The translations under genes were made by a program, and so were the position numbers. Below are positions 1-58,379 of a stretch of DNA of 58,379 bases, piece by piece; the stretch's first letter is position 1, and each line of letters opens with the position of its first letter. The notes below the pieces were generated by a model. The model saw nothing but the letters and a program-made list of their open reading frames with translations, did no database searches and was not told where the DNA came from. Origin of the DNA: Candidatus Omnitrophota bacterium (GTDB lineage Bacteria; Omnitrophota; Gorgyraeia; Zapsychrales; Fredricksoniimonadaceae); NCBI GenBank assembly GCA_903836515.1, contig CAILQW010000039.1, positions 1-58,379 of the forward strand. Direction: 5' to 3'.

Positions 1-1
1 C

Positions 2-139
2 CCCGACTTAATCAAAACAATCATGCAATACATTGAAACGAACAATCAAAATCCGCACGTCTTTGTTTGGACGGCGTCGGTTGAGCGAATTCTGACAAAG
101 ATCGCCAAATGTAAAGAAGTGTTGGTAACACTACACTAG
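2..139 (+). pseudogene. IS630-family transposase, C-terminal end (cut by window edge)
   Basis: An open frame enters from the left edge and stops at TAG 137-139, giving 45 residues. The segment NPHVFVWTAS...ILTKIAK matches the conserved tail of IS630/Tc1-like transposases (usually N-P-x-P-F-x-W-T-A-x-A-x-x-I-L-x-K-I). The catalytic DDE residues would lie upstream of the window, so I cannot tell whether the element is intact. It marks an insertion-sequence boundary just before the tRNA and biotin region. The family assignment rests on a short but characteristic tail. Confidence 0.7.
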
Positions 140-184
140 CATATCCGGTTATTTTTGTCTTCTCAACAACGGAAAAAAATAAAG

Positions 185-213
185 TTGCATGAATCAAGGG
201 GCTTCACTATAAT
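185..213 (+). promoter_or_regulatory. Sigma-70-type promoter for the Ala-rich protein and possibly the tRNAs
   Basis: TTGCAT (185-190) and a perfect TATAAT (208-213) are separated by 17 bp. Transcription would start near 220, leaving a 5' UTR of about 70 nt before the ATG at 293. No terminator is visible between that gene and the two downstream tRNAs, so all three may be co-transcribed. Confidence 0.7.
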
Positions 214-292
214 ACGCCTCTCATCTTAAGCCCTCCGTGCCGGTCGGTACGTTTGTGGCGTTAGAGGATAGTAAAAAGGAGAAAGAAGCATT

Positions 293-517
293 ATGGGTAA
301 GGTCAAGCCGGAAAATGAATGGAAGTTCAAGTGTGCCCAGAGCGGTAAAGCGATCAAGCGCCGCAAGCGTTATTATCGTAACGGCAAATATTTCCTGAAC
401 AAGGCCTCATGGCAGGCGTTTGTGGAGAAGCAGAAAGAAGCCGCCGCGACGGCCGCCGCAGCCGCAGCAACGGCCGCCGCAGCCGCAGCAACGGCCGCCG
501 GAGAAGCGAAGGCGTAG
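293..517 (+). CDS. Small basic protein with Ala-rich repeat tail, unknown function
   Basis: This is a 74-residue protein with a good ribosome binding site (AAAAGGAG about 10 bp before the ATG) and a strong promoter. The first 48 residues are basic and aromatic (IKRRKRYYRNGKYF), with one Cys and a Trp. The last 26 residues are nearly all Ala with single Thr residues, encoded by a 21-bp tandem repeat. The composition resembles the tail of a histone-H1-like nucleic-acid-binding protein, but I recognise no family. The coding status is supported by the signals at both ends and by the position upstream of tRNAs. Confidence 0.65.
   Translation: MGKVKPENEWKFKCAQSGKAIKRRKRYYRNGKYFLNKASWQAFVEKQKEAAATAAAAAATAAAAAATAAGEAKA
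449..500 (+). repeat. 21-bp in-frame tandem repeat (2.5 copies)
   Basis: Two exact 21-bp units (449-469 and 470-490) and a partial third (491-500) encode the repeated T-A-A-A-A-A-A segment of the small protein. Because the unit length is a multiple of three, copy-number changes would keep the frame. Confidence 0.9.
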
Positions 518-556
518 TATTCTTTGTTGTTGTTCTTTGGACAAGAAATGAATTAT

Positions 557-630
557 GGGGCCGTAGCTCAGTTTGGGAGAGCGCCTGCATGGCATGCAGG
601 AGGTCGTGGGTTCGACCCCCATCGGCTCCA
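557..630 (+). tRNA. tRNA-Ala (anticodon GGC)
   Basis: A 74-nt cloverleaf. The acceptor arm 557-563 pairs with 623-629 (one G-U pair) and the discriminator is A630. The anticodon stem CCTGC/GCAGG holds loop ATGGCAT with GGC at 591-593, and the T arm has GTTCGAC. The 3' CCA is not encoded, which fits the CCA-adding-type enzyme gene near the right end. Confidence 0.95.
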
Positions 631-640
631 CTTTTTTTTC

Positions 641-723
641 GCTGGAGTGGCGGAACGGTATACGCGTCGGTCTCAAAAACCGATGTTCGCAAGGGCGTGT
701 GGGTTCGAGTCCCACCTCCAGCA
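641..723 (+). tRNA. tRNA-Leu (anticodon CAA)
   Basis: An 83-nt class II tRNA starting 10 nt after tRNA-Ala. The acceptor 641-647 pairs perfectly with 716-722 and the discriminator is A723. The anticodon stem TCGGT/ACCGA encloses loop CTCAAAA with CAA at 674-676. A long variable arm (about 685-699) and GTTCGAG in the T loop are present. CCA is not encoded. Confidence 0.95.
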
Positions 724-785
724 TTCTTACCTGCCTCAAAAATTTCCCTTGATAGTAAGCTAAGCATGTTCAGATGAGACGCTGT

Positions 786-894
786 CAGGCGCGGCGGCCT
801 GTCTTGCTACTCAGACAGCAGAAACAGCTTTTTCTGAAAGGAATCAGGGAAAGCTTGGTTTCTGAACTCGTATCAAGACAGGCCGCCACGCCTG
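786..894. repeat. Long inverted repeat, 21-bp arms
   Basis: The arms at 786-806 and 874-894 are reverse complements except for one C/A mismatch and are separated by 67 nt that contain smaller self-complementary pieces (CAGAAA/TTTCTG). No T-run follows, so it is not an ordinary intrinsic terminator. It sits between the tRNAs and the biotin operator. It could be a miniature mobile element or an RNA-processing structure. Confidence 0.85.
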
Positions 895-899
895 GGCTA

Positions 900-931
900 T
901 CGTCAACCATACACTTCCCCATGGTTGACAA
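900..931 (+). promoter_or_regulatory. BirA-type operator
   Basis: TCGTCAACC (900-908) and GGTTGACAA (923-931) form an inverted repeat with exactly 14 bp between the AACC and GGTT cores. This matches the known bacterial BirA operator layout (TTGTAAACC-N14/15-GGTTTACAA) in spacing and core bases. The right half overlaps the -35 box of the birA promoter, so biotinyl-AMP-bound BirA would block its own operon. Confidence 0.75.
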
Positions 932-953
932 TTTATTTTCCCTCCGGTAGAAT
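925..953 (+). promoter_or_regulatory. Biotin operon promoter (leaderless geometry)
   Basis: A perfect TTGACA (925-930), a 17-bp spacer and TAGAAT (948-953). The birA ATG at 961 lies 7 nt after the -10 box, so transcription should start at or next to the A of the ATG. No Shine-Dalgarno sequence lies in between, which implies a leaderless mRNA. Confidence 0.8.
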
Positions 954-960
954 CAATTTC

Positions 961-1914
961 ATGCAGACCAGGATACTCCGCGCCCTCAGGATCCATGAAG
1001 GGTACCTTTCCGGAGAAGAGATCAGCCGGGCCCTTAACATCAGCCGTGCGGCCATATGGAAATATATGGACCACCTGCGCGCGCTGGGCTATGAGATCGA
1101 AGCCTTCCCGCATCGCGGGTACCGCTTTGTGTCGGCGCCGGACAAGCTTTTGCCTTTTGAGGTCCAGCATGGGCTGGGCACGCGCAAATTCGGCTGCGAT
1201 GTCCACCATTTCGAGAGTGTCGCTTCGACGATGGACGAGGCCTTCCGTTTGGCGCTGGAGGGTTATCCCGAGGGTACGGTGGTGGTGGCCGAGTCCCAGA
1301 CCAAAGGGCGCGGTCGCATGGGGCGTCACTGGTCGTCGCCCAAAGGCCGGGGGATCTATTTTTCCCTGATCCTGCGTCCGGGCATACCGCCGTCCCAGGC
1401 CTCGCTGTTGACGCTTGCCGCTGCCGTGGCGTTGAGTGAAGCCATTGAGACGGTTGTCCCTCAGGCGCAGGCACGCATCAAATGGCCCAACGATCTTTTG
1501 GTGGGCGGCAAGAAACTCTGCGGGATACTCACGGAACTTCGTGCCGAGACGGACCGGGTGCAGTTTGTGGTGGTGGGGGTGGGCATTAATGTGAACAATA
1601 CGGCGCCCCAGCTTTTACCGGAGGCAACGTCCTTGCGCGCTGAAACAGGAGTGTCGTGGCCGCGTCTTTTGATCTTTCAGCAGGTTTTGCGGACATTTGA
1701 AAAAATTTACATGGCCTTTTTGCGCCATGGCCCCGGTGCGGTCCTGGAGGGATGGAAGGCGCGTTCCGCGACGCTGGGGTGTCGGGTTCGTTTTACGGAA
1801 CGGGGTGTTGCCTTTGTCGGAGTGGCGGAGGCATTGGCTGATGATGGCGGGCTCATGGTGCGCCTTCCTGACGGGAAGCTGGTCAAACGTGTGGCAGGAG
1901 ATGTCCTGTTATGA
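961..1914 (+). CDS. birA: BirA: biotin-protein ligase and biotin operon repressor
   Basis: Makes biotinyl-5'-AMP and attaches biotin to acceptor lysines; the N-terminal winged helix (about residues 1-60, EEISRALNISRAAIWKYMDH) makes it the bifunctional repressor type. The catalytic domain shows the adenylate-binding loop GRGRMG (116-121) and KWPND (174-178), and the small C-terminal domain is present. The length of 317 aa is normal. I chose ATG 961 rather than the in-frame TTG at 925, because the latter is part of the -35 box and the protein from 961 starts like other BirA proteins. The stop overlaps bioF (ATGA). A BirA-type operator lies directly upstream, indicating autoregulation. Confidence 0.93.
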   Translation: MQTRILRALRIHEGYLSGEEISRALNISRAAIWKYMDHLRALGYEIEAFPHRGYRFVSAPDKLLPFEVQHGLGTRKFGCDVHHFESVASTMDEAFRLALEGYPEGTVVVAESQTKGRGRMGRHWSSPKGRGIYFSLILRPGIPPSQASLLTLAAAVALSEAIETVVPQAQARIKWPNDLLVGGKKLCGILTELRAETDRVQFVVVGVGINVNNTAPQLLPEATSLRAETGVSWPRLLIFQQVLRTFEKIYMAFLRHGPGAVLEGWKARSATLGCRVRFTERGVAFVGVAEALADDGGLMVRLPDGKLVKRVAGDVLL

Positions 1915-3062
1915 AAGACTTTCTGGATCGCCGGATCCATGATCTTGAGGCAGCCGGTTTGCGGCGTTCATTGCGGCCGCTCACATCGCCGCAGGGGCGT
2001 GAGATTGTCCTTGAGGGCCGGCGTGTCCTTAATTTTTGTTCCAATGATTATCTGGGGTTGGCCGCAGATCCGCGTCTCGCGCAGGCCGCCAAAGAGGCCT
2101 TGGGGCGGCGCGGTTTTGGCGCCGGGGCCTCCCGGCTGGTGTGCGGCGATATCGATGAACATGAGGCACTGGAAGATGAGCTGGCGCAGTTTAAGCATGC
2201 GGAAGCCTCACTGCTTTTTAGTTGCGGGCATATGGCCAACACCGGCATCATTCCTTCCCTGGTGGGGCGCGGGGATGCCGTTTTTGCCGATAAATTGAAT
2301 CATGCCTCTTTGGTGGACGGGGTCATGTTGAGCCGAGCGGCGTTTCATCGTTATCCGCACGCGCGGATGGATGTGCTCGAGGATATGCTTAACAAGGCCG
2401 AGGATATTCCCCGGAAACTGATCGTGACGGATACGGTGTTCAGCATGGACGGGGATGTGGCGCCGCTGGGCGATCTGTGCGCCCTGGCGAAGAAATACGA
2501 TGCCTGGGTGATGGTGGATGAAGCGCATGCTTTCGGGGTTCTGGGGCCTACAGGCGCGGGGCTGGTTGAGGAAATGAGCCTGGGTGATGCGGTCCACGTG
2601 CAGATGGGGACGCTCTCGAAGGCCGCCGGCAGCTATGGCGCGTATGGCGCTGGCTCACGCGCCCTCAAGGAGGTCCTCCTCAACACGGCGCGGAGTTTTA
2701 TTTTTACGACCGGGTTGCCGCCATTGGTGGCCGCGGCCTCGCGTTGTGCGCTGGGGATCATGCGCGCGGAGTCCTGGCGCCGCAGCACATTGATTGAGAA
2801 TGCCCGATGCATGCGTGCGGCGTTGCAGCAGGCCGGGTTTGACACAGGCCACAGCACAACTCCCATTATTCCGGTTATGATCAAAGATGCCGCGCGTGCC
2901 GCTGATATCTCGCGCAAGTTGCTGGCGCGGGGGTTTTTTGTGTCTGCCATCCGGCCTCCGACGGTGCCGGTCAACACCGCGCGCCTGCGCGTGACGGTTA
3001 CCGCCCTGCATACGGCGGAGGATATTACGGGGTGTGTGGAGGCGCTCAAAGATGTCTTTTGA
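1911..3062 (+). CDS. bioF: 8-amino-7-oxononanoate synthase
   Basis: PLP-dependent condensation of pimeloyl-ACP with L-alanine, the first step of biotin ring assembly. The 383-aa protein has the family landmarks NFCSNDYLGLA, GAGASRLVCG, HASLVDG, DEAHAFGVLG and the lysine-bearing TLSKAAGSYG. The start overlaps the birA stop by 4 nt and the end overlaps bioH by 11 nt, so translation is coupled. The length is typical of BioF. A closely related alpha-oxoamine synthase such as Kbl is unlikely in this operon. Confidence 0.93.
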   Translation: MKDFLDRRIHDLEAAGLRRSLRPLTSPQGREIVLEGRRVLNFCSNDYLGLAADPRLAQAAKEALGRRGFGAGASRLVCGDIDEHEALEDELAQFKHAEASLLFSCGHMANTGIIPSLVGRGDAVFADKLNHASLVDGVMLSRAAFHRYPHARMDVLEDMLNKAEDIPRKLIVTDTVFSMDGDVAPLGDLCALAKKYDAWVMVDEAHAFGVLGPTGAGLVEEMSLGDAVHVQMGTLSKAAGSYGAYGAGSRALKEVLLNTARSFIFTTGLPPLVAAASRCALGIMRAESWRRSTLIENARCMRAALQQAGFDTGHSTTPIIPVMIKDAARAADISRKLLARGFFVSAIRPPTVPVNTARLRVTVTALHTAEDITGCVEALKDVF

Positions 3063-3816
3063 GAAATCCGGCCGTGGGGCGCATGTGTTCATCCACGGGT
3101 TTGGCGGATACCGCGGTCTCTGGAAGGCGCAGGAAGAATATTTTGGGACCGTTGGACGTGCCATAGCCGTTGATCTTCCCGGGCACGGGGCTTCGGTGTG
3201 GAAGGGGGAAACATTGCGTGCTATGGCGCATGGCGTGGCCCAAACCCTTGATGCGCTGGCTATCAGGCAGGGCGCGTTTGTGGCAAGTTCTTTCGGAGGG
3301 CTTGTGGCCCTGGAATTGTGGCAGATCCGTCCTGATCTTTTCAGGTCCATGACCTTGGTGGGGGCTGTCCCGTGTTTTACCGCGGCGGAAAGAATCCCGG
3401 CGGGCTTGAGCGTTGAACGCATCCATGCGCTTGGCCTTCAACTGGAAGGCGATACCGCTGCGGTGCTGGATATGTTTTTTCGCTCGCTGTTCACCCGTCG
3501 CGAGCGTGAGGATCCTTTCTATGCTGTTGTCAGGCAATGCCAAAAGAGGATCCCTGTCCCGTCGAAGGAAGCCTTGCACGCTTTTTTAAATATCCTGGCG
3601 TCTGCGGATCTGAGGGATGTGCTGGCGTGTGTCCGGGTCCCGGTCCAGTTGGTGTGGGGGGACGGAGATTATATTTGTCCCGAGGCGCTCATGGCGCCGT
3701 TGAAAGAGCTTTGTCCTGCGGTGCGGATGGACGTGATGCCCGGCTGCGGGCATTTACCGTTTTTGTCCAGCCCTGTTGAATTCAATAAACGTGTGAAGGA
3801 GTTTACAGGCATATGA
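3052..3816 (+). CDS. bioH: BioH-like pimeloyl-ACP methyl ester esterase
   Basis: An alpha/beta hydrolase of 254 aa that, from its position between bioF and bioC, should remove the methyl group from pimeloyl-ACP methyl ester. The oxyanion loop HGFGG (15-19), an acid residue in GDGDY and a C-terminal GCGHLPF histidine are visible. The nucleophile elbow is A-S-S-F-G-G with Ser80, where most members have G-x-S-x-G. Start ATG 3052 is preceded by GGAGG at 3038-3042; the upstream GTG at 3034 has no such support. The functional call depends partly on context, since esterases BioH, BioG, BioK and BioJ are interchangeable. Confidence 0.8.
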   Translation: MSFEKSGRGAHVFIHGFGGYRGLWKAQEEYFGTVGRAIAVDLPGHGASVWKGETLRAMAHGVAQTLDALAIRQGAFVASSFGGLVALELWQIRPDLFRSMTLVGAVPCFTAAERIPAGLSVERIHALGLQLEGDTAAVLDMFFRSLFTRREREDPFYAVVRQCQKRIPVPSKEALHAFLNILASADLRDVLACVRVPVQLVWGDGDYICPEALMAPLKELCPAVRMDVMPGCGHLPFLSSPVEFNKRVKEFTGI

Positions 3817-4586
3817 CCCCGCATGGGCATGATATGATCCGGCAGCGATTTTCCGATGCCGCCGCACGATACGCCGCCCTGGCGGATATTCAGGCGGCGG
3901 TCGCGCACCATCTTGCGCAAAAGCTGGACGTTCGGGGTGCGTTTGTTCTGGATGTGGGCGCCGGGGACGGGGCGGTGGCGGGTCATTTGTTGCAGGCGGG
4001 CGGCCGCGTTGTGGCCCTGGATACGGCGTGGGGCATGGTCGAAGCCGGACGGCGGCGTTTTTCCGGGGCTGCCTGGGTTCAGGCGGATGCCTGTGCGTTG
4101 CCGTTTGGCGATAAATGTTTTGATGTGGTGGCATCGGCATCCGCGTACCAGTGGGTTCACAGCCTGCCGTGTGCTTTCAGCGAAGCGCGGCGTGTACTTA
4201 GGCCCGGGGGGCTTTTTTCCGCTGTCATGTTCGCCGGGGGGACATTGGCTGAGTTTTTCCAAAGCCTGGAAGGTGCGGCGTGTAAGCTGGACAAGCCTTT
4301 GCCGCCGATGAGGCATCTGCCCGGGGTGGAGGATGTGCAGGCCGCCATGCGCGCAGCGGGCTTCAAGAGCCCCAAGATCGTCGCAGAACAACGCAGGACT
4401 TCGTTTTCCAGCGTGACCGCCCTGCTTGTATGGCTCAAGGGGATCGGGGCCAACAGCCTGGCGCGCCGGTTTTACTGGGGCCGGGGGCTTTTGGCCACGA
4501 CGGAAAAAGAATACCGGGCCAGGTTCATGCACGACGATAAATTGCGTGCAAGTTTTGAACTGGTGTGGATCGAGGCGCTGGCATGA
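3813..4586 (+). CDS. bioC: Malonyl-ACP O-methyltransferase
   Basis: SAM-dependent methylation of malonyl-ACP, which disguises it as a primer for fatty-acid-type synthesis of the pimeloyl chain. The 257-aa protein begins with the BioC signature (RQRFSDAAARYAALADIQ), followed by the SAM-binding motif LDVGAGDGAVAGHL and a VVASASAYQWV segment matching family positions. The start overlaps bioH (ATGA) and the stop overlaps bioD/A. Together with bioH this gives the E. coli-type route to pimeloyl-ACP. Confidence 0.9.
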   Translation: MTPHGHDMIRQRFSDAAARYAALADIQAAVAHHLAQKLDVRGAFVLDVGAGDGAVAGHLLQAGGRVVALDTAWGMVEAGRRRFSGAAWVQADACALPFGDKCFDVVASASAYQWVHSLPCAFSEARRVLRPGGLFSAVMFAGGTLAEFFQSLEGAACKLDKPLPPMRHLPGVEDVQAAMRAAGFKSPKIVAEQRRTSFSSVTALLVWLKGIGANSLARRFYWGRGLLATTEKEYRARFMHDDKLRASFELVWIEALA

Positions 4587-6628
4587 AAACATTTTTTATC
4601 ACAGGCACAGATACCGGTGTAGGGAAAACTTATACCACCCTGGCCCTTGGCGTGTTGTTGAAGGCGGCGGGCCATGATGTGGGGGTGTTCAAGCCTGTTC
4701 AGTCCGGGGTCGGGGATGCCGAATTCCTGAAAGACCGGCTGGGGATCATCGACGGCCTGCGTGAGATCAATCCGTTTTGGGCGCCGGAACCGCTTTCGCC
4801 GCATCTTGCTTTTCGACGTGCCGGCATCAAGGTTTTACCGGGAAAGATCCTTGCTGCTTACCATAAAATCGCGGTGCGCCATCAGATCATGCTGGTGGAA
4901 GGGGCGGGCGGGCTGCTGGTCCCCATTACGCGGGGTTATGCGATGGCGGACCTGGCCAGGGATCTTGATGCCGAGCTTATTATTGTGGCACGCCTGGGGT
5001 TGGGGACGATCAACCATACGCTCCTGACGGTCCATGAGGCCCGGCGCCGGGGGGTGCGTGTGGCCGGAGTTATTTTTTGCGATGCCAGCGGCACCCGTCC
5101 GGGGATCCCGGAGCGGACCAATCCGCAGGCTGTCCGGGAATTTTCCGGTGTTGCCGTGCTTGGCACCGTGCCATTTTTAAAAAAGACAGATGCCGCCAGT
5201 GTGGCGCGTTGTTGCCGCGGGCGTATCGATATGGCCCCCTTGCTATCAGTCACGCGGCCGGATGCCGGCAAGCTTGTGGCCATGGACAAAAAATATGTCT
5301 GGCATCCTTTCACCCAGATGCAGGATTGGCTGGCAGACGTTCCCGACGAGCCGCTGGTCATTGACCGCGGCGAGGGGTCGTATCTTGTTGACACCCGGGG
5401 TCGCAGGTATCTGGATGCGACCTCAAGCCTGTGGGTAACGGTGCACGGCCATCGCAAGCGCGAACTTGATGAGGCGCTCAAATGCCAGGCGGACAAGATT
5501 GCCCACTCTACGATGCTGGGTCTTTCCAATACACCCGCTGTCGTCTTGGCCAAAAAACTGGTGGATATCGCGCCCAAAGGCCTGGCCAAAGTTTTTTATT
5601 CGGACAACGGTTCGACCGCGGTTGAGATCGCCCTCAAGATGTCCTATCAGTACTGGCAGAATACCGGGCAGAAGAAAAAAACGGCGTTGGTGCATCTGGC
5701 GAATTCTTATCACGGCGACACTCTCGGCAGTGTGAGCGTGGGGGGCATTGCCCTTTTCCATCAGGTTTACCGCAAGCTGATCTTTAAAACGATCAGGCTT
5801 GAAACGCCGGATTGTTACCGGGCACCGGCGGGGAAGAAGTATCCGGATTACGCCTTTGAGGCTGTAGATCGTTTTGAGGCCCTTTTAAAGAAGAAACACG
5901 GCCAGATCGCCTCGCTGGTGCTGGAGCCGGTGGTGCAGGGGGCGGCCGGCATGATCATGTGGCCCCGGGGCGTCCTCAAGCGCTTTGAAGAGCTTTGCCG
6001 CCGGCATGATGTATTCCTTATCGCCGATGAGGTGGCTACCGGTTTTGGCCGGACGGGAACCATGTTCGCGTGTGAACACGAGGATGTCCATCCGGACTTT
6101 TTATGTGTAGCCAAGGGGATCACCGGCGGCTATCTGCCGCTGGCCGCGACGCTGACGACCCAGCGGATCTTTGACGGGTTTCTTTTTCCCTACAAGGACA
6201 TGAAAACATTTTTTCACGGCCATACGTACACCGGCAACCCGCTGGCATGCGCTGTGGCTATCGCCAACATCGATCTTTTCAGGAAAGAACGGTTGCTGGC
6301 GAGGCTGCAACCCAAGATCAGGTTTTTGGAGAAGCGTCTGGCGCGTCTTGGGGAACATCCTTGTGTCGGTGATATCCGCCAGCGCGGGTTTATGGTCGGC
6401 ATTGAGCTGGTCGCGGAACGGCGCACCAAGAAGCCTTTCCCCTGGCAGGACCGTGTCGGCGCCCGCGTCTGTGAAGCGGCGCGCCCGTACGGGGTCCTTC
6501 TGCGCCCCCTGGGGAATGTCATCGTCCTCATGCCGCCATTATCCATGAGCCGGGATGAACTGGATGCCATGGTCACGGCCCTGGAGAAGGCGATCGGGGA
6601 TGTGTTAGGACCGGAAATACAATTATAA
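4583..6628 (+). CDS. bioDA: Fused dethiobiotin synthetase / DAPA aminotransferase (BioD-BioA)
   Basis: A single 681-aa protein holding two consecutive biotin enzymes. Residues 1-225 are BioD: P-loop GTDTGVGKT at 8-16, VEGAGGLLVP in the middle. Residues about 234-681 are BioA: MDKKYVWHPFTQM at 234, DNGSTAVEIALKM, SYHGDTLG, DEVATGFGRTG, and AKGITGGYLPL with the PLP lysine. There is no stop or frameshift at the joint. An internal ATG at 5282 has no good ribosome binding site. BioA makes the substrate of BioD, so fusion would allow channelling, as in plant BIO3-BIO1, although the domain order is for the sequence alone to show. Start ATG 4583 was chosen because BioD proteins begin there. bioB is not in the window. 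Confidence 0.92.
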   Translation: MKTFFITGTDTGVGKTYTTLALGVLLKAAGHDVGVFKPVQSGVGDAEFLKDRLGIIDGLREINPFWAPEPLSPHLAFRRAGIKVLPGKILAAYHKIAVRHQIMLVEGAGGLLVPITRGYAMADLARDLDAELIIVARLGLGTINHTLLTVHEARRRGVRVAGVIFCDASGTRPGIPERTNPQAVREFSGVAVLGTVPFLKKTDAASVARCCRGRIDMAPLLSVTRPDAGKLVAMDKKYVWHPFTQMQDWLADVPDEPLVIDRGEGSYLVDTRGRRYLDATSSLWVTVHGHRKRELDEALKCQADKIAHSTMLGLSNTPAVVLAKKLVDIAPKGLAKVFYSDNGSTAVEIALKMSYQYWQNTGQKKKTALVHLANSYHGDTLGSVSVGGIALFHQVYRKLIFKTIRLETPDCYRAPAGKKYPDYAFEAVDRFEALLKKKHGQIASLVLEPVVQGAAGMIMWPRGVLKRFEELCRRHDVFLIADEVATGFGRTGTMFACEHEDVHPDFLCVAKGITGGYLPLAATLTTQRIFDGFLFPYKDMKTFFHGHTYTGNPLACAVAIANIDLFRKERLLARLQPKIRFLEKRLARLGEHPCVGDIRQRGFMVGIELVAERRTKKPFPWQDRVGARVCEAARPYGVLLRPLGNVIVLMPPLSMSRDELDAMVTALEKAIGDVLGPEIQL

Positions 6629-6652
6629 TTTAGAAGATTTCGTCATTTATCA

Positions 6653-6696
6653 TCCCCCGCCATCGCTTGAGATTCAAGTTGTGGCGAGGATTTTTT
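6653..6696 (+). terminator. Intrinsic terminator of the biotin operon
   Basis: The stem is built from TCC/GGA, CGCCA/TGGCG and CTTGA/TCAAG, with small internal loops and a 3-nt apical loop, followed by six T residues (6691-6696). It lies 25 nt after the bioDA stop. Confidence 0.8.
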
Positions 6697-6772
6697 GTTT
6701 TACGATACATTTACGCCAAAGGGGTCGTGGCCGCGTATGTGTACCTCGCGGCCATTTTGCGCGATTTTAAGA

Positions 6773-6802
6773 TTGAACTTTAATTCTGCGCTATCCTATG
6801 GT
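6773..6802 (+). promoter_or_regulatory. Putative promoter of the ATPase gene
   Basis: TTGAAC (6773-6778), an 18-bp spacer and TATGGT (6797-6802). A second possible -10, TATGCT, is at 6802-6807. Either places transcription start within a few bases of the ATG at 6814, and no Shine-Dalgarno is present, so the mRNA is probably nearly leaderless. Confidence 0.5.
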
Positions 6803-6813
6803 ATGCTTTCGCT

Positions 6814-8013
6814 ATGCTGATAAAGAGAGAATTGACCTCAGAATTAAAGAGTATGGCGCGGCAGTACCCGGTGGTAACAATTACTGGGCCACGGCAATCG
6901 GGAAAGACCACTCTGGCGCGCAAGACTTTTCCGAAGCATCGTTACGTTAATCTGGAAGAGCCCGATGTGCGTGAGTTAGCGCAGGCTGATCCACGGGCGT
7001 TTCTGGCAGGATCTGATGGCGGGATGATTTTGGATGAAATTCAGCGAGTTCCTGAGCTTTTATCTTATATCCAGGTCATTGTAGATGAGAAAAAGAAGAA
7101 GGGGCAGTTCATCCTCACGGGTAGCCGGAATTTCGAGATGATGGAATCCGTCACCCAATCTCTGGCCGGGAGGACGGCAATCCTGAGCCTTTTGCCTTTG
7201 AGCATTCTAGAACTAAAGAAGGCCAAGCAGGCCAATACGGTCGATCAGTACCTTATTAAAGGGTTCTATCCGCGCATTTATGCGGATAAATTGGATCCGT
7301 ATAAAGCATATCGAAATTATTTTCAAACATACATTGAACGCGATCTGCGCTCCCTCATCGCGGTTAGGGACTTGGCTATTTTCCAGAAGTTCGTCAGACT
7401 CTGCGCCGGGAGGGTCGGGCAAATCTTTAATGCCAGTGCGTTGTCATCAGAAGTTGGCGTATCCGTTCCAACGATCAATGCCTGGATATCGATTCTTCAG
7501 GAGTCATATATAGTTTGTTTTTTGCAACCATACTTTGCCAATATACGCAAAAGGTTGATCCGGTCGCCCAAGATTTACTTTTATGACGTTGGCTTGGCGG
7601 CCTATCTTTTGGGGGTTGAGAATGTGACCCAGATGAGCAGGGATCCGTTAAGAGGGAACCTGTTCGAGAACATGGTCGTGATGGAGTTGATGAAATACCG
7701 TATCAACAAGGGGCAGGACCACGGGCTGTTTTTTTTCCGGGATGACAAGCAAAACGAGGTTGACGTGATAACCGCTTCCGACAGCGGGATCGTTGGGATT
7801 GAGATCAAATCGTCGATGACATTCCATCAGGATTTCTTGAAAGGTCTGAAATATGTCAAAAAGGTCTTTCATGCTAAACCGTTTCAGGCTGCTGTTATCT
7901 ATGCTGGATCCGGGACACAAGCTGGCAGGGAGTTCTTATTATTGAATTATGAGGATATTTCCTCTCTTTTATCGTCCAGCAAAGCCGGGGTTATCCCGCG
8001 TTCATTTGGATAA
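6814..8013 (+). CDS. AAA-type ATPase with DUF4143 domain
   Basis: A 399-aa ATP-binding protein of the AAA_14/DUF4143 class. It has Walker A GPRQSGKT (25-32), Walker B MILDEIQ, the sensor-like LTGSRNFEMM, and the C-terminal nuclease-like segment ENMVVMELMK...FFFRDDKQNEVDVI...IEIKSS, which has the restriction-endonuclease-like pattern of these proteins. The cellular role of the family is not established. These genes are often patchily distributed, and here it directly abuts a broken toxin-antitoxin locus, which suggests an accessory island between the biotin operon and mnmA. Confidence 0.85.
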   Translation: MLIKRELTSELKSMARQYPVVTITGPRQSGKTTLARKTFPKHRYVNLEEPDVRELAQADPRAFLAGSDGGMILDEIQRVPELLSYIQVIVDEKKKKGQFILTGSRNFEMMESVTQSLAGRTAILSLLPLSILELKKAKQANTVDQYLIKGFYPRIYADKLDPYKAYRNYFQTYIERDLRSLIAVRDLAIFQKFVRLCAGRVGQIFNASALSSEVGVSVPTINAWISILQESYIVCFLQPYFANIRKRLIRSPKIYFYDVGLAAYLLGVENVTQMSRDPLRGNLFENMVVMELMKYRINKGQDHGLFFFRDDKQNEVDVITASDSGIVGIEIKSSMTFHQDFLKGLKYVKKVFHAKPFQAAVIYAGSGTQAGREFLLLNYEDISSLLSSSKAGVIPRSFG

Positions 8014-8173
8014 GGACGTCACGTTGTTTGACGCCAAGATTGAGAATGGGAGGATCATCCTGGAGCCGATGCGCGCGGTTCCTCAGATGGATGCGTGGCT
8101 GTACAAGAATCCAAAAGCACTGAATTCCGTTAAAAATGGGCTCAAAGATTCCGCCGAGGGAAGGAAGACATGA
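8009..8173 (+). pseudogene. Antitoxin-like gene fragment
   Basis: The frame FDAKIENGRIILEP...AWLYKNPKAL...GLKDSAEGR resembles the C-terminal part of small AbrB/Phd-type antitoxins. The recognisable part begins about 8009, just as the ATPase gene ends at 8013, and no ribosome binding site or N-terminal DNA-binding half is present. I read it as the 3' end of an antitoxin gene truncated at the ATPase boundary. Its stop overlaps the ATG of the 15-codon ORF that follows, as in antitoxin-toxin pairs. A TTG start at 8009 giving a 54-aa product cannot be excluded. Confidence 0.5.
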
Positions 8174-8217
8174 AGGCCTACGTGCGCGTCTTTATCATTT
8201 TATGGATATCAATATGA
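8170..8217 (+). other. 15-codon mini-ORF overlapping the mnmA start
   Basis: ATG 8170 follows AAGGA (8161-8165) and overlaps the antitoxin fragment stop (ATGA). It encodes MKAYVRVFIILWISI and ends in TGA at 8215-8217, which overlaps the mnmA ATG at 8214. It may be the remaining head of a toxin gene. Because mnmA itself has no Shine-Dalgarno, ribosomes ending here may re-initiate on mnmA. Confidence 0.4.
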
Positions 8218-9290
8218 AAAAGATCATGGTGGCCATGTCGGGCGGTGTGGATTCATCGGTGGCTGCGGCCCTTTTGCTGGAAGAGGGGTATGATGTGGCC
8301 GGGGTCACCATGTGCTTTGAGCTTCCGCCTGCGTGTGCCGGCGGCCGCCCCAGTTGCTGCGGCCTGGAATCCATCGAAGATGCCCGGCGGGTATGCCGCG
8401 CGTTGGGCGTGGAACATCATGTCCTTAATTACGGTGACATGCTGGAGACGATGGTGATCGCGGATTTTGTAAGTGAATATGCTCAGGGCCGCACGCCCAA
8501 TCCCTGTGTGCGCTGCAACCGCTACCTCAAGTTCGATCGTCTTTTCAGGGATGCCCTCGCGTTGGGGGGCACACACCTGGCTACGGGGCATTATGTGAAG
8601 AATATCCTGCATCCTGGGAGCGGTGTGTATGAACTGCGCAAAGCCGTCGACCCCCGCAAAGATCAGTCCTATTTTCTTTATGGTATTCCGCGGGAGAAAC
8701 TCGAGTTCCTGCTTTTCCCGTTGGGTGGATATATGAAAGACGAGGTGCGCGCCCATGCCAGGCGCTTTAACCTGCCGGTCGCTGAAAAAAAGGAAAGCCA
8801 GGACATTTGTTTTGTACCCGATGGTAAATATCAGGAATTCCTCGCCCGGCACGGCCTTGGGATAGATCGTCCCGGAGATTTTGTGGATCAGAACGGGCGT
8901 GTGGTGGGGGTGCATCATGGGATTTGGCGGTACACCATCGGTCAGCGTGAGGGCCTGGGCATTGCCTTGGGTCATCCGGTGTATGTCAACCGCATCGATC
9001 CTGTGGCCAATACGGTGCATATCGGCCCCCAGGACAGGCTCTTAAGCCAGGGGCTGGAGGCGTCAGGGCTCAACCTTTTGTCAGGTAATTTTTTGCAAGA
9101 AACCATCGAAGCCTCCGTGAAGATAAGGTATAATCACCATGATGTGCGCGCCCTGGTGGATTTTACCGGACAGGATCGTGTCCGTGTCCGTTTTATGGAG
9201 TCGCAGAAATCCGTTGCGCCCGGGCAGTCCGTTGTATTTTACGACGGGGATCTTGTGCTGGGTGGGGCGGTCATTGATAGGGCTTTTTGA
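8214..9290 (+). CDS. mnmA: tRNA-specific 2-thiouridylase MnmA
   Basis: ATP-dependent thiolation of U34 in tRNA-Lys, -Glu and -Gln. The 358-aa protein shows the PP-loop SGGVDSS near the N-terminus, the catalytic pair Cys98 (TPNPCVRCN) and Cys199 (QDICFVPDG), and the C-terminal beta-barrel region. Start ATG 8214 (MKKIMVAMSGGVDSS) is the family-like start. Upstream in-frame ATG 8202 is possible and would add four residues; neither has a ribosome binding site, and coupling to the overlapping mini-ORF is likely. A Cys-rich insert (CAGGRPSCCG) after the P-loop is somewhat unusual. Confidence 0.93.
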   Translation: MKKIMVAMSGGVDSSVAAALLLEEGYDVAGVTMCFELPPACAGGRPSCCGLESIEDARRVCRALGVEHHVLNYGDMLETMVIADFVSEYAQGRTPNPCVRCNRYLKFDRLFRDALALGGTHLATGHYVKNILHPGSGVYELRKAVDPRKDQSYFLYGIPREKLEFLLFPLGGYMKDEVRAHARRFNLPVAEKKESQDICFVPDGKYQEFLARHGLGIDRPGDFVDQNGRVVGVHHGIWRYTIGQREGLGIALGHPVYVNRIDPVANTVHIGPQDRLLSQGLEASGLNLLSGNFLQETIEASVKIRYNHHDVRALVDFTGQDRVRVRFMESQKSVAPGQSVVFYDGDLVLGGAVIDRAF

Positions 9291-9314
9291 ATTCTTTAAA
9301 CCCATGGAGGGGAC

Positions 9315-9959
9315 ATGAGGACATTGATCGTTATTCTGTGCGCGTTGTGTATGTGTGCCGGTGTGGCGCAAGCTAAAAAGAAATCCATGCCTGATGGCGT
9401 TTTCCGCACCTATTATCAGAGCGGCGCGATCCAGCGGGAGGAAAATTACAGGAACACCGATCTCGACGGAACGGTTAAAGAGTATTACGAGAACGGTAAG
9501 TTGAAATCCGTACTCAATTATGTCAAGGGCGTGCGGGTGGGGGAGGCCATGACCTATTATGAGAGCGGTGTGAGCAAAACATCCGCGGTGTACAAGGCCA
9601 ACGAGATCGAAGGCGTCTTTAGAACCTATGACAAGGATGGCCTTTTGTCCCGGGAAGAAACATACCAGGCGGGTGTTCTCAGCGGGCCGACCACCCTTTA
9701 TTACCCCGGCGGCGCTATCAAAAAGCAGATGTCGTACAATAATGCCGTTCTCGACGGGTCAGCGGTTGAGTTTGATGAGAGTGGAAAGCCTGTGGCCCAG
9801 GAGTTTTACCGCAACGGGGTCTTGGACAGCCGTGCCGCATACAATGCGGGGGCAGACCTGGCGACAGCCAAAAAGCCTGCTGTGCCCTCCGCAACACTGC
9901 CTCCGGCACCGGCAGCCAAAGTGGCGGCACCTGTAAAAACAACAGAGACAAAGAAGTAA
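9315..9959 (+). CDS. Secreted MORN-like repeat protein
   Basis: A 214-aa protein with a cleavable signal peptide (about residues 1-20, ending AQA) and a GGAGGG ribosome binding site at 9306-9311. The mature part consists of six or so 22-24-residue units of the type G-x-x-x-x-Y-Y-x-x-G-x-L-x-x-E-x-x-Y-x-N-x-x-x-D, the MORN_2 variant also seen in YwqK-type proteins. The last 40 residues are Ala/Pro/Lys-rich and probably disordered. The function is unknown; the export signal suggests a periplasmic or surface role. Confidence 0.8.
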   Translation: MRTLIVILCALCMCAGVAQAKKKSMPDGVFRTYYQSGAIQREENYRNTDLDGTVKEYYENGKLKSVLNYVKGVRVGEAMTYYESGVSKTSAVYKANEIEGVFRTYDKDGLLSREETYQAGVLSGPTTLYYPGGAIKKQMSYNNAVLDGSAVEFDESGKPVAQEFYRNGVLDSRAAYNAGADLATAKKPAVPSATLPPAPAAKVAAPVKTTETKK

Positions 9960-9974
9960 GGGGAAAAGATCATC

Positions 9975-11249
9975 ATGGGTATCACATTAAACACCGGGTA
10001 TTTGAAAAATTTTGTTACTGAAGCTGAATTGAATGCTTTGGCGCCGCGTGTGCGCCAGGCGCATCAGGATCTGCACCAGAAAACCGGTGCCGGCCATGAG
10101 TTTTTGGGATGGGTCGATCTTCCCGCGAGGACGCCTGACGCCCTGGTGAGGGAGCTGACGTCACTGGCTCAGGAAGTCCGTACGCACTCCCAGGCCATCA
10201 TTTCGATCGGGATCGGCGGGTCGTATCTGGGGATCCGTTCCACCCTGGAATTTCTCGGCGGAGCACCGGCCCTGCCGGTCTATTACGCCGGGCATAACAT
10301 GTCCACGCTCGATATGGCCCGTATCGTCAGGCTCATCGAGGCGCAGGATGTGACGGTGGTGGTTATTTCAAAATCCGGCACCACGACAGAGCCCGCGCTG
10401 GCGCTGCGGATCATCGATGAGGCCATGCGTCGGAAATACAACGCCACGGAAATGAAAAAGCGTATCATCTGCGTCACGGATGAAAAAAAAGGCGCCTTGC
10501 GTCAGGTGGCCGACAAGGCCGGTTATCGTTCGTATGTGATCCCCGATGATGTGGGCGGGCGTTTTTCCGTCCTGACACCTGTTGGGCTGGTGCCGCTCGC
10601 TTTGGCCGGCGTTGATATCCGGGCATTTGTCGACGGGTTCCGTGCCGGGGAAAAGGAATATGCCTGTGCGGATATGGCCAGCAATATATGTTACCGTTAT
10701 GCCGCCCTGCGCAATGTCCTTTACGGCAAGGGCAAGGTCATCGAGATGATGGCGTCCTTTTATCCCAATGTTCAGTATGTGGCGGAGTGGTGGAAACAGC
10801 TTTACGGCGAGAGCGAAGGCAAGGGCGGCAAGGGGATCTTCCCGGCATCCACCATCCTCTCGACGGATTTGCATTCCATGGGACAGCTCATGCAGGACGG
10901 GATGCGCAATATTTTCGAGACGTTCATCATGATCGACAAGGCGGCGGACCGTCTTGTTGTTCCGTCGCAGGCCGAGGACACGGATAAATTCAATTGTGTG
11001 GCGGGCAAGGATTTGGACTGGGTCAACAAGCAGGCGTATGAGGCCACGGCCGACGCCCATTACGAGGGCGGCGTGCCCAATATGCTTTTGACGCTGGAGC
11101 GGGCGGATGCCTTCCATGCCGGCCAGTTGTATTATTTCTTCGAGAAGGGTGTGGGCATTTCAGGTTATATCCTGGGCGTCAATCCCTTTGACCAGCCTGG
11201 TGTCGAGGCATACAAAAAGAAGATGTTTGCCCTTCTGGGAAAAAAATGA
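9975..11249 (+). CDS. pgi: Glucose-6-phosphate isomerase
   Basis: Interconverts glucose-6-phosphate and fructose-6-phosphate. The 424-aa protein is the shorter bacterial form, with the sugar-phosphate-binding segments IGIGGSYLGIRS and VISKSGTTTEPALA, GGRFSVLTPVGLVPLAL, and the C-terminal YFFEKGVGISGYILGVNPFDQPGVEAYK containing the signature. The ribosome binding site is AGGGG 16 nt upstream. It follows the MORN protein closely and is probably co-transcribed with it. Confidence 0.93.
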   Translation: MGITLNTGYLKNFVTEAELNALAPRVRQAHQDLHQKTGAGHEFLGWVDLPARTPDALVRELTSLAQEVRTHSQAIISIGIGGSYLGIRSTLEFLGGAPALPVYYAGHNMSTLDMARIVRLIEAQDVTVVVISKSGTTTEPALALRIIDEAMRRKYNATEMKKRIICVTDEKKGALRQVADKAGYRSYVIPDDVGGRFSVLTPVGLVPLALAGVDIRAFVDGFRAGEKEYACADMASNICYRYAALRNVLYGKGKVIEMMASFYPNVQYVAEWWKQLYGESEGKGGKGIFPASTILSTDLHSMGQLMQDGMRNIFETFIMIDKAADRLVVPSQAEDTDKFNCVAGKDLDWVNKQAYEATADAHYEGGVPNMLLTLERADAFHAGQLYYFFEKGVGISGYILGVNPFDQPGVEAYKKKMFALLGKK

Positions 11250-11279
11250 TCTTGTTTCGCCGGGGATGGTGTTGATCCT

Positions 11280-12584
11280 ATGAAATTCATCGCTGACCTT
11301 CATATCCATTCCCGGTATTCCCGCGCGACCTCCAGCGATCTGACGCCGGAGAACTTGTGGCGCTGGGGGCAGTATAAAGGGATCCAGGTTATCGGGACCG
11401 GCGACTGCATCCACCCGGCATGGCTTAAGGAGATCGAGGAAAAGATGGAGCCTGCAGAGGCGGGTTTTTTCCGTCTTGTTCCGGCGTTGGCTGCCAAGGT
11501 TGCTCCCCAGGTCCCTGACCGTTGCCGCGGCGATGTCCGTTTTGTCCTTTCCACCGAGATATCCAGCATTTACAAGAAGAACGGCAAGGTCCGCAAGGTT
11601 CATAGCCTTGTCATCCTGTCGTCGCTCTTGGCCGCGCGTGCGTTCCAGCGACGGCTGGGCGCCATCGGCAATATCATCTCCGACGGCCGGCCGATCCTGG
11701 GGCTTGACGCCAAAGACGTTCTGGCCATTGCCTTGGAATGCGACCCCAGGGTTCTTTTCATCCCGGCGCATATCTGGACTCCGTGGTTCTCCGTCCTGGG
11801 GGCCAAAAGCGGATTTGATACGATGGAGGAATGTTTTGAGGACCTGACGCGGCACGTTTTTGCCGTGGAAACGGGTCTATCGTCGGACCCGCGCATGAAC
11901 TGGCGGTTGCAACAGCTCGATGATTTTATCCTGGTTTCCAATTCCGATGCGCATTCCGCTGCGAAGCTCGGACGGGAAGCCAATATGTTCGATACGGATT
12001 TTTCTTATGCCGGCATGTACCGTGCGCTGGCCGACAAGAATGACAAGGGGTTTTCCGGCACCATCGAATTTTTTCCTGAAGAGGGGAAGTATCATTTTGA
12101 CGGGCACCGCGATTGCCGCGTACGCTTGCATCCTGCGGAGACGATCAAGAGCAAGGGGCTGTGCCCGGTGTGCGGCCGACAGCTGACCGGCGGCGTCATG
12201 TCCCGGGTGGAAGCGCTCGCGGACCGTGCTGAGGGCAGGAAAGCCACCCGGGCGCGGCCGTATCGCCGCCTGATCCCGCTTATGGAGGTGATGGCTGAAG
12301 CCCGGGGTGTGGGCCAGCAGTCCAGGCAGGTGGCGCGTGCCTATATGGAGCTGATCGCCAAGCTCGGCCCGGAACTGGGGATCCTCATGGATGTTCCTTT
12401 GGCCGATATCGCGGCAGTGGACGGGGGCGTGCTGGCCGAAGCCGTAGGGCGTGTGCGGGAAGGCAAGGTCTCGATCGCCGCCGGGTACGACGGGGAGTAT
12501 GGTGTCATCAAGATATTTGATGACAAAGAGCGTAAGGATATTCACGGAAAGAGCCGCATTTTTCATCTGAACTTCAAGGGATAA
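11280..12584 (+). CDS. EndoQ-like PHP-domain DNA repair endonuclease
   Basis: A 434-aa protein starting with a PHP metal-binding motif (DLHIHSRYSRATS), with further metal ligands in GDCIHP, STEISS, PAHIW and NSDAHS. A zinc-finger-like CPVCGRQL lies near residue 300, preceded by a conserved Cys and His. This layout and length match endonuclease Q, which nicks DNA 5' of deaminated bases or abasic sites, best known from Thermococcales and scattered bacteria. The C-terminal part is helical. It sits between pgi and aroD with no related neighbours. A general PHP phosphoesterase is the alternative, but the zinc finger favours EndoQ. Confidence 0.8.
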   Translation: MKFIADLHIHSRYSRATSSDLTPENLWRWGQYKGIQVIGTGDCIHPAWLKEIEEKMEPAEAGFFRLVPALAAKVAPQVPDRCRGDVRFVLSTEISSIYKKNGKVRKVHSLVILSSLLAARAFQRRLGAIGNIISDGRPILGLDAKDVLAIALECDPRVLFIPAHIWTPWFSVLGAKSGFDTMEECFEDLTRHVFAVETGLSSDPRMNWRLQQLDDFILVSNSDAHSAAKLGREANMFDTDFSYAGMYRALADKNDKGFSGTIEFFPEEGKYHFDGHRDCRVRLHPAETIKSKGLCPVCGRQLTGGVMSRVEALADRAEGRKATRARPYRRLIPLMEVMAEARGVGQQSRQVARAYMELIAKLGPELGILMDVPLADIAAVDGGVLAEAVGRVREGKVSIAAGYDGEYGVIKIFDDKERKDIHGKSRIFHLNFKG

Positions 12585-12588
12585 ACAT

Positions 12589-13296
12589 ATGATACGTTTG
12601 GGCCAGTTGGTATTGGACACTACGCCGCGCATTGCTGTGGCTGTCACGGACCGTGATCACAACAGCGCGATCGCGGCCGCTCATGCGGATGTCCTGGAAG
12701 TGCGTGCCGATGAGTTTTCGGACACGGATGAGGCCTATGTGACCGGACAGGTCAAGAGGATCCGTGACATCGGTCTACCCATGATCCTTACCGTGCGCAA
12801 TGATCCGGCGGAAGGCGCCCGGCATGCCCTGGAAGACAGCCGGAAATACAGGATATTCGCGGACGCCATCACCTTGGTCGATGCGGTGGATATCGAGTTA
12901 TCGTCGTTGATCAGGGCCGATGTGCGCAAGCTCGCCCAGGACAATGGCAAGGTGGTCATTGTTTCAAAGCACGATTTTCAAAAGACACTTCCGGATGAGG
13001 CGCTTGACGCTTTCTTTCAGGATGCAAAGGGGTTCGGGGCTGACATTGTCAAGATCGCCATGCAGGCCAATACCATCCATGATGTCAGGCGGTTGATGGC
13101 CTTCACGCTGAAACATCAGGAAAGCGCGGTTATCACCGTGTCGCTGGGAACCCGGGGCATGATCTCCCGCCTGGCCCTGCCGGCCATGGGATCGCTGTTG
13201 ACTTACAGTTATATCAGCCAGGCCACCGCGCCAGGCCAGATCCCCCTGGCCGCCCTCCAACAGGACTTCCGCCGTTATTATCCAGATCAATCCTGA
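12589..13296 (+). CDS. aroD: Type I 3-dehydroquinate dehydratase
   Basis: Third step of the shikimate pathway through a Schiff-base lysine. The 235-aa protein shows the substrate segment LEVRADEF, catalytic His in VSKHDF, Schiff-base Lys in VKIAMQA, and the closing segment GTRGMISRLALPAMGSLLTY. The ribosome binding site AAGGG lies 10 nt before ATG 12589, and the gap after the EndoQ gene is only 4 nt. No terminator is evident after its stop. Confidence 0.93.
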   Translation: MIRLGQLVLDTTPRIAVAVTDRDHNSAIAAAHADVLEVRADEFSDTDEAYVTGQVKRIRDIGLPMILTVRNDPAEGARHALEDSRKYRIFADAITLVDAVDIELSSLIRADVRKLAQDNGKVVIVSKHDFQKTLPDEALDAFFQDAKGFGADIVKIAMQANTIHDVRRLMAFTLKHQESAVITVSLGTRGMISRLALPAMGSLLTYSYISQATAPGQIPLAALQQDFRRYYPDQS

Positions 13297-13363
13297 TATA
13301 ATAAGGAAGGCCCCCGACTTGCTTTTTCAGGTATTGATGTTGTATAGTTAGGCAAGTGTCACG

Positions 13364-13392
13364 TTGGACATATTTTCCCGTAGAGATATTTA
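13364..13392 (+). promoter_or_regulatory. Putative promoter of the first modular lipoprotein gene
   Basis: TTGGAC (13364-13369), a 17-bp spacer and TATTTA (13387-13392), about 37 nt before the coding sequence, which has AAAGGAGG 6 nt before its ATG. Confidence 0.5.
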
Positions 13393-13428
13393 TCCCGCAT
13401 TTTGCAATAGGAACAAAGGAGGCTTGGT

Positions 13429-15753
13429 ATGCGAAAAATCACATCATTTCTGGTATTGGCAACGTTTATCGTCAGCTGTATCATGCCCCCGCAAGGATTC
13501 GCGCAAAGCCTTTCAGCGGTTGGGCTTATGCCCCTGCCAGGGAACATGGTTGCCGTGACGCCTGCATTTACACCGGCGCACTTGTGGGGCATGGCCATGC
13601 ATCCCAATGATCCGTTCAAGTTTGATTTTCTCATCCATCGTGGTAACGAAACCCTGACCGCAGTAGAAAAGACTCAGGAATATACGAAGTTGATCAAATA
13701 TTTCCTCGCGGCGCTCGCGGTGCCTGATACGGACCAGTGGGTCAACCTTTCGCCGTATGAGAAAGACCGCATTATTCCTAATAATTTCGGGTTGACGGAA
13801 ATGGGGCGCGACCTTTTGGCGCAGGATTATCTCTTAAAGCAGCTGGCATCTTCGCTGACGGACCCTGAAAGCCAGCTGGGCAAGAAATTCTGGGATCATG
13901 TGTACGCGCAGGCGCATGAGCGCTTTGGCACGACCAGTGTGCCCACCGATGTGTTTAACAAGGTCTGGATCATGCCGGACAAGGCGGTGGTCTTCGAGAA
14001 GGATAATACCGTGTATGTCCTGGAGAATCACCTGAAGGTCATGACGGACAAAGATTATCTGGCGGCCAGGCATAATGTATCCGGTGATACGCCGGCCGAA
14101 GCCGGGGCCATGGCGGATATTTCTTCCCAGGTGATGAAAGAGGTGATCATTCCGGCCATTGAGACGGAAGTGAACGAGGGCAAGGGCTTTGCGCCGCTGC
14201 GCCAGGTTTACAGCGGGATGCTGTTGGCCACATGGTACAAGCGCACGCTCAAGGAAAGCATTTTAGGGAAGCTGTATGCGGACAAGGGCAAGGTCAAGGG
14301 GGTTGACCAGGATCCCAGGACCAATCAGGAGATTTATAATCAGTACCTCCAGGCGTTTCAAAAGGGCGTGTTCAACATGATCAAGGAGGACGTTGATAAT
14401 TACACCCAGGAAGTGATCCCGCGCAAGTATTTTTCTGGCGGGACAGTGGGGTTTGATCATGCGGCATTAACAACGGGGACCGAACCGCAATTTAAAAAGA
14501 AGTCCGGCGATATGGCTTCTCAGACGGATGTTGTGAGAAGTAGGCTGACAAGTTTAGCAGAAGCTGCCGTGCCTGTTCTTCCGTCGACAACAAACATGAC
14601 TGATGTGATGACCGCGTGGCAGAATGTTAACGTCCCTAGTTATGATCAATTAAAGACGGTCATTGATGTTGTTGCTGATAAGTTTGGGGCCGTACAAGTA
14701 GGGCTTCTTCGGTTGATGAATCTTGAAGCTTCGGCAGCGCAGTTGTTTGCGGATAAACTTCACCAAAAAGACTCACCCGCCGAGTTGTTTTTTGGATTGA
14801 ATGTGGATAAGCTCGTTTCTCAAAGTGTCCTGACACCTGATGGGAAGAGCTTAATTCTCACTATTGATAGAAAGCGTTCGTTGGAGGCGCTGGCAACAGC
14901 GATGCATATTGATATTCCGGACAATGCGGCGATAAGCGCGTTGAAGCAGGGCATACTTATTTTTTCGACTATGTTTGGGCTTTCGGTTTTGTCAGCATCC
15001 AACGTCCAGGCGTTGCCTAAAGATAGCATTGGGCTAGCGCCTGCGAGTATTCGTATAGAAAAAAATATTGCATTCACGAAAGAAGAGCCTAAGAAATTGC
15101 TTCCGCCAGGCAATAGCGGGAGTTTTGTTGTACAAGAGACACCCAAAGCAGTTTTGTTTATTAAGCGAACTACAGAGATACAGAAGCTACCTGTTGGGAC
15201 GTTCGTTATGATAGCGCGTCAGTATTCCAGTGTTGTAGAAACAACATGGAAGCCTTTATCAGGAACATCTTTGCGGCAGATACGTTATGTTCAGAAGAAT
15301 GGTGGTCCATGGATGCAGCAAATTAAAAACAGTGAGGGATCTATAATCATTCAGCATAGAATGAAAAACGGATTTGTTCCTGGGATGAGCAGGCCTTTTA
15401 TTTTTCAGGGTGGGACGATTAAACAGGAAGTGAGTACTCCTGGGGTTTTTATTTATAAAGAAACGTCTACAAAGAAGGTCATTCCGGCAAATACGTCTGG
15501 TAAAAAGCCAGGGGATCTTGCTGAGGCTGATCAAGTCGATAATGCCGCCCTTAAAGGTGGTATCGATTTCGCGCAATCGAATCTGGATATGCAAATCAAG
15601 CGTGACGGCGCCGGGGTGCCGCTGCCCCTCAGTCAGCAGAATCTGGACAACATCAAGATCGACGGCCTGGTGCCGGAAATCTTGAGCATCCAGCCTGCGG
15701 TAAGTGTGCCTTTGTTCAGCGAGGCCCAGGGCTCCATGCCCAGCGCGGCATAA
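13429..15753 (+). CDS. Large modular lipoprotein, GGIDF C-terminus (paralogue 1)
   Basis: 774 aa, no known function. The N-terminus MRKITSFLVLATFIVSC is a lipoprotein signal with lipobox IVSC; C-x-MPPQGFAQSL follows. Residues about 30-345 form a module closely matching the protein at 38728 (shared: HPNDPFKFDF, KYFLAALAVP, WVNLSPYEKDRI, VFNKVWIMPD, EVNEGKGFAPLRQ, PRKYFSGG). The middle (about 350-700) is unlike that paralogue and is more AT-rich at the DNA level, particularly 14500-15540, including a hydrophobic stretch IFSTMFGLSVLSAS. The last 70 residues (GGIDF...) again resemble the C-terminus of the paralogue. Start supported by AAAGGAGG. Probably surface or periplasmic. Confidence 0.85.
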   Translation: MRKITSFLVLATFIVSCIMPPQGFAQSLSAVGLMPLPGNMVAVTPAFTPAHLWGMAMHPNDPFKFDFLIHRGNETLTAVEKTQEYTKLIKYFLAALAVPDTDQWVNLSPYEKDRIIPNNFGLTEMGRDLLAQDYLLKQLASSLTDPESQLGKKFWDHVYAQAHERFGTTSVPTDVFNKVWIMPDKAVVFEKDNTVYVLENHLKVMTDKDYLAARHNVSGDTPAEAGAMADISSQVMKEVIIPAIETEVNEGKGFAPLRQVYSGMLLATWYKRTLKESILGKLYADKGKVKGVDQDPRTNQEIYNQYLQAFQKGVFNMIKEDVDNYTQEVIPRKYFSGGTVGFDHAALTTGTEPQFKKKSGDMASQTDVVRSRLTSLAEAAVPVLPSTTNMTDVMTAWQNVNVPSYDQLKTVIDVVADKFGAVQVGLLRLMNLEASAAQLFADKLHQKDSPAELFFGLNVDKLVSQSVLTPDGKSLILTIDRKRSLEALATAMHIDIPDNAAISALKQGILIFSTMFGLSVLSASNVQALPKDSIGLAPASIRIEKNIAFTKEEPKKLLPPGNSGSFVVQETPKAVLFIKRTTEIQKLPVGTFVMIARQYSSVVETTWKPLSGTSLRQIRYVQKNGGPWMQQIKNSEGSIIIQHRMKNGFVPGMSRPFIFQGGTIKQEVSTPGVFIYKETSTKKVIPANTSGKKPGDLAEADQVDNAALKGGIDFAQSNLDMQIKRDGAGVPLPLSQQNLDNIKIDGLVPEILSIQPAVSVPLFSEAQGSMPSAA

Positions 15754-15779
15754 CTGGATATTATTGAACAAGTTTGAAG

Positions 15780-15813
15780 CCCGTGCGGGGTTCATCTCCG
15801 CGCGGGTTTTTTT
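15780..15813 (+). terminator. Intrinsic terminator after modular lipoprotein 1
   Basis: CCCGTGCGG (15780-15788) pairs with CCGCGCGGG (15798-15806) with one G-T pair, followed by seven T residues. Confidence 0.9.
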
Positions 15814-15841
15814 ATTAACGCTCCTTGTGTAATGGCCATGG

Positions 15842-15870
15842 TTGACAGGTATACTTCATTGAAGTATACT
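15842..15870 (+). promoter_or_regulatory. Toxin-antitoxin promoter with embedded palindromic operator
   Basis: TTGACA (15842-15847), 17 bp, TATACT (15865-15870). A perfect inverted repeat, GTATACTTCA (15849-15858) and TGAAGTATAC (15860-15869) around a single T, fills the spacer and covers the -10 box. This is the expected binding site for the antitoxin or toxin-antitoxin complex. Confidence 0.85.
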
Positions 15871-15889
15871 TTGGTCGTGAGGAAAATCT

Positions 15890-16198
15890 ATGGAATTCAT
15901 CGAAACGTCGATCTTTACTAAAGTTTCAAGAGAATTACTGGGGGACGATCAACTGCGACGTTTGCAAACCACCCTTGCGATGTTCCCAACAACAGGAAAA
16001 ATTATTCCCGGGAGCGGAGGTTTAAGGAAATTGCGATGGGTCTTGGATGGCGAAGGCAAGCGCGGTGGATTAAGGGTGATTTATTATTGGGTTACGCAGG
16101 ATGATCAAATATTTCTGTTATATGTGTACAAGAAGTCTGTGCAAGAAGATATGACGGTAGCTGAGTTGAAGATTTTAAGAAAAGCACTGGAGGTGTGA
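15890..16198 (+). CDS. HigB/RelE-superfamily toxin
   Basis: A 102-aa protein with the RelE-fold pattern: N-terminal helix (FIETSIFTKVSRELL), the glycine-rich strand turn PGSGGLRKLRW, then GKRGGLRVIYYWV and IFLLYVYKKSVQEDMT followed by a C-terminal helix. Family members are ribosome-dependent mRNA interferases. It lies upstream of its antitoxin (toxin-first order, as in higBA) with a 1-nt gap and behind an operator-bearing promoter. The ribosome binding site GAGGA is 7 nt before the ATG. Confidence 0.85.
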   Translation: MEFIETSIFTKVSRELLGDDQLRRLQTTLAMFPTTGKIIPGSGGLRKLRWVLDGEGKRGGLRVIYYWVTQDDQIFLLYVYKKSVQEDMTVAELKILRKALEV

Positions 16199-16199
16199 T

Positions 16200-16490
16200 A
16201 TGGAAAAAGGGCATTTTCAGCGTTTGATCAGCAGTGTCAAAGAGATGAAATCGATCCAAAAAGGTCATAAAAAGGCGGCACGGATAACGAAGGTTGATCC
16301 TGTTTCTCTTAAGTTGATCCGTAAGAGCCTGAATCAGTCGCAGAGTGAGTTTGCTTTTATGATCGGCGTTAGTCCATCGACATTACGGAACTGGGAACAA
16401 GGGCTTCGTCATCCAGATGGGCCCGCGATTGCTTTATTGACTGTGGCGCAGAAGAATCCTGAAGCTGTTTATGCAGCGTTGCATGGCTAG
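16200..16490 (+). CDS. HigA/NadS-type XRE antitoxin
   Basis: 96 aa. A C-terminal helix-turn-helix (LIRKSLNQSQSEFAFMIGVSPSTLRNWEQGLRHPDGPAIALL) of the XRE/HigA class follows a basic N-terminal helix. It should neutralise the toxin encoded just upstream and repress the palindrome-bearing promoter at 15842-15870. The pair is complete, in contrast to the remnant at 8009-8217. Confidence 0.87.
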   Translation: MEKGHFQRLISSVKEMKSIQKGHKKAARITKVDPVSLKLIRKSLNQSQSEFAFMIGVSPSTLRNWEQGLRHPDGPAIALLTVAQKNPEAVYAALHG

Positions 16491-16660
16491 CCTGTATTTT
16501 GTTTTATACGTTCATCAAATCCATGGTGGGCGACGGATTTCATGAATTTCCTTCCATATCCTTTCCAAAAGGGACAAGGTTTCAGTCCACACAATCCTTC
16601 CATATGTAGCTGAATCTCTAGTTTAGGATCGAACGGGTCTCGGTTTATTATTTTGACTTA

Positions 16661-16711
16661 TTATCAAAATAATACTTGCTTTCCTGTGAAACATGGTTTA
16701 TATTTTGATAA
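16661..16711. promoter_or_regulatory. Inverted repeat around the T4SS operon promoter
   Basis: TTATCAAAATA (16661-16671) and TATTTTGATAA (16701-16711) are perfect 11-bp inverted arms with 29 bp between them. The right arm overlaps the putative -10 box and the left arm lies just upstream of the -35. The arms could be a repressor operator spanning the promoter or the stem of an RNA structure. Confidence 0.6.
16677..16704 (+). promoter_or_regulatory. Putative promoter of the T4SS/pilus operon
   Basis: TTGCTT (16677-16682), 16-bp spacer, TATATT (16699-16704). It is the only good promoter candidate before a run of more than 20 same-strand, mostly overlapping genes ending at 34544. Confidence 0.5.
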
Positions 16712-16753
16712 GAAATCAAACAATGGTTGATTTATGGACAAGGAATGGAAGGT

Positions 16754-17971
16754 ATGATCCAGGGCATTACTCCAATAGATACGGCATTCGACATGATGGG
16801 GCTTCATCAGGCCCAGGCGCTCACGCGGTTCATGTTCATTGAAACGCTGGCTGGGAAAGTTCTTTTTGGATTGGGTTTCATCCTGAGCCTGGTCAAGGGC
16901 TTGGAAAAAGGTAATTTTAAGCCGGTATTGATGTTCGTCTTTCTTTTCTTCTCTTTATGGTTTTTATGTGTGATGCCGCATGTCAGGGTAACGCCCCCTA
17001 TTTCTGCCATGGAACGTAACGGGTATAAGGATATTACGGCCGCCGACATATTAAAGAAGAGCGGTTACGCGGAGCTTGTGGTCAACCCGGTTGTGTATGG
17101 CGTGAGCCGGTGGATGGATGTGCTGGTGACAGGTGTGGTGGCTGTGATTGACCATGTGGGGAATGAAGGCCGCGGTTATTTGGCGAGTCCATTCTTGCGG
17201 GTCAAGGTGTCCATGATCACCAGCGCGATCGTGGCGCAAGGGATCACGGATCCAAAGCTCAGGGAAGATGCCGCGCGCTTTTATCAGCAGGATTATTGGG
17301 GCACGGTGCGCGGGCTGGGGGAGTCGGCACAGGGGGTGTGGCCTGGAGATCCCCGTGTCGTTGCCCTTTATAAGGAAGAGGCGCGGGCGCGCTGGAATAC
17401 CCTGCGCGACGCGCTTTATGCCTTCGCCAACCAGGACAAGATCTTCGACCGGACATTCGCGCGTTTCTACAACGGGAACATTAACAAGGATGGCGTGGTG
17501 AAGGCGTTATTGAATAGTGAGATGAAGATGCATTCACGGCTGTACACGCTTTTTACTTATGCATCACGGCGGGGAGATGAGAAGGTTCTGGGGAATGTAA
17601 CGGGTGTGATGCAGAAGGCGTCTCAACGCCTTATCCAGTTCCTTCCTTTAGCGCAGGGGCTGTGCCTTTTTCTTGGGTGGGCTTCATTTCCGATCTTTGT
17701 GGCGGCAGCGTTAATGTTTCAATCTTTCGGATATCTTGCGTTATGGATGGGATTGATCCTGTGTGTGAAGGGATGGTCGGTTGGCTGGGTGATTGTGGAG
17801 AAGAGCGCAGACCTCTGGTTCTTGCTGCAGGCATCGTGGGGCGGGGTTGAGTTGTGGCGCGCGCCCGTTGTCAATGACGGGACAGCCATTGCGGCGTTCA
17901 TGGTGCCGCTGGCCGGGATGGGAATATTTTTTATGGGGTTCATGCGGATGAAGGCGGGGCAGAAAGGATGA
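16754..17971 (+). CDS. TraG N-terminal-like inner-membrane protein, tentative
   Basis: 405 aa, first gene of the secretion operon. Several hydrophobic segments lie at the N-terminus (about 30-45 and 55-75, plus a third near 115-135) and two or three more near the C-terminus (about 295-350 and 375-395), flanking a large hydrophilic helical middle. Number and placement resemble the N-terminal region of TraG, the mating-pair stabilisation protein of F-type systems, but I see no decisive motif and much of TraG is absent. Start: ATG 16754 has AAGGA 9 nt upstream; ATG 16745 would add three residues, and the TTG at 16727 is unlikely. Confidence 0.5.
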   Translation: MIQGITPIDTAFDMMGLHQAQALTRFMFIETLAGKVLFGLGFILSLVKGLEKGNFKPVLMFVFLFFSLWFLCVMPHVRVTPPISAMERNGYKDITAADILKKSGYAELVVNPVVYGVSRWMDVLVTGVVAVIDHVGNEGRGYLASPFLRVKVSMITSAIVAQGITDPKLREDAARFYQQDYWGTVRGLGESAQGVWPGDPRVVALYKEEARARWNTLRDALYAFANQDKIFDRTFARFYNGNINKDGVVKALLNSEMKMHSRLYTLFTYASRRGDEKVLGNVTGVMQKASQRLIQFLPLAQGLCLFLGWASFPIFVAAALMFQSFGYLALWMGLILCVKGWSVGWVIVEKSADLWFLLQASWGGVELWRAPVVNDGTAIAAFMVPLAGMGIFFMGFMRMKAGQKG

Positions 17972-18020
17972 AACTCGAAGTAACATCAAGATGGGACAAG
18001 TTAACAGCAAGGAGAATGAG

Positions 18021-18311
18021 ATGAAGATTTTTAGGATAAGCGGGATTCTAACGATGATCGTGGTTGCGGCCACCAGGGCCTGGGCCCAGCAATCCGGGAT
18101 GGAAGATGAAACCAAGCAGCAGTTTGACAACCTGTCGAAATTCATTGTCACCGTCATGACCGGCCCTGTGGCCAAGATCATTGCCCTGGTGCTTCTTCTC
18201 GTCGGGATATGGAGAATAATTAACAAGGATTACGGGACGGCTGTTGGGTGTGTGATTGCCCTGTTGGCCCTTGTTTTCTTGCCGCAGATCCTTAACGTGT
18301 TTGGCCGGTGA
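18021..18311 (+). CDS. VirB2/TraA-like conjugative pilin
   Basis: 96 aa, with a signal peptide ending AWA before QQ (about residue 22) and two hydrophobic helices (about 45-60 and 67-90) separated by a short basic turn (RIINKDYG), the architecture of VirB2/TraA-type pilins. The start at ATG 18021 follows AAGGAG at 18009-18014. It stands directly before traL, where F-type loci place the pilin gene. The sequence itself is too variable for a firm call. Confidence 0.65.
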   Translation: MKIFRISGILTMIVVAATRAWAQQSGMEDETKQQFDNLSKFIVTVMTGPVAKIIALVLLLVGIWRIINKDYGTAVGCVIALLALVFLPQILNVFGR

Positions 18312-18314
18312 AAC

Positions 18315-18605
18315 ATGCGTCATTGTCCCAAGACCATAGATAAACCGTTATTGATCCTTGGATTGGAAGGCGAGGATATCGCTGTGTTGATGTTCTTTTT
18401 CGGTATCCCCGCGATCATGATCTCTCCGGCGATTCCTTTGGTGTTGATCTTTGTGGCCTGGCCTGCGCTTGTGGCATTCAAACGGGGCAAACCTGAAGGA
18501 TATGTCCTGCATGCCTTGTACCGAATGGGGATGCCATTATCTGGACTATTACCACCTGGGTCGGAAGGCAAGCGTTATTCACCTTACAGTCAGGAGATGT
18601 TGTGA
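18315..18605 (+). CDS. traL: TraL: T4SS inner-membrane subunit (VirB3-like)
   Basis: 96 aa with the TraL start pattern PKTIDKPLLILGLEGEDIAVLMFFF, two hydrophobic segments (about 22-50), and a positively charged loop (FKRGKPEGY) followed by an HALYRMG segment near the C-terminus. TraL is the F-type counterpart of VirB3, working next to the VirB4-type ATPase TraC. The stop overlaps the GTG start of traE (GTGA). Confidence 0.8.
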   Translation: MRHCPKTIDKPLLILGLEGEDIAVLMFFFGIPAIMISPAIPLVLIFVAWPALVAFKRGKPEGYVLHALYRMGMPLSGLLPPGSEGKRYSPYSQEML

Positions 18606-19225
18606 TTGAAGAACATCCCATAAGATCCAAAAGCTCTGTGTATTTTGAACGCTATGCCAAGGCGGAGCAACAGCGGACACTTCTGGTGGGTGTTGTTTAT
18701 GTGTTGGGCGCGGTATGTGTGGCATTTGCGATGGGGCTTATCAGCGTTGCGGTACGTCCGAAGCCCATTCATTATGTTTCAGCAGTTCCTGTTTCCGGGA
18801 TTTCTTATCCAGGCCAGGTGCCGGTCTCATCGGTGGTCAGTTTCACAGGGGCGTGGATCATGGACTGGATGAATTATACCCCTGATACGGCCCAAGGAGT
18901 TTATCAACGGGCTCTGCTCTTAGTTATGCCTTCGTTCATGGCCAAGCTTCGGGCGGGGTTGGATGAAGAGCTGCAAAAGATTTCACGCGACAGGCTGGCT
19001 TCGGTGTTCACCCTTAAGGCTGAACCGCGCTGCATGGAAAATGAGGGAGGGTTTGCGGTGATATTCGAGGGGGATCGCAGGATTTATATGGGGAAAGAAG
19101 AAATGTCACGGGAAGCTGTGCGGTTTACGGTGAATGTCCGCCGGACAACGCCGACAACGCTTAATCCTTATGGGCTTGCCGTGGAAGATGTCAGAAAAGA
19201 AAAGGTGAGGCATGATCAAGTTTAA
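18602..19225 (+). CDS. traE: TraE: T4SS periplasmic assembly factor (VirB8-like)
   Basis: 207 aa with a cytoplasmic N-terminus, one membrane segment (about 27-49) and a periplasmic domain. The pattern WMNYTPDTAQGVYQRALLLVMPS matches the conserved L-x-N-x-T-P region of TraE/VirB8 proteins. GTG start overlaps the traL stop. The end overlaps traK by 14 nt. Position between traL and traK is the canonical F-type order. Confidence 0.82.
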   Translation: MIEEHPIRSKSSVYFERYAKAEQQRTLLVGVVYVLGAVCVAFAMGLISVAVRPKPIHYVSAVPVSGISYPGQVPVSSVVSFTGAWIMDWMNYTPDTAQGVYQRALLLVMPSFMAKLRAGLDEELQKISRDRLASVFTLKAEPRCMENEGGFAVIFEGDRRIYMGKEEMSREAVRFTVNVRRTTPTTLNPYGLAVEDVRKEKVRHDQV

Positions 19226-19874
19226 TCACATTGTAACGGCGTGGATGATGGTTGTTCTTGGGGGGGCTTGTGCATCGGCAGAAAAGAATGTTTGTTCCGG
19301 AACGGATGTTCTTGTGCGGGTGGAAGTGGGGAAAATGGTCGACATTTACGTTGAGGAAGGGATCGCGGACCTGGTGCGTTCCGGAGATCCCTCGACGGTG
19401 AAGGTGGAACATACCTCCGGGCATATATTCCTGACGCCGCTTGCGGCTGCTCCGGCGGATATTACCATTCTTGACGCTGTCGGGCGTTCCCACAGGATCA
19501 AATATGTATTTGATCAGGGTGTGGATGAAAAAATTGTTGTCGGAGATTGTCGGGAGAAAGAAGCAGGAACGGACAAGGACCTGGTCATGAGTATGGTTCG
19601 GGATCTGATTCGAGGGCGTCAGCCTGAAGGATCAAGACGGCGAGAGGGAGGTCCGGTGATATTTGAGGATGCCCAGGTCCGGATGACCCTTGTGGTAATG
19701 CATGAATTGCCGAAGCTGGCGGGTTATGTAGTGACCGCCGAGAATTTGACCGATGGTCCTGCGGCTCTTCCACTGCAACGCATTGCCTATCCCGGGCTTT
19801 TGGCCGTTGCCGCGGATAAAGAAAGCCTAGAGGCCAGGGCACAAGCCAACGTTTATATGGTGGTGGCCCGATGA
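19212..19874 (+). CDS. traK: TraK: outer-membrane-complex subunit (VirB9-like)
   Basis: 220 aa with a signal peptide (about residues 1-23, ACASA). The N-terminal beta-rich domain (VEVGKMVDIYVEEGIADLV...HIFLTPLAAAPADITILD) is the TraK/secretin-like region, and the C-terminal half may contact TraB and TraV. It overlaps traE upstream and traB downstream. TraK, TraV and TraB together build the trans-envelope core. Confidence 0.8.
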   Translation: MIKFNHIVTAWMMVVLGGACASAEKNVCSGTDVLVRVEVGKMVDIYVEEGIADLVRSGDPSTVKVEHTSGHIFLTPLAAAPADITILDAVGRSHRIKYVFDQGVDEKIVVGDCREKEAGTDKDLVMSMVRDLIRGRQPEGSRRREGGPVIFEDAQVRMTLVVMHELPKLAGYVVTAENLTDGPAALPLQRIAYPGLLAVAADKESLEARAQANVYMVVAR

Positions 19875-21043
19875 ATGGATTGCAGAAGTTTTATCAGCCG
19901 TGGAAAGAGCGCTACCTTGCCCTGGATAAGCACAGCCGTTTAATGACAGCAGCGGCTGTTGTGGGGGCGGCCATAACAGCGGCCTGGCTTATGTTGCCTA
20001 AGGGGATGCCATCGGTGACAGGACCGGTAAAAGATACACATGCATCACAAGGGATGGCCAAGGCAGAGGCCGGATATTTTCTTGGCGAGGATGTTGATAA
20101 GAAGGCTTATGTTGAACGGCTGGAATCTCAATATTTTTCCGTTTCGGAAAAAAATCAGATCCTCCAGGGGAAGATCGATGATTTGGCGGGGAAAGTGAGT
20201 GAGATGGCCAGGACTCAGGGCGGGATTTCCGATAACCTTGGGGAACTCGAAAGGCGCATGGCTGATGTTGCCGCGAAATCAGCGGCAACGGCAGGCATTA
20301 ACGGTTTGAAACAGCAAAAACCTGTTATCAGCGCTTATCAGATGGATGTCATCAATATCGCGCCGGCCCTTGCAGGGGAGCGGGATGAAAATGTTGTGTA
20401 TTTACCGGCTGGCAGTTTTGTGAGCGGGACGTTGTTAACGGGTGTTTATGCCCCATCAGAAGCATCCAATCCTTTGCCGGTGCTTGTGCGTTTGAAGGAG
20501 GCTTTTTATGGGCCTAATGACACGCGCATACCTCTGGAGGGCGCTTTTGCTGTCGGGAAGGCATCGGGTGATCTCGTGAGCGAACGGGCCTTGGTACAGA
20601 TTTGCACCCTGTCCGCAGTGCTTCCCGGGGGGCAGGCTTTTGAGCATAAGGGGAATATCGGTTATTTGACAGATGCGTCGGGGCAGTTGGGATTAAAGGG
20701 ATTGATTGTTCATAACACCGGTGGGCAGCTGGCCATGTCATTTATGACAGGTTTTACAGGCGGGGCTTCTCAGGCGATGGCGGATGCTCAAACGACAACG
20801 GTGGTTAGCGATAGCGGTCGGATGGCCCGAAATGTGACGGGTAACCGCGCCAAAAATGCGGGGTTTCAGGGGCTGGCCCAGAGTGCGGCGCAAATGTCCA
20901 AGTATTACGAGGATCAATTGGGGCATATTGTACCGGCAGTGAAGGTTGACGCAGGGGTGGATGTGTATTTTATTATCCTGGAAGGAGTGGCGGTTTATGG
21001 GCTTAAGAAGAATAGCATTTCTCTTGTGCGTTACGCTGATTAG
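19871..21043 (+). CDS. traB: TraB: envelope-spanning core subunit (VirB10-like)
   Basis: 390 aa: short cytoplasmic tail, membrane helix about 22-40 (SRLMTAAAVVGAAITAAWLML), a long coiled coil about 72-135, then the TrbI-type barrel beginning at YLPAGSFVSGTLLTGVYAPS with PVLVRLKEAFYGPN. A glycine/alanine-rich stretch (AMSFMTGFTGGASQAMADAQ) is the outer-membrane antenna region seen in VirB10 proteins. Overlaps traK (ATGA) and, by 47 nt, traV. Confidence 0.88.
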   Translation: MNGLQKFYQPWKERYLALDKHSRLMTAAAVVGAAITAAWLMLPKGMPSVTGPVKDTHASQGMAKAEAGYFLGEDVDKKAYVERLESQYFSVSEKNQILQGKIDDLAGKVSEMARTQGGISDNLGELERRMADVAAKSAATAGINGLKQQKPVISAYQMDVINIAPALAGERDENVVYLPAGSFVSGTLLTGVYAPSEASNPLPVLVRLKEAFYGPNDTRIPLEGAFAVGKASGDLVSERALVQICTLSAVLPGGQAFEHKGNIGYLTDASGQLGLKGLIVHNTGGQLAMSFMTGFTGGASQAMADAQTTTVVSDSGRMARNVTGNRAKNAGFQGLAQSAAQMSKYYEDQLGHIVPAVKVDAGVDVYFIILEGVAVYGLKKNSISLVRYAD

Positions 21044-21401
21044 CGGCTGCGCCAGCGCAGGGCAGCACCGCGTTACGCGACGTCTGAATGATGACGCGCC
21101 ACGGACGTTGACGGAGATCTATCAGCAGTCCGGTGAAGGACGGATATCAGTGCCGCAAGGAAAAGTCCAGCTGCTTCCCGAGGCGGGTGATGTCAAGCCC
21201 TATTGGCCGGTCTATGAACCGCCCCGGATCATCAAGGTGTGGGTTCCGGCGCATGTTGACGATAACGATAAGGATATTATGGTCGCCGGCCACTGGGTGT
21301 TTGTTATGGTTGATGCGCCCCAGTGGTATATCCAACGGTATGGGCGAGAAAATGCTGGCGGGCATGCAGTACTTCCCGTATTGCCGCGGAAGGAAGAGTG
21401 A
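20997..21401 (+). CDS. traV: TraV: T4SS outer-membrane lipoprotein
   Basis: 134 aa with a lipoprotein signal, lipobox ISGC at about 15-18. The C-terminal segment RIIKVWVPAHVDDNDKDIMVAGHWVFVMVDAPQWY follows the conserved W-V-x-P-x-x-D...G-x-x-V-x-V pattern of TraV. Start ATG 20997 has AAGGAG 9 nt upstream and lies inside the end of traB. The stop overlaps the traC start (TGATG). TraV is short and poorly conserved, so the call leans on the lipobox, motif and position together. Confidence 0.8.
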   Translation: MGLRRIAFLLCVTLISGCASAGQHRVTRRLNDDAPRTLTEIYQQSGEGRISVPQGKVQLLPEAGDVKPYWPVYEPPRIIKVWVPAHVDDNDKDIMVAGHWVFVMVDAPQWYIQRYGRENAGGHAVLPVLPRKEE

Positions 21402-23845
21402 TGCTGACACGCGCCGGGATCCAGGACATGTTTAATGAAAAAAATTCACTGGTCGATCATTTGCCATATGCCGAAAACATTGACGAGGTGTTCCTGCATG
21501 TTGATGGCAGTACAGGGCGTGCGTGGGAATTGTCATTGTATGAATCCGAGGCCCTTGAAGGGGCGCGACTTGAGGAATTATCGAATATGATTGCGGGACT
21601 GTCGGGACGTTTTTTACCGGGAATAAGCGTACAGTTTATTCTTTTGTCAGACGGAGATATCACGCCGTTTCTGGACAAATACCGGGCTATGACATCCCAA
21701 CAGGTTGACAGGGCCACGGAGAGGATCATTGCCGGTAAGTTGCAGCATATTTTGGATAGCCGGGAAGGGTTTTTCAGGAATTCGGGAGAAAATTTTTATC
21801 CCAGACGCATGCGGCTTTTCATAACAGTCCGTTCTTTTCCAAAGTGGCCTGGGACAGGGAATGATCGGATGGCGTGGGATAAGATCAGAAATGATTTCAT
21901 GAAAGTTTGTGATGCGCTGGAAAGCCAGTTTCAGGCGTTGAAGCTGTCGTTTAAGGCGGTTGATAAAGACCTTCTGGCGGCATTGCTCTATCAGCTGTTA
22001 AACCCGCGGCGTTCCGGTATGGTGCCGCCGCCGCGTTTGAAGAATGATTTTATAAGGGAACAGGTCCTGTATAACGCTCCGGAAGTCTGCGGGAACGGAT
22101 TTATCCTCGACACTTGCCATACCAGGGTGTTGAGTCTTAAGGAACTTCCTCAAACGACGTGGCCCGGAATGTTTTCTGCCCGTGAGGGAATGTGTGATAG
22201 CCACAGGAATATGATGATCGTCATCAATTTCACGGTGCCTGATCAGAATACGGCACTCGAAAGGATCAAGTTTCAGAAAGCGATGGCTTTTTTACAGAGA
22301 AATTCGTCGCTGGGGGATATCAGTGAGGAGGCACTGCAAAAGAAAGAAGAATTGAGCGGGTTGATCACCCAAACATTTAAAAGCGGCAAGGCTGTGATAC
22401 AGGCACGGGTACATCTTATCCTGTGGGGCGTATCACCGGATGAATTGGAGCGTGCCTGTGACAACCTTATGGTGGATCTTCATCGGATGGGTGCTGAAGG
22501 CCTGAAAGAAGAGATCATTGCGCCGTCTCTCTTTTTGACGTGCCTGCCATTAAATTTTGACCATCGCCTTGAGCGATCAATCCGCAGGGAACGCAGGATC
22601 CTGTCGGATAATTTTGCAGACATGGCGCCATTTTATGGCGCTTGCCGCGGTACAGCGACGCCAGCCGCACTGTATTTAAACCGGCGCGGAGAACCTGTGG
22701 GGGTCGATTTCTTCGATTCCGAGACCAATCCTCACGGCATAGTGATCGGGGCTTCGGGGGCCGGGAAATCATTCTTGATCAACGATTTCATATATCAGAA
22801 CTATCGTTTAGGGGCGCATTTCTTTGTCCTCGACAAGGGGCATTCTTACCGCAAGACATGCGCGATATTAGGCGGCCAATATATTGATTTTGATCTTCAG
22901 GCGCCATTGACCATCAATCCATTTTTATGTGATCCTGGCAGCGAGAACCTGGCATTCCTTGTCGAAGTGCTTGCCTTTATGGCTTCCGGCGGTGATGAGC
23001 GAGACCGTTTGACGCGTGAAGAAAAAGGATTTCTTCAGAAGGCCGTGCTGGAGGCCTATAAAGTTGTTTCGAATCGTCAGGTTACATTGACGGATGTCGT
23101 GGGGATATTAAATGATGTCCACCGGGAAGATGCACTGGGGATGGGGCCGCGCATCGCCCTTCGGCTGGCGCCGTTTACCCAGAATGGGCCTTATGGAAAG
23201 TTCTTTGACGGTCAAAATCAATTTTCCGTGAACAGCCGTTTTACGGTTTTTGAACTTGCGAATCTTTCTGCCTATCCTGACCTGCAGTTGGTGGTGCTGT
23301 TAAACATCATGTTTTTTGTAACACAGTTCGTCGCCGATCCCGGTATGCGCTCCAAACGGAAATTCCTGTTGATCGACGAAGCGTGGCAGTTATTGAAGAT
23401 GGCCAATACGGGAGATTTTATCGCCAATGCGTTTAAAACATTCCGTAAATACCGCTGTGCGGCAGTGGCTGTGACCCAGGAGGTCGCTGATTTTCTACAA
23501 CAGAAAAGCGGGTTGGCGATCCTGGCGAATACAGCCAACAAGATATTCCTCAAGCAGGAAGTTTCTTTGATCGAACATTTGAAGAAAGAATTGTCGCTTT
23601 CTGATGAAGTTGCCGGGCTTTTACGATCTGTGCGCACGGTCAAGGGAAAGTACTCGGAAGCATTGGTTGTGACACCCTCATCGACCGGGGTTATCAGGCT
23701 TGTGCCGGACCCTTTTTTATATTGGGCGGCGACATCAGAGCCTCGCGATAATGCGTTTTTGGATGAAGAAAGAACGAGGGCCAAAGGAGATCTTCTTGAA
23801 GCCCTAAGTCGTTGTGCGGAAAAATATCCATACGGGGTCCGTTAA
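21401..23845 (+). CDS. traC: TraC: T4SS assembly ATPase (VirB4 family)
   Basis: An 814-aa ATPase that powers pilus and channel assembly at the inner membrane. Walker A GASGAGKSFL begins at residue 450; Walker B LLIDEAWQLL has Asp659-Glu660; the conserved FRKYRCAAVAVTQEVADFL and ANTANKIFLKQE follow. The N-terminal 440 residues match the TraC_F region. Start ATG 21401 overlaps the traV stop; the longer frame from 21323 runs through traV coding sequence and is rejected. Family length is about 800-880, so this is full-length. Confidence 0.93.
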   Translation: MLTRAGIQDMFNEKNSLVDHLPYAENIDEVFLHVDGSTGRAWELSLYESEALEGARLEELSNMIAGLSGRFLPGISVQFILLSDGDITPFLDKYRAMTSQQVDRATERIIAGKLQHILDSREGFFRNSGENFYPRRMRLFITVRSFPKWPGTGNDRMAWDKIRNDFMKVCDALESQFQALKLSFKAVDKDLLAALLYQLLNPRRSGMVPPPRLKNDFIREQVLYNAPEVCGNGFILDTCHTRVLSLKELPQTTWPGMFSAREGMCDSHRNMMIVINFTVPDQNTALERIKFQKAMAFLQRNSSLGDISEEALQKKEELSGLITQTFKSGKAVIQARVHLILWGVSPDELERACDNLMVDLHRMGAEGLKEEIIAPSLFLTCLPLNFDHRLERSIRRERRILSDNFADMAPFYGACRGTATPAALYLNRRGEPVGVDFFDSETNPHGIVIGASGAGKSFLINDFIYQNYRLGAHFFVLDKGHSYRKTCAILGGQYIDFDLQAPLTINPFLCDPGSENLAFLVEVLAFMASGGDERDRLTREEKGFLQKAVLEAYKVVSNRQVTLTDVVGILNDVHREDALGMGPRIALRLAPFTQNGPYGKFFDGQNQFSVNSRFTVFELANLSAYPDLQLVVLLNIMFFVTQFVADPGMRSKRKFLLIDEAWQLLKMANTGDFIANAFKTFRKYRCAAVAVTQEVADFLQQKSGLAILANTANKIFLKQEVSLIEHLKKELSLSDEVAGLLRSVRTVKGKYSEALVVTPSSTGVIRLVPDPFLYWAATSEPRDNAFLDEERTRAKGDLLEALSRCAEKYPYGVR

Positions 23846-23888
23846 TAAGGGCTTTGTTGTGATGCGGGGTAACAATAAGGAGAGGGGT

Positions 23889-25475
23889 ATGATTCTAGAG
23901 CAAAGGATGTTTCTGGCAGTGATGTTGGCGGTGTGTTCTTCATGCCGGTTGGCGGCAGCCGAGGAGCCGGGCACCAACAGGTGGGTTGAGCCCATGGTGC
24001 AGCAGGTCCGTGTGCCGGAGCGTATCGACAGTGGCGTATTTTATCCCGCGCATGATGAAATGGTGATCCTCAGACCGGGGGCATGGGCTAAGGACGCGGC
24101 TTCAGCAGCAGCTTCCAATGCTGAGCCTGTTGTGCCGGCGGCCAAGCCATCGATAAGTGCCGGTTTGAAGCCGGAGATTATTACGATGACAGGGAAAATG
24201 AAGTTGTTTGAGGCGCTTCGCCTCATTGCTGAGACAGCCGGCAAGGAGCTGGTGCTGGGAAATGATGTGATTGACAGCGAGCTGACGCTGGATGTGAAGA
24301 ACATGAAGCTGGCTAACGCCATCAAGGGCCTTCTTTATCCCCTGGAATACGGTTATAAAATTGACGGGGATGAATTGATTGTGCTGGCCCGCGATACCCG
24401 TGCCTTCCGGGTTAACCGACCGCCGGTCACGCAGGCGTTTGATGCGATGACAACCAACGAAAGTTCAAGCGTCGGCGCGTCATCCGGTGTCGTTTCAACG
24501 GGTGTGTCGCCGCAGGCGCGGGTGCGGGTGGGGGCCAAGGTTCTTGTTCATAATAATGCAGACGCGCTTTCGTATTGGGAGGATGTGGAGGCGAATGTCA
24601 GAAATCTTGTTTCAAAAGACGGCATTGTGTCCGTGAACAAGGCGGCAGGAGTTGTTGTTGTCACAGATACGCCACGCCGGCTCGATCAGCTGGGGATATT
24701 TTTTGATGATATGAATGCGCGTGCGGGCCAACAGATCATGGTGGATGTCAAGGTTGTTGAAGTTGAACTTTCCCGGGAATACAAATTGGGGATCGATTGG
24801 GGCGCTTTGATGTCCCATGGAGATCTAAGGGGCGTTCAGTTGGCCACGAATTTTGCATCCGAGAATATGACATCAGGAAATTCAATGAATTTTACCGCGC
24901 GTGTGGGCAAGGATGGGGCCGGTGATACGGAATCCGGGATCAAGGCTGTGCTTAAAGCGCTTGAGTCTTTTGGACGGATCGACGTGGTGTCCCAGCCCCG
25001 GGTGATGATGTTGAATAATTCGGTGGCCAGTATTCAGGTGGGGGAAACAAAGTCATATGTCGAGAGCACCAACATGGAAACAACCCAGGGCGGGGGAACG
25101 ATCACATCAGCGGCGTTGAATGAGGTCCATGGAGGTGTGACACTCCAGATCGTCGGCAGTATCGCGGGTGAGGATGTGTTTCTGGGGGTAACGCCTGTTG
25201 TCAGCAGCATCGATGATATCCGCACGATTACCCTGGGGGGAGGGAGCAAGCTGGAAGCGCCTGATACATCGATGAAAACCATGAGCACGCTGGTCCGGGT
25301 TAAAGACGGCCATACGGTTGCCATTGGCGGGCTTATTACCCGGGATAAAAGGAGTGAACAACATGGTGTTCCATTCTTGTCCAGAGTCCCGCTTCTTGGG
25401 AAAGTTTTTTCGTATGAAGTGCGTCGCAACAGGCGTACGGAACTGGTCATTTTCATGACCCCGCATCGAGGTTAA
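23889..25475 (+). CDS. Type IVb/thin-pilus secretin (PilN/GspD family)
   Basis: 528 aa. Signal peptide about 1-24 (Cys-containing, ending LAAA before EE). An STN-like domain about 95-165 (MKLFEALRLIAETAGKELVLG...), a second domain 190-275, then the secretin barrel with VKVVEVELSREYKLGIDW, VVSQPRVMMLNNSVASIQVG and the C-terminal signature VPFLSRVPLLGKVFSYE...ELVIFMTP. Start ATG 23889 follows GGAGAGG. It forms an outer-membrane ring for a pilus. It follows traC by 43 nt, marking the switch from T4SS to pilus genes. The R64 PilN protein is the closest functional parallel I can name. Confidence 0.88.
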   Translation: MILEQRMFLAVMLAVCSSCRLAAAEEPGTNRWVEPMVQQVRVPERIDSGVFYPAHDEMVILRPGAWAKDAASAAASNAEPVVPAAKPSISAGLKPEIITMTGKMKLFEALRLIAETAGKELVLGNDVIDSELTLDVKNMKLANAIKGLLYPLEYGYKIDGDELIVLARDTRAFRVNRPPVTQAFDAMTTNESSSVGASSGVVSTGVSPQARVRVGAKVLVHNNADALSYWEDVEANVRNLVSKDGIVSVNKAAGVVVVTDTPRRLDQLGIFFDDMNARAGQQIMVDVKVVEVELSREYKLGIDWGALMSHGDLRGVQLATNFASENMTSGNSMNFTARVGKDGAGDTESGIKAVLKALESFGRIDVVSQPRVMMLNNSVASIQVGETKSYVESTNMETTQGGGTITSAALNEVHGGVTLQIVGSIAGEDVFLGVTPVVSSIDDIRTITLGGGSKLEAPDTSMKTMSTLVRVKDGHTVAIGGLITRDKRSEQHGVPFLSRVPLLGKVFSYEVRRNRRTELVIFMTPHRG

Positions 25476-25477
25476 CT

Positions 25478-26575
25478 ATGGGCCGCTATCTCTTTCAGAA
25501 CGGTAATGTGTATTTTTCATTAAACAAAAATTCAGGATGCATGACGTTTGAGGAATTCCTCGCATCGCCTATGCCAATGGACCCAGAGGCGCATGTTCTG
25601 GTTATAGAAACAGCACATGGCCGGATGGGGAACGCGCAGACGGAATTTATTCGCAGGATTAGTCATTCATTTTCACGGGGTAAGATTAAAACATTTGTCC
25701 CCTACAACCTGGCCTTGCGTGCGTTTGTCCTTGAGCGCGGACTGGTCGAATCAACAGATCCGATGATTGTGGTGGATAACATAGGGGACAGGTATTTGTT
25801 AAGCGCCTATAACACGCGTGAGGCGGTTGAGACACGGGTCCTTTTGCCGCAAAATGCGCAACGGATTGTGGAAGAGGTTCTGAGGACTCGAAAAAACCTG
25901 ATGGAAGGCGTCGGGCTGGGTCAGGGGAAAGATGTATGCCGGTTTCTTTCCAATGATCCGGAAGTTATTGAAGCCTTGGGTGGCGAAGATAAGGGATATG
26001 CCGTTTATTTTGAAACATTATTTCCGGCGTTTCAGGTTCTGGGCAAAACCAGGTTTGCCGTGCATTTGATGCCCCCTGAAGATATTGCCGCGCATCGACG
26101 GCAGGAAGATCTTTGGGTTTTGGCGCGCACGGGCGGTGTTGCGTTGCTGATGGTATTGTCCGGTGCTGGATATTATGTGACGGGAATTCGACCTGAAGAA
26201 TTTGTGGATCAAAAAATACGGATCGAGGCAGAAAAAAGATCGGTTTTGGAGGATGAATTAACAAAGGTTTCTGCGGATACTTACCAGGCGCGCCTTAAGG
26301 GGTTGCCGCACGCGGATTTTATGGACACGTTGCGTCAGTTTATGGAAGGGGTTCCTCCGGATGCCTGGATCAGGACGCTTTCATTTGAGCGCGACGCCGC
26401 TGAAAAGTGGTCTTTTACAGGGAGTATTGTTTTCAAAGAGAAACGTATTTTTCCTTTTTCGGCCAAGGGGATTTTCAACGGGGCTGATGTGGCCTCGGTG
26501 TTTATTGATGACAATCCGGGGCTCAGGATACATGCGGCACTGTGTTCTCCTGCTGCTGCAGAAAGGAATCTGTGA
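25478..26575 (+). CDS. Bitopic pilus-assembly protein (PilO2/GspL-like), tentative
   Basis: 365 aa: a cytoplasmic N-terminal domain of about 210 residues, one membrane segment (about 214-232, VLARTGGVALLMVLSGAGYYV), a coiled segment (RIEAEKRSVLEDEL) and a C-terminal ferredoxin-like part (VPPDAWIRTLSFERDAAEKWSFTG) that resembles PilN/PilO-type inner-membrane platform proteins. Position between secretin and ATPase is that of pilO in the R64 thin-pilus locus. I cannot find a signature that fixes the family. The stop overlaps the next start (TGATG). Confidence 0.55.
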   Translation: MGRYLFQNGNVYFSLNKNSGCMTFEEFLASPMPMDPEAHVLVIETAHGRMGNAQTEFIRRISHSFSRGKIKTFVPYNLALRAFVLERGLVESTDPMIVVDNIGDRYLLSAYNTREAVETRVLLPQNAQRIVEEVLRTRKNLMEGVGLGQGKDVCRFLSNDPEVIEALGGEDKGYAVYFETLFPAFQVLGKTRFAVHLMPPEDIAAHRRQEDLWVLARTGGVALLMVLSGAGYYVTGIRPEEFVDQKIRIEAEKRSVLEDELTKVSADTYQARLKGLPHADFMDTLRQFMEGVPPDAWIRTLSFERDAAEKWSFTGSIVFKEKRIFPFSAKGIFNGADVASVFIDDNPGLRIHAALCSPAAAERNL

Positions 26576-27063
26576 TGAAGGTGATGATGATATTTTTCGG
26601 GATTGCTGTGATGCTGTCCGGATTTATATTAGGCCATGCATCCCGCATGCGTGTCGAGAAGAAAGAGGTGGTGCTTGATCATTTACGGCAAGATACGGTC
26701 CGTGTTAATGAAAAAATTGAAGCGTGTAAGGGGTTACCCCATGAATCGCCTCGTGATCTGATCCGGGAATATACGGGTTTTATTAACGATATTCATGCGA
26801 TGGGACGGGCAGAGGGAATGATGTGCGGGGTGATTGTCCCGGGGGTGATTCAAGGGGATGTGGCTCACAGCGCGGGCATTTCATCGTGGGATGGGGTGAG
26901 GCAGCTAAATGTTCAGGTTGTATGCCCGCTGGGGCGGGGGAAGGGCCTGCTTTCATTGTTGGATGTCTTTACCGATATCGAACGTAACGGTTCAGTCGTG
27001 ATCCGGGGAATGCATCAGGACAAGGATGTTCTTAGGGCTGAATTTCTTATTGTGGGACGTTAG
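26575..27063 (+). CDS. PilO/GspM-like inner-membrane protein
   Basis: 162 aa with an N-terminal membrane helix (about 2-20), a coiled-coil linker (about 25-50) and a compact domain ending in an alternating strand pattern (NVQVVCPLGRGKGLLSLLDVFTDIERNGSVVIRG), the PilO/GspM layout. The longer frame starting upstream inside the previous gene is not needed; ATG 26575 has AAAGGAA upstream. Likely partner of the preceding bitopic protein in the platform that links secretin and motor. Confidence 0.55.
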   Translation: MKVMMIFFGIAVMLSGFILGHASRMRVEKKEVVLDHLRQDTVRVNEKIEACKGLPHESPRDLIREYTGFINDIHAMGRAEGMMCGVIVPGVIQGDVAHSAGISSWDGVRQLNVQVVCPLGRGKGLLSLLDVFTDIERNGSVVIRGMHQDKDVLRAEFLIVGR

Positions 27064-27075
27064 GAGGAATACGTT

Positions 27076-27540
27076 ATGAAGAGGTGGCTAGGGCTGGTTT
27101 TTGGGATTTTCTTGATAATGCCGGGAGTGCAGGCAGAGGAAAAGGCTGTGGTGGTTGAGGGTACGGCGCTGGAAAAGCTGCGCGCACAGGTCGATATTGA
27201 ACGATCCAGAGAGCAGGAGCTTCAGTTATTGCAGTTGGATGTCGAGCGCCTGAAACTTGAACTTGAGAAAAAGAAGGCGGTTCTTGAGCTTGCCAGTCTT
27301 TCCGCAGGAGGAGAGGCCAGAAATGTTGGAGTTCAGCCAGGGACAGAATCGAGCCTTCATGTGCGGTATGTTTCTATTGTCGGTACGCGCAAGGAAGCTG
27401 TGATCGATGCTGACGGGGTTGAGGCGCACGTGAAAGAAGGGGATGTCTGGAGTGGAAGGATGGTCAGAAAGATTTCGGAAGCAGGGGTTGTTACGGCGGC
27501 TCAGGACGGGCAGGAAAATTTTTATCCGGTGAAGCGCTGA
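27076..27540 (+). CDS. PilP-like secreted pilus protein
   Basis: 154 aa with a signal peptide (about 1-20, GVQA), a coiled coil (about 30-72, rich in Leu/Glu/Lys) and a small beta domain (HVRYVSIVGTRKEAVIDADGVEAHVKEGDVWSGRMVRKIS...) that looks like the HR domain of PilP/GspC proteins, which bind the secretin. R64-type PilP has the same order of parts. Ribosome binding site TAGGAGGA is strong. Confidence 0.65.
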   Translation: MKRWLGLVFGIFLIMPGVQAEEKAVVVEGTALEKLRAQVDIERSREQELQLLQLDVERLKLELEKKKAVLELASLSAGGEARNVGVQPGTESSLHVRYVSIVGTRKEAVIDADGVEAHVKEGDVWSGRMVRKISEAGVVTAAQDGQENFYPVKR

Positions 27541-27553
27541 AAAGGGTCTATTG

Positions 27554-29170
27554 ATGAAACTGGAACAATTGGGTTCGTTATTGGTCAGGAAGGGTGCCAT
27601 TACACCAGGGGCGTTGTCGCTGGGGCTGGCTGTCCAGGCGTGTTCATGTGAAAGGCAGCGGCTGGGCCGGATTTTGCGGCAGTATGAACTTCTTCGGGAA
27701 GTTGAGTTGACGGCGGCATTGGCCGAGCAGTCCGGTTGGCCTGTTTTTGAAGGCAATGTCTGTGTGGATCATCAAGCGGCACACAGGCTCGGGCTTGATT
27801 TCTTGCGCGGGCATGCTGTTCTTCCTCAGGTAGATGCGCAGGGTGCGGTCTTTATTTTGACGGATCCCTACGATACCCGTGCGACGGATTATGTTGTGTC
27901 TGTGTTTGGTGCTGACGCAAGATTTTTTATCGGCGATACAGAGATTGTTACGCGTGTTATGGAGGATTTTCTTAAAGAGAGGTTGGACGGACATGCCCGC
28001 GAAGGTTCACGCGCGCCTGTTCAGGATGCGGCCGATGCGCTCTTGAATGAGGCGGTCGCCCTTGGGGCAACGGATATTCATATTGAACCTTCGGAAAACA
28101 CCGTGGATGTACGCTTTCGCCTGGATGGTGTTCTGAGGTTTCAGCGTTCATTCCCTTTGCAGGATCATGCCAGGGTTGTGAATGTTTTCTTTAACCGGGC
28201 TGAAATCAGCGCCGGGGATGCTTTAAGGCTTCACGATGCGCGGTTTGATCATGTGTATGGCAGCAGGAAGATGGATATCCGGCTTTCCCATTTACCTTCT
28301 GTCCATGGATCGTCGTTGGTCCTCAGGCTCCTTGACAAGACGCGGTCGGCCGTCCCGTTGGAAAGCCTGGGATACGCCCCGCAGCATTGTGGCGTCATTG
28401 AGCGTGCCGTACAAAGTCCCCACGGGATCGTGTTATTGACGGGGCCTACCGGATGCGGCAAAACCACAAGTCTTTATGCGATGCTTAACCATGTGAAACA
28501 TATGGGGACCAAGGTCGTGGCGGTGGAGGACCCTGTGGAGATCAAACTCCCTTTGGTGACCCAGGTTCCTGTTGATATCCGCAAAGGCCATGATTTTCAT
28601 CATCTGACCCGGGCTTTTCTTCGTCATGATCCTGATATTATTTTGATCGGAGAGATCCGTGACGAGAAGACCGCGAGTGAGGCTGTTCGTGCGGCCATCA
28701 CAGGGCACAAGGTCTTTTCAACGCTGCATACTAATGATGCGGTAAGTGCAATTTTGCGGCTGCGTGATCTGGGTGTAGATAACAGTTATATCGCCAGCAC
28801 ACTCAAGTGTGTTGTTTCCCAGAGGCTTGTCCGGAAGCTTTGCCTGCATTGCCGGGTCGAAGAGTTTGTCACAGCGGCCGCACTGCCTGAAATTGAGCGG
28901 GTATTTGTCAGCGGGCCAGGACAGATCATTCATCGGGCGGATCCGCGGGGATGCCCGCGTTGTTTTGACGGATATGCTGGACGAACAGTGGTGGCAGAAA
29001 CATTGTTTATCGACGATGACATACGTTTCATGATCGAGCAGGGTCTGGTAAATGAGATTTCCCTGAAAATAAAGGAAAAGCCGGGGGCTGTCACGATGCG
29101 TGCGGACGCCCGCCGGCTTGTCAGTGAAGGGATCATTGCACCCCAAGAGGCTGCAAGGGTGGTGGGATGA
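27554..29170 (+). CDS. Pilus assembly ATPase PilB/GspE family
   Basis: 538-aa hexameric motor for pilin polymerisation. N-terminal MshEN-type domain about 1-140; Walker A GPTGCGKTTS from residue 297; Asp box VVAVEDPVEIKL; Walker B IILIGEIRDEKTA; His box GHKVFSTLHTNDA; and a CLHC...CPRC zinc tetracysteine motif after the nucleotide domain. ATG 27554 has AAAGGG 8 nt upstream and is preferred over the TTG three bases earlier. No PilT-type retraction ATPase is in the window. Confidence 0.93.
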   Translation: MKLEQLGSLLVRKGAITPGALSLGLAVQACSCERQRLGRILRQYELLREVELTAALAEQSGWPVFEGNVCVDHQAAHRLGLDFLRGHAVLPQVDAQGAVFILTDPYDTRATDYVVSVFGADARFFIGDTEIVTRVMEDFLKERLDGHAREGSRAPVQDAADALLNEAVALGATDIHIEPSENTVDVRFRLDGVLRFQRSFPLQDHARVVNVFFNRAEISAGDALRLHDARFDHVYGSRKMDIRLSHLPSVHGSSLVLRLLDKTRSAVPLESLGYAPQHCGVIERAVQSPHGIVLLTGPTGCGKTTSLYAMLNHVKHMGTKVVAVEDPVEIKLPLVTQVPVDIRKGHDFHHLTRAFLRHDPDIILIGEIRDEKTASEAVRAAITGHKVFSTLHTNDAVSAILRLRDLGVDNSYIASTLKCVVSQRLVRKLCLHCRVEEFVTAAALPEIERVFVSGPGQIIHRADPRGCPRCFDGYAGRTVVAETLFIDDDIRFMIEQGLVNEISLKIKEKPGAVTMRADARRLVSEGIIAPQEAARVVG

Positions 29171-30366
29171 TGGCCTGGCGGTTTGTTGCGATTCATTCTT
29201 CCGGTCATGAGGTTGTGGGGGCCGAATGGGGGACGCGTGCTGATGTTCTGGCGCGCCTGGCCAAGCGGGGGCTGCATCTGGTGTCTTTGGAACCTGATGT
29301 CATTCTCGCGGTTCAAAGTCTGGCGTTCGGGGCTTCAATTCCCCCGGATCGTTTGACATTTTTTTTCAGGGATTTTTCAAACATGTTGGCGGCAGGCATC
29401 ACGCTGAACCACATGATGGGAACTTTGAAAGAGGCGATCCTTGACCCGCGTTTGTCGCGTGCGTGCGATGCGATCTCCTGCGAGCTTGCGGCGGGGCGTT
29501 CCTTGGCCGAAGCGATGGCGCAGACGCGTCAGTTTCCCCGTTTGGCGGTCAATGCCGTGAAGGCGGGAGAGCGTGCCGGGAATCTTCCTCTTGTCACAGG
29601 GCTTTTGGCCGATCATTTCGAGTTGTCGTCGAAATTGAAAGGTAAATGTCTGGAAGCGTTGATTTATCCGGCGTGTGTTGTATTTTTTCTGCTTGTGTCT
29701 CTGGTGTATGTGTCCCAGTCCGTTGTGCCTCAGCTGGCGCCGCTCTTGCCTGCGCAAGCCATGGATAGTCCTTTAACCAGGGTTATGCTGGCCTTGAGCG
29801 GCTGCGTGCGGCATGCGTGGATCATGATGGTGTTTATTGCCGGAGGGATCTTCGTCCTGGCAGGCGTCCTGATCCGGCGTTATCCCCGTGCGTGGTATGT
29901 CTGCCTGAGGCATATTCCAGGTATTGGCCATGTCAACAGGGATCTGGAGATCGGGTTGTGTTTTTTTGATATTTTCGTGCTCCTTCGCAGCGGCATTCCC
30001 CTGGATACGGCGCTGCGCGAGGCGGCATCTTCGGCTGGCAATCTGACGGGTGCAGAACTGGAACAATGTTGTCAGTATCTTGCGGGCGGGCATACATTTT
30101 CATCGGCCTTGGCCCAGGGGAAATATTTTCCGCGTCTTGTCGTGGAAACGATCAGGCTGGGAGAGGAAATGGGACGCTACGATGATTATTGCGAAAGGGT
30201 ATTTAAATTATATTACCGTTCTTTTGAAACGCGTGTCAGTGCGCTGGTGGGGGCGCTTCAGCCAGTGTTGCTGGGGGTGTGCGCGGTATTTGTTATTGCC
30301 ATGGCATTTGCTTTTTTGAAACCAATTTATGCGAACCTCACGCATATGGGTGTGTTAAAACCATAA
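29167..30366 (+). CDS. Pilus platform protein PilC/GspF family
   Basis: 399-aa inner-membrane protein that couples the ATPase to pilin extraction. It has the two repeated GspF domains: FFRDFSNMLAAGITL...LAAGRSLAEAM and FFDIFVLLRSGIPLDTAL...AGGHTFSSALAQ, each followed by membrane helices, and the C-terminal helix about 365-385. The start overlaps the pilB stop. Confidence 0.92.
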   Translation: MMAWRFVAIHSSGHEVVGAEWGTRADVLARLAKRGLHLVSLEPDVILAVQSLAFGASIPPDRLTFFFRDFSNMLAAGITLNHMMGTLKEAILDPRLSRACDAISCELAAGRSLAEAMAQTRQFPRLAVNAVKAGERAGNLPLVTGLLADHFELSSKLKGKCLEALIYPACVVFFLLVSLVYVSQSVVPQLAPLLPAQAMDSPLTRVMLALSGCVRHAWIMMVFIAGGIFVLAGVLIRRYPRAWYVCLRHIPGIGHVNRDLEIGLCFFDIFVLLRSGIPLDTALREAASSAGNLTGAELEQCCQYLAGGHTFSSALAQGKYFPRLVVETIRLGEEMGRYDDYCERVFKLYYRSFETRVSALVGALQPVLLGVCAVFVIAMAFAFLKPIYANLTHMGVLKP

Positions 30367-30381
30367 ACCAAGGAGAGAACG

Positions 30382-30828
30382 ATGAAAAAGATCATGCAAA
30401 AGAACAAGGGGTTTTCGTTGATGGAGCTGGCAATATCTGTCGGGCTGATAGCGGTCCTGGTCAGTGTGGTCGCGGCGGGCGGGGGGATGATGAACAAGTG
30501 CCGTCTTCAGCGTGAAGCGCAGGCAGTGGAGAGTTTGCGCCTGGCTTCCCAGAATTATCTTTCGGGGAAGAATCTGACGTATGCGGGGGTCAGTGTGGCG
30601 GCGTTAAAGAACGCCGGGCTTTTGCCTAATAATTTTGATCCGGCCCAGGCAAACAGTTTTGGCGGAGATTATACCGTGGCCGCCAATGAACAGGATAATA
30701 CGAAGGTGGATATCACATTGGCCAGTGTGCCGTCCTCGGCGGGGACAGAATTGAACGATGTGTTCAAATCCCGGGCTGATGCGATCAGTTATGATCAGAC
30801 AGGCAGGGTGTGGAAGGCGACGTTTTAA
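30382..30828 (+). CDS. Major prepilin, type IV
   Basis: 148 aa. Leader MKKIMQKNKG ends at the cleavage site G|FSLMELAIS with Glu at +5 and a 20-residue hydrophobic helix. The globular part is short and Ala/Asn-rich, like R64 PilS or other type IVb-like pilins. Strong ribosome binding site AAGGAGAG. It is the first of three consecutive pilin-type genes and the best candidate for the major subunit. A prepilin peptidase must be encoded elsewhere. Confidence 0.85.
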   Translation: MKKIMQKNKGFSLMELAISVGLIAVLVSVVAAGGGMMNKCRLQREAQAVESLRLASQNYLSGKNLTYAGVSVAALKNAGLLPNNFDPAQANSFGGDYTVAANEQDNTKVDITLASVPSSAGTELNDVFKSRADAISYDQTGRVWKATF

Positions 30829-31277
30829 TGGGACGTGCTGTAAGTTTATGGGAATTGTCTGTGGGTGTTGTGCTGGCTGTGGTGCTGGCAGGGGCGTTGG
30901 TGGTTTCAACCGGAAAACCGGTGGCCATGGCCCGCAGCCAGCGCACATGCGCAGATATGGAGTCTTTTCTTGCTGCCGGCCGGCAGTACGATGCGATGTA
31001 TGGGGTGTGGCCGTCCTCGTGGGGGGATATGGACAAGGTCCTGCCTCAAATGCCCCGGCAGAACCAATGGGGACGTCCGTATGTTTTTGGATCTGACCAG
31101 CGGCGTTTGTGGCTGGAAACAGATATCCCGGCGGGGTCGCTAACGGCCATGGCGGCAGGATATTCTCTGGTTGTCCAGCATGGAGGAACTTATGACCGTA
31201 TCCGCGTGTCTGTCAGTCGATTTTACGGCCAAGCCGCACGGCTTGTTTATGAGAAAAGGAATGCCCATGTACCTTAA
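30828..31277 (+). CDS. Minor pseudopilin with atypical leader
   Basis: 149 aa. A very short leader with A|VSLWELSVGV in place of the usual G|FTLIE, Glu at +5, then a hydrophobic helix. The globular part contains PSSWGDMDKVLPQMPRQNQWGRPYVF, a pattern common to minor pilins. ATG overlaps the previous stop (TAATG); the GTG at 30810 lies inside the preceding gene. It overlaps the next gene by 11 nt. Function as a minor pilin is inferred from helix and context. Confidence 0.65.
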   Translation: MGRAVSLWELSVGVVLAVVLAGALVVSTGKPVAMARSQRTCADMESFLAAGRQYDAMYGVWPSSWGDMDKVLPQMPRQNQWGRPYVFGSDQRRLWLETDIPAGSLTAMAAGYSLVVQHGGTYDRIRVSVSRFYGQAARLVYEKRNAHVP

Positions 31278-32154
31278 AAAAGGTTTTACGCTGATCGAAC
31301 TATCGCTGGTTCTTTTTATTGCCATGGTGATGGCCAGTGCGGTTGTGCCTAATTTTGTCCGTTCGTTACACATTGAAGCCGCACGCAAGACCGCCCTGGA
31401 GATGTCTCAAATCGCGGAAGCCGGTCGGGCCTACTATATTGAGCAGAAACAATGGCCTGACGGGATCGATGCCTTGCGCACGGCTGGTTTTATGGATAAT
31501 GCATGGGGAGGCAAAAATCCTTTTGGTGGACTTTATACTCTGGCGCGGACCGGGTCGTTGCTGGAGATCGCGACAACATTGCCCGGAGATATGGCCCAGG
31601 TTGCGGGGGTCTTGCTTCCGATGCCGGCTGTCAGCGGGACGCGGGTCAGTTTCTCCGTAACGCCGCCAGGAGCAGATGCCTTGCCTCAGACGGGAACGAT
31701 CGTGCCATGGCCGTCGGCGGTTATTCCCCAGGGCTGGCTGATCTGTGACGGACGTCCTGTTTCCCGTACAGATTACAAGAGCCTCTTTGCGGTGATAGGC
31801 ACAGTGTACGGGGCGGGGGATGGGGCGGGCACATTTAATTTGCCGGATCTTCGGGGTCGTACCGTTGTCGGGCTTGATAACATGGGTGGAGGCTCAGCCA
31901 ATGTAATAACGGATCTTGCGGGACGTACCTTGGGCGGAAAATTCGGCGAAGAAGCGCATCGGTTGACCGTTGCGGAAATGCCCTCCCATGCTCATGGATA
32001 TAACGAATCGCCCTGGTTTGGAGCCCGTTACGATGGCCATTCTTCGCCACTGCTGACGTCACAGCGGGCGGCCACAACATCTTCAGCGGGAGGAGATCTT
32101 GCTCATAATAATCTTCAGCCGTCGATGGGTTTGTATTGGATCGTAAAGTCCTGA
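31267..32154 (+). CDS. PilV-like minor pilin with phage tail-collar domain
   Basis: 295 aa. Prepilin leader MYLKKG|FTLIELSLVL (Glu +5) and a hydrophobic helix, then a pilin-like body to about 130. Residues about 138-200 form a phage tail-collar domain (PQGWLICDGRPVSRTDYKSLFAVIGTVYGAGDG, FNLPDLRGRTVVG), and the end NNLQPSMGLYWIVK is the usual close of collar fibre proteins. Plausibly the tip adhesin, in the role that PilV plays on R64 thin pili. ATG 31267 has AAAAGGA 6 nt upstream; ATG 31261 is the alternative. Confidence 0.88.
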   Translation: MYLKKGFTLIELSLVLFIAMVMASAVVPNFVRSLHIEAARKTALEMSQIAEAGRAYYIEQKQWPDGIDALRTAGFMDNAWGGKNPFGGLYTLARTGSLLEIATTLPGDMAQVAGVLLPMPAVSGTRVSFSVTPPGADALPQTGTIVPWPSAVIPQGWLICDGRPVSRTDYKSLFAVIGTVYGAGDGAGTFNLPDLRGRTVVGLDNMGGGSANVITDLAGRTLGGKFGEEAHRLTVAEMPSHAHGYNESPWFGARYDGHSSPLLTSQRAATTSSAGGDLAHNNLQPSMGLYWIVKS

Positions 32155-32155
32155 T

Positions 32156-33019
32156 ATGCGGGTATGGTTGATCGTTCTTATGCTGGTGATGTCCGCTGTA
32201 TCATCATGGGCTGAAGAAAGCATGGCAGCACTGGCTGCCCAGGCAGACTGGTCCTGTGTCCGTTTTCAGGTTATAGGGGTGTGTCGTCGCAATACACCGC
32301 CTTATGTGGGGGCCAAGGTGCGCTATTGGCAGCCTGTGTTGTTGGTGGAGACGACAAAGCGTTCAGGGCAATCGGGGATTGTGGAGTTAAAGGCCTTGGT
32401 GGCATCGTTGGCAGGCCAGAAACCCCTGGAGGCATCATGCGGTGCTGCGGGGCAGACGGATACGACAGCGCTTCAGATGAATGAGGCGCATGTATTCGGG
32501 TTTCCTCTTTCCGATGCGTTCTCGCTGATCGTCGAAGCCCCTTGTGAGGGGCCGCCGGATCTCAGCGGGATGGTGAGTTATTTGAGTGAACAGGATGAGG
32601 ATGAGTGGCGGCGTGCCCGTTTGGAGCAAAATAATCCGCTTTCTGTGATGACGGCTAAGACAGCGCCAGTATGCGATCGTTATGGCGCTTTGTTCCCGGG
32701 GATGTGCCTGGGAACGTGGGGGCCGCTCTATCCGCGCACAGGTTTTGTGATCCAGGCCAGTGCGCCGGTTGCTTCTGCGGTCAGCGCCTTTCGGGCTGTG
32801 GATATCGCGGCATTAAAGCCGCAAACGCCGCACCGCGTTATTTCGCCGGTGCTTTTCTGGCCGGACGTCCGTTATGACCGGATGCAGATGGTTGCACCGG
32901 TAAGGAAACAGTGCATGTCCGTGGGGGAAAATTCCATGTTCTGGGAGCGCGGGGCAGGCGCGCGTGACGGGAGGTACGTTTGGATCTATTGGCGAAAAAA
33001 AGAGTGTTGTTTGTTCTGA
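32156..33019 (+). CDS. TraU-family conjugation protein
   Basis: 287 aa with a signal peptide (about 1-20, SSWA). Several Cys residues and the pattern CVRFQVIGVCRR...KVRYWQPVLLVETTKRSG match the TraU region G-x-x-x-x-x-W-E-P-x-x-L-V-x-V; LGTWGPLYPRTGFV and the closing WIYWRKKECC also agree with TraU or the related integrating-element family. TraU proteins are periplasmic and needed for DNA transfer rather than pilus growth. The match returns the operon from pilus to conjugation functions. Confidence 0.72.
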   Translation: MRVWLIVLMLVMSAVSSWAEESMAALAAQADWSCVRFQVIGVCRRNTPPYVGAKVRYWQPVLLVETTKRSGQSGIVELKALVASLAGQKPLEASCGAAGQTDTTALQMNEAHVFGFPLSDAFSLIVEAPCEGPPDLSGMVSYLSEQDEDEWRRARLEQNNPLSVMTAKTAPVCDRYGALFPGMCLGTWGPLYPRTGFVIQASAPVASAVSAFRAVDIAALKPQTPHRVISPVLFWPDVRYDRMQMVAPVRKQCMSVGENSMFWERGAGARDGRYVWIYWRKKECCLF

Positions 33020-33291
33020 TCTTTGCAGCGGGTTTGTTTCCTTCTTGCGCGTGGGGAGATCTTTTCGGCCTTGACCGGATCAATTACTTTTCAATGAAGG
33101 CGTCCGGTAAACAAGACGTCGCGTTCACGGTTTCGTTATGGACAGAGAGGGGATATTCGCCGCCTTCCGTCGTAGAAGAATTTCTTGATGATCCCACGGA
33201 AGAAAAAGCCCGAAAGTACCTGGCTTGGCAGCGTGCGCGCTTGGAAAGGATTGCCATGGCCCAGGGCGTGCTGGAAAGAATACGCGAATGA
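32980..33291 (+). CDS. Small secreted protein of the T4SS operon, unknown
   Basis: 103 aa from a TTG at 32980 preceded by GGGAGGT. Signal peptide about 1-26 (SCAWG). The C-terminal half (VVEEFLDDPTEEKARKYLAWQRARLERIAMAQ) is a charged helix. It overlaps the TraU-like gene by 40 nt and the next gene by 4 nt. I recognise no family with confidence; similar short exported proteins accompany TraU-type genes in integrative elements. Confidence 0.6.
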   Translation: MDLLAKKRVLFVLIFAAGLFPSCAWGDLFGLDRINYFSMKASGKQDVAFTVSLWTERGYSPPSVVEEFLDDPTEEKARKYLAWQRARLERIAMAQGVLERIRE

Positions 33292-34544
33292 GGGGCGTTC
33301 CGGCACTTTTGTGGAGCCTGTCGTTGATGGCGTGGGGAACACCCGCGGCCATGGCGGATATTTTTGAACGTATCAGGCCGTCCGATACGGTGCTACGAGA
33401 GGTGTTGAGCGAGGATCGCGCCGATTTTTATTTTCAAACATCAGGACTTGATCGTCATGAGCAGGCACAACATCTTTCCGATGTGAAGGGCCTTGATCTT
33501 GATGGTATGACACGACCTAATGCCCTGCGTGATATGGATGCGGCCTTTGATAAATATTTGATCAAAGAACTTCGACAGGACAAGGATTACCGGGGGTATG
33601 TTTCGTTAAGGCATCCTTTATTACTGCTGGAGTATTCAAGTCCTGTCATGGCAGATATTCTTAAGCACTACACGGCAAAAGTTTATGCGCGGATTGCTAT
33701 TGAGGCATCGCGCCTGTCGGAGGTTGAGCGCGCGGCAGAGGGGCGGGTTGAGCGGTTGAGCCGCCAATCCGAGCGTGAATGCCTGCGCAGTAACCAGGCC
33801 TTGGGTCTGGTGGAAGCTATGCGTGTGTGCCAGAAAGCTCCCCGGCCGTTTGATGCCCTGACAGGTGTTGGGGGTGCCGTGTCTTTGTCAGACGGGAGAC
33901 GGCGGATTCACATTTTGGTTCAGGCTCTGGAACGTCTTGGCCTGGACAAGAAACATATTGACCGGGTTGTTGAAATTGCCGGCGATCAGGTGATTTCCGA
34001 CGACAGCTATCAGGATATTCTTCCCGCCGCTACATTTAACCAGAAATTTGATAGTGCTTTCGAGGTGCAGGCGCGGCGGTGGCGCGATGCGTTGGAGAAA
34101 TTTCAAAGTTCCGGCAGAACAACGGTCGCGGCGCTGGAAGAGCTGTCATGGCCCGGCGTACCGGTGACGGCGCGCACGTTGGCCGGGCTTGATCTGCTTG
34201 ATGGTGCATCGCGGCAGATCGCGCTGTTGAAACTGGCGGATGCGGGCGCATTGGCCGCGGTGGAGGGGCTCTACCGGCAGGCAGGGGAGTATTTGGGTTA
34301 TTGTCTCTTGGATCCTGCCTTATCGCAGGAGTTCAAGGCGATCGTGCTCGAGAAGAAGCAGGGGGTGGAAAATATCCTGGCCGCCGCGAAGTCAGGGCGG
34401 CAGGATGCTGGGGCTTATAAGGAGCTTTTAGCCGCACTGGCCGAACACGCCGACATAGCGCGGAAGGATCTGGCGGCGCGCACCGCTGACGGGGCAGAGC
34501 AAGCGGGAGTAACGGAAGTTAAAGAGATGCTGTTGAATTTTTAA
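33288..34544 (+). CDS. Exported helical protein, last gene of the T4SS operon
   Basis: 418 aa from ATG 33288, overlapping the previous stop (ATGA). Signal peptide about 1-24 (PAAMA). The mature protein is predominantly helical, with two Cys (ERECLRSNQALGLVEAMRVCQKA) and heptad-like C-terminal helices; no membrane segment after the signal. Its position after a TraU-like gene suggests a TraH- or ICE-type periplasmic transfer protein, but the sequence does not let me decide. The track-length frame starting 63 nt earlier lies inside the preceding gene and is rejected. Confidence 0.6.
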   Translation: MRGVPALLWSLSLMAWGTPAAMADIFERIRPSDTVLREVLSEDRADFYFQTSGLDRHEQAQHLSDVKGLDLDGMTRPNALRDMDAAFDKYLIKELRQDKDYRGYVSLRHPLLLLEYSSPVMADILKHYTAKVYARIAIEASRLSEVERAAEGRVERLSRQSERECLRSNQALGLVEAMRVCQKAPRPFDALTGVGGAVSLSDGRRRIHILVQALERLGLDKKHIDRVVEIAGDQVISDDSYQDILPAATFNQKFDSAFEVQARRWRDALEKFQSSGRTTVAALEELSWPGVPVTARTLAGLDLLDGASRQIALLKLADAGALAAVEGLYRQAGEYLGYCLLDPALSQEFKAIVLEKKQGVENILAAAKSGRQDAGAYKELLAALAEHADIARKDLAARTADGAEQAGVTEVKEMLLNF

Positions 34545-34548
34545 GGCC

Positions 34549-34568
34549 CAACCTCCGGGGTTGATTTT
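34549..34568 (+). terminator. Weak possible terminator of the T4SS operon
   Basis: CAACC (34549-34553) pairs with GGTTG (34559-34563) and is followed by ATTTT. The stem is only 5 bp and the site overlaps the tat promoter region, so termination here is doubtful. Confidence 0.3.
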
Positions 34569-34588
34569 GAGCCATGTTTTGATAAAAT
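34561..34588 (+). promoter_or_regulatory. Putative tatAC promoter
   Basis: TTGATT (34561-34566), 16-bp spacer, TAAAAT (34583-34588), 31 nt before the tatA ATG. Confidence 0.5.
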
Positions 34589-34619
34589 ACATCCTGTAAC
34601 GGCCAACCAAGGAGAGTGT

Positions 34620-34793
34620 ATGGGACGTATCGGCTTCGGGGAGATTTTGCTTATTGCGCTTGTGATCCTGGTTCTTTTCGGGGCCCAGCGCCTGCCGGAG
34701 ATCGGCGCTGCGCTTGGCAAAGCCATCCGTGAATTCAACCTCGCGCTCAAAGGGGAAACAAAGGCTGACAAGGATGCCCCTGGCCAAAACTGA
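34620..34793 (+). CDS. tatA: TatA: twin-arginine translocase subunit
   Basis: 57-aa protein. The N-terminal GFGEILLIALVILVLFGAQRLPEIGAALGKAI shows the TatA/B membrane helix, the FG hinge, and the amphipathic helix with its LPE motif. It pairs with TatC to export folded proteins. Ribosome binding site AAGGAGAG 5 nt before ATG 34620. The gene overlaps tatC by 20 nt. TatA and TatB cannot be separated by sequence this short; a minimal TatAC system is likely. Confidence 0.92.
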   Translation: MGRIGFGEILLIALVILVLFGAQRLPEIGAALGKAIREFNLALKGETKADKDAPGQN

Positions 34794-35490
34794 TCTTTCC
34801 TTCTGGGGCCATCTGGAGGATTTGCGCGGGCGGGTGCTTAAATGCCTGGCGGTGTATGTCCTGGCGTGTGCCGGCTTCTATCCGTGTGCGCCATCTGTTC
34901 TGGCGTTTGTGACGGCCCCTGCCGGGCCCCTGGTGTTCACCTCTCCGCCTGATGCGTTCATGGCCTACTGGAATGTTGTTTTATGGGGCGGCTTTGTGGT
35001 CGCCCTTCCGTATTTTTTTTATCATTTTTGGTCTTTTGTCGGCGAAGGGCTTAGGCCTGGGGAAAGAAAAATGCTTCTTTTTTACGGGCCCTTGTCATTG
35101 ATCCTGTTTGGCGTTGGCGGGGTGTTTGCCTTTTGGATCGTTTTGCCGATGTCATACCAGTTCTTCATGGGGTATGCCTTGCCGGGGATCCGCCCCTTGA
35201 TCACGCTTGACAGGTATGCGGCGTATGCAGCGGGTGTTGTGTTGTCATTTGCGGCGGCCTTTGAATTGCCGTTTGTTCTTTTTATCCTGGCGCGGCTGGG
35301 CGTGGTGAATGCGCGCGGGCTGGCCGCCACAAGACGGCATGCCATTGTAGCAATCCTTGTCGTGGCGGCGATCCTCACACCGCCGGATGTGGCTTCCCAG
35401 ATCATGCTGGCCTTGCCGTTGCTTGTCCTTTATGAAGCGGGTATCGTGTTGGCCAGGATGGGGGAAAGGAAAAGCAGGGCGGGGTTATAA
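34774..35490 (+). CDS. tatC: TatC: twin-arginine translocase receptor
   Basis: 238 aa, six membrane helices. The family start SFWGHLEDLRGRVLKCL, the FYHFWSFVGEGLRPGERK segment with its Glu, and a late ILTPPDVASQIMLALPLLVLYEAGI are conserved TatC features; the protein binds twin-arginine signal peptides. Start ATG 34774 (AAAGG 10 nt upstream) is preferred over the in-frame start at 34714 inside tatA. A terminator follows immediately. Confidence 0.93.
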   Translation: MPLAKTDLSFWGHLEDLRGRVLKCLAVYVLACAGFYPCAPSVLAFVTAPAGPLVFTSPPDAFMAYWNVVLWGGFVVALPYFFYHFWSFVGEGLRPGERKMLLFYGPLSLILFGVGGVFAFWIVLPMSYQFFMGYALPGIRPLITLDRYAAYAAGVVLSFAAAFELPFVLFILARLGVVNARGLAATRRHAIVAILVVAAILTPPDVASQIMLALPLLVLYEAGIVLARMGERKSRAGL

Positions 35491-35522
35491 AAAACCCCCT
35501 GGTTATCCAGAGGGTTTTTTAA
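35491..35522. terminator. Bidirectional terminator between tatC and the mini-gene
   Basis: The stem AAAACCCCCTGG / CCAGAGGGTTTT with a 4-nt loop has T-runs on both strands. It can end tatC transcription on plus and the lysine-rich mini-gene on minus. Confidence 0.85.
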
Positions 35523-35541
35523 GAAAATCGGGAGAGAAGTC

Positions 35542-35622
35542 TTACTTTTTCTTCTTTGCCGTCTTTTTCGCAGGGGCCTTCTTGGTGACGCCCTTGGTGC
35601 ATTTCTTGGATGAGCAAGCCAT
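35542..35622 (-). CDS. 26-residue lysine-rich protein
   Basis: On the minus strand, ATG at 35622-35620 follows an AAGGAGA ribosome binding site and reads MACSSKKCTKGV followed by TKKAPAKKTAKKKK and a TAA stop (35542-35544). Ten of 26 residues are Lys. Two Cys lie in C-x4-C. The end copies the histone-H1/Hc1-like KKAPAKK motif. Upstream on the same strand, TTGCAT and TATTAT at 16-bp spacing give a credible promoter, and a terminator lies below the stop. These signals make it a real gene; a nucleic-acid-binding role is inference from composition. Confidence 0.7.
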   Translation of the reverse strand: MACSSKKCTKGVTKKAPAKKTAKKKK

Positions 35623-35831
35623 GGTATTTTCTCCTTTCCCAGTTGAATGTTGAATCATGTTTTTATAATAACATCAGCCCATGAAGATGCAAAAAATATT
35701 TGATAAATTTTTCATTTATTTTTTATATTTTTTATGTTAAAAAGACATTTTTATCGACGATAAAATAATATCATGCCTGTTTTTGCGTTTTGGCGCCGTG
35801 CCTGTTTCTTAAAAAAAGAATAATTCATCCT

Positions 35832-36932
35832 GTGACCACAGCCCTTTATATCCACATCCCTGGTTGCGCCCGTAAATGCCCGTATTGTTCCTTTCCGGTC
35901 GTGGCGGGAAAATCTTTTCACGAGGAGATTTATCTTGATGCTGTTGCGCGTGAGGCTTCTCTTCGCGGCGGCCGTGAGGTGTCATCGCTTTATGTGGGGG
36001 GAGGGACACCGTCGTTGTTGTCTGAGGAGGGGATCGCCCGGCTTGGCATGATCATCCGCGAGTATTTTTCCGTCGGGAATGTCGAGCGTGTGTTTGAAAT
36101 GAACCCCGAGAGTGTCACGCCTGCGAAGGCGGCACTCCTTAAATCGCTGGGGTTTAATCGTGTGAGTTTCGGGGCGCAGTCGTTTGATCGGCGTTATTTG
36201 TCCTATTTGGGGCGGACGCACGGGGTGCAGGAAAGTTTTCGCGCTTTTAAAGTGCTTCGAAGCGCCGGATTTGATAATATCAGTGTGGATTTGATGTTCG
36301 GGTTCCCGGGGCAGACCGGCATTGAGCTGGAAGAGGATCTGGATGCTCTTCTATCGCTGGGAAGTGAACATGCGGCAGTTTACGCGCTGACCGTTGATGA
36401 ACGCAGTGTTTTTTACGTGCGGGGGGAAAGGGTTTCCGTCGATGACCAGGGGGAATTTTACCACCGTGTCTGCCAGCGTCTGAATGCCGCCGGATTGATG
36501 CAGTACGAGGTCAGCAATTTTGCGCGGTTGGGGTTTGCTTCGCGCCATAATATGCATTACTGGGAGGGCGGCGATTATGTGGGGCTCGGGATGGGGGCGC
36601 ATTCGCATCTTGACGGCGAGCGGTTCTGGAACACGGATATTTTACCGCGTTATTTGGAACTGATCCGTTCCGGCGGGAACGCTGAGGCGGGTCGTGAGCG
36701 CCTCACACCGCAGGCGAGATTGATGGAGTCATTTGTTTTCGGCCTGCGGATGAATGCCGGGGTGGATCCGCGAGAACTTGAAGCACGTTTCGGCGTCCCG
36801 TTGCCAGATGACCAGCGCGACGAAGTGAAGGCGCTGATCGCCGAGGGGTTCCTGGCCATGGACAACACGCGCATCCGCACAACGGATCAGGGGCGGCTGG
36901 TGTTGGATGCGATATCGTCCAGGTTGATCTGA
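35832..36932 (+). CDS. hemW: HemW: radical SAM heme chaperone
   Basis: 366 aa. The [4Fe-4S] motif CARKCPYC follows LYIHIPG at the N-terminus, then VGGGTPSLL, EMNPESVT, RVSFGAQSF, DLMFGFPGQT and the HemW-specific SRHNMHYWEGGDYVGLGMGAHS (HNxxYW). This set separates HemW from coproporphyrinogen oxidase HemN. I chose GTG 35832 because family members start just before LYIHIP; there is no Shine-Dalgarno, and the upstream TTG at 35790 is less likely. Confidence 0.87.
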   Translation: MTTALYIHIPGCARKCPYCSFPVVAGKSFHEEIYLDAVAREASLRGGREVSSLYVGGGTPSLLSEEGIARLGMIIREYFSVGNVERVFEMNPESVTPAKAALLKSLGFNRVSFGAQSFDRRYLSYLGRTHGVQESFRAFKVLRSAGFDNISVDLMFGFPGQTGIELEEDLDALLSLGSEHAAVYALTVDERSVFYVRGERVSVDDQGEFYHRVCQRLNAAGLMQYEVSNFARLGFASRHNMHYWEGGDYVGLGMGAHSHLDGERFWNTDILPRYLELIRSGGNAEAGRERLTPQARLMESFVFGLRMNAGVDPRELEARFGVPLPDDQRDEVKALIAEGFLAMDNTRIRTTDQGRLVLDAISSRLI

Positions 36933-36963
36933 CAGTTGGGGTGAACATACAACGGGGTATCCT

Positions 36964-37950
36964 ATGCGTTGGGTTGTGCTTGCGTTATTGTCGGCCCTGG
37001 TGATGCTGGTTGTGGGCACGCTTCAAACCCCCTGGCTTGCCAGGGAGTTATGCCGCCGCGCCTTGACGGGGAAGCCTGGTGTTGTCGTTAAAGAACTGCG
37101 TATCGGCCAGCAGCACTTTTCATTGCCAGGGCGCCTTCAGTTCCGGGATATCCGGCTGGAGCTTGAGGTTAATGCCAAGCGGGTGTCAGTAGACGCCCCC
37201 GCAGTTCTTGTGACAGGCCTGCAGAGTGTGTGGAGCGGCGAGAGGCGGATCTTTGTCAGCGCGGAACACCTGCATGGACGCTACGATGTGGGAGAGGCCG
37301 CTGATGCGGGGCTTCAGTTCACACTGGCGGGGGACAGCATCAGTGGCCCGGTGACGTTGGCGGAGTTGAGCTGGGACAAATTGCGCGCCCGGGAGGTTTC
37401 TGCGTTCGTCATCTTGAATCGTGCCGGCATCGAGGTGCATGCTGTTAAGATGCAGGCTTACGCCGGGAAGGTCACGGGAAATGCTGTCGTTCATCCGGGA
37501 CCGCCGATGACGTATACGGCGGAGATTTTTATCGAGGGGTGCGACGTGGCCCAGCTTACGGATATCAACCGAGACCTGGCTGATCAGTTAAACGGCGCAG
37601 TTACGGGCACCGTGAAATTGGCTGGCGATGCGGTGGCGTTGAAGGCCCTTGACGCGGATCTGACCATGCCTGCGGGAGGCCGTGTGAGCGCTTCGCTTCT
37701 GGCGGCGCTGACGCAGTATTTGCCCCAGTCGCGCGAGAAAAAGCGGCTTGATTTTCTTATCCGTAACGGGGGAAAGCTTGCCATGGAGCTTTTTTCGTTT
37801 ACAATGAAGGGCGTTGGGGAAGGGAAGTTCGCCGGTGAGCTGCGGTTGAGAAGCCGTGAGATCAACCTTGAACTGAACCTGACGCACGAGATCAATACCG
37901 ACGGGACGCTGGCGTCCCTGGCGGCGTATGGACAAAAGTTCCTGAAATGA
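36964..37950 (+). CDS. YdbH-like AsmA-superfamily protein (short)
   Basis: 328 aa with an N-terminal membrane anchor (about 1-20) and a long periplasmic beta-rich part with alternating patterns, ending in a TLASLAAYGQKFLK tail. E. coli YdbH is much longer (about 880 aa), so this is a short relative. The call is based on the two following genes, a YnbE-like lipoprotein and a YdbL-like protein, which reproduce the E. coli ydbH-ynbE-ydbL order. In E. coli YdbH is an AsmA-like bridge for lipid movement to the outer membrane. Confidence 0.65.
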   Translation: MRWVVLALLSALVMLVVGTLQTPWLARELCRRALTGKPGVVVKELRIGQQHFSLPGRLQFRDIRLELEVNAKRVSVDAPAVLVTGLQSVWSGERRIFVSAEHLHGRYDVGEAADAGLQFTLAGDSISGPVTLAELSWDKLRAREVSAFVILNRAGIEVHAVKMQAYAGKVTGNAVVHPGPPMTYTAEIFIEGCDVAQLTDINRDLADQLNGAVTGTVKLAGDAVALKALDADLTMPAGGRVSASLLAALTQYLPQSREKKRLDFLIRNGGKLAMELFSFTMKGVGEGKFAGELRLRSREINLELNLTHEINTDGTLASLAAYGQKFLK

Positions 37951-37959
37951 GGAGGAGGC

Positions 37960-38148
37960 ATGAAACGACCGGAGAAGGTTTTCTTTTTGATCCTGGGCAT
38001 GGCGGTCTTGAGCGGCTGTACCGTGAAAGCCATTGGCGATCCCAATCGTCCGATCACCATCAACGCACATATCACCATTGATATTAAAGGCCTGGAGAAG
38101 ACCGCCTCGAGTATTGAGGACATGGTCAGCGGCGGGCAAACGAAATAA
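37960..38148 (+). CDS. ynbE: YnbE-like small lipoprotein
   Basis: 62 aa: lipoprotein signal with lipobox LSGC, then the conserved PNRPITINAHITIDIKGLEK, which matches the P-x-x-P-I-T-I-N-x-x-x-x-I core of YnbE. In E. coli YnbE stacks at the outer membrane and joins YdbH by beta-strand pairing. AGGAGG lies 7 nt before ATG 37960. Confidence 0.8.
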   Translation: MKRPEKVFFLILGMAVLSGCTVKAIGDPNRPITINAHITIDIKGLEKTASSIEDMVSGGQTK

Positions 38149-38159
38149 GGAGAGGATAT

Positions 38160-38570
38160 ATGAAAAAAGTTTTGGGTTCTTTTGTGTTGGCCGCTGTGAT
38201 GCTGGGTGCGGGCGGTATGGTTATGGCTCAGCCTGGGTATGACATTAAGGTGATGACACCCCAGGTGAAGTCAGCGCTTGAAGCGCGCAAGGCACGTTTT
38301 GCGGAATTGAAAGCGCTTAAGTCGCAGGGGGTTGTGGGCGAAAATAATCGCGGCTATGTCGAGGCCTTGGGCGGCGGGGGGAACGTGAAGGATCTGGTTA
38401 ATGCGGAAAATGCCAACCGTAAAGAAGTCTACCAGGCTATTGTAGAGCAGAACGACCTGGGGGCCGGGTCTTTGGCTACGGTAGAGGGTGTTTTCGCGGG
38501 GGTTCAGCGCGATAAGGCTGCGGCGGGTGAGAAAGTGCAGGATCCCTCAGGCCGCTGGGTCACAAAGTAG
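38160..38570 (+). CDS. ydbL: YdbL-like periplasmic protein (DUF1318)
   Basis: 136 aa with a signal peptide (about 1-22, VMA). The region KVMTPQVKSALEARKARFAELKALKSQGVVGENNRGYVEAL and NAENANRKEVYQAIVEQN is characteristic of DUF1318/YdbL. In E. coli YdbL keeps YnbE from over-assembling. It is the last gene of the set and is followed by a strong terminator. Confidence 0.85.
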   Translation: MKKVLGSFVLAAVMLGAGGMVMAQPGYDIKVMTPQVKSALEARKARFAELKALKSQGVVGENNRGYVEALGGGGNVKDLVNAENANRKEVYQAIVEQNDLGAGSLATVEGVFAGVQRDKAAAGEKVQDPSGRWVTK

Positions 38571-38594
38571 TTCTATATTCGGGTGATGATCACA

Positions 38595-38629
38595 AGCCCT
38601 CCGGAAAAGATTTTTCGGAGGGCTTTTTA
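38595..38629 (+). terminator. Intrinsic terminator after ydbL
   Basis: AGCCCTCCG (38595-38603) pairs perfectly with CGGAGGGCT (38616-38624); inner A-rich and T-rich bases extend the stem, and a T-run follows. Confidence 0.92.
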
Positions 38630-38727
38630 TTTTTTGTCGATAGTTCACCTTATATGTTATCTTTATTGTCACCGGATGTTCCGTATTGGTCCATTTCCCG
38701 ACGTATAAAATTCAAAGGAGTTGATTG

Positions 38728-40863
38728 ATGAGAAGGGCGATCTCTTTATTTATTGTGATGGCGTTCCTGTCCAGTTGTGTGATGCCCCGGCAGGGATACG
38801 CCCAGTCGCTCCTGAATTTACCTCAGCCCGGAGAGATGATCGGCCTCTCGGAGAGCTTCATGCCGGTTGTCTTGAAGGGCATGTCGATTCATCCTGAAAA
38901 TCCTTTTTTGTTCGATTTTATCGTGGACAATGGCAATACGGATTTGAAGGGTCAGGCCCTGACCGATGAGACCACCAAACTCGTCAAATACTTCCTCGCC
39001 GGGCTTGCGGTTCCCGAGAAAGAGCTCTGGGTCAACTTGTCGCCGGTCGAAAAAGACCGGATCATGGCGGATCAGTTGAGCCACACCGATGCCGGACGCG
39101 ACATGCTGGGTCAGGACTATATCCTCAAGCAGATCACTTCCACACTCATGTACCCGGAAAAGGATCTGGGGCGCAAGTTCTGGGATGAAATTTACAGCCG
39201 TGTGTATACGAAGTTCGGTAATACCCAAGTTCCGGTGGACACCTTTAACAAGGTGTGGATCACGCCTGATGTGGCCGAAGTCTATCAGCACGAAGGCAAT
39301 GCGTTCGTGACCAAAGCGCATTTGAAAGTCATGTTGGAAACAGATTATCAGGCCGCCCAATCCCAGGATGCAAGTAGGGGCGGGTCTGTGACCCGCCCGA
39401 TTGATATGTCTTCATCGAATGATATCCAAGCCCAGGAATTATCCCGACAAGTTATCCGTGAGATCATCATCCCGGTCCTTGAAAATGAAGTCAATGAGGG
39501 CAGAAATTTTGCACCCTTGAGGCAGATCTTTCATTCCCTGATCCTGGCCGGCTGGTACAAGAATGCTTTGAAGAACAGCCTGTTGAACCAGGTGTACGCG
39601 GGCACCAACAAGGTGGATGGTATTAATACCGCCGACAAGAACGTTAAGGCCCAGGTGTACGCGCAGTACCTGCAGGCCTATCAGAAGGGCGTGTACAATT
39701 ATGTGAAGGATGAGTTCGATCACACGACCCAACAAACTCTGCCACGCAAATATTTTTCGGGGGGTATTGCGGGTTTCTTTTCACCCAAGATCCGGTTCAT
39801 CAAGGATGTTTGGATAGCGCTTCAGTTAGAACGTTGGAACCTGCGTAAGATTTCGTATGAATTTCTAACTATCAAACAGGATTGGTTTGATGGATCTATT
39901 GCGGATGAAAATGCCTTGAAGGAAGCGTTGTTACAGACAATATTTTCACCGGAAGCTCTTGTAGTCGATAAACGTGCGGCGTACAGGACGCTGCGTGCCA
40001 TAGGCCATCATCTTTATGCCGGTGATTTCCGATGGCTCGAGGTGCCTTTGGCACAAAATGATTCTTGGGCCATGGCGTTTAAGATCGTGGCCCTGGCGCC
40101 GCAGGCGCCGCCGTTGACCCATTGGGAAGTAACGGGTCTTCTCATCGGGGTGAAGACATCTTTTCTGCGCGTGCGGGACAATGTGTGGGGAAAAGCAGCT
40201 ATCGCGCGGCTTATACAAAGACCGCCAGTGATGGTGCCGGGGGAAACTTTTCGTAAAGAAGAAGCGGAATTGCGGCAAGTGTTGAGGGAATATCGTGAGC
40301 CCGTAGTGACCATGGCGGTGTCTGTGGTGAATATGTTTTTGTGGCATGGAGATACGGGGGCGCGGGCCCTGGACAAGACATTGGAAATATTCCAGTGGTT
40401 CGTACAACCATTAGATTTTCTTCATGGCGGCGAAGCCGCGGCCAGGTTGATGATCGAGTACCCGCAGAAAAGAGCGCAAGAAGCTGTAGGTTTGGTGCTT
40501 AAGTTGCAAAAGCAAACAGGAGGGAAGTGGAGCGAGGTTAAGAAAATTATTTTTAATGTTGATTCTCGGCGGGGCCCCTACGCGCAGGAGATCGCCTGGT
40601 GGGGAAAAAGAGGTTCTTCGGAATTAGTAATGAAAGAATTGCCGGTTCAGGGTGGTATCGACCTGGGCCAGGGGGATTATCTTAAGGTGGTTGGGACAGA
40701 TGCTGCCGGATTGCCGCAGTTCGATCCCGCCCAGCTCATGCAATTCCAGAAAGACCTGCGCGGGTTCGTGCCGGTGCCGGCGGGCTTTCCTCAGCCGGTC
40801 AATATCCGGCCGTTAATGGGGTTTGATCCGGCGGGAGCCGAAGCGGTCGTTACGCAGATGTGA
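38728..40863 (+). CDS. Large modular lipoprotein, GGIDL C-terminus (paralogue 2)
   Basis: 711 aa. Lipoprotein signal with lipobox LSSC followed by VMPRQGYAQSL. Residues about 25-345 match the protein at 13429 (KYFLAGLAVP, WVNLSPVEKDRI, FNKVWITPD, EVNEGRNFAPLRQ, PRKYFSGG). The central part from about 350 to 640 is unrelated to that of paralogue 1 and looks helical and repeat-like, with the W-rich segments typical of all-helical solenoids. The last 70 residues (GGIDLGQGDYLKV...) realign. Start ATG 38728 has AAAGGAG upstream. A palindromic DNA repeat has been absorbed into the frame at 39374-39400. Function unknown; cell-surface or periplasmic. Confidence 0.85.
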   Translation: MRRAISLFIVMAFLSSCVMPRQGYAQSLLNLPQPGEMIGLSESFMPVVLKGMSIHPENPFLFDFIVDNGNTDLKGQALTDETTKLVKYFLAGLAVPEKELWVNLSPVEKDRIMADQLSHTDAGRDMLGQDYILKQITSTLMYPEKDLGRKFWDEIYSRVYTKFGNTQVPVDTFNKVWITPDVAEVYQHEGNAFVTKAHLKVMLETDYQAAQSQDASRGGSVTRPIDMSSSNDIQAQELSRQVIREIIIPVLENEVNEGRNFAPLRQIFHSLILAGWYKNALKNSLLNQVYAGTNKVDGINTADKNVKAQVYAQYLQAYQKGVYNYVKDEFDHTTQQTLPRKYFSGGIAGFFSPKIRFIKDVWIALQLERWNLRKISYEFLTIKQDWFDGSIADENALKEALLQTIFSPEALVVDKRAAYRTLRAIGHHLYAGDFRWLEVPLAQNDSWAMAFKIVALAPQAPPLTHWEVTGLLIGVKTSFLRVRDNVWGKAAIARLIQRPPVMVPGETFRKEEAELRQVLREYREPVVTMAVSVVNMFLWHGDTGARALDKTLEIFQWFVQPLDFLHGGEAAARLMIEYPQKRAQEAVGLVLKLQKQTGGKWSEVKKIIFNVDSRRGPYAQEIAWWGKRGSSELVMKELPVQGGIDLGQGDYLKVVGTDAAGLPQFDPAQLMQFQKDLRGFVPVPAGFPQPVNIRPLMGFDPAGAEAVVTQM
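39374..39400. repeat. Palindromic repeat inside coding sequence
   Basis: GGGCGGGT (39378-39385) and ACCCGCCC (39391-39398) are perfect arms around CTGTG. The element is in frame and encodes part of a linker (RGGSVTRPI) that paralogue 1 lacks at the corresponding site. Palindromes of this type are, to my recollection, frequent intergenic repeats in several phyla. Confidence 0.7.
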
Positions 40864-40891
40864 CGTGTTGAAGTGTCAGTATTTATTCAAG

Positions 40892-40922
40892 GACCGGGGG
40901 CGTTCATGCTCCCGGTTTTTTA
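40892..40922 (+). terminator. Intrinsic terminator after modular lipoprotein 2
   Basis: ACCGGGGGC pairs with GCTCCCGGT (one mismatch-like G-T) around GTTCAT, followed by six T residues. It lies where the plus-strand gene meets the minus-strand polyprenyl synthase gene. Confidence 0.88.
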
Positions 40923-41999
40923 TTTGATCTTCCACGCATCCGCCACAGCATCGGCATGACGGAAAAGGTTGAACAGCGAGGTATGGATGAGCGCACGGTA
41001 GCGGGGTGCCATGCGCAGGCTCTGAAGAATGGTGTCGGCTTTGGCCGCGCGGGTGCGCATGGCGTCAAGTGCGTAGGCCAATGACCCGGCCTCGACGAGG
41101 ATGGTCCTGATCGTGTCCAGGTCGGTGAGTGTCGGCGAAGGTTTGAGGAAGAGTTTCATGAAGTGCGCCTTGGCGGCACCGTGCAGCGTCCTGTACGCGT
41201 GCACCATGAGCAGTGTCTTTTTCTGTTCCGCGAGGTCGCTTAAGATGGATTTGCCGATGGCTTGTTCTGTTTCAAAGATCCCGATGATGTCATCCTGAAT
41301 TTGGAACGCCTGCCCGATCAGCAGGCCGAATGCGGCCAGGCGCCGCGTTTCACGTGCGGGCGCTCCGGCCAGGATGGCGCCGGTCACCAGCGGGCAGTCA
41401 AAGGTGTACCGCGCGGTCTTCAGCGAATAATTCAGGAATACGTCTTTTTCCGTGATGTTCTTGAGCTGGTCCACCCCGTGCAGGGTATCTACAAATTCTC
41501 CCATGGCCGTGAACGCGGCTGTCTGGATAAAATATTTGAGTGCGCGTTCCTTGCGCGCGGGATCTTCCTTGATGGACAAGAAAGCGTCGATGGCCAGGGC
41601 GTAGACAATATCGCCCGCGATGATCGCCAGGTCCGTCCCCAGCCTGTCGGGGTCTGCGGCAGGGACGGCTTGTTGCAGCAGGCGGTGCATGGTCGGCTTG
41701 CCGCGTCTCAGGTCGGAGCGGTCGATGATGTCGTCGTGAATGAGCATGAAATTGTGCAAAAACTCGATGCAGGTCGAGGCATTGTAAAGCGAGGGGGGGA
41801 CCCTTTTGCCTTGAGGCAGATAGCCCTTGTAGCTGAGGATGAGCAAAAGAGGGCGGATGCGTTTGCCTTCGCGCAGGGAGAATTCGCGGATGCTGGCGTA
41901 GAGAATTTTTCCCGCGAGATGGAATTTGTATTCTTTCTCGACGAGGTCAAGGAAGGATGCAAGGCTGGTGTCGATTTTCTGGCGCAGCGCATTTAACAT
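40920..41999 (-). CDS. Polyprenyl (geranylgeranyl/farnesyl-type) diphosphate synthase
   Basis: 359-aa trans-isoprenyl diphosphate synthase. First Asp-rich motif in MLIHDDIIDRSDLRRGKPT; second in QIQDDIIGIF, the latter ending in Gly rather than Asp; REGKRIRPLL at the N-terminus binds diphosphate. Product length cannot be read from the sequence. I start it at ATG 41999 (MLNALRQKI); the longer frame beginning TTG 42035 has its first codon in the -35 box of a promoter facing this gene. That promoter puts transcription start at the ATG itself, so the mRNA appears leaderless. It is the only long minus-strand gene in the window. Confidence 0.9.
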   Translation of the reverse strand: MLNALRQKIDTSLASFLDLVEKEYKFHLAGKILYASIREFSLREGKRIRPLLLILSYKGYLPQGKRVPPSLYNASTCIEFLHNFMLIHDDIIDRSDLRRGKPTMHRLLQQAVPAADPDRLGTDLAIIAGDIVYALAIDAFLSIKEDPARKERALKYFIQTAAFTAMGEFVDTLHGVDQLKNITEKDVFLNYSLKTARYTFDCPLVTGAILAGAPARETRRLAAFGLLIGQAFQIQDDIIGIFETEQAIGKSILSDLAEQKKTLLMVHAYRTLHGAAKAHFMKLFLKPSPTLTDLDTIRTILVEAGSLAYALDAMRTRAAKADTILQSLRMAPRYRALIHTSLFNLFRHADAVADAWKIK

Positions 42000-42006
42000 G
42001 AGGGAT

Positions 42007-42035
42007 ATGGTAGCACGAACCCTCAGTGCGTCCAA
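42007..42035 (-). promoter_or_regulatory. Leaderless-type promoter of the polyprenyl synthase
   Basis: On the minus strand TTGGAC (42035-42030), 17-bp spacer, TACCAT (42012-42007), then 7 nt and the ATG at 41999. Spacing equals that in the birA promoter. No Shine-Dalgarno is present. Confidence 0.6.
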
Positions 42036-42047
42036 GTGCGAAATTGA

Positions 42048-42075
42048 TTGACGATGGCCGGAAAGTTTTTACAAT
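42048..42075 (+). promoter_or_regulatory. Promoter of the DUF2059 gene
   Basis: TTGACG (42048-42053), 16-bp spacer, TACAAT (42070-42075), 38 nt before ATG 42114. It is divergent from the polyprenyl synthase promoter; the two -35 boxes are 12 bp apart. Confidence 0.55.
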
Positions 42076-42113
42076 CGAATGTATATGCGGCCCATAACAA
42101 CAGGGGGAATGAT

Positions 42114-42791
42114 ATGAGGATAGTGTTCGCGTTGCTGGTAGCGATGTGCATTGGCGCCATGCCGGCTCTGGCTGATACGGTGAAGTTGAAAAACGGAACT
42201 GTGGTGGAAGGGAAGATCCTTGAAAAGACCGCAGACGCTGTCAAGATGGATGTCAGCGGCATGACATTAACATATTACAGCGATGAGATCGATACGGTGC
42301 AGTCCGCCCAGGAAGCCGCGGCGCCTGCGCAGCCTGTTGTGGCCGATACGGCCGCTGTCCCGCCGGCCTCCGATGCGCCTGCCGCTGTGGCACCCGCGCC
42401 CGTGACGGATAATGCTTCCGACGATGGTGTGGCATCCATGAGCAAGGACGCCTTGATCCGCAAGTTTGTTCAAATTTATGGGGTCAAGGAGAATATGCAG
42501 GCGAACTTTGACCAGATGACAGCGACTCTTAAGCCGGACCAGGCGGAAGCGTTTCGCGCGGCGATCAAGGTGGATGATATTGTTGAGCAGTTACTGCCGA
42601 TTTACGACAAACATTTTTCGGAAGATGATCTGCGTGCCTATATCCATTTTTATGCCTCGCCGCAAGGCAGGAAGCTGGTGCAAACCCTTCCGCTCTTGAT
42701 GAAGGATTCTGTGGATGTGAGCATGAAGTACCTTGACGTGCATCTTCCGGAAAGCCTTAAGCAGGCTCAACCGGATCAGGCTGGCAACTAA
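42114..42791 (+). CDS. Exported DUF2059-domain protein
   Basis: 225 aa with a signal peptide (about 1-20, ALADT) and GGGGGAA before ATG 42114. An N-terminal strand-rich stretch (VKLKNGTVVEGKILEKTADAVKMDVSGMTLTYY) looks like the small SH3-like domain often seen at the front of exported proteins; an Ala/Pro linker (about 65-105) follows; the C-terminal DUF2059 domain ends with ISEDDLRAYI-like FSEDDLRAYIHFYASPQGRKL and a lysine-rich helix. Role unknown. Confidence 0.8.
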   Translation: MRIVFALLVAMCIGAMPALADTVKLKNGTVVEGKILEKTADAVKMDVSGMTLTYYSDEIDTVQSAQEAAAPAQPVVADTAAVPPASDAPAAVAPAPVTDNASDDGVASMSKDALIRKFVQIYGVKENMQANFDQMTATLKPDQAEAFRAAIKVDDIVEQLLPIYDKHFSEDDLRAYIHFYASPQGRKLVQTLPLLMKDSVDVSMKYLDVHLPESLKQAQPDQAGN

Positions 42792-42808
42792 ACCGTTGTG
42801 GCGCAATA

Positions 42809-42830
42809 TTTTACATCGTTTTATGTAAAA
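42809..42830. other. AU-rich perfect hairpin
   Basis: TTTTACAT (42809-42816) and ATGTAAAA (42823-42830) around CGTTTT, followed by ATTATTT. It could end transcription of the DUF2059 gene weakly or serve as an operator before the purine promoter. Confidence 0.4.
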
Positions 42831-42835
42831 ATTAT

Positions 42836-42864
42836 TTGATTTCGAGAGTGTTCTTTGTTATATT
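42836..42864 (+). promoter_or_regulatory. Promoter of the purine operon
   Basis: TTGATT (42836-42841), 17-bp spacer, TATATT (42859-42864), 54 nt before the purB ATG, which has AAAGGAG. Confidence 0.7.
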
Positions 42865-42918
42865 AGAGCCTCCTTGAACATCAGATCCGGGCCGTCATTT
42901 ATTAAAAGGAGACATAAT

Positions 42919-44214
42919 ATGATTGACAGGTATACGCTTTCCAAAATGGGGCGCCTTTGGTCCGAACAGCATAAGCTTGAGATCATGCTCCAGATTGAGG
43001 TCCTTGCCTGTGAAGCCATGTCCGGCCTGGGGAAAATCCCAAAACCTGCCCTTGAAAAAATAAAAAAGAACGCGAAATTCGATCTTGACGAGGTCAAGCG
43101 CATCGAGGAACGCACCAAGCATGATGTCGTGGCGTTCATCCAGAACGTCGGGCAGAACCTTGGGCCCGAGGCGCAGTATCTTCACATGGGGATGACATCC
43201 TCCGACCTTCTGGATACCGCACTTTCCGTGCAGTGCGTTGAGGCCAGCGAGATCATCATCGGCGATATCAAGAAGCTTCTGGGTGTTTTGAAACTCAAAG
43301 CCAAAAAATACAAGGACACGGTTTGCATCGCGCGCACGCATGGTGTGCACGCTGAGCCCATGACCTTCGGGCTCAAGCTTGCCATTTGGTACGACGAGAT
43401 GAGCCGGAACCTGATCCGCCTTGAAGCGGCTGCGGAAGACATGCGTATCGGCAAACTTTCTGGCGCGGTGGGGACGTATGCCAATATTGATCCGCAGGTC
43501 GAACAGTATGTTTGCGACAAATTGAAACTGAAGCCGGCCAATATTGCCACCCAGGTCATTCAGCGCGATCATCATGCGCACTTTCTTAATGTCCTGGCGC
43601 TGGTGGGGGCATCGCTGAGCAAATTCGCCACCGAGATCCGCCTGTTGCAGAAGACCGAGGTACTCGAGGTCGAAGAGCCTTTTTTCAAGGGCCAGATCGG
43701 GTCTTCCGCCATGCCGCACAAGCGCAATCCTGTCACCTGTGAACGTATTTGCGGGCTGGCGCGCATCCTCAAGGCCAATGCCCAGGTTGGTATCGATAAC
43801 ATGGACCTGTGGCATGAGCGCGATATCAGCCATTCGTCAGCAGAGCGCGTGATCCTTCCGGACAGCACCATTGCGCTTGATTATATGCTCAACAAGTTCA
43901 TCCCGCTGGTGGAAGGGCTTCTCGTCTATCCCAAGAACATGATTGAGTCCCTGCAGAAGACTCGCGGTCTCATTTATTCCCAGCGCTGCCTGCTGGAACT
44001 GATGAAAAAGGGGTTGCCGCGCTCCGAGGCGTACGAGATCATCCAGAGCTGTGCCATGCAGGTGTGGCAGGAAACATCCGATTTCAAGGATGTCCTTTCC
44101 CGCGACCGGCGCGTGCGCAAGCATATGTCGCAGGATGAGATCAACGCCTGTTTTGATATCAAGTATTACATCAAGCACCGGGACCTTATTTTCAAAAAAG
44201 TGGGGTTGAAATAA
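42919..44214 (+). CDS. purB: Adenylosuccinate lyase
   Basis: Cleaves SAICAR to AICAR and adenylosuccinate to AMP. 431 aa, with the fumarase-superfamily signature SSAMPHKRNP (262-271) and upstream TSSDLLDTAL and TRTHGVHAEPM-like segments carrying the catalytic His/Ser. Start ATG 42919 has AAAGGAG 8 nt upstream; the frame opening at 42874 is upstream of the ribosome binding site. The stop overlaps the purC start (TAATG). Confidence 0.93.
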   Translation: MIDRYTLSKMGRLWSEQHKLEIMLQIEVLACEAMSGLGKIPKPALEKIKKNAKFDLDEVKRIEERTKHDVVAFIQNVGQNLGPEAQYLHMGMTSSDLLDTALSVQCVEASEIIIGDIKKLLGVLKLKAKKYKDTVCIARTHGVHAEPMTFGLKLAIWYDEMSRNLIRLEAAAEDMRIGKLSGAVGTYANIDPQVEQYVCDKLKLKPANIATQVIQRDHHAHFLNVLALVGASLSKFATEIRLLQKTEVLEVEEPFFKGQIGSSAMPHKRNPVTCERICGLARILKANAQVGIDNMDLWHERDISHSSAERVILPDSTIALDYMLNKFIPLVEGLLVYPKNMIESLQKTRGLIYSQRCLLELMKKGLPRSEAYEIIQSCAMQVWQETSDFKDVLSRDRRVRKHMSQDEINACFDIKYYIKHRDLIFKKVGLK

Positions 44215-44927
44215 TGGAAAAGCGTGCGAAGCTTTACGAGGGCAAGGCCAAGATCCTTTATGCGACCGATGATCCGGATTGTGTCATCCAGTATTTTAAG
44301 GATGATGCGACCGCGTTCAATGCCAAGAAAAAAGGCACGGTCGACGAGAAGGGGGTCATGAACAACAGCATCTCGGCCAAAGTTTTCGAGTTCCTTGGCC
44401 AGAACGGGATTCCGACGCATTTTCTCAAACTTCTTTCGGACCGGGAAATGCTTGTCAGGAAAGTGGAGATCGTCAAGGTTGAGGTTATCATCCGCAACCG
44501 GGCGGCAGGGTCTTTGTGCCGCAATTATGGCGTGACAGAAGGCCGGACACTCGCATGCCCCGTGCTGGAATTCTGCTACAAGGAAGATGTTTTCAACGAC
44601 CCCTTGATGAATGAAACACATATTTTGGCGCTGGGGATCGCTACCGAGAAAGAGATTGCCAGGATCCGCGAGCTTACCCTGAAGATCAACGAGCTTATGA
44701 AGAAGTTTTTCCTTGCCCTGAACATTGAACTCATTGATTTCAAGCTGGAGTTCGGCCGCCATAAAGGCGAGATCATCCTTGCTGATGAGGTATCTCCGGA
44801 CACCTGCCGCCTTTGGGAAGTGGGGACCGGGGTGCGCCTGGACAAGGACCGCTTCCGCAATGACCTTGGCAATATTAAGGAAGGGTATCAGGAAGTGTTG
44901 AAGAGAGTTACGGGTAAGGCAGTTTAA
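44214..44927 (+). CDS. purC: Phosphoribosylaminoimidazole-succinocarboxamide synthase
   Basis: SAICAR synthase, 237 aa. KLYEGKAKILYATDDPD at the N-terminus, DDATAFNAKK, VEVIIRNRAAGSL and LIDFKLEFG...ILADEVSPDTCRLW are family motifs. Length matches the short bacterial form. Coupled to purB by overlap. Confidence 0.94.
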   Translation: MEKRAKLYEGKAKILYATDDPDCVIQYFKDDATAFNAKKKGTVDEKGVMNNSISAKVFEFLGQNGIPTHFLKLLSDREMLVRKVEIVKVEVIIRNRAAGSLCRNYGVTEGRTLACPVLEFCYKEDVFNDPLMNETHILALGIATEKEIARIRELTLKINELMKKFFLALNIELIDFKLEFGRHKGEIILADEVSPDTCRLWEVGTGVRLDKDRFRNDLGNIKEGYQEVLKRVTGKAV

Positions 44928-44962
44928 ATTAATCCAGGTCCTTTTTACACCCCTCCTTATTT

Positions 44963-47887
44963 ATGATCTGTCGTGTTGAAATAAAAGAAAAAGACGGCGT
45001 TTTCGACGCAGCGGGGCACAGTGTCCTGCGCGATATCGCGGATCTGGGCATTGTATCCGCTTCGGATGTGCGCGTGGTACAGGTGTTTATCCTCGAAGGC
45101 GATCTGACCATCCACCAGGCCGGGCATATCGCCCGCGAGCTTTTGGTCGATGCCGTGGCGCAGGATCACCGGATCACGGACAAGCCCTCTCTCGACACGC
45201 TGGCCGGTTCCGCTTCCAGGGACGTGCGTGTTGTTGAAGTGGCGTACAATCCGGGGGTCATGGATCCTGTCGAGGCATCGACCCTCAAAGGGATCCGCGA
45301 TCTGGGGATAACCGGGGTCAGGTCCGTGCGGACGGCCCGCCAGTTCATCATCCACGGCCGACTGAGCGATAGTGAGTTGGCGCTTGTTAAAGACAAGGCG
45401 TTGATGAACAAGCTTATCCAGCATGCCGTCAAGGACCCGGCGGATGCATTTCGTCCGGTCGTGCTCGGCCATGCTGTGCAGGAGGCCCCGCATGTTCTTG
45501 CCGTACCGCTCAAGGGCCTTTCAGACAAGAAACTTGCCGCACTTTCGGCCAAAGGGCAGCTTTACCTGAACATCAACGAAATGAAAGCTATCCAGGCGTA
45601 TTTTGACGCCAAGGGACGGACGCCGACGGACATTGAACTGGAGACCATTGCCCAGACCTGGAGTGAGCACTGTCATCACAAAACTTTCCGTGGGGATATC
45701 CGTTATTCGTTCAGGCAAAAGGGCAAGGTCAAGACGGAATTTATTCACAATCTTCTCAAGGAAACCATCGTCAAGGCAACCACCACGCTCAACAAATCCT
45801 GGTGCGTTTCCGTTTTTCATGATAACGCCGGCATCGTGAAATTCGACAATGAATACAATATGTGTTTCAAGGTTGAAACCCACAACCATCCCTCTGCGCT
45901 CGAGCCGTTTGGCGGGGCGAATACGGGGGTGGGGGGAGTCATCCGTGATATCCTCGGCACCGGGCTCGGTGCCAGGCCGGTATGTAATACGGATGTCTTT
46001 TGTTTTGCGCCGCCTGATTTCCCGGCTGACAAACTGCCTTCGGGTGCCCTGCATCCCAAGCGTGTCATGAAAGGGGTGGTGAGCGGTGTTCGTGATTACG
46101 GCAACAAGATGGGGATTCCGACGGTGAACGGGGCCCTGTGTTTCCATGAACATTTTGTCGGCAATCCGCTTGTTTTTTGCGGCACCATCGGTCTTATCCC
46201 GCGCGGGCAGGATAAGAAAGCTGCCCAAAAGGGTGATCTGGTTGTCGTAGCCGGCGGGCGTACAGGCCGGGACGGCATCCATGGCGCCACGTTTTCTTCG
46301 GGTGAGCTTACCCATGAGTCAGAGGTTGTCTCCTCGGGGGCGGTGCAGATCGGCAATCCTATTGAAGAGAAAAAAGTGCTCGATGTCCTCATGCAGGCCC
46401 GTGACCAGGGGCTTTATACCGCCCTTACAGACTGCGGCGCCGGCGGGTTGTCGAGCGCGGTGGGCGAGATGGGGGAAGTGTTGGGTGCCCGCATCGATCT
46501 TGACAAAGTTCCATTGAAATATCAGGGGCTTCATTATACGGAAATATGGATCAGCGAGTCGCAGGAGCGTATGGTCATGGCGGTATCCCCGTCGAAGATC
46601 GAACGCCTTAAAGCCCTCTTTGCCTCCGAAAATGTGGATCTTGCGGTCATCGGGACTTTTACCGGGACCACGCACCTGGAGCTTTTTTATCACGGGGTCA
46701 GGGTTTGCGATCTGGATATGGCCTTCATGCACGGCGGCATTCCCAAGATCGCCAAGGAAGCCGTCTGGGAAGAACCCCGTCATAAAGAGCCGAAATTTGC
46801 ATGTGCCGCGGATCTGGCGCCAAAATTGCAGGCAGTCCTTGCCGATTACAATGTATGTTCCAAGGAAACCATCATCCGCCGTTATGATCATGAGGTCCAG
46901 GGCGGCAGTGTGGTGAAACCCCTGGTGGGGCCTGGCTGTGACGGCCCTTCCGACGCGAGTGTGGTGCGGCCGCGGCTTTCCGGGCGCCGGGGGATCGCGG
47001 TATCCAACGGCATCAACCCGCGTTTTGGCCTTGTTGATCCTTACTGGATGGCTGGCAGTGCCATTGATGAGGCTATCCGGCAGATCGTCGCTGTGGGCGG
47101 CGATATTTCCACCATCGCGATCCTGGATAATTTCTGCTGGGGGAACCCGGACAAGCCGGACCGCCTTGGCGGCCTGGTACGTGCGGCCAAGGGGTGCCAT
47201 GATTTTGCGGTGGCTTACGGGACGCCGTACATTTCCGGCAAGGATAGTTTTTACAATGAATATACCGATAAGGGGCGGTCGATCGCGGTTCCTGGCACCC
47301 TGCTTATTTCGGCCATGGCTATTGTCCGTGATGTGGCGAAGTCTGTGACCATGGATTTCAAGCGGCCGGGAAGCCTGATTTATGTCGTCGGTAAGACATA
47401 TGACGAGTGGGGCGGATCGGTGTATCTGAAAACTTTTGGCGCCATTGGAACGGCTGTTCCGCATGTTCGGCCTGCTGACGCGCGGGCGGCCTATGCCGCG
47501 CTTTCCGGCGCAATTCGGCGCAGTCTGGTCCTGGCCGCGCATGATTGTTCCGAAGGGGGGCTTGCGGTGGCGCTGGCCGAGATGGCGTTTGCCGGCGGGT
47601 TCGGCGCCAATGCTATCCTCAAGTCGGTTCCTTTCCAGGCGCGCGAGGCCCATGCCCGGCGTGACGACATGATCCTGTTTGCAGAGTCAAATTCACGTCT
47701 TCTCGTCGAGGTTGATCCACGTCACCAGAAAGCTTTCGAACGCGCGATGGCCGGCGTTCCTCTTGGGTTGATCGGCCGGGTGCAGGAGACGCCGGAGCTT
47801 TTTGTTTACGGCTTGAGAGACAACCTTTGCCTCAAGGCAGATGTGCATGCGTTAAAGGAAGCCTGGAAGAAACCGTTACAATTTTAG
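44963..47887 (+). CDS. purL: PurS-PurS-PurL: FGAM synthase with two fused PurS-like domains
   Basis: 974 aa. Two PurS-like units precede the large subunit: about 1-85 (VEIKEKDGVFDAAGHSVLRDI) and about 88-165 (VEVAYNPGVMDPVEASTLKGI), sharing the pattern P-x-V-x-D-P-x-G-x-x-x-x-x-x-L. The PurL domain follows from about 195: TWSEHCHHKTFRG, ETHNHPSALEPFGGANTGVGG, GGRTGRDGIHGATF, DCGAGGLSSAVGEMG, VSNGINPRFGLVDPY and HDCSEGGLAVALAEM. It works with PurQ, encoded two genes downstream. No Shine-Dalgarno is seen before ATG 44963. Confidence 0.88.
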   Translation: MICRVEIKEKDGVFDAAGHSVLRDIADLGIVSASDVRVVQVFILEGDLTIHQAGHIARELLVDAVAQDHRITDKPSLDTLAGSASRDVRVVEVAYNPGVMDPVEASTLKGIRDLGITGVRSVRTARQFIIHGRLSDSELALVKDKALMNKLIQHAVKDPADAFRPVVLGHAVQEAPHVLAVPLKGLSDKKLAALSAKGQLYLNINEMKAIQAYFDAKGRTPTDIELETIAQTWSEHCHHKTFRGDIRYSFRQKGKVKTEFIHNLLKETIVKATTTLNKSWCVSVFHDNAGIVKFDNEYNMCFKVETHNHPSALEPFGGANTGVGGVIRDILGTGLGARPVCNTDVFCFAPPDFPADKLPSGALHPKRVMKGVVSGVRDYGNKMGIPTVNGALCFHEHFVGNPLVFCGTIGLIPRGQDKKAAQKGDLVVVAGGRTGRDGIHGATFSSGELTHESEVVSSGAVQIGNPIEEKKVLDVLMQARDQGLYTALTDCGAGGLSSAVGEMGEVLGARIDLDKVPLKYQGLHYTEIWISESQERMVMAVSPSKIERLKALFASENVDLAVIGTFTGTTHLELFYHGVRVCDLDMAFMHGGIPKIAKEAVWEEPRHKEPKFACAADLAPKLQAVLADYNVCSKETIIRRYDHEVQGGSVVKPLVGPGCDGPSDASVVRPRLSGRRGIAVSNGINPRFGLVDPYWMAGSAIDEAIRQIVAVGGDISTIAILDNFCWGNPDKPDRLGGLVRAAKGCHDFAVAYGTPYISGKDSFYNEYTDKGRSIAVPGTLLISAMAIVRDVAKSVTMDFKRPGSLIYVVGKTYDEWGGSVYLKTFGAIGTAVPHVRPADARAAYAALSGAIRRSLVLAAHDCSEGGLAVALAEMAFAGGFGANAILKSVPFQAREAHARRDDMILFAESNSRLLVEVDPRHQKAFERAMAGVPLGLIGRVQETPELFVYGLRDNLCLKADVHALKEAWKKPLQF

Positions 47888-47896
47888 CGAGGGGTC

Positions 47897-48565
47897 ATGG
47901 GCAAGAAAAACGAGGGGTCAGCCGCTGATTTCTACGAGATGGATCAGTGGCGTATTTTTCGTATCATGGCGGAATTTGTGGAAGGTTTCGACAGTCTTCA
48001 CAACGTGGATAACGGGGTCACCATTTTTGGCTCCGCGCGCCTCAAACCCAACCACAAGATGTACCAGCTCGCGGAACAGACCGCCCAGCTTCTCGCCGAG
48101 AATGGTTATGCGGTGATTACGGGGGGCGGGCCCGGCATCATGGAGGCGGGCAACCGCGGGGCATTCATGGCCAAGGGTGAATCAATCGGGCTGAACATCG
48201 AGCTTCCCTTCGAGCAGAAGCCGAATCCTTTTATCCGTACGCTTGTCAATTTTCATTATTTCTTCTGCCGCAAGGTCATGTTCGTCAAATACGCCAAAGC
48301 GGTCATTGTTTTTCCGGGCGGGTTCGGGACACTTGATGAGCTGTTTGAAAGCCTGACCCTGGTCCAGACGGGCCGTATGCCCAAGGTTCCGGTTATTCTG
48401 TTTGGCAGTTATTACTGGAAAGGCCTTGAGGTGTGGATCAAGGATAAATTGCTCGCCGAGCACTGCATCGACGACAGCGATCTTTATCTTTATCACATGG
48501 TGGATGATCCTGAGGATGTGCTGAAGGTCATCAAGAACTTTTACAAGAAGAACAAGGCGAAATAG
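47897..48565 (+). CDS. LOG-family protein (TIGR00730), nucleoside 5'-monophosphate phosphoribohydrolase-like
   Basis: 222 aa Rossmann-like protein. GGGPGIMEAGNRGA and the active-site PGGFGTLDELFE are LOG signatures. Family enzymes, bacterial PpnN and plant LOG, hydrolyse the N-glycosidic bond of nucleoside or cytokinin monophosphates. It lies inside the purine operon, 9 nt after purL and 3 nt before purQ. A role in nucleotide salvage is therefore reasonable, but unproved. Confidence 0.85.
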   Translation: MGKKNEGSAADFYEMDQWRIFRIMAEFVEGFDSLHNVDNGVTIFGSARLKPNHKMYQLAEQTAQLLAENGYAVITGGGPGIMEAGNRGAFMAKGESIGLNIELPFEQKPNPFIRTLVNFHYFFCRKVMFVKYAKAVIVFPGGFGTLDELFESLTLVQTGRMPKVPVILFGSYYWKGLEVWIKDKLLAEHCIDDSDLYLYHMVDDPEDVLKVIKNFYKKNKAK

Positions 48566-48568
48566 CCG

Positions 48569-49384
48569 ATGTCCAGAAAAGTACGGGTCCTGGTCCTGCG
48601 CACGGCGGGGACCAATTGCAATGTGGAAACAGCCTTTGCCTTCGAGCACAGCGGCGCGTCCGTGGATCAGGTGCATCTCGAACGCCTGTTTGCCGGCGAT
48701 GTCAAGATGGCGGATTATCATATTTTGGCTTTGCCGGGCGGGTTCAGTTACGGGGACGATATCGCCTCGGGCCGTATTTTTGCCAACGAGTTGAGGCTTC
48801 GCCTCGGCCAGGATATCGCGCGGTTTATCCGGGACAGGAAGCTTGTGATCGGTATTTGCAACGGATTTCAGATCCTGGTCAAGGCAGGTATCCTGCCGGG
48901 GCCTTTTACACCGGGGACAGGCGTGTCTCAGACTGTGACGCTCACCAATAATGATTCCGGGAAATTTGAGGATCGTTGGACGCACCTTAAGGTTGAAGGC
49001 AAAAGTGTGTGGACCCAGGGGCTTAAGGACCTGATCTATATTCCTGTCGCGCACGGGGAAGGGAAGTTCATTCCTGCAAGCGACCGGGTCATGAAGGCGC
49101 TGCAGGCCCAGGGCCAGGTGGTTTTCCGGTATGTTCGTGCCGACGGCACACGCGGTGGATATCCGGAAAATCCCAACGGGGCCGTGGATGATGTGGCAGG
49201 GATTACCGATGTGACAGGCCGGGTGCTGGGGCTCATGCCTCATCCGGAACGGCATTTTCTTTTGACCCAGCATCCCTTCTGGACACGTCTCAAGGCCGAG
49301 GGTGGGCGTGATCGCGGTGTCCTGGGTGATGGCGCAAAAATTTTCGAGAACGGCGTCAATTATGTGAAAGAGAATCTTTTGTGA
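48569..49384 (+). CDS. purQ: FGAM synthase glutaminase subunit PurQ
   Basis: 271 aa, class I glutamine amidotransferase that supplies ammonia to PurL. VLRTAGTNCN at the start, PGGFSYGDDIASG, the nucleophile elbow IGICNGFQIL with its Cys, and the catalytic His-Pro-Glu in LGLMPHPERH. Longer than the usual 220-230 aa mainly at the C-terminus. It overlaps purM (GTGA). Confidence 0.93.
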   Translation: MSRKVRVLVLRTAGTNCNVETAFAFEHSGASVDQVHLERLFAGDVKMADYHILALPGGFSYGDDIASGRIFANELRLRLGQDIARFIRDRKLVIGICNGFQILVKAGILPGPFTPGTGVSQTVTLTNNDSGKFEDRWTHLKVEGKSVWTQGLKDLIYIPVAHGEGKFIPASDRVMKALQAQGQVVFRYVRADGTRGGYPENPNGAVDDVAGITDVTGRVLGLMPHPERHFLLTQHPFWTRLKAEGGRDRGVLGDGAKIFENGVNYVKENLL

Positions 49385-50385
49385 AGAAGAAAAAATTGAC
49401 TTACAAGGACAGTGGTGTCGATATCCGCAAGGCGGATGCGTTTGTGGCTGCCATCAAGGGGCTGGTGAGTTCAACCCGCAAGCCGGGTGTCATGGACAAA
49501 ACCAGGGCTTTCGGGTCTCTCTTCGCCCTGCCCAAGGGGTATAAAGAACCGGTTCTTGTCGCATCCACGGACGGGGTGGGCACGAAATTGCTCGTGGCCA
49601 ACCATGTGGGCCGGCACGATACCGTGGGTATCGATCTTGTCGCGATGAACGTCAATGATGTCCTGTGTGTCGGGGCAAGGCCCTTGTTTTTCCTGGATTA
49701 TGTGGCTTGCGGCAAGGTAGACAAAAAGCTTTTGGTTGATGTGATGAAGGGGATCACCGAGGGGTGCCGTCAGGCCGATTGCGCCTTGATCGGCGGAGAG
49801 ACGGCTGAAATGCCGGGCATGTACCGGGAAAAAGATTATGACCTCGCCGGTTTTACTGTCGGCGTCGTTGAAAGGTCGCAGATCATTGACGGCTCCAGGA
49901 TTGTGCCGGGAGATGTGGTGATCGGCCTGCCTTCCAGCGGTGTCCATTCCAACGGTTATTCCCTGGTGCGCCGGGTTTTTAGTCCGGCGGAGCAGAAAAA
50001 GTTCGCGAAGCTCATCATGGAGCCGACGCGGATTTATGTGAAGAATATCCTGCCCCTGGTGGGGAAGTTCGATATCCACGGCATGGCCCACAATACCGGC
50101 GGTGCTTTCTACGAAAAATTGACAAAATGCCTGCCCGAGCGCTGTGCGCTGGCCATCCGCAAGGGGGCGTGGCCGGTACCCGAGATATTCAGCCTGATCA
50201 TGGGGAAAGCGGATATCGCCGAGCGCGAGCTTTACCGCACCTTTAATATGGGGATTGGGTTCATCGTGGTGGTGAAGGCCAAAGATACAGAGCCGGTACG
50301 CTCTGCCTTGAGGAAAACAGGAATGCCTTCGTATGTGATCGGTGAGGTGGTCCGGCGCCGCGAAGAGAAATTAGAGTTGATATGA
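49381..50385 (+). CDS. purM: Phosphoribosylformylglycinamidine cyclo-ligase (AIR synthase)
   Basis: 334 aa. GTG start overlapping the purQ stop. YKDSGVDIRKADAFV, STDGVGTKLLVA, GIDLVAMNVNDVLCVGARPLFFLDY, GGETAEMPGMY and GLPSSGVHSNGYSL are PurM landmarks. Its stop overlaps purD (ATGA). Confidence 0.94.
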   Translation: MKKKKLTYKDSGVDIRKADAFVAAIKGLVSSTRKPGVMDKTRAFGSLFALPKGYKEPVLVASTDGVGTKLLVANHVGRHDTVGIDLVAMNVNDVLCVGARPLFFLDYVACGKVDKKLLVDVMKGITEGCRQADCALIGGETAEMPGMYREKDYDLAGFTVGVVERSQIIDGSRIVPGDVVIGLPSSGVHSNGYSLVRRVFSPAEQKKFAKLIMEPTRIYVKNILPLVGKFDIHGMAHNTGGAFYEKLTKCLPERCALAIRKGAWPVPEIFSLIMGKADIAERELYRTFNMGIGFIVVVKAKDTEPVRSALRKTGMPSYVIGEVVRRREEKLELI

Positions 50386-51650
50386 AAATACTGGTTATTG
50401 GTTCGGGCGGCCGTGAACATGCCCTTGTCTGGAAGATCAAACAGAGTCCCCGGGTGAGCAGGATCTTTTGTGCGCCGGGCAACGGCGGAATTGCGGAAAT
50501 TGCCGAGTGCGTGGACATCAAGGCCGATGATATCCTGGGCCTGGCTGATTTTGCACAGGCCCAGGGGATCGATCTCACGGTGGTGGGGCCCGAAGTCCCT
50601 CTTGTCGCGGGGATTGTCGATCTCTTTGAAGAGGAAGGCCTCAAGATTTTCGGACCTTCGCAGGCCGCAGCACGCCTGGAGGGCAGCAAGGTTTTCGCCA
50701 AGAATTTTATGAAGCGCTGGGAAATCCCGACGGCGCGGTATGCGGCGTTCAGCGATGAGAAGGCCGCGCTGGCGCATCTGGCGGGCCACACCTATCCGCT
50801 GGTGGTCAAGGCCGCCGGGCTTGCCGCCGGGAAGGGCGTTATCATTTGCCGGAATCAGGTGGAAGCGGAGGATGCCGTGCGCCGCATCATGTCCGGGAAT
50901 ATGTTCAAGGATGCGGGGAAAAGCCTTGTGATCGAGGATTTTCTCGAGGGCGAAGAAGCGTCGATCCTGGCGATATCCGACGGCAAGGATTTTCTGCTCC
51001 TGGAATCGTCCCAGGATCATAAACGTATTTTTGACAACGATGAAGGCCCCAATACCGGCGGGATGGGGGCCTATTCTCCGGCTCCCGTCGTTACAGATGC
51101 GTTGTCGCGTCAGATCGCGGACACTGTTATCCGGCCCCTTATTGAAGGCATGGCGGACGAGGGGGCCCCGTTCAAGGGGGTTCTTTACGTGGGTATTATG
51201 GTGACGCAGGACGGGCCCAGGGTCCTCGAGTTCAATACCCGTTTCGGCGATCCGGAAACGCAGGCTGTTTTGCCCCGGCTCAAGTCAGATCTGGTCGATG
51301 TGATGCTGGCTTCCGTGGACGGGCGTGTGGCAGGCATGGTGTTGGAGTGGGATCCGCGTGCATGTGTGTGTGTGGTCATGGCCGCGGGCGGTTATCCGGG
51401 GGATTATGCCGTCGGGGCGCCCATCAGCGGTCTGGACAAGGTTTCCGCGGGTGCGGTTGTTTTTCATGCGGGCACCCGCAAAGACACTACGGCGCTCGTT
51501 ACGTCGGGAGGGCGCGTGCTGGGCGTGACCGCGATGGGTGAGGATGTTGCTAAAGCCATTGTACATGTTTATGCCGAGATCAAGAAGATCACCTATGAGG
51601 GCATGCATTTCCGCCGGGATATCGGCCGGAAGGCTATAGGCCGGCACTGA
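50382..51650 (+). CDS. purD: Phosphoribosylamine-glycine ligase
   Basis: 422-aa ATP-grasp enzyme making GAR. MKILVIGSGGREHALVWKI, GPEVPLVAGIVD, FGPSQAAARLEGSK, VKAAGLAAGKGV, TGGMGAYSPAP and FNTRFGDPETQAVLPRL are present. Full length, coupled to purM. purF, purN and purH are absent from the window, so the pathway is completed elsewhere. Confidence 0.94.
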   Translation: MKILVIGSGGREHALVWKIKQSPRVSRIFCAPGNGGIAEIAECVDIKADDILGLADFAQAQGIDLTVVGPEVPLVAGIVDLFEEEGLKIFGPSQAAARLEGSKVFAKNFMKRWEIPTARYAAFSDEKAALAHLAGHTYPLVVKAAGLAAGKGVIICRNQVEAEDAVRRIMSGNMFKDAGKSLVIEDFLEGEEASILAISDGKDFLLLESSQDHKRIFDNDEGPNTGGMGAYSPAPVVTDALSRQIADTVIRPLIEGMADEGAPFKGVLYVGIMVTQDGPRVLEFNTRFGDPETQAVLPRLKSDLVDVMLASVDGRVAGMVLEWDPRACVCVVMAAGGYPGDYAVGAPISGLDKVSAGAVVFHAGTRKDTTALVTSGGRVLGVTAMGEDVAKAIVHVYAEIKKITYEGMHFRRDIGRKAIGRH

Positions 51651-51686
51651 CACACAGGGGTTTGACTGTTGCCAAGGAGGGGTCGC

Positions 51687-52163
51687 ATGGGAACAATACA
51701 GGTTGCCCTGATGATGGGCAGCAAAAATGATATGCCGGTCGTGGAAGAAACGGCCAAAATGCTCGGGCATTTTGGCATAGTCCATGAAACCAAGGTGCTT
51801 TCGGCGCATCGCACGCCGCGGGAGACAGCGGCTTATGCCGCCGCCCTGGCCGGACGAGGGGTTAAGGTCGTTATTTGTGCGGCGGGAGGGTCGGCGGCGC
51901 TGGCCGGTGTTGTCGCGGCGCATACCCATCTGCCGGTGATTGGCATTCCGCTCGATTCGATGGGGTTCAACGGGCTTGATGCCCTTTTGTCGACCATCCA
52001 GATGCCGCCGGGAGTTCCGGTGGCAGGTGTGGGTATCGGCAAGCCGGGCGCCAAGAATGCCGCGCTGGTCGCGGTCCGTATCCTCGCCCTGTCAGACAAG
52101 AACCTTGTGCGGCAGCTGGAAGCGTATACCCAAGACCAGGCCGAGAAGATATTGAAGGGATAG
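51687..52163 (+). CDS. purE: N5-carboxyaminoimidazole ribonucleotide mutase
   Basis: 158 aa. MMGSKNDMPV, SAHRTP, ICAAGGSAALAGVVAAHTHLPVIGIPLD and the SxQMPxGVPVA segment are PurE motifs. Start ATG 51687 follows AAGGAGG; the TTG at 51669 precedes the ribosome binding site. No purK is adjacent, so class I or class II use of CO2 cannot be told from context. Confidence 0.93.
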   Translation: MGTIQVALMMGSKNDMPVVEETAKMLGHFGIVHETKVLSAHRTPRETAAYAAALAGRGVKVVICAAGGSAALAGVVAAHTHLPVIGIPLDSMGFNGLDALLSTIQMPPGVPVAGVGIGKPGAKNAALVAVRILALSDKNLVRQLEAYTQDQAEKILKG

Positions 52164-52196
52164 CGCGAAAGTCCCTGCGAACGCCGAGGACCGTCT

Positions 52197-53261
52197 GTGA
52201 AAACAAAAGTTGTCAGGATCAACCCAAAGGTTCCCGAAGCGGATCTTGTCCTGGACGCCGCCCGCCTGGTGCATGAGGGCGGCCTTGTTATTTTTCCAAC
52301 GGAGACGGTCTACGGGATCGCTGCTGATCATGCCAACCCCCAGGCGATGCGGCGATTGCGCGACGTGAAGAAGCGTTCCGCCGACAAGCCTTTTTCCGTG
52401 ATGATCGCCCAGAAGGAACTGATCCGTAATTACACGGATTACGATGACCCTAAACTTTTCAAGCTCATTGACCGCTATTGGCCCGGTCCGTTGACTGTTA
52501 TCGTTCCCACGGGAAGATCCGGGGGGACGCTGGGCATCCGCATCCCGGATCATCCGGTGGCCGCCCAGCTGGTGGCGAATGCCCATTGTACGGTTGCGGC
52601 GCCTTCCGCCAATCTTGAGGGGGCTCCTGCACCGACGACCTGTGAGGAGGCCTTGCGCGATTTGGACGGCCTGGTTGACCTGGCCATCGACAGCGGGCGT
52701 GTGGATATCGGGACCGCGTCGACCATTGTTGATTTTACCCGTGGTATTCCGTCGGTGGTGCGGCCGGGGGCTATTTCTCCTGCTGAGGTAAAACAGATCA
52801 CGGAACGTCCGCATGTGCTTTTTGTGTGCACCGGCAACAGTTGCCGTTCGGTGATGGCCGAGTATCTTTTCAAGAAGATGCTTAAGGACCGTCCGGATAT
52901 TACGGTCGCATCTGCCGGAACAGGAGTCTATTTTCAGGGATCCGCGAGCAGCGAAGCGCTCAAGGTTCTCCGGGAAGAAGGGATCGACGCCTACGGGCAT
53001 GTTTCCCAGCCCGTGACGAACATGCTGTTGAAAAAGTCAGACCTTGTTTTTGTCATGACGCGCGCGCACCGCAGCCAGGTCCTGGAACGCGTGCCGGGGG
53101 TTGAAAAAAGGGTCTATCTGCTGGGGGAATTCTCCAGCCGCAAGGTGCATCATGAGCGTGACCTGGATATCCCGGATCCGATCGGCAAAGCCCATAGTGA
53201 ATATCAAGAATGCCTCCGGGTGATTCAGGATTGCCTGGGGCGTATCAGGGAACTGGTGTGA
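52197..53261 (+). CDS. Fusion of TsaC/Sua5 (threonylcarbamoyl-AMP synthase) and low-MW protein phosphatase
   Basis: 354 aa. Residues about 10-200 are the YrdC/TsaC domain (GGLVIFPTETVYGIAADHAN, KRSADKPFSVMI, YWPGPLTVIVP, VAAPSANLEG), which makes the precursor of t6A37 in ANN-reading tRNAs. Residues about 206-350 are a low-molecular-weight phosphatase with loop CTGNSCRS (Cys211 to Arg217, C-X5-R) and the acid DIPDPIG. GTG 52197 follows GAGGA. In Bacillus the two activities are separate neighbours (YwlC and the arginine phosphatase YwlE) next to rpiB and glyA. Confidence 0.92.
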   Translation: MKTKVVRINPKVPEADLVLDAARLVHEGGLVIFPTETVYGIAADHANPQAMRRLRDVKKRSADKPFSVMIAQKELIRNYTDYDDPKLFKLIDRYWPGPLTVIVPTGRSGGTLGIRIPDHPVAAQLVANAHCTVAAPSANLEGAPAPTTCEEALRDLDGLVDLAIDSGRVDIGTASTIVDFTRGIPSVVRPGAISPAEVKQITERPHVLFVCTGNSCRSVMAEYLFKKMLKDRPDITVASAGTGVYFQGSASSEALKVLREEGIDAYGHVSQPVTNMLLKKSDLVFVMTRAHRSQVLERVPGVEKRVYLLGEFSSRKVHHERDLDIPDPIGKAHSEYQECLRVIQDCLGRIRELV

Positions 53262-53268
53262 GGTTAAG

Positions 53269-53742
53269 ATGACAAAAGGAAGAAGCCCCATTTTTATCGG
53301 TGCGGATCATCGCGGGTTTGCGTTGAAGGCAGAGATCGCAGCTTTTCTGAAAACGCTTGGCCATGAGGTCATTGACGCCGGGACGTATGAAGAAGAGCCC
53401 TGCGATTACCCGGTGATCGCCTACGAGGTGGCTTCTCAGGTTGCCCGCATGAAGAAGGCGCGCGGGATACTGGTGTGCATGAGCGGGATCGGGCATTCCA
53501 TTGCCGCGAACAAAGTGCCGGGGGCCTATGCCGCGCTTTGTTATAATAAAGAAGCGGCGATGCTTTCGCGCCAGCATAACAATGCCAATATCCTTGTCCT
53601 GGGGGCGAAATTCGTTTCCCGCCGGGAGATGTTCGCGATCATCCGGGTTTGGCTGTCGACAGCATTCGAGGGGGGGCGGCATTTGCGCCGGATCCGGCAG
53701 ATCAAGGCGATGGAGCGGAAACTTTTCAAGGCTTTTCAATAA
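53269..53742 (+). CDS. rpiB: Ribose-5-phosphate isomerase B / RpiB-LacAB family
   Basis: 157 aa. [13 protein letters not shown] at the start and the active-site [20 protein letters not shown] with Cys70; [11 protein letters not shown] matches the family. It interconverts ribulose- and ribose-5-phosphate and so feeds PRPP for the purine genes upstream. Within a few nt of both neighbours. Confidence 0.92.
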
Positions 53743-53752
53743 CGGAGTGGCC

Positions 53753-54997
53753 ATGACTTATCTTCAGAAAGCAGACCAGGATGTTTTTAACGCGATCCAG
53801 CGCGAGCTTGGACGGCAGAAGGAAAATCTGGAACTTATTGCGTCGGAAAATATTGTTTCGCAAGCGGTGATGGAAGCGATGGGGTCGGTCCTGACGAATA
53901 AATACGCCGAAGGGTACCCCTCGGCACGCTGGTATAACGGGTGTGAACATGTTGATACGGTCGAACAGCTGGCCATCGACCGGTTAAAACAGTTGTTTGG
54001 CGCCGATCATGCCAATGTCCAGCCTCATTCGGGGTCCCAGGCCAATACCGCTGTTTTTCTGGCGGCACTCAAGCCCGGCGATACGCTGATGGGGCTTGAC
54101 CTGGCGTGCGGCGGACATTTGACACATGGGCTTAAGATCAATATTTCAGGACGCCTCTATAATATCGTGTCTTATAAAGTGGATCCCCTGACCGAGCGTA
54201 TCGATATGGACGAGGTCGAACGCATCGCGCTGGAACATAAACCCAAAATGATCATTGCCGGATATTCCGCGTATTCACGCGTCCTGGATTTCAAACGTTT
54301 CCGTGAGATCTGCGACAAGGTGGGTGCCTATCTTTTTGTGGATATGGCCCATTTTGCAGGATTGGTGGCGGCAGGCCTGCATCCTAATCCCGTGCCGTAC
54401 GCCGAGTTTGTGACGTCCACAACGCACAAGACCCTCCGGGGGCCGCGCGGCGGCATCATCCTGTGCCGTCAGGAATTTGCCAAGAAGATCGATAGCGCGA
54501 TATTCCCCGGGATCCAGGGAGGACCTTTGATGCATGTTATTGCCGGCAAGGCGGTGGCATTCAAGGAGGCGCTGGCCCCCGCGTTTAAAGCGTACCAGCA
54601 GCAGGTTGTTGCCAATGCGAAAACTTTTGCCGCAGTGCTGGAGAAGCGGGGTTTCCGCATTGTTTCCGGCGGGACCGATAATCATCTTTTTATGGTGGAC
54701 CTGCGCCCCAAGAATATCACGGGTAAGGATGCGGCCACGCTCCTGGATACGGTGCGGATCACGGTCAACAAGAATCTGATCCCTTTTGATCCTCAGTTGC
54801 CTACGGTGACAAGCGGGATACGTATCGGCACGCCCGCGATCACGACCCGCGGGTTAAAAGAAGCCGAGATGGATCTGGTGGCGGACTTTATTGACCGGGC
54901 GATCATGCACCGCGACGATGCCCTCGCGCTTGACAAGGTGCGCGCCGGTGTTGTGGAACTCACACGGCAGTTTCCGATTTATCAAGGCCTGGCCTGA
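53753..54997 (+). CDS. glyA: Serine hydroxymethyltransferase
   Basis: 414 aa, PLP enzyme that makes glycine and methylene-THF, both used in purine synthesis. [58 protein letters not shown] and [13 protein letters not shown] with the PLP-binding Lys226. I start at ATG 53753 (GGAG upstream); the longer frame from 53501 runs inside rpiB. Confidence 0.95.
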
Positions 54998-55000
54998 GAC

Positions 55001-55474
55001 ATGAAATGTCCTGCGTGCGCTTACAAGGAGACCAAGGTCATTGATTCGCGCATGAACGCGGAGGGGACATCTATCCGCCGCCGTCGCGAGTGCCTGAAGT
55101 GTTTCAAGCGTTTTACGACGCATGAGTATATCGAGCATGTGTCCCTGATGGTTGTCAAGAAAGACGGCCGCCGTCAGGCGTATGACCGCGCGCGCATCAT
55201 CAATGGCATGATCAAGGCCTGTGAAAAACGCCCTATCGGCATGGTTCAGATCGAGAATATCGCCATGGAGATCGAGCGCGAACTTCAGAAGCGCTATGAC
55301 CGCGAAGTTGATTCGGCGGTGATCGGCGAACAGATCATGGAAAAACTGTACGGTCTTGATGAAGTCGCCTATGTCCGTTTTGCCTCTGTATACCGTCAGT
55401 TCCGTGACGTGAGCCATTTCATGGATGAGATCAAGGGTATCCTGGAGCGTGAAAAAGTGAAGGGCCGGCCATGA
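55001..55474 (+). CDS. nrdR: Transcriptional repressor NrdR
   Basis: 157 aa. Zinc ribbon with Cys3, Cys6, Cys31 and Cys34, followed by the ATP-cone (SLMVVKKDGRRQAYDRARIINGMIKACEKRPI). It represses ribonucleotide reductase genes by sensing ATP/dATP. Coupled to glyA and overlapping the next gene by 4 nt; no NrdR box was found in the window. Confidence 0.95.
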   Translation: MKCPACAYKETKVIDSRMNAEGTSIRRRRECLKCFKRFTTHEYIEHVSLMVVKKDGRRQAYDRARIINGMIKACEKRPIGMVQIENIAMEIERELQKRYDREVDSAVIGEQIMEKLYGLDEVAYVRFASVYRQFRDVSHFMDEIKGILEREKVKGRP

Positions 55475-55875
55475 TCAGGGTTGAACTGGCCAAGATCATT
55501 ATCGACGAGAAGAATCATGACCAGGCCGTGGTCTTGCGCGAGAAGGACGGCAGCCGGCAGATCCCTATCATGATCGGTTTCGTCGAGGCGTCCAGCATCC
55601 AGATGTGCATCGCGGGCATCACAACTGCCCGGCCTCTGACCCATGACCTGTTGGCGTCCGTGATCAAGGCGCTGGAGGCAGACGTTGCGTATCTTCTGGT
55701 GGACGGCTTTGTGGAAGGCACCTTTTTTGCCAAGCTCTGCCTGAAAAATAAAGACGGCCAGCCGGTCCAGGTCGACTGCCGTCCGTCGGATGGCATTGCC
55801 CTGGCGGTGCGGATGGCCATGCCCATCTTCATCGAGGATAATATTTTCAAGCAGGTCCTCAGCCCCGAGGCGTAA
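55471..55875 (+). CDS. Bifunctional nuclease family protein (DUF151)
   Basis: 134 aa. VVLREKDGSRQIPIMIGFVEASSIQMCI, LTHDLLASVIKALEA and VDCRPSDGIALAVRM are conserved features of the BFN/DUF151 family, some members of which have reported RNase and DNase activity. Function here unknown. It overlaps nrdR (ATGA) and precedes the tRNA nucleotidyltransferase gene by 2 nt. Confidence 0.85.
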   Translation: MIRVELAKIIIDEKNHDQAVVLREKDGSRQIPIMIGFVEASSIQMCIAGITTARPLTHDLLASVIKALEADVAYLLVDGFVEGTFFAKLCLKNKDGQPVQVDCRPSDGIALAVRMAMPIFIEDNIFKQVLSPEA

Positions 55876-55877
55876 CC

Positions 55878-57287
55878 ATGTCCTCTTTCCCGGACCATCC
55901 CGAATTTCAGCTCCTGCAGCAATTGGCCTGCGCGGCGAAACAGCGCCTTTTTCTTGTCGGTGGTTTTTTAAGAGACCGTCAGCTGGCGCGCCAAGGCCGT
56001 GATCTTGACTTTGCGGTTTCTGCCGGGGCCATTGCCCTGGCTCGTCGTTTTGCCAAAGGCATCAGGGGGGCATTCGTTCTCCTGGACGAGAAGAACGGGT
56101 GCGCGCGTGTGGCGCGTAAAAGGCCCGACGGTTTATGGACGTATGATTTCGCGGATTTTCGTGCGGCGTCAATCAAGCGCGACCTGGCGCGCCGTGATTT
56201 TACGATCAACACCTTCGCGGCAGAGATTGCCGATGGTGTCCTTTCCAGGGTTATTGCCTGTCCTGGGGCGGGTGCCGATATGGCGTCAAAAACCATCCGC
56301 ATGGTATCTGCCCGCGCGTTTAAGGATGATCCTTTAAGGATCCTGCGCGCTTACAGCCTTCAAGCCCAGCTGGAGTTCAGGATTGCGCCCTTGACGCGCA
56401 AGCGTATGCAGGCAGAGCGTGCGCTCATCAGGGCTGTGTCCCCTGAACGCGTGCGGGAAGAGTTGTTCAAGGTGCTAAGCAGCCGGTGTGCAGGCAAGGT
56501 CATCAGGGATATGGACCGCGACGGCGTCTTGTTCGAGGTCATTCCGCAGGTGCGCGTTATGTATGGGGTGGTCCAGGGCGGGTATCATCATCTGGATGTC
56601 TGGAAGCATTCGCTGGAGACGCTTTCCCAGTTGGAAAAACTGTTGAAGGAGCTGTCCGGTGATGCGGATCTGAAGGTTTATCTGGATGAGAAACTCGCCG
56701 GCGGGCACAGCCGCGGCGCGGTCCTTAAATTGGCCTGCCTGTTGCATGATATCGGCAAGCCTGACACCATGAAGAAAGACGCGCAGGGTAACAAGAGTTT
56801 TCACGGGCATGAACATGCGGGACGTCATATCGTGCGTGTCATAGCCAGACAGCTGGTGCTTTCGACCAGGGAACGGCATGCGCTGGAGGATATGGTGACC
56901 CTGCATTTGCGCCCGGGGTATCTGGCGAATTTTAAACGTCCCTCGGACAAGGCGGTGTTCCGTTATTTCCGTGATGCCGGGGATGAGGCCGCGGCGATTC
57001 TCTTGCTGTGCATGGCTGATCAGCGTGCCACCCGCGGGCCGTTGACAACAGCGGAAGATCTTGGGCATATGGAGCACATTTGCATGCCGTTGCTTAGGCT
57101 TTATTTTCAAAAGAAAAAAGACAAGCCTTTTGTGCGGCTTCTCAACGGCGACAACCTCATCAGGGATTTGGGGTTGAAGCCCGGGCCGGATTTTTCGAAA
57201 TGGCTGGATATGGTCGAGGAAGCCCAGCAGTTGGGCAAGATTACAACCAAGGACGAGGCGCTGGCCCTTGTTAGAAAGGCGGGTTAA
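55878..57287 (+). CDS. CCA tRNA nucleotidyltransferase / poly(A) polymerase family, with HD domain
   Basis: 469 aa. The nucleotidyltransferase head shows VGGFLRDRQLARQGRDLDFAV (G-G-x-x-R-D and D-x-D metal site) and DLARRDFTINTFA; FKDDPLRILRAYSLQAQL is the RNA-binding helix. An HD phosphohydrolase-type segment (LACLLHDIGKPDT, HGHEHAG) follows. Class II enzymes with this fold add CCA, A or poly(A); the tRNA genes at the left end lack CCA, so a CCA- or A-adding role fits. Confidence 0.85.
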   Translation: MSSFPDHPEFQLLQQLACAAKQRLFLVGGFLRDRQLARQGRDLDFAVSAGAIALARRFAKGIRGAFVLLDEKNGCARVARKRPDGLWTYDFADFRAASIKRDLARRDFTINTFAAEIADGVLSRVIACPGAGADMASKTIRMVSARAFKDDPLRILRAYSLQAQLEFRIAPLTRKRMQAERALIRAVSPERVREELFKVLSSRCAGKVIRDMDRDGVLFEVIPQVRVMYGVVQGGYHHLDVWKHSLETLSQLEKLLKELSGDADLKVYLDEKLAGGHSRGAVLKLACLLHDIGKPDTMKKDAQGNKSFHGHEHAGRHIVRVIARQLVLSTRERHALEDMVTLHLRPGYLANFKRPSDKAVFRYFRDAGDEAAAILLLCMADQRATRGPLTTAEDLGHMEHICMPLLRLYFQKKKDKPFVRLLNGDNLIRDLGLKPGPDFSKWLDMVEEAQQLGKITTKDEALALVRKAG

Positions 57288-57289
57288 TC

Positions 57290-58036
57290 ATGCTCATGGT
57301 ACGGCACATCAAGGTTGCCATCATTCAGGGCCGTGCCCCTGCGGTTGTGGTCGGGAATGTTGTTGATGAGCATACGGTTCGGGCTGCGTGCGGGCGGGCT
57401 ATCGGGCAGGCCATGGCCGCAGGTTTCTCTGTGGTTGTCCTGCCGCCGGTAGGGTGCGATGCCGGATTCCCCCTTATTGCCTCTGCGAAGATCATGTCCC
57501 AGGAAGTCCTGCGTGTGGCGCGCGACGCCCGGTTGGGTGATGCGTTGCGGGAGATCGTGATCAGCCTTCCTTCGGAGGAATCTTTCCAGATTTTTGAAAA
57601 ACAGGTTTTTGGTTATCTGCGCCATATCATGGAAGATCTTGCCTGGGGCCCGTATATCACCACGGACATCATCATTGAAATGGAGGATGGCATCATCCTC
57701 ATCGAACGCACCAATCCTCCTTTTGGCTGGGCCCTGCCGGGCGGTTTTGTCGATCGCGGGGAAAGCCTGGAAGATGCGGCGCGGCGCGAGGCCAAAGAAG
57801 AGACCGGCATGGACCTGCAAGATTTAAAACAGTTTCACACTTATTCTGACCCCACCCGCGATCCGCGTTTTCATACGGTCACCACCGTTTTTACCGCCCG
57901 AGGCATTGGCACCCCCCAGGCCGGCGATGACGCCCAAGCCCTGCGCATTATTCCATTTGCCGCCCTGCGCGCAACCCATTACGCCTTTGACCACAACAAG
58001 GTCATCGACGAATACCTCAAAGCCCGCGGGCGTTAG
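57290..58036 (+). CDS. Macro-like domain fused to Nudix hydrolase
   Basis: 248 aa. The C-terminal half has a complete Nudix box starting at G152 (GFVDRGESLEDAARREAKEETGM, fitting G-x5-E-x7-R-E-U-x-E-E-x-G-U) and should hydrolyse a nucleoside diphosphate linked to X. The N-terminal 115 residues look like the back half of a macro domain (VRAACGRAIGQAM, SVVVLPPVGCDAGFPLIASAKIM, FEKQVFGYL), but the ADP-ribose-binding front loops are not visible. ADP-ribose or a related dinucleotide is the obvious candidate substrate; this is inference. Confidence 0.8.
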   Translation: MLMVRHIKVAIIQGRAPAVVVGNVVDEHTVRAACGRAIGQAMAAGFSVVVLPPVGCDAGFPLIASAKIMSQEVLRVARDARLGDALREIVISLPSEESFQIFEKQVFGYLRHIMEDLAWGPYITTDIIIEMEDGIILIERTNPPFGWALPGGFVDRGESLEDAARREAKEETGMDLQDLKQFHTYSDPTRDPRFHTVTTVFTARGIGTPQAGDDAQALRIIPFAALRATHYAFDHNKVIDEYLKARGR

Positions 58037-58379
58037 CCTGCATTCTTCATAGAGGTACAATCCGGGTTTAGCTATTGCCGTATCAGTTCGTTTGTAAATG
58101 TTCAGAGAAAATCCTTTCGACTCGCTAAAGGTAAATCTTTAGCGAGCTGAGAGGATTGCGTTAATTAAAGCCCTCCCCCTCTGTGGGGAGGGACGGGGAG
58201 GGGGGCATAAATCTAGTCGAGAGTAACGTAGAATTCGTTATCAAAAAGTTACAAAAATAGTTGTGTGTTCGTCATTCTCGTCGGATAATATGATCAGGGT
58301 CGACGGAAGAATGCTGACAGATAAATCGAAAGAAGAATTGATCAGGATGATCCTGTAAAAGGATAAGCTGGTTGATGAG
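58037..58379. other. 343-bp intergenic tail with hairpins and a G-rich tract
   Basis: CTCGCTAAAG (58121-58130) pairs perfectly with CTTTAGCGAG (58137-58146) and AATCCT/AGGATT extend the structure outward; there is no T-run, so it is not a classic terminator. A second hairpin CCCTCCCC/GGGGAGGG near 58171-58192 runs into a G-rich tract (to about 58205) that could fold as a quadruplex. I see no full gene here. Confidence 0.6.
58290..58379 (+). pseudogene. Possible transposase N-terminal remnant with in-frame stop
   Basis: ATG 58290 reads 22 codons, MIRVDGRMLTDKSKEELIR and MIL, to TAA 58356-58358, and the same frame continues as KDKLVDE to the window edge. TDKSKEELIRMIL looks like the helical start of an IS66-type transposase or of a coiled-coil protein. 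The evidence is short and weak, and the window ends before it can be tested. Confidence 0.25.

Follow-up and report, generated by a model that had tools for sequence, protein, structure and literature searches.

A single Omnitrophota operon encoding a type IV secretion core of F/GI type together with a type IVb-like pilus

A locus in an Omnitrophota genome encodes the core of a type IV secretion system (T4SS) together with a type IVb-like pilus in a single run of 20 co-directional genes (16727-34544 of the window, that is, of the whole 58,379-nucleotide stretch of DNA analysed), in which every gap is about 20 bp or less and many genes overlap. The 5′ part runs from a TraG_N-like protein and a VirB2-like pilin through TraL, E, K, B, V and C; the type IVb-like block, from a secretin to a pilin with a phage tail-collar domain, lies between TraC and TraU; and TraU, the N-terminal half of TraF and TraH form the 3′ end (Table 1). 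We consider it moderately probable, judging from sequence comparison, that a conjugation apparatus incorporating a pilus has here been domesticated, and that the chromosomal version serves contact-dependent attachment and export.

The union of T4SS core and pilus in one operon, proposed in a first-pass annotation, is borne out by profile searches, synteny and trees. The gene list given there was right for TraL-E-K-B-V-C, the secretin, the pilus genes and TraU, but lacked the TraG_N-like protein and the VirB2/TrbC-like pilin (17991) at the 5′ end, and it wrongly ended the block at TraU, which is followed by the TraF half and TraH. The core reading frames are all open. Division of the operon by a promoter or terminator was rejected: a consensus scan found 19 and 25 sites where shuffled sequence gave 16 and 23.5, which is no excess.

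Table 1. Genes of the composite operon, in window coordinates
Feature	Coordinates	Strand	Basis of assignment
TraG_N-like inner-membrane protein, 414 aa	16727..17971	+	No Pfam match itself; via family profile
VirB2/TrbC-like T4SS pilin (TraA)	17991..18311	+	PF04956 3.3e-6, 27.7 bits vs cut-off 27.9
TraL	18315..18605	+	PF07178 1.6e-7
TraE (VirB8-like)	18602..19225	+	PF05309 5e-10
TraK (VirB9-like)	19212..19874	+	PF23536 TraK_C 3.1e-6
TraB (VirB10-like)	19871..21043	+	PF03743 TraB/TrbI 6e-21
TraV lipoprotein	20997..21401	+	G091 orthologue above PF09676 cut-off; lipobox LISGC
TraC (VirB4) ATPase	21401..23845	+	PF11130 2.8e-24; PF19044; NCBIfam TraC-F 3.7e-117
Secretin, MshL/PilN-like	23814..25475	+	PF00263 1.5e-36; MshL TIGR02519 1.8e-63; PilN-R64 family TIGR02520 2.6e-40
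PilO-like platform protein, GspL/PilM-PilN type	25478..26575	+	No Pfam match; AF2 model
Small bitopic membrane protein, PilO/GspM position	26575..27063	+	Position and conservation
PilP-like periplasmic protein	27076..27540	+	Conserved position; TIGR03021 only 0.052
PilQ (PilB/GspE-type) pilus assembly ATPase	27551..29170	+	PF00437 T2SSE 9.4e-99
PilR (PilC/GspF) platform protein	29167..30366	+	PF00482 T2SSF 1.6e-37
PilS-like major pilin	30382..30828	+	PF08805 3.5e-5 (above cut-off); PF07963 5.1e-5
Second pilin-like protein (pseudopilin)	30828..31277	+	Homologous across relatives; no family match
Minor pilin fused to phage tail-collar/receptor-binding tip, PilV position	31261..32154	+	PF07963 and PF07484 4.5e-25
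TraU	32156..33019	+	PF06834 1.1e-30
TraF N-terminal half, without thioredoxin domain	32980..33291	+	Family profile vs full TraF
TraH	33288..34544	+	Family profile vs G127 protein, 1e-83

On the secretion side, a TraC-type VirB4 ATPase with an intact Walker A motif (GASGAGKS) is found together with the TraL, E, K, B and V core that characterises MPF_F, and TraB is the sole TrbI-family match in the window's own genome. Other assignments come through orthologues. The family profile of the TraG_N-like protein matches its orthologue in G127 (3e-83), which is itself PF07916 TraG_N (2.8e-14), and also the TraG_N of the Planctomycetota locus L102 (3e-21), while the G127 orthologue of TraH matches PF06122 (3.1e-13) and TIGR03755 (1.3e-13). 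The profile of the truncated TraF covers residues 2-111 of TraF in G127, G091, G248, G182 and G108 (2e-26 to 2e-23), the full-length G127 protein being PF13728, and the short form occurs in 13/13 compared members of the window's family. From the MPF_F set TraU/H/F/W/N, the window version has TraU, TraH and half of TraF; a TraW-like gene is confined to mobile relatives, and TraN was not seen. The earlier label 'F-type' holds for TraC, but the TraU and TraH orthologues favour the GI-type ICE models TIGR03756 and TIGR03755, and TraC and TraE fall below the curated F-type equivalog cut-offs (392 bits against 567, and 30 against 109).

On the pilus side, the assembly ATPase (Walker A GPTGCGKT), platform protein, secretin and pilins with class III leaders expected of a type IVb pilus are all present. 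A PilN-type secretin and long-leader pilins set type IVb apart from IVa and MSHA pili; here the secretin scores higher with MshL (214 bits) than with PilN (138), neither reaching the cut-off, and the PilS-like pilin exceeds the cut-off of PF08805. The N-terminal part of the secretin corresponds to a lipoprotein encoded as a separate gene in several relatives. The PilO-like protein consists of an actin-like cytosolic domain, a membrane helix and a periplasmic domain; its AF2 model (pLDDT 83) finds actin-like folds, PilM among them (5eou; E 5e-5, with a low TM of 0.32), and no plasmid relatives of the gene were found. The small bitopic protein is conserved in at least 12 genomes and has no family match, an orthologue of the PilP-like protein shows a weak T2SSB match (0.003), and the leader of the pseudopilin is non-canonical. 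Among PDB profiles, the collar pilin matches pilins as well as gp12, the short tail fibre of phage T4 (4e-10); against plasmids its C-terminal half alone finds matches, all of tail-fibre type. Its structural model is middling (pLDDT 71, pTM 0.43), so only its domain assignments are used.

The whole set is kept in order in relatives: the operon is complete and colinear in G016, near-complete in G008, and near-complete up to the contig limits in G010 and G009, and TraU lies immediately 3′ of the collar pilin in all relatives' loci that show both genes. A TraC orthologue is present in 18 of 32 genomes of the window's family and TraU in 14 of 32, each of these 14 also carrying TraC; the 23 genomes that represent other families in this order yielded neither orthologue. 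Four f1 genomes have TraC and no match for TraU, likely because of assembly gaps. The upstream block of G025, considered as a second secretion system, was rejected, as it holds mainly housekeeping genes.

In several genomes the set is divided into two loci with both halves retained, the secretin and PilO genes travelling with TraC and the pilins with TraU; the division does not follow the boundary between Tra and Pil parts. When Tra and Pil trees are compared, 7 of 11 splits are common to both, among them all clades with SH-aLRT 100 in each; one conflict, the grouping of G010 with the G022 group, has a value of 99 in the Pil tree only. These data support the Tra and Pil genes behaving as one evolutionary unit, and from the gene linkage we infer that their products form one physical machine. 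That two machines are merely co-transcribed, an attachment pilus and a T4SS serving another task without physical connection, as in IncI, is rather unlikely: the dispensability of the IncI pilus on solid surfaces (PMC9045228, PMC12857230) and the two outer-membrane portals encoded here, secretin and TraK/TraB/TraV, are consistent with such an arrangement, but the split loci do not divide by machine.

The same operon occurs outside the window's family in G091, G127 and G108, where it includes genes for TraD and for a MobC/Replic_Relax protein. G182 and G248 show its 3′ part, their contigs starting within the operon; the composite operon is thus present in several families of an uncultured phylum. 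Where the 5′ end is intact, these other-family operons encode the TraD coupling protein, MobC/Replic_Relax and a full-length TraF, and they look mobile. The composite operon is therefore not restricted to the non-mobile chromosomal setting first described, which stands for the window's lineage. Because such TraD/MobC-bearing forms exist, the composite operon may have begun as, or be shared with, a conjugation system; on rooting, three clades appear without a settled branching order, and a mobile ancestor is not proven by the tree.

In the window, by comparison, the block sits between ordinary chromosomal genes, as originally observed, and its neighbours are common to relatives. On the 3′ side tatC, hemN ... 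purB, purC and purL are shared with G016, and tatC/hemN with G004; on the 5′ side PGI and a tRNA methyltransferase also flank the Tra half in G002. Recent insertion of an ICE was rejected because the block has no end repeats, no adjoining tRNA (tRNA is found in the window only at 557-723) and neighbours common to relatives. Nor were the marks of a GI-type ICE (MOBH relaxase, integrase, att sites) seen, there being no PF07514 match, no integrase among the window genes scanned and no repeats at the block boundaries.

A relaxase, a coupling protein and a prepilin peptidase are likewise absent from the window genes scanned (all but a few short ORFs), in agreement with the first-pass annotation; a prepilin peptidase is encoded elsewhere in the genome, at C6. 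No match to the relaxase families PF03432, PF07514 and PF08751, to Replic_Relax PF13814 or to the TraD of G127 was found in the window's own genome, where PF10412 matches were rejected as coupling proteins, being T2SS-type ATPase fragments that coincide with T2SSE at C27 and C50. Four relaxase-related families were searched, one at a time, in a MAG that is 96% complete, so the searches could have overlooked a relaxase or coupling protein of divergent sequence. It is nonetheless unlikely that conjugation persists by means of a coupling protein and relaxase that are divergent or act in trans, for example in moving other elements. The Tra core is complete and conserved, and the mobile versions presumably conjugate, but besides the lack of relaxase matches, 11 of the 14 family genomes that carry TraU have no TraD orthologue. 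The other three (G008, G009, G026) show remote matches that are weak, and those of G008 and G026 lie on contigs that belong to a second T4SS unrelated to this one. A functionless, decaying remnant of an integrated element would agree with the missing TraD and relaxase genes and with a G+C content (0.49-0.54) below that of the flanks (roughly 0.50-0.60); it is extremely improbable given the open core frames, a TraC identity of 50-67% across genera and retention of the genes after splitting. The fixation of the locus in the chromosome without DNA-transfer genes suggests a contact-dependent machine for a use other than plasmid transfer.

In the favoured reading, domestication, the operon, an F/GI-type T4SS with a type IVb-like pilus built in between TraC and TraU, would go back to a conjugative element that used it for transfer. 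The window's family would then have lost TraD and MobC/Replic_Relax, along with the TraW-like protein and TraF's thioredoxin half. PilQ and PilR would polymerise PilS into a pilus passing through the secretin, and the collar-domain pilin at its tip would bind the target cell surface in the manner of PilV (IncI, PAPI-1) or a phage tail fibre, after which the TraG-A-L-E-K-B-V-C/TraU-F-H apparatus would act where the cells are in contact. Lacking a coupling protein, it would most likely carry periplasmic proteins and not a relaxase-DNA complex, exporting them in two steps as Ptl does and Brucella VirB does in part.

Two further uses of the apparatus have been weighed against this. DNA uptake by the pilus and a coupling-protein-less T4SS, as in Helicobacter ComB, seems quite unlikely: TraU, TraF and TraH, which are export and mating-pair proteins and not part of ComB, are kept here, and the TraD of mobile relatives of the same operon indicates export rather than uptake, although many bacteria take up DNA by type IV pili and ComB likewise has no VirD4 (PMC12857230). 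Adhesion only, with a T4SS part that transports nothing and serves pilus display as in Bartonella Trw, would fit the missing coupling protein and the tip loop of the collar pilin, which varies more than any other segment, yet is very unlikely with a long, conserved TraC whose Walker A motif is intact and with TraB, E, K, V, U and H all retained. A bolder form of the domesticated machine, a physically fused translocator with one path common to T4SS and pilus, in which cargo passes from the inner-membrane engine of the T4SS into a channel that the secretin or the type IV pilus completes, and whose phage-derived tip lets Omnitrophota grip and inject other cells, is speculative and, taken as a whole, has a modest chance of being correct.

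A close parallel is found in PAPI-1 and the GI-type (MPF_G) integrative elements of Pseudomonas, in which one transfer process is likewise served by an F-related T4SS along with a type IVb pilus; GI models best fit TraU and TraH here. PAPI-1 transfer requires its type IV pilus, and PilV2 binds LPS (PMC5297154). In contrast to the present operon, its pilus genes form a separate 10-gene cluster; TraC here is F-type, and the window version has neither TraD nor a detectable relaxase. The initial statement that PAPI-1 and IncI pilus genes form separate blocks agrees with PMC12857230 and with pUM505, a plasmid annotated as GI-type in which no pil genes separate the ATPase from TraU in the MPF operon. 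IncI plasmids (R64, TP114) have a type IVb pilus with major pilin PilS and a tip adhesin, PilV, that selects recipients (PMC9045228), resembling the PilS-type pilin and the tip pilin in PilV position here; their T4SS, however, is I-type (Dot/Icm-like) and unrelated, their genes lie in two clusters, and the tip here is a tail-collar domain with no shufflon seen. The F plasmid and MPF_F conjugation systems share TraA, L, E, K, B, V, C, U, F, H and TraG_N-like proteins, but differ in that the window version has the type IVb-like block between TraC and TraU, a truncated TraF and no detected TraD, TraI or TraW. Ptl, Brucella VirB, ComB and Bartonella Trw are T4SSs without VirD4 (PMC12857230). They are likewise chromosomal cores lacking a coupling protein, but VirB-type. 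To our knowledge, none of their operons includes a type IVb pilus. Outside Omnitrophota the closest relative found is the T4SS of Planctomycetota L102 (family profiles: TraB 3e-62, TraC 2e-210, TraU 8e-34), whose TraC-TraU interval has no pil genes. No such hybrid was seen among other TraU loci, a Thermovibrio plasmid and the pUM505 MPF operon; this search was based on TraU motifs and could have overlooked others.

T4a and Tad pili, along with symbiotic traits, are covered in the main genome survey of Omnitrophota, whose main text does not mention T4SS, TraU or conjugation (PMC10066038). PAPI-1 has been proposed as a possible chimera of VirB4/VirD4 and a type IV pilus delivering DNA (PMC12857230); unlike its separate gene sets, T4SS core and type IV pilus here make up a single operon. 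The mobile form with a coupling protein and the chromosomal form without one offer a natural comparison for the contribution of a pilus to a T4SS and allow one to ask how a conjugation machine turns into a chromosomal contact device, and the pilin with its phage tail-fibre receptor-binding tip provides a testable targeting part.

The hybrid operon, which combines type IV secretion system (T4SS; tra) genes with type IVb-like pilus (pil) genes, lies on contig C39 of a 2.02 Mb genome that is 96% complete; the majority of its genes overlap and the largest spacing is about 20 bp. Pfam and NCBIfam matches identify TraL, E, K, B and C, a VirB2-like pilin and TraU on the tra side, and a secretin, the PilQ/PilR motor pair, PilS and a pilin with a phage Collar domain on the pil side. 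TraG_N, TraV, TraF and TraH were named via orthologues from distant relatives, since the window genes alone gave no such names. The protein in the PilO position has no sequence family match; in its model an actin-like domain (PilM among the matches, at low TM-scores) is followed by a long helix and then by a periplasmic domain, a predicted layout that resembles GspL-type platform proteins.

Coordinates of the hybrid operon, its named genes and associated features (G-numbers, relatives' genomes; L-numbers, loci in them)
Feature	Sequence	Coordinates	Remark
Large putatively secreted protein	window	13429-15753	
RelE-like toxin and HTH antitoxin pair	window	15890-16490	immediately 5' of operon
Hybrid operon	window	16727-34544	20 genes, all + strand
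TraG_N	window	gene 16727	
TraV	window	gene 20997	
Collar pilin	window	31261-32154	last pilin gene
Tip loop	window	31990-32094	within collar pilin
TraF	window	32980-33291	
TraH	window	gene 33288	
Large putatively secreted protein	window	38725-40863	
HipA-like/HTH genes	G008	L040:9170-10570	inserted between pilS and collar pilin (by eye from sequence)
Nuclease-like gene	G010	L028:10978-12030	between pilR and pilS (by eye from sequence)
Open giant ORF	G010	L028:16847 into L029	at least 4384 aa, right after TraH
SpoVG, DUF6876, ThiF and JAB-domain genes	G127	L158:18897 to L159:3077	after operon

Within the family of the window genome, TraU is present in 14 of 32 genomes, compared with 0 of 23 from the order's other families; the TraC orthologue is found in these 14 and in four more, 18 of the 32 in all. 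The complete operon recurs with the same gene order in G016 and, nearly complete, in G008, whilst in G010 and G009 the order is kept up to the contig ends. In other genomes of the family the operon is divided into two loci. The split point is near PilP/PilQ in one genus (G004 and G002); in another (G022, G028 and G025), locus A consists of traG-A-L-E-K-B-V-C-secretin-pilO plus traH and locus B of pilins-TraU-TraF'-PilP-PilQ-PilR, TraF' being TraF cut to its N-terminal half. As the secretin and PilO genes stay beside TraC and the pilins beside TraU, the break never parts Tra from Pil. For 14 genomes, trees built from the concatenated Tra and the concatenated Pil proteins have 7 of 11 splits in common, including every split with an SH-aLRT of 100 in both, with one strong conflict (G010). 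A common species history alone could also explain this agreement.

The surroundings of the operon are also conserved: tatC, hemN, an isoprenyl synthase and purB-C-L lie downstream in both the window and G016, tatC and hemN follow the operon's 3' half in G004, and the phosphoglucose isomerase and tRNA methyltransferase genes found 5' of the operon in the window lie upstream of the Tra half in G002. These common neighbours point to an old chromosomal position and vertical descent. The G+C of the block is below that of its flanks, which would fit an ancient foreign origin. In the window genome, relaxase searches (PF03432, PF07514, PF08751 and PF13814) gave 0 matches, and no coupling protein was found with PF10412 or the TraD of G127. 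The N-terminal region of the giant ORF in G010 may be peptidase-like; giant ORFs are an established feature of Omnitrophota.

A phylum scan with the family TraU profile matched 19 of 384 genomes, 7 of which are outside the window's family, all of the same class. Five of these seven were examined (G091, G127, G108, G182 and G248); in G182 and G248 the contig begins inside the operon. In G091, G127 and G108, a MobC/Replic_Relax family protein and a TraD-type coupling protein (about 750-790 aa) are encoded near the operon start. TraF in these relatives is full length, with its thioredoxin domain, and is preceded by a TraW-like protein, and restriction-modification genes lie downstream of the operon in G127 and G108. 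G182 and G091, which belong to different families, are 74-94% identical over the operon, and this suggests recent transfer. Together, these features indicate a putative conjugative element, with no nicking relaxase itself identified in the putatively mobile operons examined. The SpoVG-to-JAB-domain genes of G127, common to G091 and in part to G182 and G248, resemble the PRTRC cassettes of plasmids and ICEs.

PAPI-1-type elements and IncI plasmids likewise carry a type IVb pilus and a T4SS, yet in separate gene blocks (PMC5297154, PMC12857230), whereas the present system has pilus genes inside the operon, an F-type TraC and a collar-domain tip, and its chromosomal branch lacks a coupling protein. 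No earlier description of such a system was found in the open-licence literature searched. Among named genomes, those with the best TraU matches are all MAGs of Candidatus Omnitrophota (or of Omnitrophota type), bar one labelled only 'bacterium', which identifies the host of the window as a member of Omnitrophota. The closest T4SS outside Omnitrophota, in a Planctomycetota MAG (TraC-small genes-TraU-TraF-TraG_N), has no pilus genes; this suggests that an Omnitrophota lineage acquired the pilus block by insertion between TraC and TraU. A second, unrelated T4SS type occurs in Omnitrophota (G008:C5, G026:C113, G026:C143, G039:C5, G021:C47, G054:C326 and G053:C31), with TraC 25-28% identical; those contigs also carry coupling-protein-like matches of its own.

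The collar pilin consists of a class III pilin N-terminus fused to a tail-fibre-like region, whose PDB matches (3e-10 to 2e-9) include the short tail fibre gp12 of T4 and further tail fibres. Mean pairwise identity among 14 orthologues is highest in the Collar segment (56%) and lowest in the loop that follows it (27%), the pattern expected of a predicted receptor-binding tip. The loop occurs in distinct types, YDGHSSP and PNNxQGPD among them, whose distribution departs from the tree, as in G022 versus G028 and G025; tips may have been exchanged. In IncI2 TP114 and PAPI-1, the recipient is determined or contacted by the tip pilin (PMC9045228, PMC5297154).

On balance, a composite machine domesticated for export and attachment is moderately favoured, in which the pilus would bind a target cell and the T4SS would then act at contact. 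As the chromosomal form lacks a coupling protein, the likeliest cargo would be a periplasmic protein, by analogy with Ptl (PMC12857230); the pilus could serve as a grappling hook only or form part of the conduit. A predatory or host-dependent lifestyle is hypothesised; in an Omnitrophota survey, the arguments on lifestyle rest on other genes (PMC10066038). The two large putatively secreted proteins, which match no Pfam family, are possible exported partners that are not locus-specific. They share about 480 aa of conserved sequence at the N-terminal end and vary at their C-termini, and relatives adjoin hybrid loci in seven other genomes (G001, G004, G007, G009, G014, G017 and G028).
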